Part shown: positions 1 through 64,000 of the stretch, piece by piece
How the letters are laid out: each line of letters begins with the position of its first letter
Position numbering within the stretch: position 1 is the first letter of the stretch
Origin: Caldimonas thermodepolymerans
Lineage (GTDB): Bacteria; Pseudomonadota; Gammaproteobacteria; Burkholderiales; Burkholderiaceae_C
Assembly (NCBI RefSeq): GCF_015476235.1
Contig: NZ_CP064338.1
Coordinates: 3,720,001 to 3,784,000, forward strand
DNA length: 64,000 nt
Direction of reading: 5' to 3'
The notes under the pieces: generated by a model
The model's database searches: none
Told to the model about the DNA's origin: nothing
Seen by the model: the letters and a program-made list of their open reading frames with translations, nothing else
Program-made: the position numbers and the translations under genes

Positions 1-98
1 GCCTGGGCGCCGAGGCGGCTGGCCAGGTCGACGATGTCGGTGCCGCGCAGCAGGCCGTAGCTGGCCTGGCCGTTGGCACGGTAGGTGACGAAACGCAT
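1..98 (-). CDS. FAH-family hydrolase, N-terminal part (runs off left edge)
   Basis: Only the first 32 codons lie in the window. They read MRFVTYRANGQASYGLLRGT and continue IVDLASRLG. This is the usual N-terminal beta-strand pattern of the fumarylacetoacetate hydrolase (FAH) superfamily, in which the ring-cleavage or keto-acid substrate is later cleaved or decarboxylated. It is the last visible gene of the minus-strand operon that starts at 8529, 40 bases after the reductase stop. A second FAH protein sits two genes upstream, so the operon encodes two. The catalytic region is outside the window, so the reaction cannot be named. Confidence 0.7.
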   Translation of the reverse strand, partial: MRFVTYRANGQASYGLLRGTDIVDLASRLGAQ

Positions 99-138
99 GG
101 TGTCGTGGTTTTCCTAGGGGTTGTCTCTCGTGATGCGT

Positions 139-1101
139 TCAGAGGTCCAGCACCAGCCGCGCACTGCGCGAGCCCGAGCAGCAGACCATCATCGTGCGGT
201 TGGAGGCCTTCTCGGCGTCGGTCAGCACCGAGTCGCGGTGGTCGACCTCGCCCTCGAGCACGACCACCTCGCAGGTGCCGCACAGTCCTTCGCGGCAGGA
301 GGCGCCCACGCAGATGCCGTTGGCTTCCAGGGCCTCGAGCAGCGTGGTGCCGGCCGTGATCTGGATCTCCTTGCCGCTGCGCGCCAGCTGCACGACGTAG
401 TTGCCGTCGGTGGCCGCGGCCTGCACCGGGGTGAAGCGCTCCAGGTGCACGTTGTCCGCCGGCAGGCCGGCCGCCTTGGCGGCCGCCTCGTAGGCGTCCA
501 GCATGGGCGTGGGACCGCAGCAGTACAGGTGCGCGCCGACCGGCACCGCCTTCATGATCGCGGCCATGTCCATCACGCCGCCCGCCTCGTCGTCGAAGTG
601 CAGGTGCGCGGCGTCGCCCAGCGCCTGCGCTTCCTCGAGGAAGGCCATGTCGGCGCGCGAGCGGGCCGAGTAGTACAGCGTGAACGGCTTGCCCAGCGCC
701 TTCAGGCGCTGCGCCATGCACCAGATCGGCGTGATGCCGATGCCGCCGGCCACCAGCACGGTGTGGCTGGCGTCCTCGAGCAGCGGGAAGTGGTTGCGCG
801 GGCCGGAGACGTGCAGCTCCATGCCGACGCGCGCCTGCTCGTGCAGCCAGCGCGAGCCGCCGCGGCTGTTGGGGTCGCGCTTGACGCCGACCACCAGACT
901 GCGGCGCTGCTCGCCGGACTCGACCAGCGAGTACGCACGCGTGATGCCGTTGGGCAGGTGCACGTCGATGTGCGCGCCCGGGGTGCACGACGGGAACGGC
1001 TGGCCGTCCAGGCGCACGAACTCGTACAGGTGCGTGTCGCGCGCGGCGTAGCGCACCGACTGCAGGCGCACCGGGACGCGGTCGAGGCTTTGTTCGCTCA
1101 T
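139..1101 (-). CDS. Phthalate dioxygenase reductase-type (PDR/VanB) flavin/[2Fe-2S] reductase
   Basis: This protein of 320 residues passes electrons from NAD(P)H through FMN and a plant-type [2Fe-2S] centre to an oxygenase. The flavin-binding motif RAYSLV is at 55-60, the nucleotide-binding GGIGITP at 119-125 and CCGPTPM at 194-200. The C-terminal ferredoxin domain carries Cys269, Cys274, Cys277 and Cys307 with the standard C-x4-C-x2-C-x29-C spacing. The order flavin, NAD, ferredoxin is that of phthalate dioxygenase reductase and VanB. I chose the ATG at 1101; an in-frame ATG 21 bases upstream would overlap the preceding gene. The natural partner is the Rieske oxygenase at 6378-7577 in the same operon. 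Confidence 0.9.
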   Translation of the reverse strand: MSEQSLDRVPVRLQSVRYAARDTHLYEFVRLDGQPFPSCTPGAHIDVHLPNGITRAYSLVESGEQRRSLVVGVKRDPNSRGGSRWLHEQARVGMELHVSGPRNHFPLLEDASHTVLVAGGIGITPIWCMAQRLKALGKPFTLYYSARSRADMAFLEEAQALGDAAHLHFDDEAGGVMDMAAIMKAVPVGAHLYCCGPTPMLDAYEAAAKAAGLPADNVHLERFTPVQAAATDGNYVVQLARSGKEIQITAGTTLLEALEANGICVGASCREGLCGTCEVVVLEGEVDHRDSVLTDAEKASNRTMMVCCSGSRSARLVLDL

Positions 1102-1105
1102 GGTG

Positions 1106-1978
1106 TCAGGCTCCTGCCGCAACGACGTCCACGTCCATCTCGCCGATGCCCTCTACGCGGGCATGGATGCGGTCGCCCGGCACCACGGGGCCGACGCCTT
1201 CGCAGGTGCCGGTCATGATGATGTCGCCCGGCATCAGCGTGTAGAAAGTCGAGGCCCACGCAATCTGCTGCGCGATGTACATGATCATCTTCGCGGTGTT
1301 GGAACGCTGGCGCGGCTGGCCGTTGACGGTCAGCTCCAGGTCCAGCGCCTGCGGGTCGGCGATCTCGTCGGCGGTGACCAGCCACGGGCCCAGCACCGAG
1401 TAGGTGTCGACCGACTTGCGCATCGAGCGGTCCTCGCCGCCGCGCACGGTCATGTCCAGCGCGATCGCGTAGCCGGCCACGTAGGACAGCGCGTCCTCGG
1501 CCTTGACGTTCTTGGCGCTCTTGCCGATCACCAGGCCCAGCTCGATCTCGTGGTGGGTCAGGCGGTTGGGCAGGTGCACCTGCACCGGCTCGCTGCAGCC
1601 GATCAGCGAGCTGGTGGCCTTCAGGAACAGGCCCTGCTCCTCGATCGAGCCGGTGAAGCGGGTCGTGAAGGTGGCCGCGTCGGCCTTGGCCTCGGCGACG
1701 TGGTCGGCGTAGTTCACCGGCACGCCGATGATCTTGCCGGGCTGCGCCACCGGGCACAGCAGCTTCGCGCCGGCCAGCGGGCGCGCGGCGGCCTGCGGCA
1801 GCACGCGCTCGATCTCGGCGCGCACGGCGTCGAGGTTGGCAATCAGCAGGTCACCCTGGGCCTTGCAGCCGGCGGGGTACTGCGGGGCCGGCAGCACGCG
1901 CAGCGCGGCCGTGACGTCGAAAATTTGATCGCCCTGGACGACGCCCAGGCGGTCGTCGTCGTACCAGCAGATCTTCAT
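1106..1978 (-). CDS. FAH-family hydrolase (probable fumarylpyruvate/acylpyruvate hydrolase)
   Basis: This is a 290-residue member of the fumarylacetoacetate hydrolase superfamily. The FAH core is visible as KIIGVPVNYADH, the metal-binding HHEIELGLVIG and the C-terminal PGDIIMTGTCEGVGPV with its TGT loop. Family members hydrolyse acylpyruvates such as fumarylpyruvate, the product of the gentisate pathway. Its ATG overlaps the stop of the gentisate-dioxygenase-like gene (ATGA), so the two are translationally coupled, which supports a role just after ring cleavage. No maleylpyruvate isomerase is seen, so either the ring-cleavage product is hydrolysed directly or the isomerase lies elsewhere. The exact substrate is inferred. 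Confidence 0.85.
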   Translation of the reverse strand: MKICWYDDDRLGVVQGDQIFDVTAALRVLPAPQYPAGCKAQGDLLIANLDAVRAEIERVLPQAAARPLAGAKLLCPVAQPGKIIGVPVNYADHVAEAKADAATFTTRFTGSIEEQGLFLKATSSLIGCSEPVQVHLPNRLTHHEIELGLVIGKSAKNVKAEDALSYVAGYAIALDMTVRGGEDRSMRKSVDTYSVLGPWLVTADEIADPQALDLELTVNGQPRQRSNTAKMIMYIAQQIAWASTFYTLMPGDIIMTGTCEGVGPVVPGDRIHARVEGIGEMDVDVVAAGA

Positions 1979-2988
1979 GCAGCGTTCTCCTGAATTTCTT
2001 CCTGCAGCAGGCCCAGGCGGCGCAGCATGTCGGCATCCGACACGATGTAGATGCGCGCGCCGGCGCCGAAGGCGGTGTGCGACGCCCAGGCACGCTGCGG
2101 GATCGTGAACACGTCGCGCTGTTTCCAGCGCAGGGTCTGGTCGCCGATGCGGGATTCGCCCTCGCCTTCGACCACCGCGCAGACCAGGCTGGCGTTGGTG
2201 CGCATCGGCTTGGTGGTGACGCCGCCGTCGATCTGCATCATCGTCGACTCGAGCACCGCCATCGCGCTGGCCCCGTTGAGCGGGTTGACGTAGCGGATGC
2301 GGCGGGCGCCATCGGGCGACTCGGGCGCGGCCTGCAGCGCGCGCACCGCGTCGGCATAGGGGTAGCGGAACACCGGCGAGTGGTCGGCGCGGCCGTAGGT
2401 GACGGCCGGCAGGATGTTGGGCGACGCGAAGCAGGCGTCGGGCATCGTCACCGGGTTGTCGTGGATCGGGCCCGGCTCGAACATTGCCGTGCCGATCTTC
2501 AGGTGCAGCGGCACGTCCAGCACGTCCAGCCACACGACCGGCACCTTGCCGTCGTGGCGGTGTTCGTGCCAGGTCATGCCGGGCGTGAGCACCAGGTCGC
2601 CGAACTCCATCGGGCATTCCTTGCGGTCCACCAGCGTGATGACGCCGCTGCCCTCGAGCATGAAGCGCAGCGCGTTCATCGGATGGCGGTGCGGCCGCGC
2701 GGTCTCGCCGGGCAGCAGACATTGGTAGGCCGCCAGCACGTTGCCGCAGGTGAACTCGTCGGCCAGCGACTGCGATGCGGGGCTCCACATCTGCAGCACG
2801 CGGCGCTGCACGGCCGCGGGGGACTGCTCCTGGAAGGCCAGCTCGATGAGCGGGCGCATCTCTTCCCAGCGCCAGATGTGCGCAGGGATCGGCGGGGCAG
2901 CCTCCTTGTGGGCGTTGGGGCTCTCCCACAGCGGGGCCAGGCGCGCCTCGTGCCAGCGGCGCAGGACGTCTTCGTTCGTCAGCGACAT
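1975..2988 (-). CDS. Gentisate 1,2-dioxygenase-like bicupin ring-cleavage enzyme
   Basis: This 337-residue bicupin resembles gentisate and related dioxygenases, which use Fe(II) to open a ring between a carboxylated carbon and an adjacent hydroxylated carbon. The first cupin holds the metal site: His100-Arg-His102 within PHRHPMNALRFMLEG, and a histidine in WHEHRHDG (141-143). The second cupin (about 215-325) lacks an obvious HxH, as in the family. Length matches family members of about 340-350 residues. A good start is supported by AAAAAAGGAG upstream of ATG 2988. It sits between the decarboxylase-like gene and the FAH hydrolase. Salicylate or 1-hydroxy-2-naphthoate dioxygenases are close relatives, so gentisate is not certain as substrate. 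Confidence 0.8.
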   Translation of the reverse strand: MSLTNEDVLRRWHEARLAPLWESPNAHKEAAPPIPAHIWRWEEMRPLIELAFQEQSPAAVQRRVLQMWSPASQSLADEFTCGNVLAAYQCLLPGETARPHRHPMNALRFMLEGSGVITLVDRKECPMEFGDLVLTPGMTWHEHRHDGKVPVVWLDVLDVPLHLKIGTAMFEPGPIHDNPVTMPDACFASPNILPAVTYGRADHSPVFRYPYADAVRALQAAPESPDGARRIRYVNPLNGASAMAVLESTMMQIDGGVTTKPMRTNASLVCAVVEGEGESRIGDQTLRWKQRDVFTIPQRAWASHTAFGAGARIYIVSDADMLRRLGLLQEEIQENAA

Positions 2989-3019
2989 GGTGGGGTCTCC
3001 TTTTTTCTTGCGGTTCCCG

Positions 3020-4006
3020 TCAGAGGCGGAAACTCTCGAACGTGCCGGGATGGAACAGGTCTTCCGGGGTCACCAGTCGCGAGGACAGGCCCTGGCTGTG
3101 GTGGGTGCGGAAGAAGGTCTCCAGCACGTGGCGGTTGGCGTCGATGCCGTAGGACCAGTAGTCCTCGCCCATGAGCGCACGCGCCTCGGCCATGCGCACC
3201 TCGAAGAACGGCAGCAGCACCTTGGTGGCCGAGGTGTCGGCCAGGTGCTCGTAGGCCTGCTGCTTGGCACGCTCGAACGCCTTGCAGATCGCCCCGGGCA
3301 GCCACGGGTGCTGCTCGGCCAGCTCGCGGCGCACCCCCAGGATGTGCATGATCGGGAAGATGCGCGTGCGCCGGTAGTACGCCATCGACTCGGCCACCGG
3401 GTCCGGGAACAGCCAGCCGATGTTGGGCGTGCCCGGCGGCACGTCGGGCGGGCGCGGCGCGACGAACGCGTCGATCTCGCCCTTGGCCAGCAGGCTGGAG
3501 ATGGTCTCGCCCTCGGGGGCGTCTTCCAGGCGCACGTCCGCGGGCAGGTTCAGCTTGATCTTCTCGGGACGCCCGGCGTGCGAGATGCCCCCGCGCACCC
3601 AGGTCACGTCCGAGGGCTTGATGCCGTAGTCGTCCTCGAGGAACTGGCGCACCCAGACGTTGGCGGTGAGCTGGTACTCGGGCAGGCCGATGCGCTTGCC
3701 GCGCAGGTCCTCGGGGGACTTGATGCGGTCGGTGCGCACGTACACGGCCGTCTGGCGGAACGCGCGCGACAGGAAGATCGGCAGCCCGACGTAGGGGAAG
3801 TTGCCGTTGGCGGTCTGCACGGTGGAGCTCGACAGCGACAGCTCGCAGATGTCGAACTCGCGGCCGCGGAAGGCGCGGAAGAAGATCTCCTCCGGCGGCA
3901 GCGTCATGAACACGGGGTTCACCCCGTCGATCTGCACGTCGCCGTCGAGCAGCGGACGGCAACGGTCGTAGTTGCCGATGGCAACGGAAAGGGTCAGCTT
4001 GCTCAT
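3020..4006 (-). CDS. 4,5-dihydroxyphthalate decarboxylase-like protein (Pht5 family / periplasmic-binding fold)
   Basis: This 328-residue protein starts MSKLTLSVAIGNYDRCRPLL and contains GKRIGLPEYQLTANVWVRQFL, typical of the Pht5/4,5-dihydroxyphthalate decarboxylase family, which shares the fold of NMT1-type substrate-binding proteins. No signal peptide or lipobox is visible, which favours a cytoplasmic enzyme over a transporter receptor. Its ATG overlaps the stop of the upstream CoA-transferase gene (ATGA). In phthalate operons the family removes one carboxyl group after dihydroxylation, and here it shares an operon with a Rieske oxygenase, SDR and reductase of matching type. Some homologues are annotated as ABC-transporter receptors, so the enzymatic role is inferred. 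Confidence 0.7.
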   Translation of the reverse strand: MSKLTLSVAIGNYDRCRPLLDGDVQIDGVNPVFMTLPPEEIFFRAFRGREFDICELSLSSSTVQTANGNFPYVGLPIFLSRAFRQTAVYVRTDRIKSPEDLRGKRIGLPEYQLTANVWVRQFLEDDYGIKPSDVTWVRGGISHAGRPEKIKLNLPADVRLEDAPEGETISSLLAKGEIDAFVAPRPPDVPPGTPNIGWLFPDPVAESMAYYRRTRIFPIMHILGVRRELAEQHPWLPGAICKAFERAKQQAYEHLADTSATKVLLPFFEVRMAEARALMGEDYWSYGIDANRHVLETFFRTHHSQGLSSRLVTPEDLFHPGTFESFRL

Positions 4007-5172
4007 GCGGATGGGGTCTGGGTCTTGACGGGTGCAGGGTTGAGGCCGAACTCGCGGCGCAGGGCCTCGCCGTGCTCGCCGAGCATCGGCGGCGGACGGT
4101 CGTCGGGGCCGCGCTCGCCGTCGATGCGCACCGGACGGTGCATCAGCGTCAGCTTGCCCACCTGCGGGTGGGTGGTCTCGTGGAAGATCTGCAGGTGCCT
4201 GACCTGCGGGTCTTCCATCACCTCGGGCACGGTGTTGACCGGCGCGAACGGCACGTCGCTGGCTTCCAGGCGCTCGAACCATTCGGCGCGCGTGCGGGTG
4301 CGCACGATCGCGGCCACTTCGGCGCGCAGCTCCTGGTAGTGCTTGGTGCGCGACTGCGGGGTCGCGAAGCGCGGGTCCTGCAGCAGGTCGGGACGCTCCA
4401 GCACGCCGGCAAAGGCCTGCCAGAACTTGTCGACCGACGACAGGTGCACCGAGAACAGCTTGCCGTCGGCGCAGGTGAAGGCGTACGACTGCGAGATCGC
4501 GACGCGGGTCTGCGAGTTGGGCACCATGCCCAGGCGCGTGTACTGCGCGAAGCCTTCCGGCGAGAACGCGATCGAGGTCTCCAGCATGTTGACCTCCACA
4601 CGCGCGCCCTTGCCGGTGACGTTGCGGCGCACCAGCGCGCCCAGCACGCCGTAGGCGGCGTACATGCCGGTGATGTTGTCGGCGATCGTCGGGCCGTAGA
4701 CCTGCGGCTCGTTCGGGTCCAGCATCTGGCTGGCCAGGCCGCCCAGCGCCACCGCCACCGCGTCGTAGCAGGGACGGTTCGCGTACGGGCCGTCGGCGCC
4801 GAAGCCGGTGATCGAGCAGCGCACCAGGCGCGGGTTCAGCTCCTGCAGCACGTCGTCGCCGAAGCCCAGGCGCTTGAGCACGCCGGGACGGTAGTTCTCG
4901 ATCAGCACGTCGGCCTTCTCGAGCAGCTTGCGCAGGTCGGCCTTGCCCTCGGCGCTCTGCAGGTCCAGCTGGATGCTTTCCTTGCCGCGGTTGTAGGCGG
5001 TGAAGTGCGGGCTGTACAGCGAGCCGGCGTGACGGCGGAACGGGTCGCCGCCTTCCGGGTGCTCGACCTTGATGACGCGCGCGCCCAGGTCGGCGAGCAT
5101 CATCCCGCACAGCGGGGCGGTCAGCACCGTGCCGAGCTCGATCACCAGCACGCCTTGCAGTGCATCTTTCAT
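4003..5172 (-). CDS. Class III CoA-transferase (CaiB/BaiF family)
   Basis: This 389-residue protein is of the formyl-CoA transferase type, which moves CoA between carboxylic acids through enzyme-bound anhydrides. The N-terminal GVLVIELGTVLTAPLCGMML, the VIKVEHPEGGDPFR motif and NYRPGVLKRLG at 93-103 are diagnostic. The position of the catalytic aspartate (Asp169 in formyl-CoA transferase) reads EVNMLETS here, so Glu198 replaces Asp, a change also found in some homologues. A clear GGGAGGG ribosome-binding site precedes ATG 5172. With the acyl-CoA dehydrogenase next to it, it suggests that part of the substrate is handled as a CoA thioester. Confidence 0.88.
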   Translation of the reverse strand: MKDALQGVLVIELGTVLTAPLCGMMLADLGARVIKVEHPEGGDPFRRHAGSLYSPHFTAYNRGKESIQLDLQSAEGKADLRKLLEKADVLIENYRPGVLKRLGFGDDVLQELNPRLVRCSITGFGADGPYANRPCYDAVAVALGGLASQMLDPNEPQVYGPTIADNITGMYAAYGVLGALVRRNVTGKGARVEVNMLETSIAFSPEGFAQYTRLGMVPNSQTRVAISQSYAFTCADGKLFSVHLSSVDKFWQAFAGVLERPDLLQDPRFATPQSRTKHYQELRAEVAAIVRTRTRAEWFERLEASDVPFAPVNTVPEVMEDPQVRHLQIFHETTHPQVGKLTLMHRPVRIDGERGPDDRPPPMLGEHGEALRREFGLNPAPVKTQTPSA

Positions 5173-5189
5173 GCGGTGTCCCTCCCGGC

Positions 5190-6359
5190 TCAGAAGTTCT
5201 TCAGGATCTGCATCGCCAGCGTGGTGCGCAGCACCTCGGTCGGGCCTTCGGTGATGCGGTAGCTGCGCAGGTCGCGCCAGAAGCGCTCGATCGGCAGGTC
5301 CTGCGTCAGGCCGGCGCCGCCGTGCAGCTGCATGCAGGTGTCGATGACGCGGAAGCCCATCTCGACGACGGACGTCTTGATCATGAAGGTCTCGAGCGTC
5401 GGCTTCTCGCCGGCGTCCACCTTGCGCGCCGCGTCATAGACGCGCAGGCGTGCGCCGTAGACGTCGGTGAAGGCGTCGGCCAGCAGCCACTGCACGCCCT
5501 GGCGGTCGGCCAGCAGCTGGCCGAAGGTGCGGCGCTGCTTGGCGTAGGTGGCGGTCATGGCCAGGCAGCGCTCGGCCGCGCCGATCACGTGCGCGCCCTG
5601 GCGCACGCGGCCGTGGTTGATGTAGCCTTGCGCCAGCGCGAAGCCCTTGCCTTCCTCGCCGACCAGGTGGCTGGCCGGGATCTCGACGTCGTCGAAGGTG
5701 ATCTCGCCCGGCATGTCGCCCATCATGGTCGGCTCGGAGCTCGCGAGCTTCATGCCCGGGGTGTCCATGTCGACGATGAAGCACGAGATGCCGCCGCGCG
5801 CGCCCTTCTCGGGGGCGGTCACCGCCATCACGATGGCGAAGTCGGCCTTGGCCGCGCGCGTGATGTAGCGCTTGACGCCGTTGATCTTCCAGCCCTTGTC
5901 GGTGCGCACGGCACGCGTGCGCATCATCGACGGGTCGGAACCGGCATCGGGCTCGGTCTGCGCGAAGCAGAAGCGGCGCTTGCCTTCCACGACGGGCAGC
6001 AGGTAGCGCTCGCGCAGCTCGCCCTGCAGGCCCATCAGGATGGGGCCGACCATCGGGCCGAACAGGCCGTGGTCGCGCACCCAGGACGCCACCGTGGTGC
6101 GGCCGGTCTCTTCCCAGAACAGCGCCAGCGGCAGCAGCGACAGGCCGAGGCCGCCGAGTTCCTCGGGCACCTCGGGCAGCCACAGGCCGGCCTCGCGGAC
6201 GCGTTCGCGCACCGCTTCGGCACGGGCCTCGTCCAGCAGGCCGTTCGGGCCCAGCTCGTGTTCCAGCGGGATCAGCTCGCGTTCGACGAAGCGCCGGACG
6301 GCGTCCCGGAACATCACCAGTTCTTCGGGGAGTGCGTCGTGAGGGATCAGATCAAGCAT
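5190..6359 (-). CDS. Acyl-CoA dehydrogenase
   Basis: This 389-residue flavoprotein of the acyl-CoA dehydrogenase family introduces a double bond into an acyl-CoA and passes electrons to ETF. Recognisable parts are the CFAQTEPDAGSDP motif (FAD/substrate contact), GGISCFIVDMDTPG, the RRTFGQLLADRQ helix and the C-terminal LHGGAGLTQDLPIERFWRD. Glu371 in RITEGPTEV occupies the usual catalytic-base position. It starts 18 bases after the Rieske gene stop and precedes the CoA-transferase, so the pair probably activates and desaturates a side chain or alicyclic acid. The substrate cannot be told from sequence. Confidence 0.92.
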   Translation of the reverse strand: MLDLIPHDALPEELVMFRDAVRRFVERELIPLEHELGPNGLLDEARAEAVRERVREAGLWLPEVPEELGGLGLSLLPLALFWEETGRTTVASWVRDHGLFGPMVGPILMGLQGELRERYLLPVVEGKRRFCFAQTEPDAGSDPSMMRTRAVRTDKGWKINGVKRYITRAAKADFAIVMAVTAPEKGARGGISCFIVDMDTPGMKLASSEPTMMGDMPGEITFDDVEIPASHLVGEEGKGFALAQGYINHGRVRQGAHVIGAAERCLAMTATYAKQRRTFGQLLADRQGVQWLLADAFTDVYGARLRVYDAARKVDAGEKPTLETFMIKTSVVEMGFRVIDTCMQLHGGAGLTQDLPIERFWRDLRSYRITEGPTEVLRTTLAMQILKNF

Positions 6360-6377
6360 GGTCGGGCGCGTCTCGCG

Positions 6378-7577
6378 TCAGGCCTGGTTGGTCACGGCGG
6401 CGGCGCCGGGCTGGGTGGGCAGCACTTCGGGCTGCTCCAGCGACTTCCACTGCTTGGTTTCCTTGCCCTCGCGGATCAGGTCCAGCTCGCGCCAGAAGAT
6501 CTTGCGCAGCGTGACGATGCCCAGGTCCGAGCGGCCCAGGATCTCGTCCTCGCGCTTGGTCAGGCGTTCCTGCCCGCGGATCGACAGGTAGTCCTGCGCG
6601 GCGGTCAGGCCCACGAAGATGTCCTCGGGGTTGTTCCACACGCGCGAGCTGAACAGCTCGTCGTGGTGCGCGGCCGGGTCGTACTTGCCGTACTTGGCGA
6701 AGTACTGGCGGAAGCGCATGCGCGAGGCCTCGCTGGCGCCCGGGGGCTGCGAGTAGATCATGAAGCGGGTGGTGTTCAGGTCGTCGTTCGGCACCATCCA
6801 CACGAACACGTCGATCCACGGGTCTTCCGGCGTCAGGCCCGGCACCGTGATGTGGTTGTTGTTCGGGAAGGTCCAGTCGCTCTTGCGGACGTTGTTCTCG
6901 CCGCGGCGCGCGGTCTGGCGGATGCCGGCGCTGGTTTCCTCGTACGACAGCTCGGGGATCGCGGCGGTCACGGCCTGGCCGAACGGGCCGACGGTCAGCG
7001 CCATGTGCACGAAGCTCACGTGCACGGCGTCCATCGAGTTCTCGACCTGCTGGAACCAGTTGTTGTCCCAGCGCTCCATGCCGTTGGCGATCAGCGCGCC
7101 TTCGCGCTCGGTCAGCAGCTTGCGCGGCAGGTCGAACTCGGGGGCCTCGCCTTCACCCAGGTAGGCGAACACCAGGCCCTGGTACTCGCGCACCGGGTAG
7201 CCGACGATGGCCGTGCGGGGCATGCCGGTGTCGGCCTCGGCGGGACGCTTGACGCACTCGCCCTTGCCGTTGAACTGCCAGCCGTGGTAGATGCAGCGGA
7301 TCTCCTCGCCGTCGACCCAGCCGGTGTGCAGCAGCGTGCGGCGGTGGGTGCAGCGGCCGCCGACCAGGTAGACCTTGCCGCTCGCGCCGCGGTAGAGGGT
7401 CAGCTCCTCGCCCATGATCTTCAGCGGGATGGCGCTGCGCACTTCGACGCTCTCGGACAGCGCCACCGGCTGCCAGAACTTGCGCAGCAGGGTACCCATT
7501 TCGGTGCCCTTGGCGCACTGCGTCAGCCGCAGGAACTGCTGCGCACGTTCCTGGCGCCGTTGTTCGATGATGTCCAT
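6378..7577 (-). CDS. Rieske non-haem iron aromatic ring-hydroxylating oxygenase (phthalate 4,5-dioxygenase type)
   Basis: This 399-residue oxygenase alpha subunit has both required centres. The Rieske [2Fe-2S] ligands are Cys76, His78, Cys95 and His98 (CTHRR ... CIYHGW). The mononuclear iron ligands are His186 and His191, with the bridging Asp183 in NSMDAVHVSFVH. No beta-subunit gene is present, as expected for phthalate 4,5-dioxygenase/vanillate demethylase-type alpha-only oxygenases, which pair with PDR/VanB reductases like that at 139-1101. AGGAGAA lies five bases before ATG 7577. It could be a dioxygenase or a demethylating monooxygenase; the neighbouring SDR would fit a cis-dihydrodiol dehydrogenase and so a dioxygenase. 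Confidence 0.92.
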   Translation of the reverse strand: MDIIEQRRQERAQQFLRLTQCAKGTEMGTLLRKFWQPVALSESVEVRSAIPLKIMGEELTLYRGASGKVYLVGGRCTHRRTLLHTGWVDGEEIRCIYHGWQFNGKGECVKRPAEADTGMPRTAIVGYPVREYQGLVFAYLGEGEAPEFDLPRKLLTEREGALIANGMERWDNNWFQQVENSMDAVHVSFVHMALTVGPFGQAVTAAIPELSYEETSAGIRQTARRGENNVRKSDWTFPNNNHITVPGLTPEDPWIDVFVWMVPNDDLNTTRFMIYSQPPGASEASRMRFRQYFAKYGKYDPAAHHDELFSSRVWNNPEDIFVGLTAAQDYLSIRGQERLTKREDEILGRSDLGIVTLRKIFWRELDLIREGKETKQWKSLEQPEVLPTQPGAAAVTNQA

Positions 7578-7602
7578 GTTCTTCTCCTGTGGGGGGTCGA
7601 GG

Positions 7603-8529
7603 TCAGGCGGCGGGCTTGGGTTCGCCGAGCCACTCGGTCAGCGAGCCCTGTTCTTCGCCGTAACGCGTCCACTGGACGCTGCGGGCGTAGTCGCGGATGT
7701 CCAGCGGGTAGTGACGACCCGGGGTCCACGTGGGGTACTTGTGACGCAGGCCGCCGTCGACCGCGATGTCGGCGCCGGTCATGCAGATCGATTCGTCGGA
7801 GGCGAGGAACACCGCGGCCCAGGCCAGGTCGGCCGCGCGCGGGAAGCGGCGCAGCGGCATCTGGTCGAGGTATTCCTGGCGCGAGTAGAAGCCGGTGCGC
7901 TTCGGTTCCTGCCAGTTGGGGTCGAACATCTCGTCGCGCATCGTGGTCCACAGCTGGTGTTCCATCGAGCACGGCGTGATGGTGTTGACGCGGATGCCCA
8001 GCGGCCCCAGGTCCATCGCGGCCGAGCGCGCGAAGTTCAGCAGCGCGGCCTTGGCGGCGCAGTAGCAGGCGCCGTCGGCCTCGCCGAAGTGCGCGGCGGT
8101 CGACATGATGTGGATGATGCTGCCGTTGGCGCCGCAGGCACGCATCGCGCGCGCGCCGTGCTGGGTGGTCAGCAGGCCGGCCGTGGCGAAGCTGCCGACC
8201 GCGTCGTTCCAGTCGTCGAGCTTCATGTCGAGGACATGGCTCCAGTGCACGCGACCGGCCATGTTCACGACCACGTCGAGGCGGCCGTAGCGGGCCACGG
8301 TCTGCTCGACGATGCGGCGCACGTCGGCGTCGTCACGGGCGTTGCCTTGCAGGCCGAAGGCTTCGTAGCCCTTGCCACGAATGAACTCGGCGGTTTCCTC
8401 GGCCGAATCGACGTTGATGTCGCTGACGGCGACCTTGGCACCTTCGCGGGCCAGGAAGTGCGCGATCGTGCCGCCGATGTTCGGGCCGGCGCCGAACACG
8501 ATGGCGACTTTGTTCTGGAGTCGGTCCAT
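7603..8529 (-). CDS. Short-chain dehydrogenase/reductase, probable dihydrodiol dehydrogenase
   Basis: This 308-residue SDR oxidises an alcohol with NAD(P)+. The cofactor loop is the variant GAGPNIGG near residues 13-20, followed by VVVNMAG, the STAAHFGEADG strand with the catalytic serine region, and the YCAAK catalytic motif. The C-terminus is extended by about 40 residues beyond the classical ADIAVDGG ending. I chose ATG 8529, at which homology begins; an upstream in-frame start would add 33 unrelated residues. It is the first gene of the operon running to the left edge and lies downstream of the LysR-type dyad at 8641-8665. Dihydrodiol dehydrogenase is inferred from the neighbouring Rieske oxygenase. 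Confidence 0.85.
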   Translation of the reverse strand: MDRLQNKVAIVFGAGPNIGGTIAHFLAREGAKVAVSDINVDSAEETAEFIRGKGYEAFGLQGNARDDADVRRIVEQTVARYGRLDVVVNMAGRVHWSHVLDMKLDDWNDAVGSFATAGLLTTQHGARAMRACGANGSIIHIMSTAAHFGEADGACYCAAKAALLNFARSAAMDLGPLGIRVNTITPCSMEHQLWTTMRDEMFDPNWQEPKRTGFYSRQEYLDQMPLRRFPRAADLAWAAVFLASDESICMTGADIAVDGGLRHKYPTWTPGRHYPLDIRDYARSVQWTRYGEEQGSLTEWLGEPKPAA

Positions 8530-8640
8530 GGGGGCTGGTGAATCTGCGATGGGTGAAAAAACAAGCCCGAGGCGGACGCCTCGGGGATGCCGTGCATTGT
8601 CCGGACCGACTCCCGCGGAACAAGCCAAGCAGCGCCAATG

Positions 8641-8665
8641 CTGCTATTCATTCACGGCATAGGAG
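8641..8665. promoter_or_regulatory. LysR-type operator candidate (CTGCTAT-N11-ATAGGAG)
   Basis: CTGCTAT at 8641-8647 and ATAGGAG at 8659-8665 are separated by exactly 11 bases, which is the T-N11-A geometry of LysR-type regulator sites. It lies midway between the divergent starts at 8529 and 8783 and could control both. The same element occurs at 17340, 21227 and 23812. The half-sites differ at one position (GCAG versus GGAG). Confidence 0.65.
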
Positions 8666-8782
8666 CGTGGCGGAATCGAAGAATCTGCAATTCGCAGGAA
8701 CTGCGAAACTCCCTTGACGCGTCGAGGCCGGCACACCAATGATGGAAAAAGGACTAGGACGCAACAAACCGCTGGAACCCAC

Positions 8783-9601
8783 ATGCCTTTGGACGCCCAT
8801 CTCGCCCGCCTCGAGCTTTCCACCCCCGACGTCAACGCGCTGGCCGACTTCTACCGCCGCAGCTACGGCATGCAGGTCGAGCAGACCGGCGCCGTGGTGC
8901 GCCTGACCGCCCCGGGCCGCGAACTGCGCCTGCACGAAGGCCCGGCCAACCAGTTCGTCAGCGCGAGCTTTCGCATGGCGCGCGCCGAGCTGCTCGCGCA
9001 GCACCGCGACCACCTGGGCGCCCAGGGCGTGGAATTCCAGCTGCTCGAATGCGGTGGCCACGTCGTGAAGGACCCGGAAGGCCGCGAGCTGCGCTTCCTC
9101 AATCCCAAGCCCGCGACGGCCGCGGCGACGCCGGCAGGCGTGCTGCCCGGGCGCCTGCAGCACTACGCGGTGCGCACGCCCGACCCGCAGCGGCTGGTCG
9201 ACTTCTACGTCGAGCGCCTGGGCTTCACGCTGTCGGACCGCGTGGTCGACGACCAGGGCGGCCTGGGCGCGGCCTTCCTGCGCACCGACCACGAGCACCA
9301 CACGCTGGCGATCTTCCGCGCGCCGGTGGTGCGCTTCGACCACTTCTCGTGCGAGACCGACGACTGGGAGACGTTGCGCGACTGGGCCGACCACATGGCC
9401 GAGGTCGACATCATGCTGGCCTGGGGCGTCGGCCGCCACGGCCCGGGCAACGACAACTTCTTCATGGTCGCCGACCCGGACGGCAACCTGGCCGAGATCT
9501 CGTGCGACCTCGAGGTCTGCGCTCCCGACCGCCCGGTCGGCCTGTGGAAGCACCGCCCCCAGACGCTGAACCGCTGGGGCGTGGCCATCATGCGCAGCTG
9601 A
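8783..9601 (+). CDS. Type I extradiol dioxygenase (VOC superfamily, two-domain)
   Basis: This 272-residue two-module vicinal-oxygen-chelate protein opens a catechol-type ring next to the diol. The C-terminal module carries a complete iron triad: His127 (LQHYAV), His187 (FDHFSC) and Glu238 (NLAEIS), with the catalytic-histidine region DHEHHTLAIF near 169-177. I chose ATG 8783, which begins the conserved MPLDAHLARLEL; a longer frame exists upstream without support. It leads a plus-strand unit with the IclR regulator (10 bases downstream) and the FAD hydroxylase, so hydroxylation and ring cleavage are encoded together. It is distinct from the HsaC-like enzyme at 15402-16319. The substrate is unknown. 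Confidence 0.88.
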   Translation: MPLDAHLARLELSTPDVNALADFYRRSYGMQVEQTGAVVRLTAPGRELRLHEGPANQFVSASFRMARAELLAQHRDHLGAQGVEFQLLECGGHVVKDPEGRELRFLNPKPATAAATPAGVLPGRLQHYAVRTPDPQRLVDFYVERLGFTLSDRVVDDQGGLGAAFLRTDHEHHTLAIFRAPVVRFDHFSCETDDWETLRDWADHMAEVDIMLAWGVGRHGPGNDNFFMVADPDGNLAEISCDLEVCAPDRPVGLWKHRPQTLNRWGVAIMRS

Positions 9602-9611
9602 GCCCGCCGCC

Positions 9612-10376
9612 GTGTCTCCCCTGCCGAAGGCCACGACGCGCACGCACCGTGCGCTGGCCGTGCTGTCGCTGTTCACGACGCACGGGCCGCAGCTGCGCGC
9701 CGCGCGCATCGCCGAGCTGCTGGACGTCTCGCTCGCCACCGCCTACCGCTGCCTGTCCGACCTGACCGCGGTGGGCCTGGTCGAGGACGCCGGCGGGGGC
9801 GACTACGTGCCCGGTCCGGCCATCGTCGAGCTGGACCGCCAGATCCGCCTGCACGATCCGCTGATCGCCGCCGCGCGCGAGCCGATGGCCACGCTGGCCG
9901 AGCGCACCGGCGGCACCGTGCTGCTGTGCCGGCTGCACGGGCTGAAGGTCATGTGCGTGCACCAGCACCCGGGGCGGCTGGGCCCCTCGTCGGTGAGCTA
10001 CGAGCGCGGCCGCGCGATGCCGCTGCTGCAGGGCGCGACCTCCAAGGCCATCCTCGCGCACCTGGACGACGCCTCCGTGCGCGAGCTGATCGAGCATGAC
10101 CCGGCGGCGTTCCGCCGCGCCGGGCTGGAGCCCGAGCTGGAGGCCGTGAGGCAGCGCCTGTCGCAGTGGCGTCGCCAGCCGGTGCTGCGCACCGCGCGCG
10201 AGGTGGACCCCGACGCGATGGGCTGGGCCGTGCCGCTGATCGTCAACGAGCGCGTGATCGGCAGCCTGAGCGTGGTGCTGTCGCGCGCGGCCGAGCCGAC
10301 CAGCGACGATGAACTGGTCGAGCAACTCGACGCGCTGGCCCACCACATCGAGGCGCGCTACGCGCCCCACCCTTGA
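9612..10376 (+). CDS. IclR-family transcriptional regulator
   Basis: This 254-residue protein has the IclR layout: an N-terminal winged helix-turn-helix (about 10-70, with IAELLDVSLATAYRCLSDL) and a C-terminal effector domain (about 80-250, with GTVLLCRLHGLKVMCVHQHPG and AVPLIVNERVIGSLSVVL). The frame begins with GTG 9612; no alternative ATG precedes the helix-turn-helix, so GTG is the likely start. IclR proteins such as MhpR and PcaR sense aromatic acids. It lies between the extradiol dioxygenase and the MhpA-type hydroxylase, so a local role on this unit is likely, but no operator can be assigned to it with confidence. Confidence 0.92.
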   Translation: MSPLPKATTRTHRALAVLSLFTTHGPQLRAARIAELLDVSLATAYRCLSDLTAVGLVEDAGGGDYVPGPAIVELDRQIRLHDPLIAAAREPMATLAERTGGTVLLCRLHGLKVMCVHQHPGRLGPSSVSYERGRAMPLLQGATSKAILAHLDDASVRELIEHDPAAFRRAGLEPELEAVRQRLSQWRRQPVLRTAREVDPDAMGWAVPLIVNERVIGSLSVVLSRAAEPTSDDELVEQLDALAHHIEARYAPHP

Positions 10377-10393
10377 ATTCCCCTATCCTGTCC

Positions 10394-11992
10394 ATGAGCA
10401 ACTCTTCTTCTACGCTGCGCGCCGACGTGCTGATCGTCGGCGCCGGCCCGGTCGGCCTGACGCTGGCCAACCTGCTGGGCACCTATGGCGTGCGCACCGT
10501 CATCATCGAGCGCCACGACGCGACCGTGCACGAGCCGCGCGCGGTGTCGATCGACGACGAGAGCCTGCGCACCATGCAGGCCGCGGGCCTGGTCGACGAC
10601 GTCGTCAAGGACGTCGTGATGGGCTACGGCGTGCGCTACTTCTCGTGGCGCGGCAACCCGTTCGCCGCGATCCAGCCGACGCGCCAGGAATACGGCTACC
10701 CGAAGCGCAATGCGTTCCGCCAGCCGCTGCTGGAAGCCACGCTGGCGCAGGGCACGCGGCGCTTCGGGCACGTGTCGCTGCTGTTCCGCCACGAGCTGCT
10801 GTCGTTCGAGCAGTCGGCCACCGGCGTGACCGCGCAGGTGCGCCACGACGGCGGCGAGCTGACCATCGAGGCGCCGTGGATGGTGGCCTGCGACGGCGGC
10901 CGCAGCCCGGTGCGCGAGATGCTGGGCATCCCGCTGGAAGGCGAGACCTATCCCGAGCGCTGGCTGATCGTCGACCTGGCGCAGCGCACGGTGCCGCTGC
11001 GGCATACCAGCACCTTCTGCGACCCGCGCCGCCCGGCGATCCGCCTGCCCGGCCCGCACGGCACGCTGCGCTACGAGTTCATGCTGCGCCCGGGCGACCG
11101 CGACGAGGAGGTGCTCGACGAGAAGAACTTCCGCGCCTGGATCGCCAACCGCGAGCCGCAGGACACCGAGCTGCCGCTGGTGCGCAAGGTGATCTACACC
11201 TTCCACGCGCGTGTCGCGCAGCGCTGGCGCGAAGGCCGCGTGTTCCTCGCCGGTGACGCGGCCCACCTGACGCCGCCCTTTGCCGGCCAGGGCCTCAACA
11301 GCGGCATCCGCGACGCGACCAACCTGTCGTGGAAGCTGGCCGCCGTGGTACGCGGCCAGGCCCCGGAATCCATCCTGGACACCTACGAGAGCGAGCGTCG
11401 CCCGCACGCCTCGGCGCTGATCCGGATGGCGCTGCGCATCGGCCACTTCATGCAGCCCAAGTCGGTGTTCGGCGCCGCGGTGTCGCAGGCCGCGCTGCGC
11501 GTGGCCTGCCTGCTGCCGCCGGTGCGCGACTACATCCTGCAGCTCAAGTTCAAGCCCAAGCCGGTACTGGAGCGCGGCTGGTACCAGCCCTCGCCGGTGG
11601 CACCGAAGGCCGAGCTGCTGACGCAGCCGCGCGTGGAGCTGCCCGACGGCCGCCACGTGCTGATGGACACGGTGCTGGGCGGCGACTACGCGGTGCTGGG
11701 CTGGGACTCGCCGGCCTTCCGCGCCGCAGCGGCGCGCCTGCTGCCGCCCGGGGCGCCGGGCCGCGTGGTCGGCGTGCTGCGCCAGGAGCTGGACTTCATC
11801 GGCACGCTGCCACAGGACATGGCGCTGGTGCGCGACGTCACCGGCGAGCTCGCCCAGTGGCTGGATGCGCGCGGCGCGGTCGCCGTGGTGATCCGCCCCG
11901 ACCGCTACTGGTACGCGCTGGTGGCGCCCCAGGCGCTCGGCGCCTCGCAGGCCCAAAGCCTGCCCCTGCCGGTGCAGGCACGCGCCGCATGA
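10394..11992 (+). CDS. mhpA: FAD-dependent aromatic hydroxylase, MhpA family (3-(3-hydroxyphenyl)propionate hydroxylase-like)
   Basis: This 532-residue class A flavoprotein monooxygenase adds an ortho hydroxyl to a phenol using NAD(P)H and O2, making a catechol for extradiol cleavage. The FAD dinucleotide motif VGAGPVGLT is near residues 16-24, the DG motif is in ACDGGRSPVRE, and the ribityl-binding GDAAHLTPPFAGQG lies further on; a C-terminal thioredoxin-like region follows. The length fits MhpA (about 550). I chose ATG 10394, 18 bases after the IclR stop; a TTG seven codons earlier overlaps that gene. Other phenolic acids could be the substrate, so the symbol denotes the family rather than a proven function. 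Confidence 0.85.
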   Translation: MSNSSSTLRADVLIVGAGPVGLTLANLLGTYGVRTVIIERHDATVHEPRAVSIDDESLRTMQAAGLVDDVVKDVVMGYGVRYFSWRGNPFAAIQPTRQEYGYPKRNAFRQPLLEATLAQGTRRFGHVSLLFRHELLSFEQSATGVTAQVRHDGGELTIEAPWMVACDGGRSPVREMLGIPLEGETYPERWLIVDLAQRTVPLRHTSTFCDPRRPAIRLPGPHGTLRYEFMLRPGDRDEEVLDEKNFRAWIANREPQDTELPLVRKVIYTFHARVAQRWREGRVFLAGDAAHLTPPFAGQGLNSGIRDATNLSWKLAAVVRGQAPESILDTYESERRPHASALIRMALRIGHFMQPKSVFGAAVSQAALRVACLLPPVRDYILQLKFKPKPVLERGWYQPSPVAPKAELLTQPRVELPDGRHVLMDTVLGGDYAVLGWDSPAFRAAAARLLPPGAPGRVVGVLRQELDFIGTLPQDMALVRDVTGELAQWLDARGAVAVVIRPDRYWYALVAPQALGASQAQSLPLPVQARAA

Positions 11993-12000
11993 ATGCGCGA

Positions 12001-12021
12001 CGGCCCGGCAAGGCCGGGCCG
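12001..12021. terminator. Hairpin between convergent genes
   Basis: A perfect 9-bp stem (CGGCCCGGC, loop AAG, GCCGGGCCG) lies between the stop of the FAD hydroxylase and the stop of the convergent LysR gene. No T-run follows on either strand, so it is a terminator only by position and stability. Confidence 0.5.
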
Positions 12022-12061
12022 CCTGCAAAGGAAAGAAGGAATCCGTGCGCGCCCCGTGCGG

Positions 12062-12958
12062 TCAGTCCGCCCCGAGCACCTCGGTGAGGGTGTCGCGCAC
12101 CAGCTGCGCCGCCTCGGTGACCAGCGCGCTCGGCAGCACGCGCACCGGCGAGATCAGCGACAGCACCACGTCCAGGTTGGTGCCGGAGATCTTCTGCCAG
12201 GCCATCGGCGGCAGGCGCGAGATCTTGCGCAGGCTGTTGGGCATGATGGAGTAGCCGATGCCCTGCGCGACCAGCTCCATCACCGCCGGCGTGGAGTCGA
12301 TCTCGAGCACGATGTTCAGGTTCAGCCCCAGGCGCGTCGCCGCGGCCTCGAGCATCGGGCGCACCCACTGGTTGCCGTGCGGCAGGATCAGCGGCAGGCG
12401 CGTGACGTCTTCCAGCGAGACTTCCGACTCGGCCGAGCCAACCGGCTCGGGACCGATCAGGCACAGCGGGTCGGCCACCAGCGGCACCACGCGCAGGCTG
12501 CTGGAGTGCAGCGGGTTGAGCACCAGCGCGAAGTCCAGCTGCCCGAGCAGCACGCGCTCGTACAGCAGGCCGGACAGCCCCTCGACCACGCTGATCTGGG
12601 CACGCGGGAAGCGCTCGACCATGCGCGGCATCAGCGTGGGCACGATCAGCCGGCCCATGCTGGGCGTCAGGCCGATGCCCAGCCGCCCGGTGAGCATGGA
12701 CTCGGTGTCGCGGATCGCCGCGATGCCCTGGTCCACCGTGTGCAGCACCGAGCGCGCGTACTCGAGGAACTTCTTGCCGGCCTCGGTGGGCAGCACGCCC
12801 CGGCCGTGGCGGTGGAACAGGCTGGCCCGCAGCTCGACCTCCAGCGCCCGGATCTGGCGGCTGAGCGTGGGCTGGGGCACGTCGAGCAGGTCGGCGGCCC
12901 GGATGTAGCTGCCCGCCTCCGCGACGGCCACGAAATTGCGTAACTGCGCGATGTCCAT
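12062..12958 (-). CDS. LysR-family regulator (candidate master regulator of the aromatic cluster)
   Basis: This 298-residue regulator has an N-terminal winged helix (MDIAQLRNFVAVAEAGSYI, then DVPQPTLSRQIRALE) and a periplasmic-binding-like effector domain from about 90. It begins 8 bases after the stop of the fused flavin reductase gene and is therefore the last gene of the hsa-like operon, which starts at 17170. That promoter region contains one of four LysR-type dyads in the cluster, so the protein may act on its own operon as well as on the other three sites. This link is inferred from position and site type only; the other LysR genes in the window belong to different clusters. Confidence 0.92.
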   Translation of the reverse strand: MDIAQLRNFVAVAEAGSYIRAADLLDVPQPTLSRQIRALEVELRASLFHRHGRGVLPTEAGKKFLEYARSVLHTVDQGIAAIRDTESMLTGRLGIGLTPSMGRLIVPTLMPRMVERFPRAQISVVEGLSGLLYERVLLGQLDFALVLNPLHSSSLRVVPLVADPLCLIGPEPVGSAESEVSLEDVTRLPLILPHGNQWVRPMLEAAATRLGLNLNIVLEIDSTPAVMELVAQGIGYSIMPNSLRKISRLPPMAWQKISGTNLDVVLSLISPVRVLPSALVTEAAQLVRDTLTEVLGAD

Positions 12959-12966
12959 GGCGGGGA

Positions 12967-14169
12967 TTATCCGCCTGCCGCCTTGCGCCTCAACGGGGTG
13001 ATGCGCCGGCCGATGGCCGCCGCGGTTTCCTGCAGGCGCTTGGCGCAGTCGCGGATCAGGCGGCCGTCCATGCCGCGCGGCAGCTCGCTCAGGCGCACCA
13101 CCAGGGCCACCTGGCCGTCGGCGTCGTGGACGGGGGCGGAGATGTGCAGCACGTCGTAGCGCTGGTCGTCCAGGATCTCGGCCGGCTCGTGCAGCGCCGA
13201 GGTGGCCTGCACCAGCGCCAGCAGGCGGCGCTCCTGCTCCGGCGTGCGGTGCGGGTTGGTGTAGAGCTCGATGCCTTCTTCCAGGTCGGCCTTCTCGTGC
13301 CCGTTGCACAGGCAGATCGACCAGCCGCGCTCGCGCACGCGCGCCAGGCGCTCGCGCGCAGCCTCGCGCACCGACTCGTCGCAGCGGCCCAGGCGCGACA
13401 GCCAGGTCTCGTCGTCGGGCGAGCCGGGCTGGCCGACGAACAGCGCGCCCATCGGGGGCACGATCGGCACGTGGAAGCCCAGGCGGCTCGAGCCGCGGCG
13501 GTTCAGCGAATAGTTGGCCACCGCGACGTAGACGCTGTCGCGGCCGGTGGAGGCCAGCAGCGCGCATTCGGCCGACAGGCGGGCCGCCAGCGTCTCGATC
13601 TCCTCGCGCGCCGCCTCGGCCAGGCCCACGGCCTGCAGGGTGTCGCGCTCGGCGGCAGCCACCAGCGGCCCGGTCGAGAAGCCACCGTAGCCGCGCTGGA
13701 AGAACAGCAGCGGCGTGGTGTTGCGCTCGAGGTTCATGTCGAGCACGGCGCCCAGCACGATGTAGTGGTCGCCGGCTTCGATGATGTTGTCATAGGTGCA
13801 GTCGATCCAGGAGACCACCCCGTCGATGACGGGGTTGCCGGCCGGGCTGGCATGCCAGGGGATGGAAGCGAACTTGTTCTCCCCCGGCGCGGCCAGCTTG
13901 CGGCAGATCGGCTCCTGGTCGGCCGCCAGCACGTTGATGCAGAAGCTCGGCGACTTGCGCATCAGGTCGAAAGTGCGCGAGCTCTTCATCGGCAGGAACG
14001 CCACCAGGGGCGGTTCCAGCGACACCGAGGTGAAGGTGCCGACCACCATGCCGATCGGCGCCCCTTGCGCATCCATCGCGGTCACGACGGCCACGCCGGT
14101 GGGATAACTCCCCAGCACTTCACGGAAGCGGTTGGGATCGATCGCGCGAGGAGCGGTTGCGTTGTCCAT
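12967..14169 (-). CDS. Flavin reductase fused to an IclR effector-like domain
   Basis: This protein has 400 residues. Residues 1-165 form a flavin reductase-like (HpaC/HsaB type) domain with GSYPTGVAVVTAMD, GMVVGTFTSVSLEPPLVAF and GDHYIVLGAV, which would supply reduced flavin to the monooxygenase encoded next (14203-15372). Stand-alone HsaB-type reductases have only about 170-190 residues. Residues 185-395 (from AAREEIETLAARLSAECALL) resemble the ligand-binding domain of IclR regulators, without a DNA-binding helix. The most direct reading is a reductase with a fused sensory domain. RBS-like GAGAGG precedes ATG 14169. It lies 33 bases downstream of the monooxygenase gene. Confidence 0.82.
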   Translation of the reverse strand: MDNATAPRAIDPNRFREVLGSYPTGVAVVTAMDAQGAPIGMVVGTFTSVSLEPPLVAFLPMKSSRTFDLMRKSPSFCINVLAADQEPICRKLAAPGENKFASIPWHASPAGNPVIDGVVSWIDCTYDNIIEAGDHYIVLGAVLDMNLERNTTPLLFFQRGYGGFSTGPLVAAAERDTLQAVGLAEAAREEIETLAARLSAECALLASTGRDSVYVAVANYSLNRRGSSRLGFHVPIVPPMGALFVGQPGSPDDETWLSRLGRCDESVREAARERLARVRERGWSICLCNGHEKADLEEGIELYTNPHRTPEQERRLLALVQATSALHEPAEILDDQRYDVLHISAPVHDADGQVALVVRLSELPRGMDGRLIRDCAKRLQETAAAIGRRITPLRRKAAGG

Positions 14170-14202
14170 GGGCGCCTCTCGGTTCTGGTGGTCCGGCGAC
14201 CG

Positions 14203-15372
14203 TCAGATGATGACGCCCGGCGCGACCGGCAGGTCGTACAGCGTGCCGGCGTACGCCGCGTAGACCATGTCGTCCTGGTTGCAGGCGTGGCCCAGGGCCA
14301 CCGACAGGTCACGCCACTGGCGCTGGATCGGGCTGGACAGGCGACTGGCGTTGCCGCCGGCGTGGCGGAACACCTGGAAGCCGATCTCGGCCGCACGGCG
14401 CACCGCGCGCACCTGGCGCACGCGGGCACGGCGCTGCACCGAGATGTCCACCTTCTCGCCGCGCTTGGCGATCTCGAAGGCCTCGCGCACGCCGGCCAGC
14501 ACCGCCTCCTTGGAGGCTTCGATGTCGGCGATCGCGGCGCCCAGGGCCGCCATCTGGTACGGGTTGTTGGTGGACTTCAGGCCCCGCGTGGTGCGCGACG
14601 CCGCATAGTCGGCGAAGTGGCGCACCAGGCCGTCGGCGATGCCCACCGTCGCGGCGGCGATCGCCCCCGGGAAGATCAGGTCGAACGGCACCTGGTACAG
14701 CGGGATGCCCGGGCGGTTGGCCGACGCGTACTCCTGGTTGTTGAGCTTGTCGACGTCGATGGTGCGGTAGTCCGGCACGAAGGCGTCCTTGACCAGGATG
14801 TCCTTCGAGCCCGTGCCCTGCAGGCCCATCACCTGCCACGAATCCTGCAGGATCTCGTAGTCCGAGCGCGGCAGGATGAAGTGGAACTTGCGGGTGAAGG
14901 CGTCCTTCGGGCCGTTTTCATCTTCGGCCAGCACGCCCAGCACCGCCCAGGTGCAGTGGTCGCTGCCCGACGAGAACGGCCAGCGGCCGTTCAGGATGTA
15001 GCCACCTTCGACGCGCTTGGCGCGGCCGAAGAAGGCGTACGGCGACGAGGTCCAGGTGTCGTGGTCCTTGCCCCACACCTCTTCCTGCATGCGCGGGTCG
15101 CCCTGGCCGAACTCGAACGGGTGGATGCCCACCACGCCGGCCACCCAGCCGATCGACGGCGCCAGCGCGGTGGTTTCCATCACGACCTTCAGGAAGTCGC
15201 AGGGATCGGATTCGAAGCCGCCGTACTGCTTGGGCTGCAGCATGCGCACCACGCCGCTTTCCAGCAGGATCTTGGCCGCGGCGTCGCTGACGCGGCCCAG
15301 CTTATCGCTGGGTTCGACCTCGGCCTTGATGCGTTCGGCGTTGGCCTTGATGAATTCGAGGACGGAACTCAT
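14203..15372 (-). CDS. Two-component flavin-dependent monooxygenase, HsaA-like (acyl-CoA dehydrogenase fold)
   Basis: This 389-residue oxygenase component resembles HsaA, TesA2 and p-hydroxyphenylacetate hydroxylase C2. It uses free reduced flavin to hydroxylate a phenolic ring into a catechol. Family features are SSPYAFFGRAKRVEGGYILN, the WPFSSGSDHCTWAVLG motif, WQVMGLQGTGSKDI and the C-terminal RDLSVALGHACNQDDMVYAA. AAGGAGA lies 6 bases before ATG 15372. The reductase partner is the next gene. Ring cleavage and C-C hydrolysis are encoded upstream (HsaC/HsaD-like). Steroid ring A/B is one possible substrate class, but no other steroid genes are visible here. Confidence 0.88.
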   Translation of the reverse strand: MSSVLEFIKANAERIKAEVEPSDKLGRVSDAAAKILLESGVVRMLQPKQYGGFESDPCDFLKVVMETTALAPSIGWVAGVVGIHPFEFGQGDPRMQEEVWGKDHDTWTSSPYAFFGRAKRVEGGYILNGRWPFSSGSDHCTWAVLGVLAEDENGPKDAFTRKFHFILPRSDYEILQDSWQVMGLQGTGSKDILVKDAFVPDYRTIDVDKLNNQEYASANRPGIPLYQVPFDLIFPGAIAAATVGIADGLVRHFADYAASRTTRGLKSTNNPYQMAALGAAIADIEASKEAVLAGVREAFEIAKRGEKVDISVQRRARVRQVRAVRRAAEIGFQVFRHAGGNASRLSSPIQRQWRDLSVALGHACNQDDMVYAAYAGTLYDLPVAPGVII

Positions 15373-15401
15373 GTAGTGTCTCCTTCTGGCGGTCGCCCGG
15401 C

Positions 15402-16319
15402 TCAGGCCGCGGCGCCGTTGTCGTTGTCGTCGTACACGTAGAGGAACGGCGACAGTTCGCGGTGCTGGTTCACGTGGCCCCACAGGGTCGCGCTGTCGTA
15501 GTGGCGCGGCACCCACAGGTCCTGGTCCACGGTCATGCCGCCCCAGCCGTACTCGATGCGGAAGTTCGACGGGGTGTGCATGTAGAACGACACCACATGG
15601 TCGTTGGCATGACGGCCCAGCGTGCGGGTGATCGGCACGCCGCGCTCGTGGCACAGGTCGTAGGCGAAGCCGACGTCGTCCAGCGCGTTGACTTCCAGCA
15701 TCAGGTGCAGGAAGGCCGGCTTCTTGATCGGCGGCTGCGCGATGGCCAGCGAGTGGTGGCGGCCGTTGACATGGAAGAAGTGGGCCTTGATCGGGCCCTC
15801 CTGCACCGTGTCGGACTGGTGGAAGCCCATCACGTCCATGTAGAAGCGGCGCGCCGCTTCCAGCTCCGGTACGCCCAGCACCACGTGGCCCAGGCCCTGG
15901 TCGCCGGTGCGGAAGCCGGTCAGCGCGCGGCCCGGCCGGAACGGCGCGGTCGCGTGCATCAGGCCCCAGGCCAGCTCGTGGCGGAAGCCGACCGGGTCGC
16001 GGAAGGCGTAGAAGCCTTCCACCGAGCGCTCCGCGGCCTGCTCGGCCGTGGCACGCTCGATCTGGATGCCGGTCGCCGCGACGCGGTCGGCCAGCGCCCG
16101 CGCCGCCGCCTCGTCCTTCATCGACCAGCCGATGTAGGCCACGCCGTCATGCGTGCCCGGGTGGATGACCAGGCGGTAGGCCACGTCGTCGATGCGCAGG
16201 CGCACCGCGCCGTCCGGGCCGTTGCCCACGAACTCGGCGCCCAGCACTTCGGGGCCGAAGGTCTCCCACTCCTTGTAGGCCGGCGACTTGACGCCGAAAT
16301 ACGCAAGGGACTGGATCAT
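15402..16319 (-). CDS. Extradiol dioxygenase, HsaC/BphC type
   Basis: This 305-residue type I extradiol dioxygenase has two VOC modules, like 2,3-dihydroxybiphenyl dioxygenase and HsaC. The iron ligands are His145 (GLGHVVLGV), His205 (FLHLMLEV) and Glu256 (FRIEYGWGG). His188/His189 (GRHHSLAIA), His237 (GRHAND) and Tyr246 (SFYMHTP) match the catalytic histidines and tyrosine of BphC. The C-terminal LWGH is shared with HsaC. I chose ATG 16319, where homology begins, although the frame is open further upstream. It follows the hydrolase gene by 11 bases in the same operon. Confidence 0.92.
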   Translation of the reverse strand: MIQSLAYFGVKSPAYKEWETFGPEVLGAEFVGNGPDGAVRLRIDDVAYRLVIHPGTHDGVAYIGWSMKDEAAARALADRVAATGIQIERATAEQAAERSVEGFYAFRDPVGFRHELAWGLMHATAPFRPGRALTGFRTGDQGLGHVVLGVPELEAARRFYMDVMGFHQSDTVQEGPIKAHFFHVNGRHHSLAIAQPPIKKPAFLHLMLEVNALDDVGFAYDLCHERGVPITRTLGRHANDHVVSFYMHTPSNFRIEYGWGGMTVDQDLWVPRHYDSATLWGHVNQHRELSPFLYVYDDNDNGAAA

Positions 16320-16330
16320 GATGCCCCTCC

Positions 16331-17170
16331 TCAGGGGTTGGGGTTGCCCTGGATGAAGGCGTCGACGCTGCGGTTGAACTCGTCGGAGTGCTCCAGCTGC
16401 ACCCAGTGGCCGCACTTGCTGATGACCAGCATGCGCGAGTTCGGGATGGCGCGGGCCAGGTGCGCGGCGGCGGTGAACGGCACCGTGCGGTCGTCGCGGC
16501 CGTGCATCAGCAGGGTCGGGCACTTGATGGTCGGCAGCTTGGTCTGGTCGATCGGCACCATCGGCTTGCCGTGGCCGCTCTTCCAGCCTTCGATGTGGTC
16601 CGGGCGGGCCAGCAGGGCAGCCACGCGCTCCTTCACGAACTCGTCGGTGACGATGCTCTGGTCATAGGCCATCACCGAGATGAAGCGGCGCATCGTCTCG
16701 GGGCCGGGCTCGAAGTAGGCGGCTTCCAGCGCCTTGACGCCTTCGCTCAGGCCCAGCGGCTCCAGGAAGGAAGGCACGCCGCAGGACGAGCCCATCGTGA
16801 TCAGGTGCGAGACCAGGTCGGGACGCTCGTAGGCCAGGCGGATGCACGAGGAGCCGCCCATCGAGTTGCCGACGACGGCCGCGCGCTTGATGCCCAGCTC
16901 GTCCAGGAACTCGGCCAGCACGCCGCTGTTGTTGCGCTTGTCGTACGTGACGGACTGCGACTTGCCCCAGCCCGGCAGGTCGATCGCGAACACACGGTAC
17001 TTCTTGGCCAGCGTTTCGAAGTTGGGGTGGTAGTTGCTCCAACCGGAGGCGCCGGGGCCGCCGCCGTGCACCAGCACCAGCGGATGCCCTTCACCAGCTT
17101 CGTGATAGTGGATGTCCCAGTTCTTGGTACGGATGCGCTTGCTGGTGTTCTGCTCGGTCAGGGTGGACAT
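16331..17170 (-). CDS. Meta-cleavage product hydrolase, HsaD/BphD type
   Basis: This 279-residue alpha/beta hydrolase splits the C-C bond of the extradiol cleavage product, giving a 2-hydroxypenta-2,4-dienoate and an acid. The oxyanion segment HGGGPGASGW is at 35-44, the nucleophile is Ser103 in GNSMGG, an acidic residue is in HGRDDRTVP (Asp226/227) and the base is His255 in KCGHW. AAGGAAGAG precedes ATG 17170. It is the first gene of the minus-strand meta-cleavage operon; the hydroxypentadienoate would be taken over by the lower-pathway genes at 25525-28328. Confidence 0.93.
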   Translation of the reverse strand: MSTLTEQNTSKRIRTKNWDIHYHEAGEGHPLVLVHGGGPGASGWSNYHPNFETLAKKYRVFAIDLPGWGKSQSVTYDKRNNSGVLAEFLDELGIKRAAVVGNSMGGSSCIRLAYERPDLVSHLITMGSSCGVPSFLEPLGLSEGVKALEAAYFEPGPETMRRFISVMAYDQSIVTDEFVKERVAALLARPDHIEGWKSGHGKPMVPIDQTKLPTIKCPTLLMHGRDDRTVPFTAAAHLARAIPNSRMLVISKCGHWVQLEHSDEFNRSVDAFIQGNPNP

Positions 17171-17339
17171 GTCTCTTCCTTCTCAGAGTCGCGCTTGGGG
17201 CGCTCAGGGGTTGCTTGCAAATGCAGGCCGCTCGGCCCGCCGGTACGGGTGTTTGCCGCTGTCTGCGGGCCGACGACCGTGGTCGGCCCCGAGTTTTTAG
17301 CTGAACACGCGCTCTAGAACAATGCAATTTCAAGCATGC

Positions 17340-17364
17340 AAGCTATGCGCATCCGCCATAGCAG
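17340..17364. promoter_or_regulatory. LysR-type operator candidate (GCTAT-N11-ATAGC)
   Basis: AAGCTAT (17340-17346) and ATAGCAG (17358-17364) are separated by 11 bases. GCTAT and ATAGC form a perfect dyad with the T-N11-A spacing of LysR sites. It lies 170 bases upstream of the HsaD-like start and is one of four such elements in the aromatic cluster. Confidence 0.65.
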
Positions 17365-17421
17365 TCATGGTGCACAGCTACGTTGCGCCAACTCAACAGG
17401 GTCAAAGAGAATTTATGAGCT

Positions 17422-17437
17422 TAGATTCCAGAATCTA
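17422..17437. promoter_or_regulatory. 16-bp palindrome TAGATTC-CA-GAATCTA
   Basis: The sequence is a perfect 7-bp inverted repeat with a 2-base centre, partly nested with a TCCAG...CTGGA dyad. Size and symmetry fit a TetR- or IclR-type operator. Which regulator binds is unknown. Confidence 0.4.
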
Positions 17438-17668
17438 GAACTGGAGTCTGGCGAGGAAGAGGAGACGACCGCCCACCAAGGCGAGGAAAGAAGGTAGACC
17501 CGCAAGCCTTGCGCTGGCGGGGTGCGTCGTCACTTCGAGTTCGACGACCTAGGAGACAGCATGGAGAACTGCGGCACCCGAACCGGCTCGCACGTGCCCT
17601 GAACGGGGCCCGCACCAGCGATCCGACCGCACGCACCACGCGTTAAGAACGAATCATAGCAAAAGATT

Positions 17669-17680
17669 AGGGTTAACCCT
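17669..17680. promoter_or_regulatory. 12-bp palindrome AGGGTTAACCCT abutting a start codon
   Basis: This perfect palindrome ends one base before ATG 17682. Its left half (AGGG) is the only Shine-Dalgarno-like element for that gene, so a protein bound here, or the hairpin itself, would block initiation. Confidence 0.4.
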
Positions 17681-17681
17681 T

Positions 17682-18164
17682 ATGCAAATCAAAAAAACCA
17701 CATTCAACGCCCTCGCCGTTGTCGCAGGCATCGTGTTCACGGGCCTGATCTGGCATCACATGGCCACCAACCCCCGGTGGGAAGGAGACAAGGGTCCTGG
17801 CGTCGGCAAGCTGCCGCGCCAGATCGTCAACGGTTTCATCACCAAGGCCTATGACGAAGGCAAGGGTGCCGAAGCCGTCGAGCTGTACATGGAGAAGCGC
17901 ACCGTCGACCATGCGCCCGACGCGCTGGACCGCCAGAACGGCGAGCCGCTCAAGCGCGTGGTCCATCGCGTCGTCGCCGAAGGCCTCAACGTCGTGATCT
18001 GGCACTGCATCGAGCCCGCCCGCGGCGAGCCGGCCACCGAGGTCGTCGATTTCTTCAAGACCCGTGGCGGCCGGATCATCGAGCGCCATCGCGTCAAGTC
18101 CGTCCCGCTGGACACGCCGAACTGCCCGGCCTCGAAGGAATCGCAATTCACCGGCCTGAAGTGA
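17682..18164 (+). CDS. Membrane-anchored NTF2/SnoaL-like protein
   Basis: This protein has 160 residues. Residues 8-26 (FNALAVVAGIVFTGLIWHH) form one hydrophobic segment, so it is probably anchored in the inner membrane. The rest resembles the NTF2/SnoaL-like cone fold: IVNGFITKAYDEGKGAEAVELY, a conserved RVVAEGLNVVIWHC strand and EVVDFFKTRGGRIIERHRV, the usual ending of SnoaL-like proteins. Such domains can be isomerases, cyclases or ligand-binding proteins, and no catalytic assignment is possible. It is followed 56 bases later by a small membrane protein gene. The pair opens the plus-strand arm of the divergent promoter shared with the meta-cleavage operon. Confidence 0.6.
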   Translation: MQIKKTTFNALAVVAGIVFTGLIWHHMATNPRWEGDKGPGVGKLPRQIVNGFITKAYDEGKGAEAVELYMEKRTVDHAPDALDRQNGEPLKRVVHRVVAEGLNVVIWHCIEPARGEPATEVVDFFKTRGGRIIERHRVKSVPLDTPNCPASKESQFTGLK

Positions 18165-18220
18165 TCGGCATCACGCCCGATCCCGGTCCCGACCGATCCA
18201 CATACAAGATTGCCTGAAAA

Positions 18221-18766
18221 ATGACGACAACCACTGCCAACAACTCCGAGTACATCAAAGTCGACGGATGGTTCGCCGGCACGCTGCTGATCACCTTCTT
18301 CCGCACCTTCCTGGGCGGCTGGATGATCGTCGGCGGCCTCAACACCGTGCTGCCCTGGTTCGGCTTCTCGCACATCTTCCCGCAGCCGCTGGGCACGCTG
18401 CACCTGTCCAACGTCATGCTGGTGTCGATGCTCGAGACCGGCCTGATGAACTACGTGAAGGTGTTCGAGGTCATCGTGGGCGTGTGCCTGGTGTTCAACC
18501 GCTTCGTCCCGCTGGCCCTGCTGATCGGCCTGCCCATCGGCCTGGTGGTGTTCTACAACTCCATCGCGCTGAACTACCGCTATGAGCGCCTGTTCAGCTT
18601 CTACATGTCGGTGTGGTGCGTGTACATGAACATCATCCTGTGCTTCGCGTACATCAAGTACTACATCCCCATGCTGCGCTTCAAGACCCCGGTGGGCAAG
18701 CTTGAAGACCTGAAGCTCCTGGGCACGATCTTCAAGTCGGAAGAAGAGGCTTCCTCCTCTCGCTGA
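18221..18766 (+). CDS. Small integral membrane protein (DoxX-like), unknown function
   Basis: This 181-residue protein has about four hydrophobic helices: residues 17-45 (starting WFAGTLLITFFRTFLGG), 62-80, 84-115 (VFEVIVGVCLVF, then PLALLIGLPIGLVVF) and 125-150. The layout resembles DoxX-type proteins, though I recognise no diagnostic motif. The C-terminal 30 residues are charged and probably cytoplasmic. It follows the membrane-anchored NTF2-like gene and precedes a transporter gene. A role in handling a hydrophobic aromatic substrate at the membrane is only a guess from context. No strong ribosome-binding site is visible before ATG 18221. Confidence 0.6.
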   Translation: MTTTTANNSEYIKVDGWFAGTLLITFFRTFLGGWMIVGGLNTVLPWFGFSHIFPQPLGTLHLSNVMLVSMLETGLMNYVKVFEVIVGVCLVFNRFVPLALLIGLPIGLVVFYNSIALNYRYERLFSFYMSVWCVYMNIILCFAYIKYYIPMLRFKTPVGKLEDLKLLGTIFKSEEEASSSR

Positions 18767-18778
18767 CGCTTGGTCGCG

Positions 18779-18832
18779 CCACGCTGATCACTGACAATCC
18801 GCTTTCCCGTAACGGCCACGCGATCAGCGTGG
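18779..18832. terminator. Long-loop hairpin, possible terminator
   Basis: A perfect 11-bp inverted repeat (CCACGCTGATC at 18779-18789 and GATCAGCGTGG at 18822-18832) encloses 32 bases and is followed by CTTTCACGTTTCC. It lies between the membrane-protein gene and the transporter gene, close to the latter's start. It may be a terminator or a leader structure. Confidence 0.4.
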
Positions 18833-18859
18833 CTTTCACGTTTCCAAGCGTCCCTCCCC

Positions 18860-20248
18860 ATGACTGACTCCACCACCCGCAACGCCGACGACGCGAAGTC
18901 GCGTCGCCGCGCCATCATTGCCAGCTACCTGGGCACCACGCTCGAGTACTACGACTTCCTGCTCTACGGTGTTGCCTCGGCGCTGGTGTTCCCGAAGATC
19001 TTCTTCGTCTCGATGGACCCGCTGCTGGCGACGCTGTCGGCATTCGCGACGTTTGCCGTGGGCTACTTCGCGCGGCCGGCCGGCGCCATCGTGTTCGGGC
19101 ACTTCGGCGACATCATCGGTCGGCGTGCGGTGCTGGTGATCACCATGCTGATGATGGGCATCTCGAGCGTGCTCATCGGCCTGCTGCCCGGCTACGACCA
19201 GTGGGGCCTCGCCGCGCCGATCGCGCTGGTGGTGCTGCGCCTGGTGCAGGGCTTCGCGATCGGCGGCGAATGGGGCGGCGCGACGCTCATGTCGATGGAG
19301 CACGCCAAGCCCAAGGGCCGCGGCTTCGCGGTCAGCGTGGTGGCTTCCGGCGGCCCCAGCGGCGCCGTGCTCGGCACGCTGGTGATGACGCCGTTCTCGA
19401 TGCTGCCCACCGAGGCCTTCCTGAGCTGGGGCTGGCGCATCCCGTTCCTGCTCAGCGCGCTGCTGGTCGTCATCGGCCTGGTCGTGCGCAGCCAGGTCAG
19501 CGAATCCCCCGAATACGAAGCGGCGCGCAAGGCGCGTGCCGCCAAGCCGCGCAGCGCCAGCGAGGTGCTGCCGGTGGTGAAGGTGTTCCGCCACGCCTGG
19601 AAGGAAGTGCTGTCCGGCTTCATCGGCGGCCTGGCCCCGCTGGGCTTCGCCACCTTCGCCGCGGCCTTCCTGCTCAATTACGCGGTCTCCGCCGGTCACG
19701 CGCGGCCCAACGCGCTGATCGCGATGACGATCGCCAACTTCGTCCACATCTTCACGACCCCGCTGTTCGGCGCGATGTCCGACCGCCTGGGCCGCCGCCC
19801 GCTGATGATCTCCGGCGCCGTGCTCGGCATGCTGCTGATCTGGCCGATCTTCCTGCTCGTGGAGCACGGCGGCTTCTTCACGCTGGTGCTGGCGCTGCTG
19901 CTGGCCCTGCCGCTGGTGCAGGCGATGATGGGCGGCACCTACAACACCTGGATCAGCGAGAAGTTCGCCGCCGACATCCGCTACAGCGGCGTCGCGCTGA
20001 CCTTCCAGCTCGCCTCCACGCTCGGTGCCGGCCTGGCGCCGCTGGTGGCGACCAGCCTGCTGGCGGCCAGCGGCGGCCAGGACCCGCGCTGGGTGGCGCT
20101 ATTCTTCGGCGGCCTGTGCCTGGTCAGCTGCATCACCTACGTCTACAGCCGCGACAACGCGAACCGCACGCTGGCGGTGGTGACCGGCGAAGCCGCCCCT
20201 GCCGAGGCGCCGCCACCCGCGGGCGTGCCGGGCCAGGCGCGTTCCTGA
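18860..20248 (+). CDS. MFS transporter, metabolite:H+ symporter (MHS) family
   Basis: This 462-residue transporter has 12 predicted membrane helices. The MHS signature is present: GTTLEYYDFLLYGVASALVF at the first helix, RPAGAIVFGHFGDIIGRRAVL at the helix 2-3 loop, RLVQGFAIGGEWGGATLMSME in helix 4, and the equivalent SDRLGRRPLM loop in the second half. The family includes proton symporters for aromatic and dicarboxylic acids (ShiA, CitA, MopB). It lies inside the aromatic cluster and is likely to import one of its substrates. A downstream TetR gene starts 88 bases later. Confidence 0.92.
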   Translation: MTDSTTRNADDAKSRRRAIIASYLGTTLEYYDFLLYGVASALVFPKIFFVSMDPLLATLSAFATFAVGYFARPAGAIVFGHFGDIIGRRAVLVITMLMMGISSVLIGLLPGYDQWGLAAPIALVVLRLVQGFAIGGEWGGATLMSMEHAKPKGRGFAVSVVASGGPSGAVLGTLVMTPFSMLPTEAFLSWGWRIPFLLSALLVVIGLVVRSQVSESPEYEAARKARAAKPRSASEVLPVVKVFRHAWKEVLSGFIGGLAPLGFATFAAAFLLNYAVSAGHARPNALIAMTIANFVHIFTTPLFGAMSDRLGRRPLMISGAVLGMLLIWPIFLLVEHGGFFTLVLALLLALPLVQAMMGGTYNTWISEKFAADIRYSGVALTFQLASTLGAGLAPLVATSLLAASGGQDPRWVALFFGGLCLVSCITYVYSRDNANRTLAVVTGEAAPAEAPPPAGVPGQARS

Positions 20249-20336
20249 TGCACCATAATCTGGGCCGCGCCGCCACCCGCGGTGCCGGCCCCGATCGTTC
20301 ATTCCCCCTTCCGTTTCCGCAGATGCGAGGTAGTTC

Positions 20337-21047
20337 GTGACCGTCACCAGGAATGCCCCCCGCCGCGCCGGAGAGCACCGGACCAGTCCCGCCGTGCGTG
20401 AACGCATCCTCGCTGCTGCGTTCGAAGTGGTGTCCAAGTACGGCTACAACGGCACGACGGTCGCCAAGGTGGCGGCCAAGGCCGGCCTGCCCGTGGGCAG
20501 CGTGTACTGGCACTACGAGAACAAGGACCAGCTGCTGGTGGCGCTGATCGAGGACAGCTACGAGCGCTGGCACAGCCAGATCGGCCAGTACCAGCAGCCG
20601 CTGCCCGGCGAGACCTTCGAGCAGCATGTCTACCGCGTCTTCTGCAGCCCGGCCTCGCGCCCCTACTTCGCCGCCGACTTCTGGCGCCTGGGCGTGATCC
20701 TCAGCGTCGAGAAGTCGGTGCCCGAGCAGGCCGCGCGCAAGCGCTTCCTGAAGATCCGCGAGCTGCAGCGCGAGGAACTGACCTCCTGGTGGCAACGCAC
20801 GCTGCCGCCCGAGACGCTGGAAAAGGATCCCGAGCTGCCCAACCGCCTGAGCCGCTTCACGCTGGCGCTGCAGGACGGCAACGCGATCGCCGGGTCCTCG
20901 GGCGAATCGGTGGATGACTTCCACCGCATGCTGGCCGCCAGCCTCCTGCACCTGGCGCGCAACCCCTTGCTGGGCGACACGCCCCCCGCGCCGGACACGG
21001 CCTCGCGTCCGCGCACGGCGTCGCGCAGCCGCGCCTCGGCCGCCTGA
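20337..21047 (+). CDS. TetR-family regulator
   Basis: This 236-residue regulator has its helix-turn-helix at residues about 18-65 (RERILAAAFEVVSKYGYNG, TTVAKVAAKAGLPVGSVYWH), ending with the typical SVYWHYENKDQLLVAL. The remainder is the effector and dimer domain. The C-terminal 25 residues are rich in Pro, Arg, Ser and Ala and look disordered. GTG 20337 is the best start, with GAGGTAG 9 bases upstream. The regulated genes may be the transporter upstream or the porin downstream. The palindrome at 17422-17437 has the right form for a TetR operator, but nothing proves the link. Confidence 0.9.
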   Translation: MTVTRNAPRRAGEHRTSPAVRERILAAAFEVVSKYGYNGTTVAKVAAKAGLPVGSVYWHYENKDQLLVALIEDSYERWHSQIGQYQQPLPGETFEQHVYRVFCSPASRPYFAADFWRLGVILSVEKSVPEQAARKRFLKIRELQREELTSWWQRTLPPETLEKDPELPNRLSRFTLALQDGNAIAGSSGESVDDFHRMLAASLLHLARNPLLGDTPPAPDTASRPRTASRSRASAA

Positions 21048-21226
21048 CCACGCGCGCCCCCGAGGGGGCGCCACGCACGACCACCGCGCCTTGCGGCTTC
21101 GGGCCTGGCCCGTTGGCCCGGGGCGCGGTTTCCTTTTGCCCATTGGCAGCGGCATCGCGATGCGTGCACGCCACGAGGCATCGTGCGACCGGTCACGCGT
21201 GATCGCGGCGCCGCGTGACACGCTGC

Positions 21227-21251
21227 GAGATATGCGGGGCCCGAATACTAG
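21227..21251. promoter_or_regulatory. LysR-type operator candidate (TAT-N11-ATA)
   Basis: GAGATAT and ATACTAG are separated by 11 bases. This is the weakest of the four dyads, but its downstream flank AGAAAT matches the copy at 23812-23836 and its spacer also ends in CGA. It lies 178 bases before the porin start. Confidence 0.45.
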
Positions 21252-21303
21252 AAATCGCCCTTCTCGCCTTGCTGCACCTCAAGGCAGTCCACACACTCAC
21301 GCT

Positions 21304-21332
21304 GCAACTGCGACGTGCCCCGTCGCAGTTGC
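21304..21332. promoter_or_regulatory. 12-bp perfect inverted repeat in the porin leader
   Basis: GCAACTGCGACG, spacer TGCCC, CGTCGCAGTTGC. It could be an operator or an mRNA leader hairpin about 97 bases before the porin start. No T-run follows, so a rho-independent terminator is unlikely. Confidence 0.5.
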
Positions 21333-21428
21333 GCCTACGAGCGACCCACACGATCGGCACGCACCGATCGGGACCGTGAGCCGGTTCGCACGGACCGCAG
21401 CTCAGACAAATACGACACGGAGACCGAT

Positions 21429-22601
21429 TTGAAGTTCAAGAGTTTCAAGATCCTGGCCATTGCTGCGGCCTGCGCGGCGCCCGCCCTGGCTTCCGCCCAG
21501 TTCCAACTGGGCAGCGGGGTCGAGATGCGCATCTATGGTGTGGCCGACATCATGATGCAGCACTACCGCGCCGACGGCGACGGCGGCACGCACACCCGCT
21601 CGGTGGTGGACGCCGGTGGCCTGGGCAGCAGCCGTCTGGGCTTCCTGTTCACGAAGGAACTGGCCAACGGCATGAAGGCCGGGGTCCGCCTGGAAAGCGG
21701 CTTCAACACCGACAGCGGCCGCCTGGGCTCGACCGGTGGCTCCGCCGACCGTGTCTACAGCCGCCAGGCCTACGTCTCGCTGGCCGGCAGCTTCGGTGAA
21801 GTGCGCATGGGTCGCGTGCAGGGCCCGAGCTACCTGTACTCGCTGGACTTCGATCCGGCGCAGCTGGGCCCCTACGGCACGCAAGGCGCGCTGCTGATCC
21901 AGGGCTCCGGCACGCCCGGCACGCCGTCGCGCGCGCTCGACCCCAACGTCCCCGCGGGTTCGGTCGGCTTCATGATCAACCCGATCTCGCGCACCGACAA
22001 CACCATCCACTACCTGTCGCCCAAGTTCGGCGGGTTCTCGCTCCAGGCCTCGCATTCGCCGTCGGAATCGGTGGCGGGTGCCAGCAGCATGACCAACGCC
22101 TACCTGCGCTACGAGACGGGTGACTGGGCGTTCGGCTACGCGATCCACCACCTGGGCAACAACCGCCGCGGCGGCGCCGTCAAGACCACCGACGTGCTGG
22201 AGCACTCGATCGGCGTGTTCACCAAGGTGATCAAGGGCACCGACCTGGGCCTGACCTTCAGCTACAAGGACAAGACCAACCAGGCGGTGGACGCCAACGG
22301 CGACGTCGCCATCTCCAAGGCCGAGAAGGCGCTGATCCTGAGCGGCGTGACCCGACTGACCGAGGTCGACCACCTGCTGTACACCATCGGCCAGTACTTC
22401 AGCCCGCTGGACGACGCCGATGCACGCAGCGCGGCGCTGTACTACCGCCACTACATCGACCCGACGTTCGCGGTGTTCGCCGGCATCAGCTACCTGACCC
22501 AGGACGACAACTCGCAGATCCGTCCGAGCCCGAGCGCTCCCCGGGTGCGCGCCGGTGGCGACGTCACGACGTTCTCGGTGGGCGTGAACTTCCGCTTCTG
22601 A
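21429..22601 (+). CDS. Gram-negative general porin (outer membrane)
   Basis: This 390-residue precursor has a signal peptide (KFKSFKILAIAAACAAPALA, cleavage near ASAQ) followed by the betaproteobacterial porin pattern: VEMRIYGVADIMMQHY, SSRLGFLFTKELANGMKAG, RVYSRQAYVSLAGSFGEVRMGR, and a C-terminal FSVGVNFRF ending in the phenylalanine required for outer-membrane insertion. The start is TTG 21429, preceded by GGAG at proper spacing; a longer frame upstream would place non-secretory sequence before the signal peptide. It probably admits aromatic acids. Expression may respond to the LysR-type site in its leader. Confidence 0.92.
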   Translation: MKFKSFKILAIAAACAAPALASAQFQLGSGVEMRIYGVADIMMQHYRADGDGGTHTRSVVDAGGLGSSRLGFLFTKELANGMKAGVRLESGFNTDSGRLGSTGGSADRVYSRQAYVSLAGSFGEVRMGRVQGPSYLYSLDFDPAQLGPYGTQGALLIQGSGTPGTPSRALDPNVPAGSVGFMINPISRTDNTIHYLSPKFGGFSLQASHSPSESVAGASSMTNAYLRYETGDWAFGYAIHHLGNNRRGGAVKTTDVLEHSIGVFTKVIKGTDLGLTFSYKDKTNQAVDANGDVAISKAEKALILSGVTRLTEVDHLLYTIGQYFSPLDDADARSAALYYRHYIDPTFAVFAGISYLTQDDNSQIRPSPSAPRVRAGGDVTTFSVGVNFRF

Positions 22602-22648
22602 TCGCCCCGCAGCCCGGCGGCCCCGCCGCCGGGTGTTCCCCAAAAGCA

Positions 22649-22681
22649 GAAGAGCCGGCCGCTTGCGCGGACCGGCTCTTC
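22649..22681. terminator. Bidirectional terminator between convergent porin and DctP-type genes
   Basis: A 10-bp stem, GAAGAGCCGG (22649-22658) with CCGGCTCTTC (22672-22681), lies between the converging stops at 22601 and 22702. Short A- and T-containing flanks on both sides fit a bidirectional terminator. Confidence 0.7.
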
Positions 22682-22701
22682 GTCGTTCGGGCCTTGCGCT
22701 T

Positions 22702-23736
22702 TCAGCGGGCCTTCTGCTGGATGGCGTTGAGCTCCTGCTCGTACAGCGCCATCAGGCGCGCGTCGAACTTCGCTGCGTAGCGCTCGCGCACCGGGCGGGT
22801 CAGCGCCTCGAGCTTCTGGCGCTCGGCCTCGGGCAGTTCGGCGACCTTCATGCCCAGCTCCTGCAGCTTCGCGCGCACGCGCAGCGTGTCCTCGTGCACC
22901 CAGCGGCGCTGCAGCTGGCCCGCGTGCTGCGCGGCCTGGCGCAGCAGGTCCTGGTCGTCGGCGCTCAGCGACTGCCAGAACGGTGCACGCGCCACCAGCA
23001 CGATCGCGGCATAGGCGTGGTTGGTGAGGGTCAGCCACTGCTGCACTTCATGGAACTTGCCGGCGATGATCTGCGCCTCGGTGTTGTCCTGGGCGTCGGC
23101 GCGGCCGGTCTTGAGCGCCTCGTAGACCGGCTTGAACAGCATCGGCACCGGCGTCGCGCCCAGCGCGCCGTAGACGTCCGAGAAGAACGGCTCGGGAATC
23201 ACGCGGAACTTCAGGCCCTGGAAGGCCGCGGCGCTGTCCAGCGGCGCCTTCGACGAGGTCATCTGGCGCATGCCGCTTTCCCACCAGGCGGTGCCGACCA
23301 GGCCGTGCTCGGGCAGGCGGTTCAGCAGCGCGGTGCCGAAGCGGCCGTCCAGCAGCGCGTGCGCCTGGGCTTCATCCTTGAGCGTGAACGGGAAATCCAG
23401 CACGCCGAAGGCCGGCTCCAGCGGCGCCAGCCCCGTGACCGACACCAGCATCAGGTCGGGCACGCCCTCGCCACCACTGCGCAGCGCGGCCATCTGCTGG
23501 CCCGGCCCGCCGGGGATCGTGTCGGTGCGCACCTTCGCGCGCAGCCGCCCGCCGCTGAGCCGGGCCACGCGGTCCGCGAAGGCCTGCAGGCCGCGGCGCA
23601 CCGGGTGCTCGGCCGGCAGGTAGGAGCGAAAATCCGCCACCTCGAACTCGCGCACGGCTGCCGGGCCGGCGGCCAGCGCCGGGCCGCCCGCCATCGCCAG
23701 CGCCACGGCCGCGAGCATCTTTCTTCTTTTGAGCAT
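22702..23736 (-). CDS. TRAP transporter substrate-binding protein, DctP family
   Basis: This 344-residue periplasmic receptor has a signal peptide (MLKRRKMLAAVALAMAGGPA, cleavage after ALA). Family features include EVADFRSYLPAEHPVRRGLQAFAD, the conserved arginine region GLKFRVIPEPFFSDVYGALGATPVPM, and ALKTGRADAQDNTEAQI. I chose ATG 23736, with AAAGGAG 6 bases before it; two codons upstream is another ATG that overlaps this site. No DctQ/DctM membrane genes are adjacent, so the partner transporter lies elsewhere. It is divergent from the MmgE/PrpD gene, and a LysR-type dyad sits between them. Confidence 0.9.
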   Translation of the reverse strand: MLKRRKMLAAVALAMAGGPALAAGPAAVREFEVADFRSYLPAEHPVRRGLQAFADRVARLSGGRLRAKVRTDTIPGGPGQQMAALRSGGEGVPDLMLVSVTGLAPLEPAFGVLDFPFTLKDEAQAHALLDGRFGTALLNRLPEHGLVGTAWWESGMRQMTSSKAPLDSAAAFQGLKFRVIPEPFFSDVYGALGATPVPMLFKPVYEALKTGRADAQDNTEAQIIAGKFHEVQQWLTLTNHAYAAIVLVARAPFWQSLSADDQDLLRQAAQHAGQLQRRWVHEDTLRVRAKLQELGMKVAELPEAERQKLEALTRPVRERYAAKFDARLMALYEQELNAIQQKAR

Positions 23737-23811
23737 GCACATCTCCTTTGGTCTTGGGGCCGGCCATTCTGGGTGAGTGCCGCCCCCGCCACAACGCGCG
23801 TGCACACATGC

Positions 23812-23836
23812 CTGCTATGTGCTGCGCGAATAGCAG
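23812..23836. promoter_or_regulatory. LysR-type operator (perfect CTGCTAT-N11-ATAGCAG)
   Basis: The perfect 7-bp dyad CTGCTAT/ATAGCAG with an 11-base spacer is the best of the four copies. It lies 76 bases from the DctP-type start and 103 bases from the MmgE/PrpD start on the other strand, so it can serve both. Confidence 0.75.
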
Positions 23837-23938
23837 AAATGAGGCGCCTTGTCTTGTCCTGCCTTGCCGGGCTGTCCATAGTCTGCGGGCCCATCGGCAC
23901 ACCGCACGTCACACAGCAAAGACAACAGGAGTTCCCCC

Positions 23939-25474
23939 ATGAAACTCGACCGGAGACAATTCACCCGCCTCGGCGCCTGCATGGCTGGCAGCTTCGCCCT
24001 CGGCCCGGGCTGGGTGCGCGCGCAAGCCGGTGCGGCCGCTCCTGCTCCCGCGCCTGCGGCCTCCGCGGCAGCGGCCGCGGCCATCGTGCGTGACGGCATG
24101 GCCGACCTGTCGGACTTCTGCGCCAACGTGAAGTTCGAGCACCTGCCCGCGCCCGTCGTCGCCGCGGCCAAGAACCAGATCCTCGACACGCTGGCCATCG
24201 CGGTGGCCGCGCGCCACGACCCCGCCATGAAGATCCTGCGCGAGTGGACGCAGGAAAGCGGCGGCCGCGCCGAAAGCCAGGTCTGGGGCAGCACGCTGCG
24301 CGTGCCGGCCGAGGCCGCCGCGCGCATCAACGCCTCGATGGGACATGCGCTCGAGTTCGACGACACCTACGAACCCTCGTTCATGCACGCCGCGGTCGTC
24401 ACCGTGCCGGCGGTGCTGGCCGTGGCCGAACTGGTCGGTGGCGTCAGCGGCAAGGAACTGATCGCCGCCACCGCGGTGGGCACCGACATCGTGTGCCGCA
24501 TGTCTCGTGCGGGCTCGCCCGGGGCCGACGGCTTCGTCGTCGGCTGGGACCCGACGCCGATGTACGGCTTCATCGGCTCGGCGATGGTCGCCGCGCGCCT
24601 GCTGGGCCTGCCGGCCGAACAGATCAACTCCGCCGCGGGCCTGGCGCTGCACCAGATCGCCGGCAACTCGCAGGGCAACCTGGACGGCGCGCACTCCAAG
24701 CGCCTGGGCCCCGGCTTCGCCAGCTACGGCGGCATCATCTCCGCGCGCCTGGTGCAGCGCGGCGTGGTCGGCGCCAAGCGCGTGCTGGAAGGTCCCAAGG
24801 GCCTGTACAAGCAGTACCATGGCGGCAACTACTCGCGCGAGCTGCTGCTCAATGGCCTGGGCGAGAAGTTCGCCAGCCCGGACATCGCGTTCAAGCCCTA
24901 TCCCTCGTGCCGCGGCGGCCACGTCGCGGTCGATGCGGCGCTGGCGCTCAGGGCCGAGTACAAGCTGCGCGCGCAGGATGTCGAGCGCATCGAGATCCAC
25001 TGCGGCCCGGGCGAGTACGGCCTGCTGAACGCCCCGCTGGAGCGCAAGCAGCGCCCCGGCTCGGTGGTGGACGCGCAGTTCAGCAACCCGTGGGTGGTCG
25101 CCGCCGCGCTGCTGGACGGCGACGTGAAGCTGGAACACTTCACGCCCGAGGCGCTCAAGCGCGCCGACCTGCTGGCCATCACGGCCCGCACCACCACCCA
25201 CCTCGACCCGACGCTGGGCCGCCCGGGCGGTGGCCCCGGCGCCGCGCGCGTGGTGATGCAGCTGCGTGACGGCCGCCGCGTCGAGAAGCTCGTGCGCGTG
25301 GCCAAGGGCGACCCGAGCAACCCGATGTCGGCCGCCGAGTTCCAGAAAAAGTTCCAGGAATGCACCCAGGCCGCCGGCATGCAGGCCGCGCAGGCCGAGC
25401 GCCTGTACCAGCAGGTGCTGAACCTCGAGCAATTGAGTGACGCGAGGACGCTGGCCGCAACGCTGAGCTTCTGA
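23939..25474 (+). CDS. MmgE/PrpD-family protein with a twin-arginine signal
   Basis: This 511-residue protein belongs to the MmgE/PrpD family (2-methylcitrate dehydratase, cis-aconitate decarboxylase and relatives). Family parts are KNQILDTLAIAVAARH, MGHALEFDDTYEPSFMHAA, GNLDGAHSKRLGPGFASYGG and FKPYPSCRGGH. Unusually, it begins with DRRQFTRLGACMAGSFALG, a Tat signal, followed by an Ala/Pro-rich linker (about residues 31-48), so it is probably exported folded. It heads the operon for the lower meta pathway, 50 bases before the hydratase gene. The reaction is unknown; a dehydratase or isomerase of a ring-cleavage side product is possible. Confidence 0.85.
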   Translation: MKLDRRQFTRLGACMAGSFALGPGWVRAQAGAAAPAPAPAASAAAAAAIVRDGMADLSDFCANVKFEHLPAPVVAAAKNQILDTLAIAVAARHDPAMKILREWTQESGGRAESQVWGSTLRVPAEAAARINASMGHALEFDDTYEPSFMHAAVVTVPAVLAVAELVGGVSGKELIAATAVGTDIVCRMSRAGSPGADGFVVGWDPTPMYGFIGSAMVAARLLGLPAEQINSAAGLALHQIAGNSQGNLDGAHSKRLGPGFASYGGIISARLVQRGVVGAKRVLEGPKGLYKQYHGGNYSRELLLNGLGEKFASPDIAFKPYPSCRGGHVAVDAALALRAEYKLRAQDVERIEIHCGPGEYGLLNAPLERKQRPGSVVDAQFSNPWVVAAALLDGDVKLEHFTPEALKRADLLAITARTTTHLDPTLGRPGGGPGAARVVMQLRDGRRVEKLVRVAKGDPSNPMSAAEFQKKFQECTQAAGMQAAQAERLYQQVLNLEQLSDARTLAATLSF

Positions 25475-25488
25475 GCGTCCGTGACCGC

Positions 25489-25504
25489 GGCCCCTTCGGG
25501 GGCC
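25489..25504. promoter_or_regulatory. UUCG-loop hairpin between operon genes
   Basis: GGCCCC-TTCG-GGGGCC forms a 6-bp stem closed by a UUCG tetraloop, 14 bases after one stop and 20 bases before the next ATG. It may stabilise or partly terminate the transcript. Confidence 0.45.
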
Positions 25505-25524
25505 TGTGATTTCCGGAGACCTTG

Positions 25525-26316
25525 ATGTTGACCCCCGAGCAACGCGAGCAGGCCGCCAGCCTGCTGCGCCAGGCCGCCCAGAGCGGCCAGCCCGTCGCGC
25601 CGCTGCGCGAACAGTTCCCCGCCCTCGACGCGGACGACGCCTACGCCATCCAGCGCATCAACCACGAGCGCCAGCAGGCCGCCGGCGCGCGCGTGGTCGG
25701 CGCCAAGATCGGCCTGACCTCGCCCGCCGTGCAGAAGCAGCTGGGCGTGGACCAGCCGGACTTCGGTCTGCTGTTCGAGGACATGGAGCGTCACGAAGGG
25801 CTGCCGATCCCGATGCAGGGCCTGCTGCAGCCCAAGATCGAGGCGGAAGTGGCCTTCGTGCTCGGCCGGGACATCACCACGGAACAGCCCACGCTGGTGG
25901 ACGTGATGCGCGCCGTCGAGTTCGTGCTGCCGGCGCTGGAGATCGTCGACAGCCGCATCGCCGACTGGAACATCCGCTTCGTCGACACGGTGGCCGACAA
26001 CGCCTCCTCGGCGGCCTACGTCATCGGCGGCACGCCGGTGAGCCTGACCGGCCTGAACCTGCGCGAGTGCAAGATGCGCCTGACCGCCGGCGACGAGGAA
26101 GCCTCGCGCGGCGCGGGCAGCGCCTGCCTGGGCCACCCGCTCAACGCGGTGGTGTGGCTGGCGCGCACGCTGGCGCAGAAGGGCACGCCGCTGCGTGCCG
26201 GCCAGCTGGTGCTGTCGGGCGCGCTGGGCCCGATGGTCAAGGTCACGCCCGGGACCACCTACCGGGCCGACATCGAAGGGCTGGGCTCGGTCAGCGCCAG
26301 CTTTGCCGATCAATAA
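25525..26316 (+). CDS. mhpD: 2-hydroxypenta-2,4-dienoate (2-keto-4-pentenoate) hydratase
   Basis: This 263-residue enzyme of the MhpD/XylJ/HsaE group adds water to 2-hydroxypenta-2,4-dienoate, giving 4-hydroxy-2-oxovalerate. Characteristic segments are YAIQRINHERQQAAGARVVG, KIGLTSPAVQKQLGVDQPDFG, the metal-binding KIEAEVAFVLGRD, EIVDSRIADWNIRFVDTVAD and SGALGPMV. I chose ATG 25525 with CCGGAG upstream rather than the TTG one codon earlier. It receives the product of the HsaD-like hydrolase and is followed by the acylating dehydrogenase and aldolase in the classic order. Confidence 0.93.
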   Translation: MLTPEQREQAASLLRQAAQSGQPVAPLREQFPALDADDAYAIQRINHERQQAAGARVVGAKIGLTSPAVQKQLGVDQPDFGLLFEDMERHEGLPIPMQGLLQPKIEAEVAFVLGRDITTEQPTLVDVMRAVEFVLPALEIVDSRIADWNIRFVDTVADNASSAAYVIGGTPVSLTGLNLRECKMRLTAGDEEASRGAGSACLGHPLNAVVWLARTLAQKGTPLRAGQLVLSGALGPMVKVTPGTTYRADIEGLGSVSASFADQ

Positions 26317-26331
26317 CTGGAAATCTGCTTC

Positions 26332-27276
26332 ATGACCCGCAAACTCAAGGCTGCCATCGTCGGCAGCGGCAACATCGGCACGGATCTGATGATCAAGATC
26401 CTGCGCCACGGCAAGCACATCGAGTGCGCCGCCATGGTGGGCATCGACCCCAACTCCGACGGCCTGGCGCGCGCCGCGCGCCTGGGCGTGGCGACCACGC
26501 ATGAAAGCGTCGAGGGCCTGACGCGCCTGCCGGTGTTCGGCGACATCGACATCGTGTTCGACGCCACCTCCGCGGGTGCGCACGTCAAGAACGACGCCTT
26601 CCTGCGCAGCAAGAAGCCGGGCATCCGCATGATCGACCTGACCCCGGCGGCCATCGGCCCGTACTGCATCCCGGTGGTCAACGGCGAGCAGCACCTGGAC
26701 GCCGGCAACGTCAACATGGTCACCTGCGGCGGCCAGGCCACCATCCCGATGGTCGCGGCCGTCTCGCGCGTGGCCAAGGTGCACTACGCCGAGATCGTCG
26801 CCTCGATCTCCAGCAAGAGCGCCGGCCCGGGCACGCGCGCCAACATCGACGAGTTCACCGAGACCACCTCGCGCGCGATCGAGGTGGTGGGCGGCGCCAC
26901 CAAGGGCAAGGCCATCATCATCCTGAACCCGGCCGAGCCGCCGCTGATCATGCGCGACACGGTCTACACGCTCAGCGACCTGGCCTCCGAGGAGGCGATT
27001 GCCGAGTCGGTCGAGAAGATGGTCGCGGCCGTGCAGGCCTATGTGCCCGGCTACCGCATGAAGCAGGCAGTGCAGTTCGACCGCGTCGAGGGCGTGCGCA
27101 TCCCCGGCGTGGGCGACCGCATGTCCGGCCTGAAGACCTCCATCTTCCTGGAAGTCGAAGGCGCGGCGCACTACCTGCCCGCCTATGCCGGCAACCTCGA
27201 CATCATGACCAGCGCGGCGCTGGCCACGGCCGAGCGCATGGCCGCCAAGATGCTGCAAGACGCCGTGGCGGCGTGA
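26332..27276 (+). CDS. mhpF: Acetaldehyde (propanal) dehydrogenase, CoA-acylating
   Basis: This 314-residue enzyme converts the aldehyde released by the aldolase to its CoA ester with NAD+ and CoA. The N-terminal Rossmann motif is [10 protein letters not shown] (11-20) and the catalytic cysteine is Cys132 in VTCGGQAT, the same position as in DmpF. It ends [15 protein letters not shown]. The family forms a channelling complex with the aldolase, whose frame begins next to its stop. In steroid-type pathways (HsaG) the substrate is propanal; here either is possible. Confidence 0.95.
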
Positions 27277-27293
27277 TCCCCAGGAGCCCCGTG

Positions 27294-28328
27294 ATGACCT
27301 TCTCCCCGGCCAAGAAAATCTACATCTCGGACGTGACGCTGCGCGACGGCAGCCACGCCATCCGCCACCAGTACAGCGTCGAGCAGGCCAAGCAGATCGC
27401 CCAGGCCCTGGACGAAGCCCGCGTGGACTCCATCGAGGTCGCGCACGGCGACGGCCTGCAGGGCTCGAGCTTCAACTACGGCTTCGGCGCGCACACCGAC
27501 CTGGAATGGATCGAGGCGGTGGCCAGCGTCGTCAAGCACGCCAAGATCGCCACGCTGCTGCTGCCCGGCATCGGCACCGTGCACGACCTGAAGGCGGCCT
27601 ACGAGGCCGGCGCGCGCGTCGTGCGCGTGGCCACGCACTGCACCGAGGCCGACATCTCGAAGCAGCACATCGAGTACGCCCGCGAGCTCGGCATGGAGGC
27701 CGTCGGCTTCCTGATGATGAGCCACATGACCACGCCGCAGGCGCTGGCCCAGCAGGCCAAGCTGATGGAAAGCTACGGCGCGACCTGCGTGTACGTGGTC
27801 GACTCCGGCGGCGCGCTGAACATGAACGACGTGCGCGACCGCTTCCGCGCGTTCAAGGACGTGCTCAAGCCCGAGACCCAGACCGGCATCCACGCGCACC
27901 ACAACCTGAGCCTGGGCGTGGCCAACTCCATCGTCGCGGTGGAGGAAGGCTGCGACCGCGTCGACGCCAGCCTGGCGGGCATGGGCGCCGGTGCGGGCAA
28001 CGCGCCGCTGGAGGTGTTCATCGCCGCGGCCGAGCGCATGGGCTGGAACCACGGCTGCGACCTGTACAAGCTGATGGACGCGGCCGACGACATCGTGCGC
28101 CCGCTGCAGGACCGTCCGGTGCGCGTGGACCGCGAGACCCTGGCGCTGGGCTATGCCGGCGTGTACTCGAGCTTCCTGCGCCACTCGGAAGTGGCCGCGA
28201 AGAAGTACGGCCTCAAGACCGTCGACATCCTGGTCGAACTGGGCAAGCGCCGCATGGTCGGCGGCCAGGAAGACATGATCGTCGACGTGGCCCTGGACCT
28301 GCTCAAGCGCAGCCAGCAGGCCGCCTGA
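27294..28328 (+). CDS. mhpE: 4-hydroxy-2-oxovalerate aldolase
   Basis: This 344-residue class II aldolase of the DmpG/MhpE/HsaF group cleaves 4-hydroxy-2-oxovalerate to pyruvate and acetaldehyde and hands the aldehyde to its dehydrogenase partner. Motifs are [15 protein letters not shown] at the N-terminus (metal-binding Asp and Arg), [14 protein letters not shown] (two metal-binding His) and [15 protein letters not shown] chose ATG 27294, preceded by AGGAG; GTG codons at 27273 and 27291 are alternatives. It ends the lower meta operon. Confidence 0.95.
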
Positions 28329-28343
28329 CGTTCCTTCCTTACC

Positions 28344-28362
28344 GGGCGCGTCCCGCGCGCCC
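28344..28362. terminator. GC hairpin after the lower-pathway operon
   Basis: GGGCGCG (28344-28350) pairs with CGCGCCC (28356-28362) just after the aldolase stop, in the gap before the convergent LysR gene. No T-run is present. Confidence 0.4.
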
Positions 28363-28457
28363 GCGTCGAGGCCACGGCCGCCCCTGCGGCGGCGGTGGCC
28401 GCCTCCCTGCCCCGGGCCGGACGGCCCGCGCGCCCGCCTTCCGCTCCCCGGCCCGCC

Positions 28458-29399
28458 TCAGGGCGCAAACCCTGCCGCCAGCACCTCGCGCAGGTAGGCC
28501 ACCAGCGCCTGCACCGCGCGCGGCACCACCGGGCTGTAGGGCCGGATCGCGTAGATGCGCTCGCCGAACGCGCCCACCGGCCGCCAGCCGGGCAGCACCG
28601 CCTGCAGCCGCCCGGCCCGCAACGCCGACTGGGCCGAGAAGTCCGGCAGCACCGCCAGCCCCAGCCCGTCGAGCACCGCCTCGCGCAGCACCTCGCTGTT
28701 GTTGGCCGAAAACGGCCCGCGCACCGGCACCGTCACGCGCCGGGCCTCGCCGCGCCGCGCGCCCTCGGCGACGAACGACCAGCTCGGCGCCTCGCCCGGG
28801 CGCAGGTAGGTCAGGCATTCGTGCTCGGCCAGCGCCTCGGGCGTCTGCGGCGCGCCGCGCCGGCGCAGGTAGGCGCGGCTGGCCACCAGCCACGAGCGGG
28901 TCTCGCACAGCACCCAGGCCACGTGCGTCTCGGGCGCGGCCGCGGTGTGGCGGATCGCCAGGTCGAAGCCCTCCTGCGCCAGCGGCACCAGGCGGTCGGC
29001 CAGGTCCAGCTCGACGCGCACCTCGGGATGGCGGCGCAGGAACTCGCCCAGCCGCGGCACGATCTGCTGCCGCCCCAGCGCCACCGGTGCGGTCACGCGC
29101 ACCAGGCCGCGCGGCGCGCCGGCCATGTCCTTGACCCCGGCGAAGCTGCGCTCGATCTGCTCGTAGGCCTCGCGCGTGGCGTCGACCAGCTGCTGGCCCG
29201 CCTCGGTCAGCCGCACCGAGCGCGTCGTGCGCAGCACCAGCGGCACGCCCGCGGCGCGCTCCAGCTCGGCGATGCGCTGGCTCATCGCTGCCTTGGAAAT
29301 GCCCAGGCGCTGCGCGGCGGCGGTGTAGCTGCCCTGGCGCGCCAGCACGCCCAGCGCGTGCACGTGCGCCCACAGGGCCTGGATGCGGGCATCCTGCAT
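28458..29399 (-). CDS. LysR-family regulator divergent from mmsA
   Basis: This 313-residue regulator has an N-terminal helix-turn-helix (GSYTAAAQRLGISKAAMSQR) and the effector domain of the CrgA/AaeR-like LysR subgroup (GLVRVTAPVALGRQQIVPRL, FDLAIRHTAA). I chose ATG 29399 with GGGAG upstream; the frame could start 19 codons earlier, but that would overlap the dyad at 29422-29447. It is transcribed away from mmsA and probably regulates it. Confidence 0.9.
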   Translation of the reverse strand: MQDARIQALWAHVHALGVLARQGSYTAAAQRLGISKAAMSQRIAELERAAGVPLVLRTTRSVRLTEAGQQLVDATREAYEQIERSFAGVKDMAGAPRGLVRVTAPVALGRQQIVPRLGEFLRRHPEVRVELDLADRLVPLAQEGFDLAIRHTAAAPETHVAWVLCETRSWLVASRAYLRRRGAPQTPEALAEHECLTYLRPGEAPSWSFVAEGARRGEARRVTVPVRGPFSANNSEVLREAVLDGLGLAVLPDFSAQSALRAGRLQAVLPGWRPVGAFGERIYAIRPYSPVVPRAVQALVAYLREVLAAGFAP

Positions 29400-29421
29400 G
29401 GTTGTCTCCCGAAGACTGGCC

Positions 29422-29447
29422 TCATTGTTCATCAATCCAAACAATGA
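29422..29447. promoter_or_regulatory. Dyad TCATTGTT-N10-AACAATGA in the LysR/mmsA gap
   Basis: A perfect 8-bp inverted repeat with a 10-base centre lies 23 bases upstream of the LysR start and 88 bases before mmsA. The position fits an autoregulatory LysR site controlling both genes. Confidence 0.55.
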
Positions 29448-29534
29448 AGTCAGCATTGCGGGCTTGGAGCAGGGCCGGGGGCGGCCTAGACTGGACGGCG
29501 TTGCCTACCGAACCCGAGGACCAAGGAGACCGCC

Positions 29535-31052
<1,518 letters not shown>

Positions 31053-31098
31053 GGCGTGCCGGCGCAGGATGCGCGCCGGATCGCCTGTGCACGCATGC

Positions 31099-31131
31099 GC
31101 CCCTGCCCCGCCTGCGGGACAGGGGCGTCTT
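31099..31131 (+). terminator. Terminator after mmsA
   Basis: GCCCCTG (31099-31105) pairs with CAGGGGC (31120-31126), with further internal C-G pairs, followed by GTCTT. It lies between the converging mmsA and Bug-receptor genes. Confidence 0.65.
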
Positions 31132-31146
31132 GCATCGCAGCGAGGC

Positions 31147-32136
31147 TCAGTCGCCCTTGAAGCCGGTGCGCCGCACGATCTCGGCCCAGCGCGGGGCCTC
31201 GGCGGCCACCATGCGGCGGGCCTCCTCGGTCGAGGTGCCGGTGACGCTGAAGCCGGCCTCGATCAGCTTCTGCTTGACGTCCGGCGACTGCACCGCGGCG
31301 ACCAGCTGGCGCGCGAGCAGCTCGGCGATCGGCTGCGGCGTGCCGGTCGGCACGAAGAAGGCGAACCATGCCGACACGTCGATGCCCTGGATGCCGGCCT
31401 CGGTGAAGGTCGGCACGTCCGGCAGCTGCGGCACCCGGGCCGCGGCGGTGCTGGCCAGGGCGCGCATCGTGCCGCCCTTGACCTGGGCCGCGCCCAGCGC
31501 GGTCGAGACGAAGGCCGCCGCGACCTCGCCCTTGGCGATGGCCGACACCGCGTCGCCGGTGTTGCGGTAGTGCACCGCCTCGACCGGGAAATTGCCCGCC
31601 GCGCCCAGCAGCTCGGCCCCGAAGTGCCCGGGCGTGCCGGCGCCGAAGGTGCCGAAGTTGACCCGCTCCTTGCTGCCCTTGTGGGCGTTCATGAACTCGG
31701 CCAGCGTGCGGTGCGGCGAGTTCGCCGGCACCACCAGCAGGAAGTCCGAGCGCACCACCTCGGTCAGCACCTGCAGCTCGCGCAGCGGGTCGTAGGGCAG
31801 CTTGGAGAACGCGGGCGGCGCGATGCTGATCGAGCCGACCTCGGCCAGCAGCAGGCTGTAGCCGTCCGGCGGACTCTTGGCCACCGACTGCGTCGCGATC
31901 TGGCCACCCGCGCCGGCGCGGTTGTCCACCACCACCGACTGGCCGAGCAGCTCGGCGAGCTTCTGCCCGATCAGGCGGGCCACCACGTCCGGGCCGCTGC
32001 CCGGCGGGAACCCCACCGTCAGCTTCACCGGCCGTTCCGGATACTTCTGGGCGTAGGCGGCCCCCGGCCAGAGCAGCGACGACGCGGTCGCGCCCAGGGT
32101 GGCCGCCAGCAGCGCACGGCGTGTGCATGCGGGCAT
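31147..32136 (-). CDS. Bug-family tripartite tricarboxylate transporter receptor (TctC)
   Basis: This 329-residue periplasmic receptor has a signal peptide (TRRALLAATLGATASSLLWP, cleavage after AYA) and the Bug pattern: YPERPVKLTVGFPPGSGPDV, LGQSVVVDNRAGAGGQIATQ, and ALASTAAARVPQLPDVPTF. The family is very expanded in Burkholderiales and usually binds carboxylic acids. I chose ATG 32136 with GAGGAG upstream. No membrane TctA/B genes are adjacent, which is common for Bug genes. The ligand is unknown. Confidence 0.93.
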   Translation of the reverse strand: MPACTRRALLAATLGATASSLLWPGAAYAQKYPERPVKLTVGFPPGSGPDVVARLIGQKLAELLGQSVVVDNRAGAGGQIATQSVAKSPPDGYSLLLAEVGSISIAPPAFSKLPYDPLRELQVLTEVVRSDFLLVVPANSPHRTLAEFMNAHKGSKERVNFGTFGAGTPGHFGAELLGAAGNFPVEAVHYRNTGDAVSAIAKGEVAAAFVSTALGAAQVKGGTMRALASTAAARVPQLPDVPTFTEAGIQGIDVSAWFAFFVPTGTPQPIAELLARQLVAAVQSPDVKQKLIEAGFSVTGTSTEEARRMVAAEAPRWAEIVRRTGFKGD

Positions 32137-32239
32137 GCGTGTCTCCTCTCTCACGCCCCGTGGACCGGGGTCGATGCGCCACAGTGTGGCGCCGGCCCCG
32201 CCAGCGCCCTGTCAACCGAAAGGCTGACAGCGGACCGCA

Positions 32240-33034
32240 TCAGCGCCGCGGCGGCGCGCCGAAGCGGGCGAACAGCTCGCTGCGGAAATGCAGCCCCAGC
32301 CGCTCGAAGGCGCGGGCACGGTAGGTCTTGACGGTGGCCACGCTCAGGCCCATGTCGGCCGCCACGCCGTCGTAGCTCCAGCCGCGCAGCAGGCGCTCGC
32401 ACACGTCCAGCTCGCGCTGGGTGAGCGCCGGGCAGGCACGCGCCATCGCCTCGCGCGGATTCCACGGGGGCTGGCGCACCGACTCGACCAGCGCCAGGTG
32501 GCGCCGCACCGCGGCCAGCAGGCTGGTCGCCATCGTCGTGAAGGCGTCCAGCTCGTCACCCGAGAAACGCGGCTGGTGGGCATGCCGGTAGAGGTTGACC
32601 GCCAGCAGGGAGCCGTCGGCCTCGCGCCGCGCCACCGACAGCCGCTCGATCATGCGGTGGCGCCGGTAGATGCGCTCGCGGTGCTCCTCGTTGGGCGCGT
32701 CCTCGGCCCCCATGCGCAGCACGGCCGCGTGGCCGGGCGCGACCTGCCGCAGCGCGTCGAAGCTGCGGTCGCGCAGGTACAGGCCGTCGCGGTAGGCGCC
32801 GAAGCAGTCGCGCGTGGTGTCCGCCACGCCCAGGCTGGAGGACAGGTGCAGCACCGGCGGCCGGTCGTGCCAGACCTGGTAGACCGACCAGGACGCTGCG
32901 GGCAGCCCCCGGTTGAGCTCGCGCAGGCCGTGCTCGGCGAAGCCGTCCTCGCCGATGCCTTCGATCACGCCGGCCAGCGCCGCCTGCGGGGCGCCGGCTG
33001 GGGCCGAGGTGGTGGGCGTGGGCCAGATGTTCAT
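32240..33034 (-). CDS. LuxR-type transcriptional regulator
   Basis: This protein of about 264 residues ends in a LuxR/GerE helix-turn-helix (ALTQRELDVCERLLRGWSYD, then VAADMGLSVATVKTYRARAF). The N-terminal part (1-190) resembles a GAF-like sensing region but has no motif I can name; it is not a response-regulator receiver. The start is uncertain: ATG 33034 has no clear ribosome-binding site, and an in-frame ATG at 33061 lies inside the 22-bp dyad at 33055-33076. It is divergent from the DUF3237 gene. Confidence 0.82.
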   Translation of the reverse strand: MNIWPTPTTSAPAGAPQAALAGVIEGIGEDGFAEHGLRELNRGLPAASWSVYQVWHDRPPVLHLSSSLGVADTTRDCFGAYRDGLYLRDRSFDALRQVAPGHAAVLRMGAEDAPNEEHRERIYRRHRMIERLSVARREADGSLLAVNLYRHAHQPRFSGDELDAFTTMATSLLAAVRRHLALVESVRQPPWNPREAMARACPALTQRELDVCERLLRGWSYDGVAADMGLSVATVKTYRARAFERLGLHFRSELFARFGAPPRR

Positions 33035-33054
33035 CGCATGGCGGCAGCGCAGCG

Positions 33055-33076
33055 GCGTCATCCTTTCGGATGACGC
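33055..33076. promoter_or_regulatory. 22-bp dyad GCGTCATCC-TTTC-GGATGACGC
   Basis: This perfect 9-bp inverted repeat with a 4-base centre lies in the divergent gap between the LuxR-type gene and the DUF3237 gene. Its length resembles LuxR-type boxes of about 20 bp, so it is a candidate binding site. Confidence 0.5.
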
Positions 33077-33179
33077 GAAACGACGGGCACTGCGCCTATC
33101 GTGGCGCAGCAGGAGGTGCCCGATGTTGGCCCGAGCGCCGCGCCACCTCCATCCGGATAGACCAGAACCCCGCTGCCGC

Positions 33180-33656
33180 ATGTCCGCCCCCACCCTGCCC
33201 CCGCCCCCGGTCCTGCTGCCGATGACCCACGTGGCCTGCGAGGTCGACGAGCTGGTCTCGCTCGGCCCCGCCCCCTACGGCGAGCGCCGCTTCGTGCCGC
33301 TGGGCGGCGGCACGGTGCGCGGGCCGGAGCTCAACGGCGAGATCGTCGCCGGCGGCGTGGACTGGCAGATCCAGCGTGCCGACGGCGTGCTGGACATCGC
33401 CGCGCACTACGTGATCCGCACCACCGACGGCGCGCTGGTCGAGGTGCGCAGCGAAGGCATGCGCCATGCCGACCCCGAGGTGATGCAGCTGCTGGCACGC
33501 GGCGAAGCGGTGCCGCGCGAGCGCTACTTCTTCCGCACCGTGATGCGCTTCCAGACCGGCGCGCCGCAATGGGCGCACCTGAACCGCACCATCGCGATCG
33601 CCAGCGGCGAGCGCCAGGCGCGCCGCGTGCTGCTGGACGTCTACCGGCTCACCTGA
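33180..33656 (+). CDS. DUF3237 family protein
   Basis: This 158-residue protein matches the DUF3237 pattern: the ARY-like opening LVSLGPAPYGERRFVPLGGG, GPELNGEIVAGGVDWQIQRA, ADGVLDIAAHYVIRTTDGAL and RYFFRTVMRFQTGAPQWAHL. It is a small beta-barrel family of unknown function, often found with aromatic or lipid degradation genes. It has no signal peptide. It is divergent from the LuxR-type regulator, which probably controls it. Its last 16 bases overlap the end of the convergent aldolase gene. Confidence 0.88.
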   Translation: MSAPTLPPPPVLLPMTHVACEVDELVSLGPAPYGERRFVPLGGGTVRGPELNGEIVAGGVDWQIQRADGVLDIAAHYVIRTTDGALVEVRSEGMRHADPEVMQLLARGEAVPRERYFFRTVMRFQTGAPQWAHLNRTIAIASGERQARRVLLDVYRLT

Positions 33657-34273
33657 GCCGCCTGCCACGCCGCGACGAAGGCCTGCGCCCGCTCGCGCAG
33701 CCGCTGCAGCGTCTCGTCCGGCCGGAACAGCGCGCCGCCCACGCCGAAGCCGGTGGCCCCGGCCCGGCACCATGCCGCAATCGCCTCCGGCGTGATGCCG
33801 CCCACCGGCCACAGCGCGGTCCCGGGCGGCAGCACCGTGCGCAGCGCCGCCAGCCCGGCCGGGCCCAGCACCTCGGCCGGGAACAGCTTGAGCGCATGCG
33901 CGCCGGCCTTCAACGCCGCGAACGCCTCGCTGGCCGTGAACACGCCCGGCGCGACGAACATGCCCAGCTGGCGCGCGCGTGCGATCACCTCGGCATCGGT
34001 GTGGGGCATCACCACCAGGCGGCCGCCCGCGGCGTGCACCGCCTCGACCTGCGCCGTCTCCAGCACGGTGCCGGCACCGACCAGCACGCCCTCCCGCGCC
34101 CGCTGCACGATGGCTTCGATGCTCGCCAGTGCCCCGGGCCGGTTCAGCGGCACCTCCAGCGCCCGGAAACCTGCGTCGAACAGCACGTCGGCCACCTCGG
34201 GGGCCCGGGCGGGCGCGAGCCCGCGCAGGATGGCCACCAGCGGCAGGCCGGGCCCGTGCGGCGCTTCGTTCAT
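33641..34273 (-). CDS. dgoA: 2-dehydro-3-deoxy-6-phosphogalactonate aldolase
   Basis: This 210-residue class I aldolase of the KDPG/KDPGal group splits the phosphorylated keto-deoxy-sugar acid into pyruvate and glyceraldehyde 3-phosphate. Motifs are LVAILRGLAPARAPEVADVL with the catalytic Glu in FRALEVPLNRPGALASI, GAGTVLE, and the Schiff-base lysine in AHALKLFPAE. The FPAE and GITP motifs complete the phosphate site. Its ATG overlaps the dgoK stop (ATGA). It is the last gene of the long sugar operon and closes the DeLey-Doudoroff galactose route. Confidence 0.92.
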   Translation of the reverse strand: MNEAPHGPGLPLVAILRGLAPARAPEVADVLFDAGFRALEVPLNRPGALASIEAIVQRAREGVLVGAGTVLETAQVEAVHAAGGRLVVMPHTDAEVIARARQLGMFVAPGVFTASEAFAALKAGAHALKLFPAEVLGPAGLAALRTVLPPGTALWPVGGITPEAIAAWCRAGATGFGVGGALFRPDETLQRLRERAQAFVAAWQAAQVSR

Positions 34274-35208
34274 GCCTGCGTCTCCATCGCGCGGGCCCCC
34301 AGTGCCCGCCAGGCGGCCACCTGCACCGCGTCGGCGTCCAGCGCGACCGCCTCCAGCCCCAGCACCTGCGCGCAGCGCAAGTGCAGCCGCGACAGCGCCG
34401 GGCAGCCGATCACGCACACCGCCGCATCGCGCGGCAAGCCGTGGGCGAGCGCCTCGTGCCACTCGGTGCCGAGCAGCAGCCCGCTGAGGTAGGCGCCCGC
34501 CTCCTCGCGCCGCAACCGCCCGGTGACCACCCGGGCGCGGCAGCCGAACAGCTCGCGGCTCAGGTCCCCGCGGCCCGCGGCGTGCACCCCCTGCGCGAAC
34601 GCCTGCGCGTGCACCAGCGGATCGTCCGCCCGGCCGCCCGCTGCGGGCGGCATCAGCGAGGCCAGCGTGCCGTGGCGCGACAGCAGCGCGTACAGCTCGC
34701 CGCTCATGCAGGTGCGCAGCTGCACCACGCGGCCGTCGCGCAGCTGCACCCACTTGCTGTGCGTGCCCGGCAGCAAGTACCAGCCGTCGCGCGGCGCCCA
34801 CGACCAGGCGCCGAGCAGCTGCGTCTCCTCGCCACGCATCACGTCGACCTCGTCGCCCTGCTGCCAGCAGCAGCCCGGCACGATGAACCAGCGCGCCGCC
34901 CCCGCGACCGGCACCAGCTGGCGCGCCCATGCGGTGACCGGCTGGCCGGCGTCGAGGTACGGCACCTCCTGCCAGCCGGTCGCGCTGCCCACCATGCCGG
35001 CCATCACGACGGTGCTGTCCGCCGGCGCCGACAGCCGCTGCAGCAGCTCGCGCAGCGACTCGGCGAACCGCGGCGCGCAGGCCAGCACGCCCTGGTCGTC
35101 GGCGTACCGGCCCGCCAGCTCGCCGCCCGCGAAATACCAGGCGCGCCGGTGGGTGGTGCCCCAGTCGATGCCGACCCAGTGCGCGCCCGCCGGCGCGGCG
35201 CCGCTCAT
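34270..35208 (-). CDS. dgoK: 2-dehydro-3-deoxygalactonokinase
   Basis: This 312-residue kinase of the DgoK family phosphorylates 2-dehydro-3-deoxy-D-galactonate before the aldolase. The ATPase fold is seen at HWVGIDWGTTHRRAWYF, VMAGMVGSATGWQEVPYL, the substrate region LLPGTHSKWVQLRDG and the TCMSGELYALLSRHGTL motif. It is coupled by ATGA overlaps to the permease gene upstream and the aldolase gene downstream, showing that uptake and catabolism are one transcription unit. Confidence 0.93.
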   Translation of the reverse strand: MSGAAPAGAHWVGIDWGTTHRRAWYFAGGELAGRYADDQGVLACAPRFAESLRELLQRLSAPADSTVVMAGMVGSATGWQEVPYLDAGQPVTAWARQLVPVAGAARWFIVPGCCWQQGDEVDVMRGEETQLLGAWSWAPRDGWYLLPGTHSKWVQLRDGRVVQLRTCMSGELYALLSRHGTLASLMPPAAGGRADDPLVHAQAFAQGVHAAGRGDLSRELFGCRARVVTGRLRREEAGAYLSGLLLGTEWHEALAHGLPRDAAVCVIGCPALSRLHLRCAQVLGLEAVALDADAVQVAAWRALGARAMETQA

Positions 35209-36230
35209 GCCGAGGTCCTCCGGCCGGTCTCGAACAGGCGCTGCAGCAGGCAGAAGATGAACAGCAGCGCACCGATCACGATGCGCGTCCACCACGAGCT
35301 CAGCGAGCCGTCGAACATGATGAGCGTCTGGATCATGCCGAGGATGAGCACGCCGAACAGCGTGCCCAGCACGTAGCCGACGCCGCCGCTGAGCAGCGTG
35401 CCGCCGATCACCACGGCCGCGATCGCGTCCAGCTCCAGCCCCATGGCATGCAGGCCGTAGCCCGACTGCATGTAGAAGGTGAACACCACGCCCGCCAGCG
35501 CCGAACACAGGCCGCTCAGCGCATAGACCTGCACCGTGGTGCGCGCCACCGGCAGGCCCATCAGCATCGCCGAATGCGCGTTCCCGCCGATGGCGTAGAC
35601 CGTGCGGCCGAACTGCGTGCCGTGCGCGACGAAGGCCGCCACCGCCACGACCGCCAGCGCCAGCAGGGCGCTGAGCGACAGCGACGCCCCCCCGCCCCAC
35701 ACCGGCAGGCGCCACTGCCCCGCCCAGGCGTAGAACTCGTGCGTGATGCTGATCGAGTCGATGCTGATCAGGTAGCACAGCCCGCGCGCCAGGAACATGC
35801 CCGCCAGCGTGACGATGAACGGCTGCAGCCGGAAGCGCTCGATCAGCAGGCCCATCGTGGTGCCGAAGCCGGCACCGAGCACCAGCACCAGCGGGATCAC
35901 GATCCCCGGAGGCCAGCCGTGCTGCTCCACCAGCGACGCCGAGATCATCGTCGCCAGCGCGATCACCGAGCCGACCGACAGGTCGATGCCGCCCGACAGG
36001 ATCACGAAGGTCATGCCGACCGCGACGATGCACACGAAGGCGTTGTCGATCAGCAGGTTCAGGAACACCTGCGGCGAGAAGAAGCCGTCGTAGGCGATGG
36101 AACCGAAGGTGGCCATCGCGACGAACAGGGTGATCGTCGCGGCCACCGGGATGTGCTGCGGGGCCAGCCGCAGGCGCGGTGCGCGGGGGATGCGCACCTC
36201 GGTGCTCGCTTGCGTGGGGAGGGCGCTCAT
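35205..36230 (-). CDS. yjfF: Sugar ABC transporter permease, YjfF type
   Basis: This 341-residue inner-membrane permease of the ribose/galactofuranose family carries [40 protein letters not shown] and GGNAHSAMLMGLPVARTTV, all typical of YjfF. About 8-10 membrane helices are seen. With YtfT it forms the heterodimeric channel of the YtfQRT-YjfF importer. ATG 36230 is the likely start; another in-frame ATG lies 7 codons upstream. It is separated from ytfT by 210 bases that contain a repeat end (36317-36369). Confidence 0.9.
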   Translation of the reverse strand: MSALPTQASTEVRIPRAPRLRLAPQHIPVAATITLFVAMATFGSIAYDGFFSPQVFLNLLIDNAFVCIVAVGMTFVILSGGIDLSVGSVIALATMISASLVEQHGWPPGIVIPLVLVLGAGFGTTMGLLIERFRLQPFIVTLAGMFLARGLCYLISIDSISITHEFYAWAGQWRLPVWGGGASLSLSALLALAVVAVAAFVAHGTQFGRTVYAIGGNAHSAMLMGLPVARTTVQVYALSGLCSALAGVVFTFYMQSGYGLHAMGLELDAIAAVVIGGTLLSGGVGYVLGTLFGVLILGMIQTLIMFDGSLSSWWTRIVIGALLFIFCLLQRLFETGRRTSA

Positions 36231-36316
36231 GGGGAGATGCTCATGCCTCATGGCTGCGGTGTTTGGCCGAGACGAGGGTGTCGGCCTTGTGAGCTGAGGG
36301 GGAAAGTTGCCCCGGC

Positions 36317-36369
36317 GCGAGTGAGGCGGCTCTTTGTGCCGTGCTGGGGATGTCGCCCCGCAGGGGCGA
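36317..36369. repeat. Solo end of the inverted-repeat element found at 47672-48397
   Basis: About 53 bases beginning GCGAGTGAGGCGGCTCTTTG and ending with the self-complementary TCGCCCCGCAGGGGCGA match the outer ends of the 726-bp element at 47672-48397. Here a single end lies inside the sugar operon, between ytfT and yjfF. Confidence 0.7.
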
Positions 36370-36440
36370 ACCCCCAGTGGCCGGCCCGAAAGCCGCCTCG
36401 CTCCCGCAGGGGCGACCACCGGAAAACCCCAGAGGCCCCT

Positions 36441-37505
36441 TCAACACGGCCACCCCTCCACCGGCTCCCGCGGCGGCCTCACCGCGATGCGCCGCAGCAG
36501 CGCCCGGAACTCCGCCGACTGCAGCAGCATCACCGCGAACACCACCGCCGCCTTCACCACCAGGTTCACTTCCGGCGGCACCCCGATCGAATAGATCGTC
36601 GAGGTCAGCGTCTGGATGATCAGCGCCCCGATCACGCTGCCCGCGAGGCTGAAGCGCCCGCCGGTCAGCAGCGTCCCGCCGAGGGTCACGGCCAGGATGG
36701 CGTCCAGCTCCAGCAGCAGCCCGGCGTTGTTGCCGTCGGCGCTCTTCACGTTGGAGCTGATCAGCAGCCCGGCCATCGCCGCGGTCACCCCGCAGAAGAC
36801 GTACGCGCCGACGGTGATCAGCCGGGCGCGCACGCCCGCCACGCGCGCGGCCTGCGGGTTGATGCCGATGGCCTGGATGAACAGCCCGAGCGCGGTGCGC
36901 GTGAGCAGCAGGTGCAGCGCGCCCCACACGGCTGCGGCGACGAACAGCGCGAAGGGCAGGCCCAGCAAGAAGCCGCTGCCGATGAAGAAGTACGGCGCGT
37001 AGTAGATCGTGATGATCTGGCCGTTGGTCAGCAGCTGCGCGATGCCGCGCCCGGCCACCATCAGGATCAGCGTCGCGATGATGGGCTGCATGCCGACCTT
37101 GGCCACCAGCACGCCGTTCCACAGGCCCGCCACCGCCCCGACGGCCAGTGCACCGGCGATCGCGGCCCACATCGGGAAACGACTCACGTGGGTGGGCACG
37201 CCGTCGACGATGACCAGCTGCCCGCCGATCATCAGCGCGGCCACCGCGGCGCTGATCGCCACCGTCGCGCCGACCGAGATGTCGATGCCGCGCGTGGCGA
37301 TCACCAGCGTCATGCCCAGCGACACCAGCATCAGCGGCGCCGCCCGGTTCAGGATGTCGACCAGGCTGCCGTAGAGGTGGCCGTCGCGCCACTGCAGCCG
37401 CAGGAAGCCGGGGTTGATCACGGCATTGACGAGCAGCAGCAGCGTCAGCGTCACCAGCGGCCAGAACAGTCGGTGGGCGGTGGCCCGATTCAGCAGTTCA
37501 CGCAC
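36441..37505 (-). CDS. ytfT: Sugar ABC transporter permease, YtfT type
   Basis: This 354-residue permease is the second channel subunit of the YtfQRT-YjfF importer. It shows LVSLGMTLVIATRGIDISVG, NGVLVAKVGMQPIIATLILM, AIGINPQAARVAGVRARLI and LGGTLLTGGRFSLAGSVIGA, matching YtfT. The ten or so hydrophobic segments cover most of the protein. It starts directly after the ytfR stop (2-base gap). The C-terminal tail is rich in Arg and Pro. Confidence 0.92.
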   Translation of the reverse strand: MRELLNRATAHRLFWPLVTLTLLLLVNAVINPGFLRLQWRDGHLYGSLVDILNRAAPLMLVSLGMTLVIATRGIDISVGATVAISAAVAALMIGGQLVIVDGVPTHVSRFPMWAAIAGALAVGAVAGLWNGVLVAKVGMQPIIATLILMVAGRGIAQLLTNGQIITIYYAPYFFIGSGFLLGLPFALFVAAAVWGALHLLLTRTALGLFIQAIGINPQAARVAGVRARLITVGAYVFCGVTAAMAGLLISSNVKSADGNNAGLLLELDAILAVTLGGTLLTGGRFSLAGSVIGALIIQTLTSTIYSIGVPPEVNLVVKAAVVFAVMLLQSAEFRALLRRIAVRPPREPVEGWPC

Positions 37506-37507
37506 GG

Positions 37508-39025
37508 TCAGGCTCCCGCGGCGATCAGGTCGCAGATCTGCGCCTCGCTGGTGCCGGCCGGCAGCTCGCCCACCTTGCGGCGGTCACGCAGCACGACGAC
37601 GCGGTCGGACAGGCGCACCACCTCGTCCAGCTCGGACGAGATGAACAGCACTGCCATGCCCTCCTCGGCCAGCCGCAGGATCTCGCCCATGATCTCCTGC
37701 TTGGCCGCCACGTCGATGCCGCGCGTCGGCTCGTCGAGGATCAGCAAGGCCGGCTGCGTGGCCAGCCAGCGCGCCAGCAGGGCCTTCTGCTGGTTGCCGC
37801 CGGACAGCTGCGCGATCGGTGTCTCGGCATCGGCGGTGCGGATGCCCAGCGCCCGGATGTAGCGTTCGGCCAGCTCCTGCTGGCGCCGCCGGCTCAGCGT
37901 GCGGCGCAGGCCCATGCGCGCCTGCAGCGCCAGGGCGATGTTCTCGCGCACCGACAGCTCGCCGACGATGCCTTCGCTCTTGCGGTCCTCCGGGCACAGG
38001 CCGAGGCCGTGACGGACGGCCTGGGCCGGGTGGTCGAACGAGACGACCCGCCCGCCCAGCCGCAGCTCGCCGGCATCGGCCGCGTCCAGCCCGAACAGCA
38101 GGCGTGCCAGTTCGGTGCGGCCGGCACCGAGCAGCCCGGCCAGGCCTACCACCTCGCCGCGGCGCAGCTGCAGGTCGACCGGGTGCAGCTGCCCCTTGCG
38201 TCCCAGCCCGCGGGCCTCGAGCAGCACGCCGCCTTCGGGGGCGGCCGCCGGCGAGCGGCGCAGCGCCTGCGCCGCCGGGGCCAGCTCGCGCCCCACCATC
38301 GCGGTGACCAGCGCGCCGCGGTCCAGCTCGCTCGCGGCGTATTCGCCGACATGGCGCCCGTTGCGCAGCACGGTGATGCGGTCGGAGATCGCGTACACCT
38401 CGTCGAGGAAGTGCGTGACGAACAGGATCGCCAGGCCCTCGTCGCGCAGCCGCCGCAGCACGTCGAACAGGCGCTGCACCTCGCTCTCGTCGAGGCTGGA
38501 CGTGGGCTCGTCGAGCACCAGCACCTGGGCCTGCACGCTCAGCGCGCGGGCGATGGCCACCATCTGCTGGACGGCCACCGGGTAACCCGAGAGCAGCCGG
38601 GTCACGTCGACGTGCAGGTCCAGCCGCGCCAGCAGCGCCTCGGCCTCGCGGTGCATGCGCTTCCAGTCGATGCGCCAGCCGCCCTGCCAGCCCTTGCGCG
38701 GGTAGCGGCCGGCGAAGATGTTCTCGGCCACCGAGAGGTTGGGGCACAGGTTCACCTCCTGGTAGACCGTGCTGATGCCCAGGCGCTGCGCCTCCTGCGG
38801 CGAGGCGGGGCGGATCTCGCGCCCGGCCAGCGTCACCGTGCCGGCGTCGGGCGGGTACACGCCGGTCAGCACCTTGATCAGCGTGGACTTGCCCGCGCCG
38901 TTCTGCCCCATCAGCGCATGCACCTCGCCGGCACGCAGGCGCAGGCTCACGTCCTGCAGCGCCTGCACGCCGGTAAAGCGCTTGCAGATGCCGGTGAGTT
39001 CGAGCACGGGGGCGGCGGTGGTCAT
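37508..39025 (-). CDS. ytfR: Sugar ABC transporter ATPase with two nucleotide-binding domains, YtfR type
   Basis: This 505-residue duplicated ATPase energises the YtfT/YjfF channel. The first domain has Walker A GQNGAGKST, a degenerate signature LSGYPVAVQQ and Walker B VLVLDEPTSSLDE; the second has the modified P-loop GLLGAGRTE, signature LSGGNQQK and Walker [13 protein letters not shown]. This asymmetry is usual in the RbsA/MglA/YtfR family. Its ATG overlaps the stop of gguB (ATGA), so it is translationally coupled to a permease of a different importer. Confidence 0.92.
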   Translation of the reverse strand: MTTAAPVLELTGICKRFTGVQALQDVSLRLRAGEVHALMGQNGAGKSTLIKVLTGVYPPDAGTVTLAGREIRPASPQEAQRLGISTVYQEVNLCPNLSVAENIFAGRYPRKGWQGGWRIDWKRMHREAEALLARLDLHVDVTRLLSGYPVAVQQMVAIARALSVQAQVLVLDEPTSSLDESEVQRLFDVLRRLRDEGLAILFVTHFLDEVYAISDRITVLRNGRHVGEYAASELDRGALVTAMVGRELAPAAQALRRSPAAAPEGGVLLEARGLGRKGQLHPVDLQLRRGEVVGLAGLLGAGRTELARLLFGLDAADAGELRLGGRVVSFDHPAQAVRHGLGLCPEDRKSEGIVGELSVRENIALALQARMGLRRTLSRRRQQELAERYIRALGIRTADAETPIAQLSGGNQQKALLARWLATQPALLILDEPTRGIDVAAKQEIMGEILRLAEEGMAVLFISSELDEVVRLSDRVVVLRDRRKVGELPAGTSEAQICDLIAAGA

Positions 39026-40224
39026 GACCTGTTCTTGTTGTAGACGTCCACGCACACCGCAGCCAGCAGCACCAGGCCCTTGATGACCTGCTGGTAGTCG
39101 ATGCCGATGCCGAGGATGGACATGCCGTTGTTCATCACGCCCATCACGAAGGCGCCGATCACCGCGCCCATCACCTTGCCGACCCCGCCCGAGGCGGAGG
39201 CGCCGCCGATGAAGCAGGCCGCGATCACGTCGAGCTCGAAGCCGAGACCGGCCTTGGGCGTGGCGGTGTTGAGGCGGGCCGCGAACACCAGTCCGGCCAG
39301 CGCGGCGAGCACGCCCATGTTGACGAAGGCCAGGAAGGTGAGCCGCTCGGTCTTGATGCCCGACAGCCGCGCGGCCTTCTCGTTGCCGCCCAGCGCGTAG
39401 AAGCGCCGGCCCAGCGTGGTGCGCTGCGTGACGAAGTCGTAGGCCAGCATCAGCGCGAACATCACGATCAGCACGTTGGGCAGGCCGCGGTACGAGGCCA
39501 TCAGGTAGCACAGGAACAGGATGGCGGCGGCGAACACCGCGGTCTTGGCCACGAAGAAGCCCCACGGCTCCTCCTCCATGCCGTGCTGCATGTGCACCCG
39601 GCGCTCGCGCAGCCGGCTCCACACCATCGCCGCGGCGACCAGCATGCCCAGCAGCAACGACCCGATGCGCAGGCTCTCGCCGCCGAACGGGTCGGGAATG
39701 AAGCCGGAGCTCAGGCGCTGGAAGGTCTCCGGGAAGGGGCCGAGCGACTGTCCCTGCAGCACCGCCAGCGCCAGTCCCTTGAACACCAGCATGCCGGCCA
39801 GCGTGACGATGAACGACGGGATGCGCAGGAAGGCGACGAAGCTGCCCTGGATGCCGCCGATGACGGCGCCGGCCAGCAGGCACAGCAGCGTGGCCGGCAC
39901 GAAGTGCACGTCGTAGCGCACCATCAGCACCGCCGCGAGCGCGCCGATGAAGCCGCACACCGAACCCACCGACAGGTCGATGTGGCCGCAGACGATGACC
40001 AGCAGCATGCCCAGCGCCATGATGACGATGTAGCTGTTCTGCAGCACCAGGTTGGTCAGGTTCAGCGGCTGCATCAGCGTGCCGTCGGTCATGACCTGGA
40101 AGAAGATCATGATCAGCACCAGCGACAGCAGCATCCCGTACTCGCGTACGTTGTGCTTCAGGAAGCCGGCGTAGGACTTCGGCAGCGGCGCGGCGCTGCC
40201 TTCGGCAATCGCTTGCTCACTCAT
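39022..40224 (-). CDS. gguB: Multiple-sugar ABC transporter permease, GguB type
   Basis: This 400-residue permease of the XylH/GguB type has the longer N-terminus and central insert of that group. Motifs are [60 protein letters not shown] and [20 protein letters not shown]. It partners GguA and receives sugar from ChvE. Its start overlaps the gguA stop by 8 bases, and its stop overlaps the ytfR start. Confidence 0.93.
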
Positions 40225-41809
40225 GGTCCGCCCTCATGATGGCGCGCATGATGGCCTCCTGCGAGGCCTCGGAACGGTCGAATTCGGCCACGAAGCGGCC
40301 CGCGTTCATCACGTAGATCCGGTCGCACATGCCCAGCAGCTCCGGCATGTCCGACGAGATCATCACGATGCACCGCCCTTCGGCGGCGAGGTCCGCCATG
40401 ATGGAATAGATCTCGTACTTGGCGCCGACGTCGATGCCGCGCGTCGGCTCGTCGACGATCAGCACCTGCGGCCGGCCGAACAGCCACTTGGCCAGCACCA
40501 CCTTCTGCTGGTTGCCGCCCGACAGGTTCACCACCTTCTGCGTGAGGCCGGCGCAGCGGATGTTCAGCCGGCGGCGGAACTCGCCGGCCACCGCCTGCTC
40601 GCGGGCCGGGTCGATCACGCCGCGCGTGGACACGCCGGCCAGGTGCGCAAGGCTCACGTTGCGGCGGATGTCGTCTTCCAGCACCAGGCCCAGGCCCTTG
40701 CGATCCTCGGTCACGTAGGCGATGCCCGCGTCGATGGCCTTGCGCACCGTGCTCACGTCCACCGGCTTGCCGTGCATCAGCACCTGCCCGCTGATGCGCT
40801 GGCCCCAGGAGCGGCCGAACACGCTCATCGCCAGCTCGGTGCGCCCGGCCCCCATCAGCCCGGCGATGCCGACGATCTCGCCGCGCCGCACGCTGAGGCT
40901 CACCCCCTTGACCACCTCGCGCCCGGCATGCACCGGGTGGTGCACGCGCCAGTCGCGCAGCTCGAACACCGTCTCGCCGATGGCCGGCGTGCGTGGCGGA
41001 TAGCGGTCGGTCAGCGCACGTCCGACCATGTGGCGGATCACCACGTCCTCGCTGACCGGCACGCGTTGGCCCTCGTGCACGCAGTCCAGCGTCTGCACGG
41101 TGCTGCCGTCGCGCAGCACCGTGATCGCGTCGGCCACGCGCGAGATCTCGTGCAGCTTGTGCGAGATCAGGATGGAGGTGATGCCCTGCCGCTTGAACTC
41201 CAGCAGCAGCGACAGCAGGGCCTGGCTGTCGCTCTCGTTCAGGCTGGCGGTGGGCTCGTCCAGGATCAGCAGCCTGACCCGCTTGGCCAGCGCCTTGGCG
41301 ATCTCGACCAGCTGCTGCTGGCCCACGCCCAGGTGCGTGACCAGCGTGCGCGGCGACTCCTTCAGCCCCACCTTGGCGAGCAGCTCCTGCGTGCGGCGGT
41401 AGGTGGCCACCTCGTCGATGACGCCCCGCCGGGCCTGCTCGTTGCCGAGGAAGATGTTCTCCGCGATCGACAGCGACGGCACCAGCGCCAGCTCCTGGTG
41501 GATGATGATGACGCCGGCGGCCTCGCTGTCGGCGATGCCGCTGAAGCGGCGCTCCTGGCCGTCGAAGACGATGCTGCCTTCATAGCTGCCGTACGGGTAG
41601 ACGCCGCTGAGCACCTTCATCAGCGTCGACTTGCCGGCGCCGTTCTCCCCGACCAGCGCATGGATCTCGCCGGCGCGCACGCGCAGGTTGACGTTGTCCA
41701 GCGCCACCACGCCGGGAAAGGTCTTGCGGATGCCGCGCATCTCGAGGATGGGCGCGGCCTGCTGCCCTGCCGCCTCGCCCGGGCGCGGCGTCGCCAGCGC
41801 TGCCGTCAC
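40217..41809 (-). CDS. gguA: Multiple-sugar ABC transporter ATPase, GguA type
   Basis: This 530-residue double ATPase has Walker [10 protein letters not shown], Walker [14 protein letters not shown], the modified second P-loop GLMGAGRTE, signature LSGGNQQK and Walker [13 protein letters not shown]. The N-terminal first signature ([15 protein letters not shown]) is degenerate, as in MglA/GguA. It overlaps the chvE stop by 4 bases and the gguB start by 8, giving a tight chvE-gguA-gguB unit like that of Agrobacterium. Confidence 0.93.
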
Positions 41810-42873
41810 TTGATCTGCCCCTCCTTGTAGTAGCCGCTGGAGACCAGCACCTCCTTCCAGTTGGAGGCATCGACCGCGACCGGCTTGAGCAGGATGGACG
41901 GGACCACCTTGACGCCGTTGTGATACGTCTTGGTGTCGTTGATGGCCGGCTGCCTGCCGGCCAGCACCGCCTCGACGAGGTCGACCGTCACCTTGGCCAG
42001 TTCGCGCGTGTCCTTGAACACCGTGGAGGTCTGGTCACCGCGCACGATGGCCTTGACCGAGGGGATCTCGGCGTCCTGCCCGGTGATCACCGGCATCGGC
42101 TGCTCGGGCGATCCGTACCCCACGCCGCGCAGCGACGAGATGATGCCGATCGACAGCCCGTCGTAGGGCGACAGCACCGCGTCGAGACGTGCCTTGCCGT
42201 AGTAGGCCGACAGCAGGTTGTCCATGCGCGCCTGCGCCACCGAGCCGTCCCAGCGCAGCGTGCCGACCTTGTCCATGCCCATCTGCTTGCTGCGCACCAC
42301 CAGCTTGCCGCTGTCGATGTAGGGCTTGAGCACCGACATCGCGCCGTCGTAGAAGAAGTAGGCGTTGTTGTCGTCGGGCGAGCCGCCGAACAGCTCGATG
42401 TTGAACGGCCCCTTGCCCTCCTTCAGCCCGAGCTTCTCGACGATGGAGTTGGCCTGCAGCACGCCGACCTGGAAGTTGTCGAAGGTGGTGTAGTAGTCGA
42501 CGTGCTTCGAGCCCCGGATCAGCCGGTCGTAGGCCACCACCTTGATGCCCTTGTCCGCCGCCTTCTGCAGCGCGTTGGACAGCGTGGTGCCGTCGATCGC
42601 CGCGATCACCAGCACCTTCACGCCCTTGGTGATCATGTTCTCGACCTGCGCCAGCTGGTTGGGGATGTCGTCCTCCGCGTACTGCAGGTCGGTGTCGTAG
42701 CCGCGCTCCTTGAAGAAGCGCACCATGCTCTCGCCGTCGGAGATCCAGCGCGACGACGACTTGGTCGGCATCGCGATGCCGATCGTCCCCTTGCCCTGCG
42801 CCGCCACCGGCTGCGCCAGCGCCGCCACGCCCCACGCCAGCCCCAGGACGAGGGCCTTGATGAACCTGTTCAC
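41806..42873 (-). CDS. chvE: Multiple-monosaccharide periplasmic binding protein
   Basis: This 355-residue receptor of the ChvE/GbpA type binds several aldoses, including arabinose and galactose. It has a signal peptide ([20 protein letters not shown], cleavage near VAAQG), [60 protein letters not shown] and [16 protein letters not shown]. The start is GTG 42873 with AAGGAG 8 bases before it; no in-frame ATG fits a signal peptide. It delivers sugars to GguA/GguB. Confidence 0.94.
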
Positions 42874-42969
42874 TTGCCTGTCTCCTTCCACGTGATCACG
42901 CGGCCCCGCCATGCAGGGCCTCAAGCCCGGCAGCCACCGTGGGTCCGGGCCTGCCGGTCCACGGAGGGC

Positions 42970-43004
42970 ACCCCTTCGAGGGGCGGCCGAAGGCCGCAGG
43001 GGGT
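42970..43004 (-). promoter_or_regulatory. Compound hairpin in the ytfQ-chvE gap
   Basis: An inner stem GCGGCC-GAA-GGCCGC (42983-42997) is enclosed by CACCCC...GGGGTG arms. It follows the ytfQ stop on the minus strand. Such hairpins after a binding-protein gene often protect its mRNA or attenuate downstream transcription. Confidence 0.5.
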
Positions 43005-43007
43005 GGG

Positions 43008-43976
43008 TCAGTACTTCCTATTGGGAAATTCTTTCGCTGCCACTTCCATCGGGAAGATCCCCTCTTCCGTGACGATGCGCTTGGGCAGCGTCTTGCCCGC
43101 CATCAGGTCCTTCACGGCCTGCATCAGCTGGGGGCCGAGCAGCGGGCTGCACTCGACGGTGACGTTGAGCTTGCCGGCCATCATGGCCTCGAAAGCGCCC
43201 TTCACCGCGTCGATCGAGATGATGATGATGTCCTGCGCCGGCTTCAGGCCGGCCTCCTCGATGGCCTGGATCGCGCCGATCGCCATGTCGTCGTTGTGGG
43301 CGTACAGCACGTTGATCTTCCGGCCCTCGGCCTTCAGGAAGGCTTCCATCACCTCCTTGCCCTTGGCGCGCGTGAAGTCGCCGGTCTGCGAGCGGATGAT
43401 CTTGAACTTCGGGTCGGTCTTGATGATCTCCTCGAAGCCGCGCTTGCGGTCGATCGCGGGGGCGGAGCCCACGGTGCCCTGCAGCTCGACGATGTTGACG
43501 TCACCCTTGACGTCCTTCATCTTCTCGACCAGCCAGCGGCCGGCCTTGCGGCCCTCCTCCAGGAAGTCCGAACCCATGAAGGTGACCCACAGCGAGTCGT
43601 CCTTCACGTTGACGGCGCGGTCGGTCAGGATCACCGGGATCCCGGCCGCCTTGGCCTCGCGCAGCACGGTCTCCCACCCGCTTTCGACCACCGGCGAGAA
43701 CGCGATCACGTCCACGCGCTGCGCGATGAACGAGCGGATCGCCTTGATCTGGTTCTCCTGCTTCTGCTGCGCGTCCGAGAACTTCAGCTCGATGCCGGCC
43801 TCCTTGGCGGCCGACTTGATCGACTCCGTGTTGGCGGTGCGCCACTCCGATTCGGCCCCGATCTGGCTGAAACCGAGCACGATCTTCTTTTTCTGCGCGA
43901 AGGCCGCCAGCGGCACGCCTGCGGCCATGGTTGCCGCGGCGAGTCCGGCGATCACCTGACGTCTTTGTGCGTTCAT
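43008..43976 (-). CDS. ytfQ: Galactofuranose-type periplasmic binding protein
   Basis: This 322-residue receptor is the solute-binding subunit of the YtfQRT-YjfF importer. After a signal peptide ([20 protein letters not shown]) it reads [20 protein letters not shown], a YtfQ hallmark, then [40 protein letters not shown] and [21 protein letters not shown]. coli YtfQ binds galactofuranose and pyranose forms. It is separated from its ATPase and permeases by the chvE-gguA-gguB block. Confidence 0.93.
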
Positions 43977-44046
43977 TGCCTGTCTCCTCTCTTGTGCTTG
44001 GGTGAAGCCCCGGCGCCCGACGCTGGCGCAGGTGGCGCAGTGGAAC

Positions 44047-45483
44047 TCAGCTCATGGTGTAGGCGGTCTTCACCGTGGTGTAGAACTCGGCCGCGTAACT
44101 GCCCTGCTCGCGCGGCCCGAAGCTCGACCCCTTGCGGCCGCCGAATGGCACGTGCGGGTCCACGCCTGCGGTGGGCAGGTTGACCATCACCATGCCGGCC
44201 TGCAGCTGCCGCTTGAAGTGCGTCGCCTGCTTCAGCGAGGTGGTGCACACGCCGGCGCACAGGCCGAACGGCGTGTCGTTGGCCAGGGCCAGCGCATGGT
44301 CGGCATCGTCGGCACGCAGCACGCAGGCCACCGGGCCGAAGATCTCCTCGCGCGCGATGCGGTGCTGCGGCTGCGCGAGGAACAGCGCCGGCGCCAGGTA
44401 GTGGCCGCGCGTCTCGCGCTCCAGCAGCTCGCCGCCGCACAGCAGCTCGGCGCCCTCGGCGCGGCCGATCTCGATGTAGTTGCGCACGCTCTCGAGCTGG
44501 CGCGCGTCGACCACCGGCCCGATCTCGGTGCCGCGCTTGAGCGCATGGCCGACCTTGAGCTGCCGCACCCGCTCGCGCAGGCGTTCCACGAAGGCCGCGT
44601 AGACCGGGGCCTCCACGATGAGGCGGCTGGAGGCGGTGCAGCGCTGCCCGGTCGAGAAGTACGCGCCCTGCACCGCGCATTCGACCGCCTGCTGCAGGTC
44701 GGCGTCGGCCAGCACCACCAGCGGGTTCTTGCCGCCCATCTCCAGCTGCACCTTGACGCGCCGCGCCCCGGCGGCGGCGAGGATGCCCTCGCCCACCGGC
44801 ACCGAGCCGGTGAAGCTGATCGCATCGACCAGCGGGCTGTCGACCATGGTCTGGCCGACCATGCGGCCGCTGCCCATCACCAGGTTGAACACGCCGGCCG
44901 GCAACCCGGAGCGGGCGATGATCTCGGCCAGCGCGCAGGCGCAGGCCGGCACCAGCTCGGCCGGCTTGAACACCACGGTGTTGCCCCAGGCCAGCGCCGG
45001 GGCGATCTTCCAGGCCGGGATCGCGAGCGGGAAGTTCCACGGCGTGATCAGCGCCACCACGCCGACCGGCTCGCGCGTGATCTCCACGTCCACGCCCGGG
45101 CGCACCGAGGGCAGGCGGTCGCCGCGCAGGCGCAGGGCCTCGCCGGCGAAGAACTTGAAGATCATGCCGGCGCGCATCGCCTCGGCCGTGGCCTCGGGCA
45201 GGGTCTTGCCCTCCTCGCGCGCGAGCAGCCGCCCCAGCTCGTCCTTGCGCGCGATCAGCTCGTTGCCGATCGCGTCCAGCACCTCGAAGCGGCGCTGCGG
45301 CGTGCTGTCGGCCCAGGCGCTGCGCGCGTCGGCAGCGGCACGCACGGCCTCCTCGGTCTGGCTGGCGTCGGCACGCGCGAACTCGCCCACCACGTCGTCC
45401 AGGTCGGAGGGGTTCTCGCTGACCCCCAGGGTCACGCCGGTTTCCCAGCGGCCGTTGATGTAGTGCTTGAAGAGCTGGGGCAT
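44047..45483 (-). CDS. Aldehyde dehydrogenase, probable 2-oxoglutarate semialdehyde dehydrogenase
   Basis: This 478-residue NAD(P)+-dependent dehydrogenase has Asn150 (TPWNFP), Glu248 (LEMGGKNP) and catalytic Cys282 (GQRCTASS). The sequence near the N-terminus (YINGRWETG) and AEAMRAGMIFKFFAGEALRL match the alpha-ketoglutaric semialdehyde dehydrogenases of oxidative arabinose/galactarate pathways. Its position between gguC and ytfQ supports this; it would convert the semialdehyde to 2-oxoglutarate. Other semialdehydes cannot be excluded. Confidence 0.85.
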   Translation of the reverse strand: MPQLFKHYINGRWETGVTLGVSENPSDLDDVVGEFARADASQTEEAVRAAADARSAWADSTPQRRFEVLDAIGNELIARKDELGRLLAREEGKTLPEATAEAMRAGMIFKFFAGEALRLRGDRLPSVRPGVDVEITREPVGVVALITPWNFPLAIPAWKIAPALAWGNTVVFKPAELVPACACALAEIIARSGLPAGVFNLVMGSGRMVGQTMVDSPLVDAISFTGSVPVGEGILAAAGARRVKVQLEMGGKNPLVVLADADLQQAVECAVQGAYFSTGQRCTASSRLIVEAPVYAAFVERLRERVRQLKVGHALKRGTEIGPVVDARQLESVRNYIEIGRAEGAELLCGGELLERETRGHYLAPALFLAQPQHRIAREEIFGPVACVLRADDADHALALANDTPFGLCAGVCTTSLKQATHFKRQLQAGMVMVNLPTAGVDPHVPFGGRKGSSFGPREQGSYAAEFYTTVKTAYTMS

Positions 45484-45497
45484 CGTCGAGGTCCTTC

Positions 45498-46496
45498 TCA
45501 GAGGGGGCGCACGCCGCCGGCCGCAAAGCGCTGTTCCTCGACCGCCAGCGGATTCACCAGCGGCGCGCCCAGCGCGGGCAGCTCGATCTCGAAGCAGTCG
45601 CCCGGCTGCACGCGCACGCCGTCGGCAAAGCTCAGCGTCGCGGTGCCGAAGAAGTGCAGGTGCACGTCGCCCGGACGGCGGTGCTGCGCGTACTTGAAGT
45701 GGTGGTATTCGAGGTTCTCGATCGTGTGGCACATGTTCGCCTCGCCGGTGGCGAACGGCTTGCGCCACACGATCTCGCCGCCGCGCCGGATGCGGCTTTC
45801 GCCCTGCAGGTCCGCCGGCAGCGCCCCGGTGCGCAGCTCCGGCCCCACCGCGCAGGCGCGCAGCTTGGAATGGGCGAGGTACAGGTAGTTCTGCCGTTCG
45901 GTGACGTGGTCGGAGAACTCGTTGCCCAGCGCGAAGCCGAGCCGCCACGGCGTGCCGTCGGGGCCGATGACGTACAGGCCCACCAGCTCGGGTTCCTCGC
46001 CGGCATCGAGCGCGAACGCAGGCGAGACCAGCGGCGCCCCCGGCGCGACGACGATGCCGCCGTCGCCCTTGTAGAACCATTCCGGCTGCACGCCCGGCAC
46101 GCCGGGGGCCGGCCGGCCGCCCTCCAGCCCCCACTTGAACATGCGCATCGAGTCCGACAGCGCGTCCTCGTCGCCGGCCACCTTGTGGTGCATCGCGTCG
46201 CGCGTGGCCGCGCTGCCCAGGTGGGTGAGGCCGGTGCCGCTGACCAGGCAGCGCGCCGGGTCGGGGTGCGTGAGCGGCGGCAGCAGCCGGCCCGCTTCCA
46301 GCAGCGCGCGGTACGGCTCGCCCGCCTCCAGCTTCGGCGCGACCAGCGCTTCGAGCGTGAGGCCCTGGCCGATCGACGCCAGCGCCAGCTGGTAGGTCGA
46401 CTCGGCCCCGGCCACCCGGCGCACCTGTTCGCCGTCGGGCGTGACCACCCCGACGCTCGGCCTGCCGTCCGCTGCGCGGTACTGGATCAGTCGCAT
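45498..46496 (-). CDS. gguC: GguC / AraD1-type FAH-superfamily protein
   Basis: This 332-residue member of the FAH superfamily belongs to the GguC/AraD1 group. Its opening MRLIQYRAADGRPSVGVVTP, SGTGLTHLGSAATRDAMHHK, GFALGNEFSDHVTERQNYLY and the C-terminal DVHLHFFGTATLSF are distinctive. GguC is encoded with the ChvE/Ggu importer in Agrobacterium. AraD1 proteins are proposed to dehydrate L-2-keto-3-deoxyarabonate, and this would fill an otherwise missing step here. It is the first gene of the sugar operon, facing the GbpR-like regulator across a 181-base gap. Confidence 0.88.
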   Translation of the reverse strand: MRLIQYRAADGRPSVGVVTPDGEQVRRVAGAESTYQLALASIGQGLTLEALVAPKLEAGEPYRALLEAGRLLPPLTHPDPARCLVSGTGLTHLGSAATRDAMHHKVAGDEDALSDSMRMFKWGLEGGRPAPGVPGVQPEWFYKGDGGIVVAPGAPLVSPAFALDAGEEPELVGLYVIGPDGTPWRLGFALGNEFSDHVTERQNYLYLAHSKLRACAVGPELRTGALPADLQGESRIRRGGEIVWRKPFATGEANMCHTIENLEYHHFKYAQHRRPGDVHLHFFGTATLSFADGVRVQPGDCFEIELPALGAPLVNPLAVEEQRFAAGGVRPL

Positions 46497-46598
46497 CTCG
46501 TCTCCGTCCTGGGCGCGATCTGCAAGCCGCGCGCCTCGTTGGTTGACGGATCGTAAGGAGAGGACCGATAACTTTCTAATAGTTTTTCGTACCTGATC

Positions 46599-46618
46599 GA
46601 TATACGATTCTGGATATC
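46599..46618. promoter_or_regulatory. Operator candidate GATAT-N10-ATATC in the gguC/LysR gap
   Basis: GATAT (46599-46603) and ATATC (46614-46618) form a dyad in the divergent promoter. The flanking ATCGATAT and GGATATC are both repeated at 49226-49252 in the promoter of the dehydrogenase/dehydratase locus. Confidence 0.55.
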
Positions 46619-46677
46619 TCGGTACCGGGACGCGGGTTCACGCAGCCTGCACCACCCCTTGCGGCACAGGACAGCCC

Positions 46678-47637
46678 ATGACCAACTACACCCACTGGTT
46701 CATCCGCGCCCGCCTGAAGACCCGCCAGCTGCTGCTGCTGATGGCACTGGAGGAGGAAGGCAACATCCACCGTGCCGCCCAGGTGCTCAACATGACCCAG
46801 CCGGCCGCCTCCAAGCTGCTGAAGGACCTCGAGGAGATGCTGGGGGTGGAGCTGTTCCAGCGCCTGCCGCGCGGCATGCGCCCCACCTGGTACGGCGAGA
46901 CCATGATCCGGCACGCCCGCATGGCCTTGGCCAACCTGTCGCAGGCGCACGACGAGATCGAGGCGCTGAAGGCCGGCCGCTTCGGCCAGGTGAGCATCGG
47001 CGCGATCACCGCGCCGGGCATGGCGCTGCTGCCGGCCGCCGTCGCGCAGGTCAAGCAGGAGCACCCCAACCTGGCCGTGTCGGTGGCGATCGAGAGCAGC
47101 GACGTGCTGCTGGAGCGGCTGGCCCAGGGCAAGCTCGACCTGATGATCGGCCGCCTGTTCGAGCGCCACGACAAGAGCGACCTGCGCTACGAGGCGCTGG
47201 CCGAGGAGCCGGTGTGCGCGGTGGTGCGCCCCGGCCACCCGCTGCTCGGCGTCGCCCGCCTGGGCCTGCGCGACCTGGTCAACGTCGGCTGGATCGTGCC
47301 GCCCACCGGCAGCGTGCTGCGGCACCGCTTCGAGCTGATGTTCCAGGAAGAGGGCCTGGAGACGCCGGTCAACCTGGTCGACAGCCAGGCGCTGCTGTTC
47401 GTCACCAAGATGCTGCAGCAAAGCGACATGGTCGCGGTGGTGGCGGCCGACGTCGGGCGCTACTACGCCGAGCACGGGTTGGTCGCGGTGCTGCCCATCA
47501 CGCTGCCGTGCAAGATGGATGCGTTCGGCCTGATCACGCGCACCGATCGCCTGCTGTCGCCGGCGGCGAAGGTGATGTTGCGGGCGGTGCGGAACGCGGC
47601 GGTGTCAGTGTATGGCGTACGGTTAGGGGAGGGGTAG
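46678..47637 (+). CDS. LysR-family regulator, GbpR-like
   Basis: This 319-residue regulator has the characteristic opening of the GbpR/galactose-binding-protein regulator group, with KTRQLLLLMALEEEGNIHRA, then LNMTQPAASKLLKDLEEMLG as the helix-turn-helix. The effector domain starts near residue 95 (GQVSIGAITAPGMALLPAAV). In Agrobacterium GbpR controls chvE in response to sugars. Here the gene is divergent from the gguC-chvE-ytf operon and is its likely regulator. Confidence 0.88.
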   Translation: MTNYTHWFIRARLKTRQLLLLMALEEEGNIHRAAQVLNMTQPAASKLLKDLEEMLGVELFQRLPRGMRPTWYGETMIRHARMALANLSQAHDEIEALKAGRFGQVSIGAITAPGMALLPAAVAQVKQEHPNLAVSVAIESSDVLLERLAQGKLDLMIGRLFERHDKSDLRYEALAEEPVCAVVRPGHPLLGVARLGLRDLVNVGWIVPPTGSVLRHRFELMFQEEGLETPVNLVDSQALLFVTKMLQQSDMVAVVAADVGRYYAEHGLVAVLPITLPCKMDAFGLITRTDRLLSPAAKVMLRAVRNAAVSVYGVRLGEG

Positions 47638-47671
47638 GCGGCTGGCGGGTGGGGGTCGTTCGCCCCCGGGC

Positions 47672-48397
47672 GCGAGTCAGGCGGCTCTTTGTCCCGTGCC
47701 GGGGTGGTCGCCCCTGCGGGGCAATCGCCCTTGCGGGCGGTTGCCGGGATGTGCGCCCGGCGGCGCAGTCACTTTCTTCTGCTTGCCCAGAAGAAAGTGA
47801 CCAAAGAAGAGGGCACCCCGGTTCCTCGGCCCTCGCTGCGCGAGGGCACCTTGCGCTGCTCGGTCTGGACGGGAGGTGTCTGCAAACTCGCCCTGCGGGC
47901 TCAGACAGCAGACCCCTCTTTTTCCGTCCAGCCCTGCGCTGCTCAGCTGCGTCACAAGGGGACCCCGTCGCCAGTCAGACGACCCACTCCCCCGACCCTC
48001 TCCCCCAGGGAGAGGGAGGGCCCGAGCGCGATGCCGAAGGCGAGCCGTGCGGGGCGGGGTGTTTCCCGTGTGCAGCGTCGAGGAGCGCAGCGGCTGGAAG
48101 GTTGCCCCGCTCTGCAAGAGCGGGGTCGGCGAGGACTGTCCGAGCTCCGTTTGCCCGCCATGGCGGGCAAAAAGGGCGAGTTCCGCAGCCGCCTTCCAGA
48201 CGCGAGCACCGCAGAGAACTCCCTTCGCTCAGCGAAGGGGGGCGCCGCACCCGGGTCGCCTTTCTTTGGTTCCTTTCTTTGGCGAGACAAAGAAAGGAAC
48301 TGCGCCGCCGGGCGCACATCCCGGCACTGCCCGCGCAGCGGGCATCGCCCCGCAGGGGCGACATTCCCAACACGGCACAAAGAGCTGCCTCACTCGT
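47672..48397. repeat. 726-bp element with about 150-bp terminal inverted repeats, no gene
   Basis: The left arm (47672-47820 approximately) and the complement of the right arm (48248-48397 approximately) align along their length. The shared pieces include GAGT(C/G)AGGC(G/A)GCTCTTTG, the hairpin TCGCCCCTGCGGGGCGA, a 26-base identical block around TGCCGGGATGTGCGCCCGGC (47740-47769 and 48299-48326), and hairpins of CTTTCTT...AAGAAAG type. The middle holds several further hairpins and only chance reading frames. The element fills the 772-base gap between the converging LysR and SDR genes. It looks like a non-autonomous, MITE-like repeat; one end occurs alone at 36317-36369. Confidence 0.7.
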
Positions 48398-48409
48398 GCC
48401 GAGGCCCCC

Positions 48410-49186
48410 TCAACTCCACCCCGCATCGACCTTGAACTCCTGCGCCGTGCACATGCGAGAGTCGTCCGCCGCCAGGAACAGCACCATGTTCGCCACGTCC
48501 TGCGGCACCAGCCGGTCGGGCAGGCACTGGTTGCGCTCCAGCTCCTGCTCGCCTTCGGGGGTGAGCCACAGCTTCACCTGCCGCTCGGTCATCACCCAGC
48601 CCGGCGAGACGGTGTTGATGCGGATGCGCTGCCGCCCCAGCGACGCGGCCAGGCCGCGGGTCAGCCCGTTCACGGACGATTTCGCGATCGCATAGCACGG
48701 GTAGCCGGACGCCTTGGTCTGCCAGCCGGTGGAACCGAGGTTGACGATGGAGCCGCCGCCCAGGCGCTGCATGCCGGGCACCACCGCCTGGATCGCGAAG
48801 AACGCGGCGCGCTGGTTGATCGCCATGCGGTCCTCCCAGTACTCGGGCGTCACCGAGTCCAGCGTGTGCCGGTCGTCGCTCGCGACGTTGTTGACCAGCG
48901 CATGGAAGTCGCCCAGCTCGGCCGCGGCGTCGCGGATGGCCGCCTGCAGCTGCGCCACGTCGCGCACGTCACAGCGGCGCCACCACACGCGCCGGCCTTC
49001 GTCGGCCAGCTGGCGCGCCAGCGCGGCGCTGTCGGCCTCGGCCACGTCGACGAAGGCGACCGCGGCCTCCTGGCGCGCGAAGGCGGCGACGATGGCCGCG
49101 CCGATGCCGCTGCCGCCGCCGGTCACGAACACCGCGCGACCGGCCAGGCTGGGATAGCGCGCGGTGGCAAGGGAAGAAGAAGTCAC
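48410..49186 (-). CDS. SDR-family sugar 1-dehydrogenase (probable L-arabinose/D-galactose 1-dehydrogenase)
   Basis: This 258-residue short-chain dehydrogenase has the cofactor motif TGGGSGIG, DV in CDVRDVAQ, LVNNVAS, the catalytic Ser in VNLGSTGWQ and YAIAK. The C-terminal region TERQVKLWLTPEGEQELERN and SRMCTAQEFKVDAGWS is found in sugar 1-dehydrogenases of this type, which oxidise the aldose at C1 to a lactone. It faces the dehydratase and lactonase genes across a shared promoter, giving the first step of the oxidative route. The exact sugar is inferred from the pathway. Confidence 0.82.
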   Translation of the reverse strand: MTSSSLATARYPSLAGRAVFVTGGGSGIGAAIVAAFARQEAAVAFVDVAEADSAALARQLADEGRRVWWRRCDVRDVAQLQAAIRDAAAELGDFHALVNNVASDDRHTLDSVTPEYWEDRMAINQRAAFFAIQAVVPGMQRLGGGSIVNLGSTGWQTKASGYPCYAIAKSSVNGLTRGLAASLGRQRIRINTVSPGWVMTERQVKLWLTPEGEQELERNQCLPDRLVPQDVANMVLFLAADDSRMCTAQEFKVDAGWS

Positions 49187-49225
49187 GACCAGGTCTCCTG
49201 CTGGCCCGCCCTGCGGCGGTGAACG

Positions 49226-49252
49226 GATATCGATATCAGTTTGGATATCGAT
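49226..49252. promoter_or_regulatory. GATATC cluster, shared operator candidate
   Basis: Three GATATC units (49226-49231, 49232-49237, 49244-49249) lie in the divergent gap between the dehydrogenase and dehydratase genes. ATCGATAT followed by GGATATC repeats the arrangement at 46596-46618, with a spacer of 6 instead of 8 bases. Confidence 0.5.
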
Positions 49253-49338
49253 GCCGGCTTTCTTTTTATTTTTCGAGTATCAATGTGCAGCGATACGATG
49301 CCTCGCGTCAAGAGCCTCGATGAAGAAAGACGCGCCGC

Positions 49339-51075
49339 ATGGACGACAGCAACGAATCGAAGAAGCCGCCGTTGCGCCGCAGCCAGGCCTGGTTCGGCAA
49401 GCAGGACCGCGACGGCTTCATGCACCGCAGCTGGATCAAGAACCAGGGCTACCCGCACGACCTGCTCGACGGCCGGCCGGTGATCGGCATCTGCAACACC
49501 TGGAGCGAACTGACCCCCTGCAACGGGCATTTCCGCGAGCTGGCGGAGTTCGTCAAGCGCGGGGTCTACGAGGCCGGCGGCTTCCCGCTCGAGTTCCCGG
49601 TGATGTCGCTCGGCGAGACGCAGCTGCGCCCGACCGCGATGCTGTTCCGCAACCTGGCCAGCATGGACGTCGAGGAATCGATCCGCGGCAACCCGATCGA
49701 CGGCGTGGTGCTGCTGATGGGCTGCGACAAGACCACGCCCGCGCTGCTGATGGGTGCGGCCAGCTGCGACCTGCCGACCATCGGCCTGTCCGGCGGACCG
49801 ATGCTCAACGGCAAGTTCCGCGGCCGGGACATCGGCTCGGGCACCGGCGTGTGGCAGATGAGCGAGATGGTGCGCGCCGGCGAGATGACGATGGAGGAGT
49901 TCACCCAGGCCGAGAGCTGCATGCACCGCTCCAAGGGCAGCTGCATGACCATGGGCACGGCCTCGACGATGGCCTCGATGGTCGAGGCGCTGGGCCTGTC
50001 GCTGCCGGAGAACGCCGCCATCCCCGCGGCCGACACGCGCCGCAACCGGCTGGCGCAGCTGACCGGCCGGCGCATCGTCGAGATGGTGAAGGAAGACCTG
50101 CGCATGTCGAAGATCCTCACGCGCGAGGCCTTCGAGAACGCGATCCGCACCAACGCCGCGATCGGCGGCTCGACCAATGCGGTGATCCACCTGCTGGCGC
50201 TGGCCGGGCGCATCGGCGTGCCGCTGACGCTGCAGGACTGGGACCGCCTGGGCTCGGAAGTGCCCTGCCTGGTCGACCTGCAGCCCTCCGGCCGCTTCCT
50301 GATGGAGGACTTCTTCTACGCCGGCGGCCTGCCGGCGGTGATGCGCGAGATCCAGCACCTGCTGCACCTGCAGGCGCTCACCGTCAACGGACGGACGCTG
50401 GGCGAGAATATCGCCTCGGCGCCCTGCTGGAACCGCGAAGTGATCCGCCCCTACACCGAGCCCTTCAAGCCGGCCGCCGGCATCGCGGTGCTGCGCGGCA
50501 ACCTTGCGCCCGACGGCGCGGTCATCAAGCCCTCGGCCGCCTCGCCGCACCTGCTCAGGCACCGCGGCCGCGCCGTGGTGTTCGAGAACATCGAGGACTT
50601 CCGCGCCCGCATCGACGACGAATCGCTGGACGTCGACGAGACCTGCGTGCTGGTGCTGAAGAACTGCGGCCCGCGCGGCTACCCCGGCATGGCCGAGGTG
50701 GGCAACATGCCGCTGCCGCCGAAGCTGCTGCGCCGCGGCATCACCGACATGGTGCGCATCTCCGATGCCCGCATGAGCGGCACCGCCTACGGCACCGTGG
50801 TGCTGCACACCTCGCCGGAAGCTGCTGCCGGCGGCCCGCTGGCGCTGGTGCGCGACGGCGACATGATCGAGCTGGACGTGCCCGCGCGCCGGCTGCACCT
50901 GGAGGTGAGCGACGAGGAGCTGGCGCGCCGCCGCGCCGACTGGCAGCCGCCCGAGCCACCCAAGCGCGGCTGGTACAAACTCTACGTCGAGCACGTGCAG
51001 CAGGCCCACCTGGGTGCCGACCTCGACTTCCTGGTGGGCGGCAGCGGCGCCGGCATTCCGCGCGAGTCGCATTGA
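49339..51075 (+). CDS. IlvD/Edd-family aldonate dehydratase (L-arabinonate type)
   Basis: This 578-residue Fe-S dehydratase converts an aldonate to its 2-keto-3-deoxy acid. The [2Fe-2S] cysteines are Cys61 (TPCNGH), Cys129 (MGCDKTTPA) and Cys202 (GSCMTMGTAST), each two positions later than in Rhizobium L-arabinonate dehydratase (59, 127, 200); Lys131 matches the Mg-binding lysine. The C-terminal KRGWYKLYVEHVQQAHLGAD is also typical of this group. D-galactonate and D-fuconate are often accepted by the same enzymes, which suits the dual catabolic genes of this window. Confidence 0.9.
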   Translation: MDDSNESKKPPLRRSQAWFGKQDRDGFMHRSWIKNQGYPHDLLDGRPVIGICNTWSELTPCNGHFRELAEFVKRGVYEAGGFPLEFPVMSLGETQLRPTAMLFRNLASMDVEESIRGNPIDGVVLLMGCDKTTPALLMGAASCDLPTIGLSGGPMLNGKFRGRDIGSGTGVWQMSEMVRAGEMTMEEFTQAESCMHRSKGSCMTMGTASTMASMVEALGLSLPENAAIPAADTRRNRLAQLTGRRIVEMVKEDLRMSKILTREAFENAIRTNAAIGGSTNAVIHLLALAGRIGVPLTLQDWDRLGSEVPCLVDLQPSGRFLMEDFFYAGGLPAVMREIQHLLHLQALTVNGRTLGENIASAPCWNREVIRPYTEPFKPAAGIAVLRGNLAPDGAVIKPSAASPHLLRHRGRAVVFENIEDFRARIDDESLDVDETCVLVLKNCGPRGYPGMAEVGNMPLPPKLLRRGITDMVRISDARMSGTAYGTVVLHTSPEAAAGGPLALVRDGDMIELDVPARRLHLEVSDEELARRRADWQPPEPPKRGWYKLYVEHVQQAHLGADLDFLVGGSGAGIPRESH

Positions 51076-51130
51076 CGGGCGCCGCCGCCGTTCGGGCTGC
51101 CGGACCGTTTCTGCCCTTCGAGGAGCGCCG

Positions 51131-52048
51131 ATGCCTGCTGCCGTTCCGCGACTGTTGAGCGAACCCTCTGCCGTCTGGCCCGCCGGGGCGGTGCTCGGCG
51201 AAGGCCTGTGCTGGTCGCCCGGCCGGCAGGCGCTGTACTGGGTCGACATCCTGGGCCACCGGCTGCACCGCTACACCCCGGCCAGCGGCCGGCGCGAGAG
51301 CTGGCAGTTCGACGACACCATCTCGGCCGTGGCCGAGCGCGCCCACGCCCCCGGCCTGCTGGTGACGCTGCGCCGCGGCTTCGCCTGCTTCGACCCCGAC
51401 GCCGACGGCGGGCGTGGCGCCTTGCAGCTGCTGCACCAGCCGGACACCGAACCCGAGCACAACCGCTTCAACGACGGCAAGTGCGACGCCCGCGGCCGCT
51501 TCTGGGGCGGCACGATGGACTTCGGCACGGTCCGGCCCACCGGCTCGCTGTACCGGTTCGATCCCGACGGGCGATGCACCCGGGTGCTCGATGCGCGCTT
51601 TCCGGTCACCAACGGCCCGACCTGGTCGCTGGACGGGCGCACGCTGTACTTCAACGACACCGTGCACCGGCGCATCCACGCCTTCGACTTCGACCCGGAC
51701 TCGGGCCAGCTCGCGAACCCGCGCCTGTGGCTGGAGTTCACGCCGCAGGACGGCCATCCCGACGGCATGACCACCGACGCGGCGGGCCGGCTGTGGATCG
51801 CCCACTGGGGTGCGGCCTGCGTGACCTGCCACGATGCGCAGAGCGGCGAGGAACTGTTGCGCGTGCCGCTGCCCACGGACCACGTGAGCAACGTCACCTT
51901 CGGCGGCCCGCAGCTGTCGACGCTGTACGTCACGACCGCGCGCTTCGAGCTCGGCGCCGCGCAGCTGGCGGCCCAGCCCCTGGCCGGGGCCCTGTTCGCG
52001 GTGGAGACCGACGCGCGCGGCCGGCCGGCGCACCGTTACGCCGGCTGA
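51131..52048 (+). CDS. SMP-30/gluconolactonase-family sugar lactonase
   Basis: This 305-residue six-bladed beta-propeller lactonase opens the lactone made by the sugar 1-dehydrogenase. Metal-site regions are LGEGLCWSPGRQALYWVDIL (Glu), HNRFNDGKCDARGRFWGGTM, VTNGPTWSLDGRTLYFNDT (Asn) and HPDGMTTDAAGRLWIAHWG (Asp). AGGAG lies 5 bases before ATG 51131. It lies 55 bases after the dehydratase gene and completes the dehydrogenase-lactonase-dehydratase trio. Confidence 0.92.
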   Translation: MPAAVPRLLSEPSAVWPAGAVLGEGLCWSPGRQALYWVDILGHRLHRYTPASGRRESWQFDDTISAVAERAHAPGLLVTLRRGFACFDPDADGGRGALQLLHQPDTEPEHNRFNDGKCDARGRFWGGTMDFGTVRPTGSLYRFDPDGRCTRVLDARFPVTNGPTWSLDGRTLYFNDTVHRRIHAFDFDPDSGQLANPRLWLEFTPQDGHPDGMTTDAAGRLWIAHWGAACVTCHDAQSGEELLRVPLPTDHVSNVTFGGPQLSTLYVTTARFELGAAQLAAQPLAGALFAVETDARGRPAHRYAG

Positions 52049-52060
52049 GGAAGGAGCCCG

Positions 52061-52081
52061 GGCCCGGCGCGCGGCCGGGCC
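52061..52081. terminator. GC hairpin after the lactonase gene
   Basis: GGCCCGG (52061-52067) and CCGGGCC (52075-52081) flank a 7-base loop between the converging lactonase and lipoprotein genes. No T-run is present. Confidence 0.5.
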
Positions 52082-52098
52082 GCGGGCGGCCCCGAGGC

Positions 52099-53274
52099 TT
52101 ACTGCGGGATCTCCACGCCCACCGAGGCGTCTTCCGACGTGATCACGGCCTGGCCGTTCAGGGTCGCCGGGAGGATCCACTGGAACCACTGCTTGCCCGG
52201 ATCGCGCTCGAGCAGGGGCGTCGAGGAGACCAGGCCCGGCCAGGTCACCTTCTGGACGGTGCGGCTTTCATAGAACGTGCCGTCGCCGCCCGAGGTGCGC
52301 AGCACCCACAGCGTGCGCGAGGCGCCGGTGCCGGTCACGGCGAAGTCCAGCACCACGCCCTCGTTGGCCACCTTGGGGATCTTCACCGGGGTGACGTTGC
52401 GGAAGTCGTAGTTGCCCGGGTTCAGCAGCACGATGGTGTCGGCCCCCTCCCACTCGTGGCCGCCCAGCAGCACGTCCAGGTCGCCGTCCTCGTCGAGGTC
52501 GACCAGCTCCACCGAGAAGTACCGCTTGCCGCCGATCGAGCTCGGCAGGCGCGGCGTGGACTCGCGGCTGAACTTGCCGTTGCCGTCGTTGAGCAGCACG
52601 TAAGCGGTCTTCGGGTCGAAGTGGTTGACGACCAGCACGTCGATGTCGCCGTCGCCGTCCAGGTCCGCCGCCGAGGCGGAATGGTGGAAGCCCACGTCGC
52701 TCGAGGCATCCTGCAGCTTGTAGGTGCCGTTCGCCTGGCTGAGCAGCACCTTGTTGCGCTCGCCCGGGAAGGGGGCGGCGTCGTAGCCGTGGCAGGCGAC
52801 GAAGACGTCCGGGTGCTCGTCGCCGTTGAAGTCCGCCACCAGCGCCTTGCGCGGGTGGATGCAGCCGGCGGAGGAGGACAGCATCGTCGTGTCCAGCACG
52901 AAGCTGCCGTCCGGCTGCTTGCGCCAGAACTCGAACACCGCGGGCGTGGCGTCGGCCTGCGGGGCGGCCGGCGAATAGGTCAGCGACGCCGCGAACAGGT
53001 CCGGCCCGCCGGAGCCCGAGAAGTCGCCATAGGCGCGCACGACGCCGACGCCTTCGCGTCCGGCGGGCAGCGTCTGCGGCGTCAGGCCGACCTGCTTGAA
53101 GTTGGCGTAGGAGGTCTCGGTCGCGCGCTGCGAATCAGGGTCGGGCCGCGGACCGTCCGAACCCCCTCCGCCTCCGCCTCCGCCGCCACCGCCACCTCCA
53201 CCTCCTCCGCCGCCGCAGGCGGCAAGCATGGCGATCAGGGCACTGGCGAGCGCGGTACGGACAGGGTGATTCAT
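52099..53274 (-). CDS. FG-GAP/VCBS-repeat lipoprotein with an 18-glycine tract
   Basis: This 391-residue protein has a lipoprotein signal ending MLAAC, with the lipidated Cys20, followed at once by 18 consecutive glycines. The body contains several Ca-binding FG-GAP/VCBS-like loops: VADFNGDEHPDVFVA, AADLDGDGDIDVLVV and LVDLDEDGDLDVLLGG, spaced as blades of a beta-propeller. It is thus surface- or periplasm-anchored. The Gly codons are mixed (GGC, GGA, GGT, GGG), so the tract is not a simple mononucleotide run. Function unknown. It lies alone between the sugar locus and the carbinolamine dehydratase gene. Confidence 0.85.
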   Translation of the reverse strand: MNHPVRTALASALIAMLAACGGGGGGGGGGGGGGGGGGSDGPRPDPDSQRATETSYANFKQVGLTPQTLPAGREGVGVVRAYGDFSGSGGPDLFAASLTYSPAAPQADATPAVFEFWRKQPDGSFVLDTTMLSSSAGCIHPRKALVADFNGDEHPDVFVACHGYDAAPFPGERNKVLLSQANGTYKLQDASSDVGFHHSASAADLDGDGDIDVLVVNHFDPKTAYVLLNDGNGKFSRESTPRLPSSIGGKRYFSVELVDLDEDGDLDVLLGGHEWEGADTIVLLNPGNYDFRNVTPVKIPKVANEGVVLDFAVTGTGASRTLWVLRTSGGDGTFYESRTVQKVTWPGLVSSTPLLERDPGKQWFQWILPATLNGQAVITSEDASVGVEIPQ

Positions 53275-53517
53275 GTCGGTTCGTTCCTCAACGAAGTCAG
53301 GTGATGCGAGGACGCCAAGCTAGCAAGCCGGCCGCGGGCTGGGGATCGGCTGTTCGGCCGAGGGGAATTCCCTGAGCGGGTCGCGGCGTGCAGTGCGTCA
53401 CGCCGGCCGCGCAACGCCGTTGCACGCCGGCGCCGATCGCGGCCCCACGCCACAGGAAAACTGCGCGCCGCCGGCCCTACAGTGCGGCCCCATCGCCAAC
53501 CACACGCACAGCCACCC

Positions 53518-53838
53518 ATGACCACGTCGATGTCGCCGCTCACGCCCGACCAGCGCGCCACCCTGCTGCCCGCCCTGCACGGCTGGCAGCCCTGCCCGCC
53601 GCGCGACGCGCTGCGCAAGGTCCTGGTGTTCGAGGATTTCAATGCCGCCTGGGGCTTCATGAGCCGCGTGGCGCTGGCGGCCGAGCGGATGGACCACCAC
53701 CCGGAGTGGTGCAACGTCTGGAACCGCGTGGAGATCGTGCTGACCACCCACGATGCGGGCGGCCTGTCGATGCGGGACGTGGAGCTGGCGCGCTGCATCG
53801 ACCGCTACGCCGAGGAGGCCGGCGCGCGCACCGCGTGA
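53518..53838 (+). CDS. Pterin-4a-carbinolamine dehydratase
   Basis: This 106-residue enzyme recycles the pterin cofactor of aromatic amino-acid hydroxylases. The family motif is complete: [20 protein letters not shown] followed by HPEW and [14 protein letters not shown], with the two catalytic histidines in the DHHPEW sequence. I chose ATG 53518. No phenylalanine hydroxylase gene is seen in the window. It is the last host-type gene before the foreign block; the recombinase reading frame on the other strand runs across its 3' half. Confidence 0.92.
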
Positions 53839-53884
53839 GGGGCGCCCCGGCGGACGCGCGCCGCGCCCATGTTTTGTCCGGCGT

Positions 53885-55538
53885 TGACAATCGGGATGAT
53901 GCGGTATCGGGGATGGGCCTGTAACCGGGCTTGCCGGTGCGCTCGATCCAGTCAAGGATTGTGCCAAGCTCGCCTTGCAGGGTGACGCTGTAGCTGCCGC
54001 GTTTCTCTCCGGGGGTGATGACGATGCGGTCGATGATCTCGCGGATGGCGTCGGCGGCTTCGAGAGCGTCGTCGGGATGGTCGAGCGCTTCGGTCAGGCG
54101 CTTGATCCTGCGCCGGAAGGTTTCCGCAATGCCGGGGTGAATGTCGGGAACGTCCTGCGGGGCGCCCGACAGACGGGCGGTGAGGCTGTCCTGTCTGGCT
54201 TCAAGCTCGGTCAGACGGTCGGACAGGGCGCGATGCCAGCCGCCCTGTTCGATGACGCGCACGATCTCCGCAATGGCCCTGGCCGTCTCGGCAAGCTCGA
54301 TGCGGGTCGTCTCGGCCATGGCCTGACGCTCCCGGTTGAGCCGGTTGGTTTCCTCGGCATAGGCGCGCATGGCTTCCGCCGTCATGTCCGGCGTCATCAT
54401 GCGCTCGCGCAGGCCGGTCAGGACGCGCTCTTCCAGCGCCTCGCGCGGGACGGTGCGGCCATTGTCGCAACCGTTCCCGAGCGCATGGTTGGTGCAGGCA
54501 TAGCGGTCGAGGCCGCGCCTCCGGTAGGTGCCGCCGCAGCAGCCGCAGAACAACAGGCCGGAAAGCAGGGTGCGCGGGCGGTGGGTGGCGTTGAGGCCGC
54601 CGTTCTTCGCCACCAGTGTCTTCATGGCGGCGCGCGTGTTCTCGATCCGCCCGGCGAACAGGTTTGCTAAATGGGACTGCCGGGCCTTGGCGGCGTCCCA
54701 GAGTTCCTGCGGGATGATCCGCAGTTCCGGCGCTTCGCCAAACACCCATTCGCTTTCCGGATTTGCGACGGTAGGCGTAGCGCCCCGTATCGGGGTTCTT
54801 CACCTTGCGCTGGCGGTTCCAGACCAGGCGGCCAATGTAGAGTTCGCAATTGAGGATGCCGGAGCCGATTTCCCGGTTGCCGCGAATGACGGTATCGCCC
54901 CATCGCTTTCCGGTCGGGCTGGGAATGCCGTCGCGGTTGAGGTCTGCCGCAATGCGCTGCGGCCCCTTGCCCGCGACATATTCGCGGAAGATGCGGCGAA
55001 CCACCTCGGCCTGTTCCTCGATGATCTCGCGCTCGCCCCGGATCGGCTCGCCGCGCGCGTCGAGCTGGTGGACGACGCGATAGCCATAGGCATTGCCGCC
55101 GCCGATCTTGCCCGCCTCCACACGCCCCCTGATGCCGCGATGGGTCTTGATGGCGAGGTCCTTCAGGAACAGCGCGTTCATGGTGCCTTTCAGGCCGACA
55201 TGAAGCTCGTTGATCTCGCCTTCCGACAGGGTGAAGATCGTCACGCCCGCAAAGCGCAGCCGCTTGAAGACGCCTGCCACGTCCTCCTGATCGCGGCTGA
55301 TGCGGTCGAGCGCCTCCGACAGCACCATGTCGAAACGGCCCGCCTGCGCATCGGCCAGAAGCGACTGGATGCCGGAGCGGATGAGGGATGCGCCGGAAAT
55401 GGCTCGGTCGGAATAGGTTTCCACCACCGTCCAGCCCTCGCGCGCCGCGCGTTCCCGGCACTGGCGCAACTGGTCCTCGATCGAGGCATCACGCTGGTTG
55501 TCGGAGGAATAGCGCGCGTAAAGGGCAACGCGGATCAT
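53885..55538 (-). pseudogene. Serine recombinase (large, resolvase/invertase type), frameshifted
   Basis: The N-terminal part (55538 to about 54757) has the resolvase domain MIRVALYARYSSDNQRDASI with the catalytic serine near residue 11-12, then RFDMVLSEALDRISRDQEDV and the recombinase domain (GKIGGGNAYGYRVVHQLDAR). At 54757-54758 one extra base shifts the frame: KSGKRMGVW replaces the expected KSESEWVFGEAPELR, which continues in the next frame with the zinc-ribbon LFCGCCGGTYRRRGLDRYAC and a coiled-coil tail to RPIPDTASSRLS near 53885. Beyond that the frame stays open into host DNA to 53657, so the native stop appears lost. It could be an inactive integrase of the island, or a sequencing error at a CC pair. 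Confidence 0.8.
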
Positions 55539-55557
55539 GGGGGCAAACTCCGTTCTG

Positions 55558-55818
55558 TCAGTCCTTGATGGCGTCCTTCGGCATCGGCGGCACGTCCGGC
55601 GCTCTGTCCAGAAGCTTCGTCAGATCGCCGCGCTTCGCCGTGCCGGCACGGGCTTTCAGGAAATCGGCGGCGGTCTCCACCGCTCCGATCTTCTGCGCGA
55701 CCGCCGAGACGATCCACTGATTGAGCGATACACCGTCCTCCTGCGCCAGCCGCGCCGCCGTCTCCTTGAGCGATTGCGGCAGTTGCAAGGGGTATTTGTA
55801 GCGTTGGGTCTGCGTCAT
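55558..55818 (-). CDS. HicB-like ribbon-helix-helix antitoxin
   Basis: This 86-residue protein reads LQLPQSLKETAARLAQEDGV and SLNQWIVSAVAQKIGA, the ribbon-helix-helix pattern of Arc/HicB-type antitoxins, followed by a flexible C-terminal toxin-binding tail (AADFLKARAGTAKRGD...). Its ATG overlaps the stop of the PIN toxin remnant (ATGA), the usual toxin-then-antitoxin coupling. It appears intact although its partner is truncated. Confidence 0.82.
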   Translation of the reverse strand: MTQTQRYKYPLQLPQSLKETAARLAQEDGVSLNQWIVSAVAQKIGAVETAADFLKARAGTAKRGDLTKLLDRAPDVPPMPKDAIKD

Positions 55819-56183
55819 GTGTTCAGGCTCCTGACGATCTCTCCCGGTGTTGCGACGGTCACGCCCAGCGTCGAGGCCGGGCGGAAGTCCCTGACATTGT
55901 GCGTCACGATGGCGTCGGCCTGTCCGTTCAGCGCGGCCTCAAGCACCATCTCGTCCGCTGCATCGGACAAGATGGGCCGCGTCCTGAACGAGATATCAAC
56001 GCCCTCGGACACGGCGGCGAGCGCGCTCATCAGCGCCGCGACATCCTCCAGGCTGTGGCCCGTCGCCTTCCGGGTCTCTTCCCGGCTCAACACCGCCTCG
56101 TATTCCAGAAACAACGCGGTTGAACAAAGCGGGGTAACCAGACCACGATCCACGAAACGCAGGAGCAGATTGCTCGCGCCGTT
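55815..56183 (-). pseudogene. PIN-domain toxin, N-terminally deleted
   Basis: The remnant reads NGASNLLLRFVDRGLVTPLC and continues with LFLEYEAVLSREETRKATGH, DAADEMVLEAALNGQADAIV, THNVRDF, all typical of PIN-family toxins of the PilT group. The first 20 or so codons, including the first catalytic Asp (usual opening VLDTNV), are missing. At 56183/56184 the sequence changes directly to relaxase sequence. The later acidic residues are present (DEMVLEAA, THNVRDF), but the active site is incomplete. A GTG at 56153 could still start translation. Confidence 0.8.
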
Positions 56184-56544
56184 GGACGATCATGCCGTGA
56201 TCGACAAACTCGGCCTGCACGAAGTCGCGGGCAAGCTCGATGCCCTGGCGCTGCGTCATCTCGCGCGGAATGGCGAACTCGACCTCGCGGGCAAGCTGGG
56301 CATCTTTCCTGACCTCGAACGCCTCCACATCGTTCCAGAGCCGTTCGCGGTCGGACCAGACTTCGGGCGCTCCATCCGGCAGCAGCACTTCGGAATGGAC
56401 GACGCCGCGCTTGCCGGAAAAGTCCTGCACGCGCCCCAGCCGCTCGTCGCGCATCCGCGAGGCCGAGCGGTAGGCGGCCGACGCCACCGCGCTCGATCCG
56501 GCCTTGCGGCCGATGACCTTGACGTGAAGATGATAGATCGCCAT
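56184..56544 (-). pseudogene. MobA/MobL-type (MOBQ) relaxase, N-terminal 120 residues only
   Basis: The opening MAIYHLHVKVIGRKAGSSAV ASAAYRSASRM is the signature of MobA/MobL relaxases, which nick oriT to start plasmid transfer. It runs through VVHSEVLLPDGAPEVWSDRE and IPREMTQRQGIELARDFVQA to DHGMIVQ, just before where the metal-binding histidines (PHAH) would follow. There it is fused to the PIN remnant. The relaxase is therefore inactive. It is divergent from the traC/traD genes, as in alphaproteobacterial plasmids. Confidence 0.85.
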
Positions 56545-56574
56545 GGCGATCCGAACATCTACACATTCAAGCGC

Positions 56575-56604
56575 ACGTCGGAACGACGTATAAGCGCGCC
56601 CTCC
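56575..56604. other. Origin of transfer (oriT), RSF1010/Ti-plasmid type
   Basis: The perfect inverted repeat ACGTCG-GAA-CGACGT (56575-56589) is followed directly by ATAAGCGCGCCCTCC, which resembles the RSF1010 nick region (TAAATGCGCCCTCC) and the related Ti-plasmid oriT. It lies between the divergent relaxase and traC genes, where oriT is found in such plasmids. By analogy the nick would fall within the sequence next to the inverted repeat. Confidence 0.72.
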
Positions 56605-56726
56605 TTGATAAAAATCTCCGGAGGGACCGGGCCGTGCCAGACCGTCCCGGCATCATTACTGCGTTCTGCGCCTCACGCAACTATCCTTACCGCATCAACC
56701 ACTTGCGACCGGGAAAGGACACGACG

Positions 56727-57053
56727 ATGCGGAAGCCGAGAGACTATGACGCCGAACTGAAGGCGCTGGAAGACAAGGCCAAGGAACTCAAGACCCGCAA
56801 GGTGCAGCAGCTTGGCGAACTGGTGATCGCCACCGGGGCGGACAGCCTCACCGCCGAGGAACTGGCCGGGGCGCTGGTTGCGCTGGCGGAAACCAAAGAT
56901 GCTGGAAAGAGAGAGGCGTGGGCCGGGCGCGGGGCAGCGTTCTTTCGCGGCAAGTCCCGGCGATCTGCATCAGCGTCTGGTCACGACAACAATGGCGCTC
57001 CGGCGCAACCGGGCGGTGCGCAACCGGCATCAGGCGGCACGGGCGCGGCATGA
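56727..57053 (+). CDS. traC: Conjugal transfer protein TraC family
   Basis: This 108-residue protein starts MRKPRDYDAELKALEDKAKE and continues LKTRKVQQLGELVIATGADS, LTAEELAGALV. This is a small, highly charged, coiled-coil-like protein of the alphaproteobacterial TraC group that assists the relaxase at oriT. The C-terminal 25 residues are Gly/Pro/Ala-rich and disordered. It sits between oriT and traD, divergent from the relaxase remnant. A longer in-frame start at 56634 would run through the oriT-proximal region and is unlikely. Confidence 0.75.
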   Translation: MRKPRDYDAELKALEDKAKELKTRKVQQLGELVIATGADSLTAEELAGALVALAETKDAGKREAWAGRGAAFFRGKSRRSASASGHDNNGAPAQPGGAQPASGGTGAA

Positions 57054-57054
57054 C

Positions 57055-57285
57055 ATGCGGCACTGGCAGGTCGAGCGTCGCAGGCGCACGCGCCACCTGA
57101 TCGAGCTCGGCGGTCTCGTCGTCAAGGCGGGCATCGTGGACCTGACCAATGACGACCGCGCCACGATCTACGGCGCGATGATCTGGATCGCCGAAAAGCT
57201 CAGCAGCGAAGACGGCGAACATGCGCGCGGCGTCTGGGCAAAGCTCGGAAAGATGGCGTTCGAGATGAAGCGTCCGGCGAGGTGA
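57055..57285 (+). CDS. traD: Conjugal transfer protein TraD family
   Basis: This 76-residue protein reads MRHWQVERRRRTRHLIELGG, LVVKAGIVDLTNDDRATIYG, AMIWIAEKLSSEDGEHARGV. This matches the small alphaproteobacterial TraD proteins that follow traC and precede traG. Its ATG lies one base after the traC stop, so the two are coupled. The next gene expected, the coupling protein traG, is absent: only short fragments follow. Confidence 0.8.
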   Translation: MRHWQVERRRRTRHLIELGGLVVKAGIVDLTNDDRATIYGAMIWIAEKLSSEDGEHARGVWAKLGKMAFEMKRPAR

Positions 57286-57849
57286 TGCAACTCGCGCCCG
57301 ACCACGAGGTCGTCATGATCGCCGATACTGCGAGAACCCAGCAGCAAGCAGGAAGCCAGCATGCCACTCGCCATTGCGGCACTCGTCGCCCGCAAGCGGC
57401 GGCAACGTCTTGACAGAGAATCCAGCGAATCAAATAATCTACCAACAGCTGTATCATAATGAAGTTGGAACAAACGAGCGCCCGAAGGGGGGGCGTCTGT
57501 TACGTGGAACGACGACAAATATTCGATCTACGGCGAGGGTGTGGTCAAAACCAGCCTGAACGACTTCGGTGACAGTTATTCCCTAAAAGTCACCCTCGGG
57601 CTCAGGATACGGTGGTGAACAGGCGGTATCCCGATGCAGCTCACCATCCCGTTCCCGGTCGATCAGTCCTCGTCCTTCCGCCTGGAATAGCCGGCGACCC
57701 GAAATTACTTCTTGCCGGATCAGGCGCGGGCACACAGGCACTCTCATATTGTCTTAGCGAATTCCGTGTGTTAGCGGGATTCATCCGTCACGACCTGAGG
57801 CTGGCGGGCGATCGGCCTGCCGGCACGATTTTGCTTGCGGGGATCGGGC
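57286..57849. other. Gene-poor junction zone between the transfer genes and the adhesin gene
   Basis: This 564-base stretch has no intact gene. A 32-codon frame (MPLAIAALVARKRRQRLDRE..., 57361-57459) follows traD without clear homology. From about 57460 the base composition falls (AATAATCTACC...), then a beta-barrel C-terminus remnant occurs (57505-57618). The last 200 bases, with AT-rich parts near 57745-57775, probably hold the adhesin promoter. Confidence 0.5.
57505..57618 (+). pseudogene. C-terminus of an outer-membrane beta-barrel protein (autotransporter-like), remnant
   Basis: In one frame, 37 codons read WNDDKYSIYGEGVVKTSLND, FGDSYSLKVTLGLRIRW, then stop. Alternating polar/apolar residues and a terminal aromatic residue are the signature of an outer-membrane barrel's last strands, and the sequence resembles C-terminal ends of autotransporter-type proteins. 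No upstream part of the gene is present. It indicates a deletion before the adhesin gene. Confidence 0.5.
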
Positions 57850-60800
57850 ATGATCGTTGGCATTTCGTCGGGCGCGCGTGCAGCGCTTTTGGGCACCACG
57901 GCGTTGAGCCTGCTGCTCTCGCCGGTGGCGGGTTATGCGCAGGCGCTGCCTTCGGGCGGGACGGTGACGCATGGCGAGGCGACGATCAGCCAGTCGGGGT
58001 CGAGCCTGCTGGTCACCCAGTCCTCGCACACTGCCATCCTCAACTGGAACAGTTTTTCCATTGGCGGCGGCGCCAGCGCCCATTTCGAGAACGGCAGCGG
58101 AGCGACGCTGAACCGGGTGACCGGCAATTTGCCGTCTGCCATCGACGGCACGCTGACCGCGACGGGCTCGCTCTATCTGGTCAATCCGGCCGGCATTGCG
58201 GTGGGTACCGGCGGCATGGTGCGCACCGGCGGCAGTTTCGTCGCCTCAACCCATGACGTGAGCGACGCCGCCTTCCTTGCCGGCGGCGACATGGTGTTCG
58301 CGGGGACAAGCACGGCCGGCGTGGTCAACGAGGGCGTTATCGCCTCGCTGGGCGGCGATGTGGTGCTGACGGCGCGGCGCGTGGAGAATGCGGGAACGAT
58401 CCTTGCCCCCGAGGGCGATGTGGGCCTGCTGGCCGGCTATGAGGTGCTGCTGCGCGATCTGGCGAGTGATGACGGCAGGTTCGCGGTGCGCGTCGGCGGT
58501 GCCGATACGGAAGTGGTCAATACCGGCACGATCGCGGCGGCCAATGCCGAACTGCGCGCCAATGGCGGCAATGTCTATGCGCTGGCGGGCAATACGCAGG
58601 GCATCATCACCGCGACGGGCGTCAAGAAGCAGGGCGGACGCATCTTCCTCACGGCTGGCAATGGCGGCAGCGTGACGGCGACGCAGCGCATGGTGGCGCG
58701 GCCCGCACAACAGGCCGCGTCCCTGCCGCAGAGCGTTCCCGTTCCGCAGGAACGGCCCGCCAGCCTCGGCGGTATCGTACGCATCTCGGCCGACCGGGTG
58801 ACTTTGGGCGGCGAGATCGACGTCTCGGGCGATACCATTCCCGGCGGCACCATCATCGCGGTGGCGAAAGAGCAATTGAGCCTCACCGAAAATGCCCGGC
58901 TCGACGCCTCGGGCGCCGATGGCGGGCTGATCCTGCTCGGCGGTGACTATCAAGGCGGGGCGGACCCACAAAACACTTACTGGCACGAGGCCATCGGCAC
59001 GACGCAAACGACGCTGGTGGCCGGGGGCGCGTCCATCGTCGCGGACGGCTCGGAGGGCGCCGGCGGCAATGTCGTGGTCTGGGGCGACGATCATACCGGT
59101 TTCGCCGGCACCATCTCGGCCACGGGCGTCACGCGCGGCGGCGATGCGGAGGTTTCGGGCAAGGCGACTTTGTCCTATAGCGGCTTTGCCGATCTGCGGG
59201 CCAGCGACGGGGCCTTCGGCACGCTGCTGCTCGATCCCTACAACGTCACCATCTCCCACGATGCGCAGACCACAGGCGCCGGCTTCACCGCCAATGGCAA
59301 TGACAGCGTCATCAACGCCACCACGCTGATGGCTGCGCTCGGTGCCGCCAATGTCACGGTCTCGACCGGCGCGGGCGGCGCGCAGAACGGCGACATCACC
59401 GTGGCCGCCGCCCTGTCGTGGAACAGCGCCGGCGTGCTGACGCTGGACGCAGCGGGCGGCATCGCCATCAATGCGGCGATCACGGCGCAGACTGGCGGGC
59501 TGACGCTGCAATCGGGTGGCACCATCACCACCGGCGCGAACGGTGCGGTCGATGTAGCGCGCTTCACGCTTGCCAGCGGAAACTGGGTGCAGAACACTTC
59601 GACACTGCCGACTTTCAGCGCTACCGACTTCCGCATCACCGGCGGCTCCTTCCTGCGCGCCACCGGCGGCGACGGGGTAGCCGGCGATCCATATCTGCTC
59701 ACCGACATCTATGGCGTGCAGGGCATGGCGACGCATCTCTTGGGGCATTTTGCGCTGGCGGGCGACATCGACGCTTCGGGCACCGCGCAATGGTGGGGCG
59801 GGCTGGGCTTCGTGCCTGTAGGGCGCACAAATCAAGCCAACAGTTTCCAAGGCAGTTTCGATGGGCGGGGCCATGCGATCTCCGGGCTGACCATCGACCG
59901 GCCGGACGAGGATTATGCCGGCCTCTTCGGGTACACTTCTGGCGCGACCATCGCCAATGTCGGGCTGACCGGCGGATCGGTCACGGGCAGCTGGTATGTC
60001 GGCGGGCTGGTGGGGCGGCAGCTTGGCGGCAGCATCGCGCAGAGCTACGCCACCGGCGCGGTCTCGGGCCGCAACTATGTCGGCGGGCTGGTGGGGCGGC
60101 AGCTTGGCGGCAGCATCGCGCAGAGCTATGCCACCGGCGCGGTTGCGGGCCTCAACGCTGTCGGCGGGCTGGTGGGGTATCAGCTTGGCAGCATCACGCA
60201 GAGCTACGCCACCGGCGCGGTTCAGGGCAGCGATTACGTCGGCGGGCTGGTGGGGTGGCAGGACGGCGGCAGCATCGCGCAGAGCTATGCCACCGGCGCG
60301 GTTGCGGGCACCGGCAACGCTGTCGGCGGGCTGGTGGGGTATCAGCTTGGCAGCATCACGCAGAGCTACGCCACCGGCGCGGTTCAGGGCAGCGATAACG
60401 TCGGCGGGCTGGTGGGGTATCAGCTTGGCAGCATCGCGCAGAGCTATGCCACCGGCGCGGTTGCGGGCACCGGCAACGCTGTCGGCGGGCTGGTGGGGTA
60501 TCAGCTTGGCAGCATCACGCAGAGCTACGCCACCGGCGCGGTCTCGGGCCGCGACTATGTCGGCGGGCTGGTGGGGTATCAGCAGAGCGGCAGCATCACG
60601 CAGAGCTACGCCACCGGCGCGGTTCGGGGCAGCGCTTACGTCGGCGGGCTGGTGGGGTATCGGTGGGCCGGCAGCATCGCCGACTCGTTCTGGGATATGG
60701 AGACCACCGAGCAAGATGAGGCGGTCGGCAATATCGGCAGCGCATTGGGCGCCACCGGGCTGACGACGGCGCAGGCGCGACAAGCGTCGAGCTATGCCGG

Positions 60801-62967
60801 CTGGGATTTCGACACCGTCTGGTATCAGGAGCGCGACCTGCGGCCGATGCTGCGGGCCTTCGCCGCGCCGGACCGGGATGGCGATGGAGTCTATGAAATC
60901 TCCAATCTCTATCAGCTCCAGCTCATGGACGCCTGGCGCGACCGCAACTATGTGCTGATCCGCGATATCGACGCCTCGGCCACCGATGCGACACTGCCCG
61001 GCTTCGACGCGGCCGGCATCTGGAGCGCGCAAGGCTTCGCGCCCGTGGGGCGTACAGATCAGGCCAACAGTTTCCAGGGCAGCCTCGACGGACAGGGCCA
61101 TGTGATCTCCGGGCTGACCATCGACCGATCCGGCGAGGATTATGCCGGCCTGTTCGGGCGCACATTTGACGCGACCATCGCCAATGTCGGGCTGGAGGGC
61201 GGATCGGTCACGGGCCGCACCTTTGTCGGCGGGCTGGTGGGGGTGCAGTCCGGCGGCAGCATCGCGCAGAGCTATGCCACCGGCGCGGTTGCGGGCCTCA
61301 ACGCTGTCGGCGGGCTGGTGGGGGCGCAGAACGGCGGCAGCATCGCGCAGAGCTACGCCACCGGCGCGGTTGAGGGCACCCTGGATGTCGGCGGGCTGGT
61401 GGGGTATCAGCAGAGCGGCAGCATCACGCAGAGCTATGCCACCGGCGCGGTTGAGGGCACCCACCGTGTCGGCGGGCTGGTAGGGTTGCAGGGCGGCGGC
61501 AGCATCGCGCAGAGCTACGCCACCGGCGCGGTTGAGGGCAGCAACTTTGTCGGCGGGCTGGTGGGGTTGCAGGACGGTGGCAGCATCGAGCAGAGCTACG
61601 CCACCGGCGCGGTCTCGGGCCGCGACTATGTCGGCGGGCTGGTGGGGCGGCAGCTTGGCGGCAGCATCACGCAGAGCTACGCCACCGGCGCGGTCTCGGG
61701 CCGCGACTATGTCGGCGGGCTGGTGGGGTATCAGCAGAGCGGCAGCATCACGCAGAGCTACGCCACCGGCGCGGTTGCGGGCGACTGGTATATCGGCGGG
61801 CTGGTGGGGTATCAGTGGGGCGGTAGCATCGCCGACTCGTTCTGGGACAGGAACACCACCCAGCAAGACGAGGCGGTCGGCAATATCGGCAGCGCATCGG
61901 GCGCCACCGGGCTGACGACGGCGCAGATGCAGGACCCGTTCACCTTCATCGATGCCGGTTGGGATTTCGCCGCGATCTGGGGCAAGTCGAGCCTTAACGA
62001 GAATGGCGGCTACATGATGCTGCGCGGGGTAGGCCCGGGCACGCTCTATGACGATTATGTCCGTGTGGCGGCTGTCGATCTCTCCCGCGTCTATGGCAGC
62101 AGCAACCCGGCCCTCGCGCCCCATGTCACCATCGCCGGTGTCGGCGCCGCCAATGTCTCGGTCGGCTGGGGCAGCGCGGTAGGCCCGCAGGCCAATGCCG
62201 GCGCCTACGCCTTCACCGATCCCGGTGTGCTTGACATCTCGACCGGTTCGCCGGGTGGGGTCTATGTGGACTATGGCTCGGGCACGCTGACGGTGACGCC
62301 GCGCGCGATCACGGTGACGGCCTCCAACCTTTCTCGTCTCTATGGCGAGGCCAACCCGGCGCTGACCTTCGGCCCGATCGGCGGCGACGGGCTTGCCTCG
62401 TTCCACGCCGATCTCGCCGCCGCCGGCTTCGGGCTTGTGACCGCTGCCGGGATGCAGTCGGATGTCGGCAGCTACGCCATCGACCTGACGGGAGCCAACG
62501 GCAATTACGACGTGACCTTCACCCCCGGCACGCTGACGGTAACGCCGCGCGCCATCACAGTGACGGCGGATGATCTGCGCAAGCTTCTGGGGCAGGCCGA
62601 TCCGGCGCTGACCTGGTCGATCACCGGTGGCAGCCTTGCCAGCTTCGATACGGAAGCTGGCGTGTTCGGGGGTGATCTGATGCGCGATCCCGGCGAAGGG
62701 GTTGGCACATACAGCATCCGGCAGGGAACGCTTGTCGCCAACTCCAATTACGACGTGACCTTCGTAGACGGCACGCTGACCATCGCGCCGGTCGCGGTGA
62801 GTGTGGCGAGCCTGTTCGAGCGCGCCCTGCCGTTGTCTTTGCAGGCCGACCCGACGGAAGGCGGCGCCCTTGTCCTGTGCGATACCGGCGTGCTGCCGGA
62901 AGCGGAATGCGCAGCCTATCCCCATCCGGCCAATCGCGGCCTCGCCCATGTCGGGTTCGCTCAATAA
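57850..62967 (+). CDS. Two-partner-secretion adhesin (filamentous haemagglutinin-like) with GLUG and MBG repeats
   Basis: This exoprotein of 1705 residues has a signal peptide (GARAALLGTTALSLLLSPVA, cleavage near YAQA) and a TPS haemagglutination domain at about 30-290 (GEATISQSGSSLLVTQSSHT, NWNSFSIGGGASAHFENGSG, the NPAGI motif in YLVNPAGIAVGTGG). A beta-helix region follows to about 590. GLUG repeats of the VGGLVG...SYATGAV type occupy 717-950 and 1126-1333. MBG-type Ig-like repeats lie at about 1385-1650 (RLYGEANPALTFGP, GTLTVTPRAITVTA twice). It is secreted by a TpsB (FhaC/ShlB) partner, not in the window. I chose ATG 57850; TTG 57835 is an alternative. Codon use differs from the host genes. 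Confidence 0.92.
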   Translation: MIVGISSGARAALLGTTALSLLLSPVAGYAQALPSGGTVTHGEATISQSGSSLLVTQSSHTAILNWNSFSIGGGASAHFENGSGATLNRVTGNLPSAIDGTLTATGSLYLVNPAGIAVGTGGMVRTGGSFVASTHDVSDAAFLAGGDMVFAGTSTAGVVNEGVIASLGGDVVLTARRVENAGTILAPEGDVGLLAGYEVLLRDLASDDGRFAVRVGGADTEVVNTGTIAAANAELRANGGNVYALAGNTQGIITATGVKKQGGRIFLTAGNGGSVTATQRMVARPAQQAASLPQSVPVPQERPASLGGIVRISADRVTLGGEIDVSGDTIPGGTIIAVAKEQLSLTENARLDASGADGGLILLGGDYQGGADPQNTYWHEAIGTTQTTLVAGGASIVADGSEGAGGNVVVWGDDHTGFAGTISATGVTRGGDAEVSGKATLSYSGFADLRASDGAFGTLLLDPYNVTISHDAQTTGAGFTANGNDSVINATTLMAALGAANVTVSTGAGGAQNGDITVAAALSWNSAGVLTLDAAGGIAINAAITAQTGGLTLQSGGTITTGANGAVDVARFTLASGNWVQNTSTLPTFSATDFRITGGSFLRATGGDGVAGDPYLLTDIYGVQGMATHLLGHFALAGDIDASGTAQWWGGLGFVPVGRTNQANSFQGSFDGRGHAISGLTIDRPDEDYAGLFGYTSGATIANVGLTGGSVTGSWYVGGLVGRQLGGSIAQSYATGAVSGRNYVGGLVGRQLGGSIAQSYATGAVAGLNAVGGLVGYQLGSITQSYATGAVQGSDYVGGLVGWQDGGSIAQSYATGAVAGTGNAVGGLVGYQLGSITQSYATGAVQGSDNVGGLVGYQLGSIAQSYATGAVAGTGNAVGGLVGYQLGSITQSYATGAVSGRDYVGGLVGYQQSGSITQSYATGAVRGSAYVGGLVGYRWAGSIADSFWDMETTEQDEAVGNIGSALGATGLTTAQARQASSYAGWDFDTVWYQERDLRPMLRAFAAPDRDGDGVYEISNLYQLQLMDAWRDRNYVLIRDIDASATDATLPGFDAAGIWSAQGFAPVGRTDQANSFQGSLDGQGHVISGLTIDRSGEDYAGLFGRTFDATIANVGLEGGSVTGRTFVGGLVGVQSGGSIAQSYATGAVAGLNAVGGLVGAQNGGSIAQSYATGAVEGTLDVGGLVGYQQSGSITQSYATGAVEGTHRVGGLVGLQGGGSIAQSYATGAVEGSNFVGGLVGLQDGGSIEQSYATGAVSGRDYVGGLVGRQLGGSITQSYATGAVSGRDYVGGLVGYQQSGSITQSYATGAVAGDWYIGGLVGYQWGGSIADSFWDRNTTQQDEAVGNIGSASGATGLTTAQMQDPFTFIDAGWDFAAIWGKSSLNENGGYMMLRGVGPGTLYDDYVRVAAVDLSRVYGSSNPALAPHVTIAGVGAANVSVGWGSAVGPQANAGAYAFTDPGVLDISTGSPGGVYVDYGSGTLTVTPRAITVTASNLSRLYGEANPALTFGPIGGDGLASFHADLAAAGFGLVTAAGMQSDVGSYAIDLTGANGNYDVTFTPGTLTVTPRAITVTADDLRKLLGQADPALTWSITGGSLASFDTEAGVFGGDLMRDPGEGVGTYSIRQGTLVANSNYDVTFVDGTLTIAPVAVSVASLFERALPLSLQADPTEGGALVLCDTGVLPEAECAAYPHPANRGLAHVGFAQ
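59998..60696 (+). repeat. First block of GLUG-encoding tandem repeats
   Basis: Eight complete units of about 72-78 bases plus a divergent end unit, each encoding VGGLVG(x)QLGGSI(A/T)QSYATGAV(x)G. Variation is concentrated in two short slots, after VGGLVG and after TGAV. Units share long identical DNA stretches. Confidence 0.9.
61225..61848 (+). repeat. Second block of GLUG-encoding tandem repeats
   Basis: Seven complete units plus a divergent end unit of the same type as 59998-60696, also closed by a SIADSFWD segment. The ends of the two blocks (GSIADSFWD...TTQQDEAVGNIGSA... and its partner) are near copies, so the blocks arose by a large internal duplication. Confidence 0.9.
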
Positions 62968-62978
62968 GGGGGCCTGCC

Positions 62979-63012
62979 ATGAAGCATCACCGCAGGATTG
63001 CCGCCGGCCTCT
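62979..63012 (+). pseudogene. First codons of a gene following the adhesin, cut by an insertion sequence
   Basis: With AAGGGGG 8 bases upstream, ATG 62979 starts MKHHRRIAAGLW, an opening that looks like a signal peptide beginning. Within about a dozen codons the sequence changes to IS-type DNA, and the reading frame only continues by chance to 63110. It may have been the adhesin's TpsB transporter or an accessory gene. Confidence 0.5.
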
Positions 63013-64000
63013 GGGCTCCATGTCGTTTCGTGTGGAAAGCAACACTGTCACTGGGGCATCGCCGGCGCGAATGGGCTGGCCGGCAGGTGCTTGAGCTTGG
63101 ACATGCGTAGATAGGCGATGGCGATGAAGTTCTGGCTCGTCCTGAAGCCGCGTGCGGCGCGCTTGGCCTGCTGCAGCAGCCCGTTCATCGCCTCGACGAA
63201 GGCGTTGCTGCGGTGATCGACCATGCCGCGCACCACCGCGTCGAACCGCTCCTTGAGCGTGGCGGCCAGCTTCTTGAACGGCTCGAGCCGACAGCGCCGC
63301 GCCCAGCTCAGCCAGGCCCTGAGGTCGGATGCGGCCTGTTCGATGCTGTTGTGCGCTGTGGCCCGCGCGTACACCTCGCGCAGCGCCATCTTCAGCCGCC
63401 ACGCCCGCGCGCTCTTGAGCGTCGAGCGCTGCAGCCAGTGCATGGCATCGAGCTGGCGGGCGCTCCAGGTGCTGGGGTTGCGCCGCATGCCCCACAGCAG
63501 CTGCCTGAGCGTCTTGCGGCCGCCAGCGCCCAGCGCGGCTCGCACCGCCTGCGCGTCGGTGGCCATCTCCGCGCGGCGCACCTGGTCCATCGCATCGATG
63601 GCCATCGAGACGACGTGAAAGCGGTCGTAGCTGATCTGCGCCTGGGGCAGCGCCAGCGCCACGCCCTTGGCGTAGGCTGCGCTCATGTCCATGCACACGT
63701 GCCGCACCTGGGCGGGATCGCCGCCATGGGCCTTCAGATCCTCGGCGAACTCCACCACCGTGCGGTGCTCGCGCCCCTCGGTGGCGAACAGCAGCCGCTT
63801 GCGATCCAGGTCGTGCACGACGGTGATGTAGTGCTGCCCGCGCCGCAGGCTGGTCTCGTCGATGCCCACCGTGCGCACGCCGGCGAAGTCTTCCAGCGCA
63901 CGCGCCTGCGCGACGTAGAACTCGATGCGCCGCCACAGCCGCTTGTCCTTGCAGCGCAGCAACTCGGCGGCCTGGCGCACCGGCAGGTCCAGGCACAAGG
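63013..64000 (-). mobile_element. ISL3-family insertion sequence (incomplete, runs off right edge)
   Basis: Sequence from about 63013 (GGGCTCCATGTCGTTTCG) to the window end belongs to an insertion sequence whose transposase gene is on the minus strand. The inner boundary is placed where the signal-peptide-like frame of the disrupted gene stops making sense; the terminal inverted repeat and target duplication cannot be confirmed because the other end is outside. Composition returns to the host-like GC-rich style. Confidence 0.6.
63048..64000 (-). CDS. ISL3-family transposase, C-terminal 317 residues
   Basis: The catalytic DDE domain is visible: Asp in TVGIDETSLRRGQHYITVVH, Asp in VCMDMSAAYAKGVALALPQA and Glu in HRSNAFVEAMNGLLQQAKRA, each in the ISL3 context, with RFHVVSMAIDAMDQVRRAE between them. 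The C-terminus GFRTSQNFIAIAYLRMSKLK is also typical. The N-terminal zinc-binding and helix-turn-helix part is beyond the right edge, so whether it is complete cannot be said. It appears undisrupted in the window. Confidence 0.92.
   Translation of the reverse strand, partial: LCLDLPVRQAAELLRCKDKRLWRRIEFYVAQARALEDFAGVRTVGIDETSLRRGQHYITVVHDLDRKRLLFATEGREHRTVVEFAEDLKAHGGDPAQVRHVCMDMSAAYAKGVALALPQAQISYDRFHVVSMAIDAMDQVRRAEMATDAQAVRAALGAGGRKTLRQLLWGMRRNPSTWSARQLDAMHWLQRSTLKSARAWRLKMALREVYARATAHNSIEQAASDLRAWLSWARRCRLEPFKKLAATLKERFDAVVRGMVDHRSNAFVEAMNGLLQQAKRAARGFRTSQNFIAIAYLRMSKLKHLPASPFAPAMPQ

Follow-up and report, generated by a model that had tools for sequence, protein, structure and literature searches.

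Four inverted repeats in promoter regions of an aromatic meta-cleavage gene cluster of Caldimonas thermodepolymerans are very probably recognition sites of a single LysR-type activator, the putative product of a gene at 12062–12958 of the same cluster. Coordinates of up to five digits refer to the window, by which we mean the whole stretch of 64,000 nucleotides that was analysed, and seven-digit coordinates refer to the genome. The dyads themselves, their confinement to the cluster, their fixed distance to predicted promoters, and their co-conservation with this LysR lineage can all be read from the DNA.

Results

A first-pass annotation of the window had listed four LysR-type dyads, and all four were found with the sequences and at the coordinates that it gave (Table 1). 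Each is an inverted repeat of the T-N11-A form. The dyads at 8641, 17340, and 23812 contain exact CTAT-N11-ATAG, and the dyad at 21227 differs from it by two mismatches. Near matches (≤1 mismatch) number four in the window against a mean of 1.47 after shuffling, and 4 of 100 shuffles also reach four; this excess within the window is modest and too weak to decide by itself.

Table 1. Dyads, predicted promoters, and genes in the window
Feature	Position	Strand	Remarks
Dyad CTGCTAT-N11-ATAGGAG	8641–8665		extended half-site towards SDR-Rieske side only
Dyad AAGCTAT-N11-ATAGCAG	17340–17364		separates hsa-like operon from 17682 gene
Dyad GAGATAT-N11-ATACTAG, weak	21227–21251		porin side
Dyad CTGCTAT-N11-ATAGCAG	23812–23836		apparently common to two mirror-image promoters
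Predicted SDR-Rieske-ACAD-CoA-transferase promoter: TTGTTC (offset 40), N16, GACAAT	8596–8623	−	Massilia orthologous arms 12/12
Target operon: SDR, Rieske oxygenase, acyl-CoA dehydrogenase, CoA-transferase	4003–8529	−	Pfam; Massilia synteny; SDR start inferred
Perfect palindrome TTCGCAGGAACTGCGAA	8691–8707		inverted-repeat scan; sole exact copy in genome; precedes the 8714–8743 promoter
Predicted extradiol-IclR-mhpA promoter: TTGACG-N18-AATGAT	8714–8743	+	outside LysR register
Putative LysR-type regulator, 298 aa, last gene of hsa-like operon	12062–12958	−	proposed dyad binder
Target operon: HsaD-like hydrolase, HsaC/BphC-like dioxygenase, HsaA-like monooxygenase, flavin reductase, LysR	12062–17170	−	Pfam/NCBIfam
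Predicted hsa-like/LysR operon promoter: TTGTTC (offset 40), N17, TAAAAA	17294–17322	−	
Possible promoter towards 17682: TTGCGC (offset 41), N18, GAGAAT	17383–17412	+	1–2 out of register
Predicted porin promoter: TTGCTG (offset 40), N17, CACACT	21269–21297	+	Massilia porin arms TTG at 40 in 5/5
Porin	21315–22601	+	Pfam Porin_4; longest ORF, real start possibly near 21430
DctP-type solute receptor	22702–23736	−	Pfam on ORF 22702–23805; start by eye at ATG behind AAGGAG
Predicted DctP promoter: TTGTGG (offset 40), N17, CAGAAT	23766–23794	−	feature score 12/12
Predicted PrpD promoter: TTGTCC (offset 40), N17, CATAGT	23854–23882	+	feature score 11/12
Target operon: PrpD-like protein, MhpD, MhpF, MhpE	23939–28328	+	

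In the complete genome (3,858,501 bp), exact CTAT-N11-ATAG occurs four times (3716490, 3728644, 3737343, and 3743815) against two matches for the reversed control, and all four sites fall inside 27.3 kb (3716490 to 3743833). The first of these, 3.5 kb to the left of the window, precedes a second PrpD gene whose product is 57% identical to the PrpD of the window. Many related genomes contain equally many exact matches, which are scattered there. The number of exact dyads is ordinary; their location is what is remarkable. With one mismatch allowed, the dyad occurs at 39 places in the genome and its reversed control at 70, and because of this ratio the one-mismatch dyads outside the cluster look like background. 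A genome scan, which the annotation had proposed as a check, bears out the dyad in the confinement of exact copies to the cluster, but not in their number, which is not unusual, or in the one-mismatch copies.

The position of the predicted promoters relative to the dyads is fixed. Offsets were counted from the first C of CTAT (position 1) to the start of a −35-like TTG. This TTG begins at 40 in the arms towards the SDR-Rieske operon, the hsa-like operon, DctP, PrpD, and the second PrpD, so that 5 of 8 arms share the offset; none of 20,000 random rotations reaches that number. The weak dyad at 21227 shares this TTG offset on its porin side. The composite TAT-N11-ATA-N21-TTG, which was defined after the five arms had been viewed but in whose definition the weak 21227 site took no part, matches the genome six times, every time in the cluster (SDR-Rieske, hsa-like, DctP, PrpD, second PrpD, and porin arms), against one match for its reversed control. 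A −10-like box follows near 63–68, one base earlier in the SDR-Rieske arm; several of these boxes are poor, as in the SDR-Rieske (8644L) and hsa-like (17343L) arms. Because the −35-like TTG stands at 40 and the −10-like box near 63–68, transcription is predicted to start near 75 from the start of the dyad, which would put the dyad centre near −65. On these predicted start sites, the dyads occupy the place of the primary site in LysR operators.

Further sequence features follow the same register. Most in-register arms have a complete YAG-N3-TG block at 20–27, of which the left arm of 17340 and the porin arm have a part. On a 12-feature score, fixed after the Massilia arms described below had been viewed, gene-facing arms reach 8–12 except for the extradiol arm (5), and the left arms of 21227 and 3716490, which we take to face no gene, score 1 and 3, respectively. 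A richer pattern with ≤3 mismatches finds 11 places in the genome (control: 4), seven of which are cluster arms; the other four have three mismatches each.

Seven transcription units had initially been proposed as possible targets of one regulator. A dyad with TTG at 40 is present for the SDR-Rieske, hsa-like, porin, DctP, and PrpD-MhpDFE units, in which HsaA and HsaC are named "-like" because their scores lie under the NCBIfam curated cut-offs. The second PrpD gene, with exact dyad and TTG at 40, would be an extra target. Towards the gene at 17682 the dyad is present, but TTG stands at 41 and the −10-like box is shifted; the label "NTF2-like" for this pair was not confirmed, as Pfam and NCBIfam profiles gave no match to either of the two proteins. 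Inclusion of the extradiol-IclR-mhpA unit is not supported. The arm of the 8641 dyad facing it has no TTG at 40 and 5 of 12 features, and the unit has a promoter-like site and a palindrome of its own (Table 1). We regard this palindrome as a candidate IclR operator, apart from the LysR regulon, and IclR control of the unit as putative. The three-gene module also occurs in another genome (locus L131), where the dyad is nowhere closer than two mismatches and the inverted repeats found do not include the palindrome.

The closest relatives of the 12062–12958 protein are five Massilia proteins (55–60% identical); the search gave seven loci, of which two with remote LysR genes were excluded. In the Massilia clusters, SDR-Rieske-ACAD-CoA-transferase-MhpDFE is divergent from an hsaB-lysR pair with lysR as the second gene, and a porin gene lies beyond. 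Alignment of both Massilia promoter regions reveals a conserved block in each. The Massilia dyads deviate from CTAT-N11-ATAG by 1–3 bases, and TTG is found at exactly 40 in the SDR arm (5/5) as well as in the porin arm (5/5). This is an independent test because offset 40 had been fixed on the window beforehand, and among the features of the Massilia arms the TTG offset alone is out of sample. The 12-feature scores are 11–12 in the ten SDR and porin arms and 1–5 in the ten opposite arms. The hsaB-lysR arm is without the composite and has TTG at 40 in one of five clusters.

We also observed a second AT-rich motif, consisting of TTCTAGAA and TTCCAGAA blocks, near 17313, at 17423–17449, and in the Massilia promoters. 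Reading the block at 17423–17449 as a near-perfect palindrome was rejected (16 of 27 bases match).

AT-rich words stand out in a genome of 69% GC, and the dyads could be chance repeats picked by eye. The modest excess in the window and the unexceptional exact number in the genome would agree with this explanation. It is contradicted by the confinement to 27.3 kb, the fixed promoter register, and the recurrence of this register in Massilia, and we consider it hardly credible.

Ownership of the dyads by another regulator of the cluster, either IclR (9612–10376) or TetR (20337–21047), also has to be considered, as both genes lie inside the cluster and palindromic operators are usual in these families. 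We judge this improbable. In the five Massilia clusters, despite their conserved register, tblastn (1e-10) detected neither gene within about 10 kb of the LysR ortholog. A dyad whose centre lies 30 bases upstream of the −35 box fits an activator better than a repressor. The upstream stretches at 18 non-self IclR and TetR homolog loci contain no dyad with ≤1 mismatch, which is a weak test since IclR lies within an operon and the TetR matches start inside the protein; two TetR loci have a one-mismatch dyad elsewhere in the locus. Within about 300 bases, 0 of 9 non-self IclR loci (L131–L139) have such a dyad, again a weak test given the intra-operon position. For one locus (L147) the upstream stretch was misplaced, and the whole locus holds nothing below two mismatches.

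The protein preferred as the dyad binder belongs to the LysR type by its domains, HTH_1 (E 1.6e-20) at the N-terminus and LysR_substrate (E 3.1e-31) at the C-terminus, as detected by Pfam on the longer ORF 12062–13567. Its gene is the last of a target operon, rather than being divergent from its target across an overlapping site as in the classical arrangement. The divergent arrangement is usual for lysR genes, not defining.

To look beyond Massilia, we took 60 stretches, a selection from the better of the matches listed; 58 of them contain a LysR homolog. A dyad (≤1 mismatch) lies between −250 and +30 of the start in 22 of these 58 relatives; 300 mononucleotide shuffles averaged 2.6 such cases and never exceeded 9. 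The dyad also lies upstream of 1 of 20 control LysR genes, which were hand-picked weaker homologs including two from the C. thermodepolymerans genome. Spacers of 5 and 18 are also raised among the 58 (14 and 15 cases). In 38 relatives, selected for having a suitably placed dyad with ≤2 mismatches, TTG at 40 is the commonest offset in the arm away from lysR (10 of 38, followed by 8 at offset 11), and a −10-like box at 64–68 is conserved. A 17-position composite score, partly defined on the same relatives on which it was counted, is ≥13 in 34 of the 58 relatives but in none of the 20 controls, and is reached by 0.09% of shuffles; the other 24 relatives fall under 13. The window protein and the five Massilia proteins group together (100/100) in a tree of 84 LysR proteins. 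The site label, taken for these rows from the clusters and not from the genes' own upstream DNA, is clustered: it changes 13 times on the tree as opposed to 28 times after shuffling (0 of 500 shuffles as low), and has switched many times across it. CTAT-N11-ATAG-N20-TTG was also sought in 399 genomes of the family: 45 have a match and about 47 match the reversed control, so that this exact-composite scan does not rise above its control and did not reveal further regulons. The C. thermodepolymerans genome ranks highest of the 399 with five matches; the next have three.

A different LysR-type protein of this genome, encoded at 28458–29456 or outside the cluster, might bind the sites instead. LysR genes are numerous (19 scored matches of 43 candidates), T-N11-A is a motif of the whole family, and in one Massilia locus (L067) a second LysR gene adjoins the ortholog. 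Several observations make such a protein an improbable owner. Among the 19 scored candidates no second member of the 12062–12958 lineage was seen, the other listed genes matching it with E 1.6e-27 or worse; the two that were examined (L128 and L129) have no composite upstream; the composite is absent beside 28458–29456 and from the genome outside the cluster; and the Massilia clusters retain a LysR of the 12062–12958 type next to the same register. The initial choice of the 12062–12958 gene as best candidate stands, with support from cluster-confined dyad and composite, Massilia register, relatives, and LysR tree.

Discussion

The arrangement of dyads and predicted promoters suggests how this regulator may work, and from it we infer binding, a tetramer, activation, an inducer, and positive autoregulation. 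A LysR dimer-of-dimers would sit on the dyad near −65 and reach contacts beside the −35 box. Upon binding an inducer of the aromatic pathway, it would recruit polymerase to promoters with TTG at 40, thereby switching on the SDR-Rieske, hsa-like (including lysR), porin, DctP, PrpD-MhpDFE, and second PrpD units. Positive autoregulation is predicted from the position of lysR at the end of the operon that the 17340 promoter leads; it would not be general, because the Massilia hsaB-lysR arm is without the composite. The 23812 dyad carries the composite on both sides, with 11 and 12 of 12 features, so that this one dyad may serve two mirror-image promoters. Whether a single dyad acts as −65 activator site for two divergent promoters away from lysR, at 23812 and perhaps at 17340, is a proposal to which we give slightly less than an even chance.

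The analysis assigns a proposed regulator, an operator, and predicted target promoters to an aromatic meta-cleavage cluster, the core of which is also present in five Massilia genomes. Uptake (porin and DctP) and degradation would be co-induced, and the countable promoter register can be used for one LysR lineage.

FdeR (naringenin) was considered and set aside. In the open-access literature, we found no described regulator for this cluster and no paper containing the term CTAT-N11-ATAG. The excerpted text of PMC5002191 gives a LysR-family extended box, CTATA-n9-TATAG, from which CTAT-N11-ATAG differs by one more free base per side. The same excerpt places the centre of the first inverted repeat of GcvA at −65 relative to the target start, in agreement with our prediction. 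The six Gammaproteobacteria regulators to which it ascribes this box are each divergent from their target, whereas here lysR lies inside a target operon and the sites extend over 27 kb. In the excerpted text of PMC6449761, the CatR/ClcR/BenM group and a novel CatR-like LysR of Comamonadaceae likewise regulate aromatic pathways through T-N11-A repeats that were extended by phylogenetic footprinting. The consensus of the CatR/ClcR/BenM group is AkACC-N5-GGTAT, with catechol-pathway targets, in contrast to the CTAT/ATAG half-site with Rieske and meta-cleavage targets found here.

A conventional LysR activator, in the excerpts of PMC4834489 and PMC5002191, has its primary site near −65, makes contacts towards −35, and recruits polymerase when the inducer binds; autoregulation is negative in most LysR activators (PMC4834489, in part). 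The regulon proposed here would be a new one of this conventional kind, and its least usual feature may be the use of one dyad by two mirror-image promoters. Of the studied cases found, the nearest likeness is to ThnR of the tetralin pathway in Sphingopyxis granuli, in the extracts of PMC4834489 a single LysR activator required by four catabolic promoters. In three of these its primary site has its centre at −64, and it activates two divergent promoters that lie close together. Each of these two has a primary site of its own, used together with a DNA loop, but here one dyad appears to serve both promoters. If so, the regulator would be a symmetric two-way switch that works without a second primary site or a DNA loop of the ThnR type.

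Predicted Transcript Starts and Dyad Spacers among LysR Relatives

In 14 of 34 LysR relatives (e.g. loci L010, L014, L021, L032, L054 and L059), the longest open reading frame (ORF) leading away from lysR begins 74-77 bases past the start of the dyad, a count biased toward early starts by this choice of ORF. Since this position coincides with the predicted transcript start, these relatives may produce leaderless mRNAs. Four of 10 proteins checked from the early-start ORFs match SBP_bac_11, and the match begins almost at the N terminus. Across the set of 58 relatives, the CTAT/ATAG pair likewise shows elevated counts at spacers of 5 and 18 (14 and 15 relatives, respectively, with at most one mismatch).

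Further Elements in and near the Aromatic Cluster

Features discussed in this section
Feature	Position
Hairpin, 8 pairs	8566-8585
Palindrome TTCGCAGGAACTGCGAA with promoter-like site	8691-8743
Flavin reductase	12967-14169
TTCTAGAA and TTCCAGAA blocks	17313-17319 and 17423-17449
Fourth exact dyad, CTAT-N11-ATAG, left of the window	G000:C1:3716490 (L007:11490-11508)

The fourth exact dyad has a TTG at offset 40 and lies upstream of a second PrpD-like gene, the product of which is 57% identical to PrpD of the window. At the predicted SDR-Rieske transcript start lies a hairpin with a run of Ts after it, as read on the minus strand; it could be an attenuator, a 5' stabiliser, or a chance occurrence.

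The perfect palindrome TTCGCAGGAACTGCGAA directly precedes the promoter-like site (TTGACG-N18-AATGAT) of the extradiol-IclR-mhpA unit, and is perhaps an IclR operator. The flavin reductase matches IclR_C weakly at its C-terminal end, scoring 20.0 bits where the curated cut-off is 24; this part is possibly a built-in effector domain.

In Massilia, genes 57-60% identical to this reductase adjoin LysR. Both Massilia promoter regions (L067-L071) also share the TTCTAGAA and TTCCAGAA blocks with the window, and this common occurrence suggests a second regulator.
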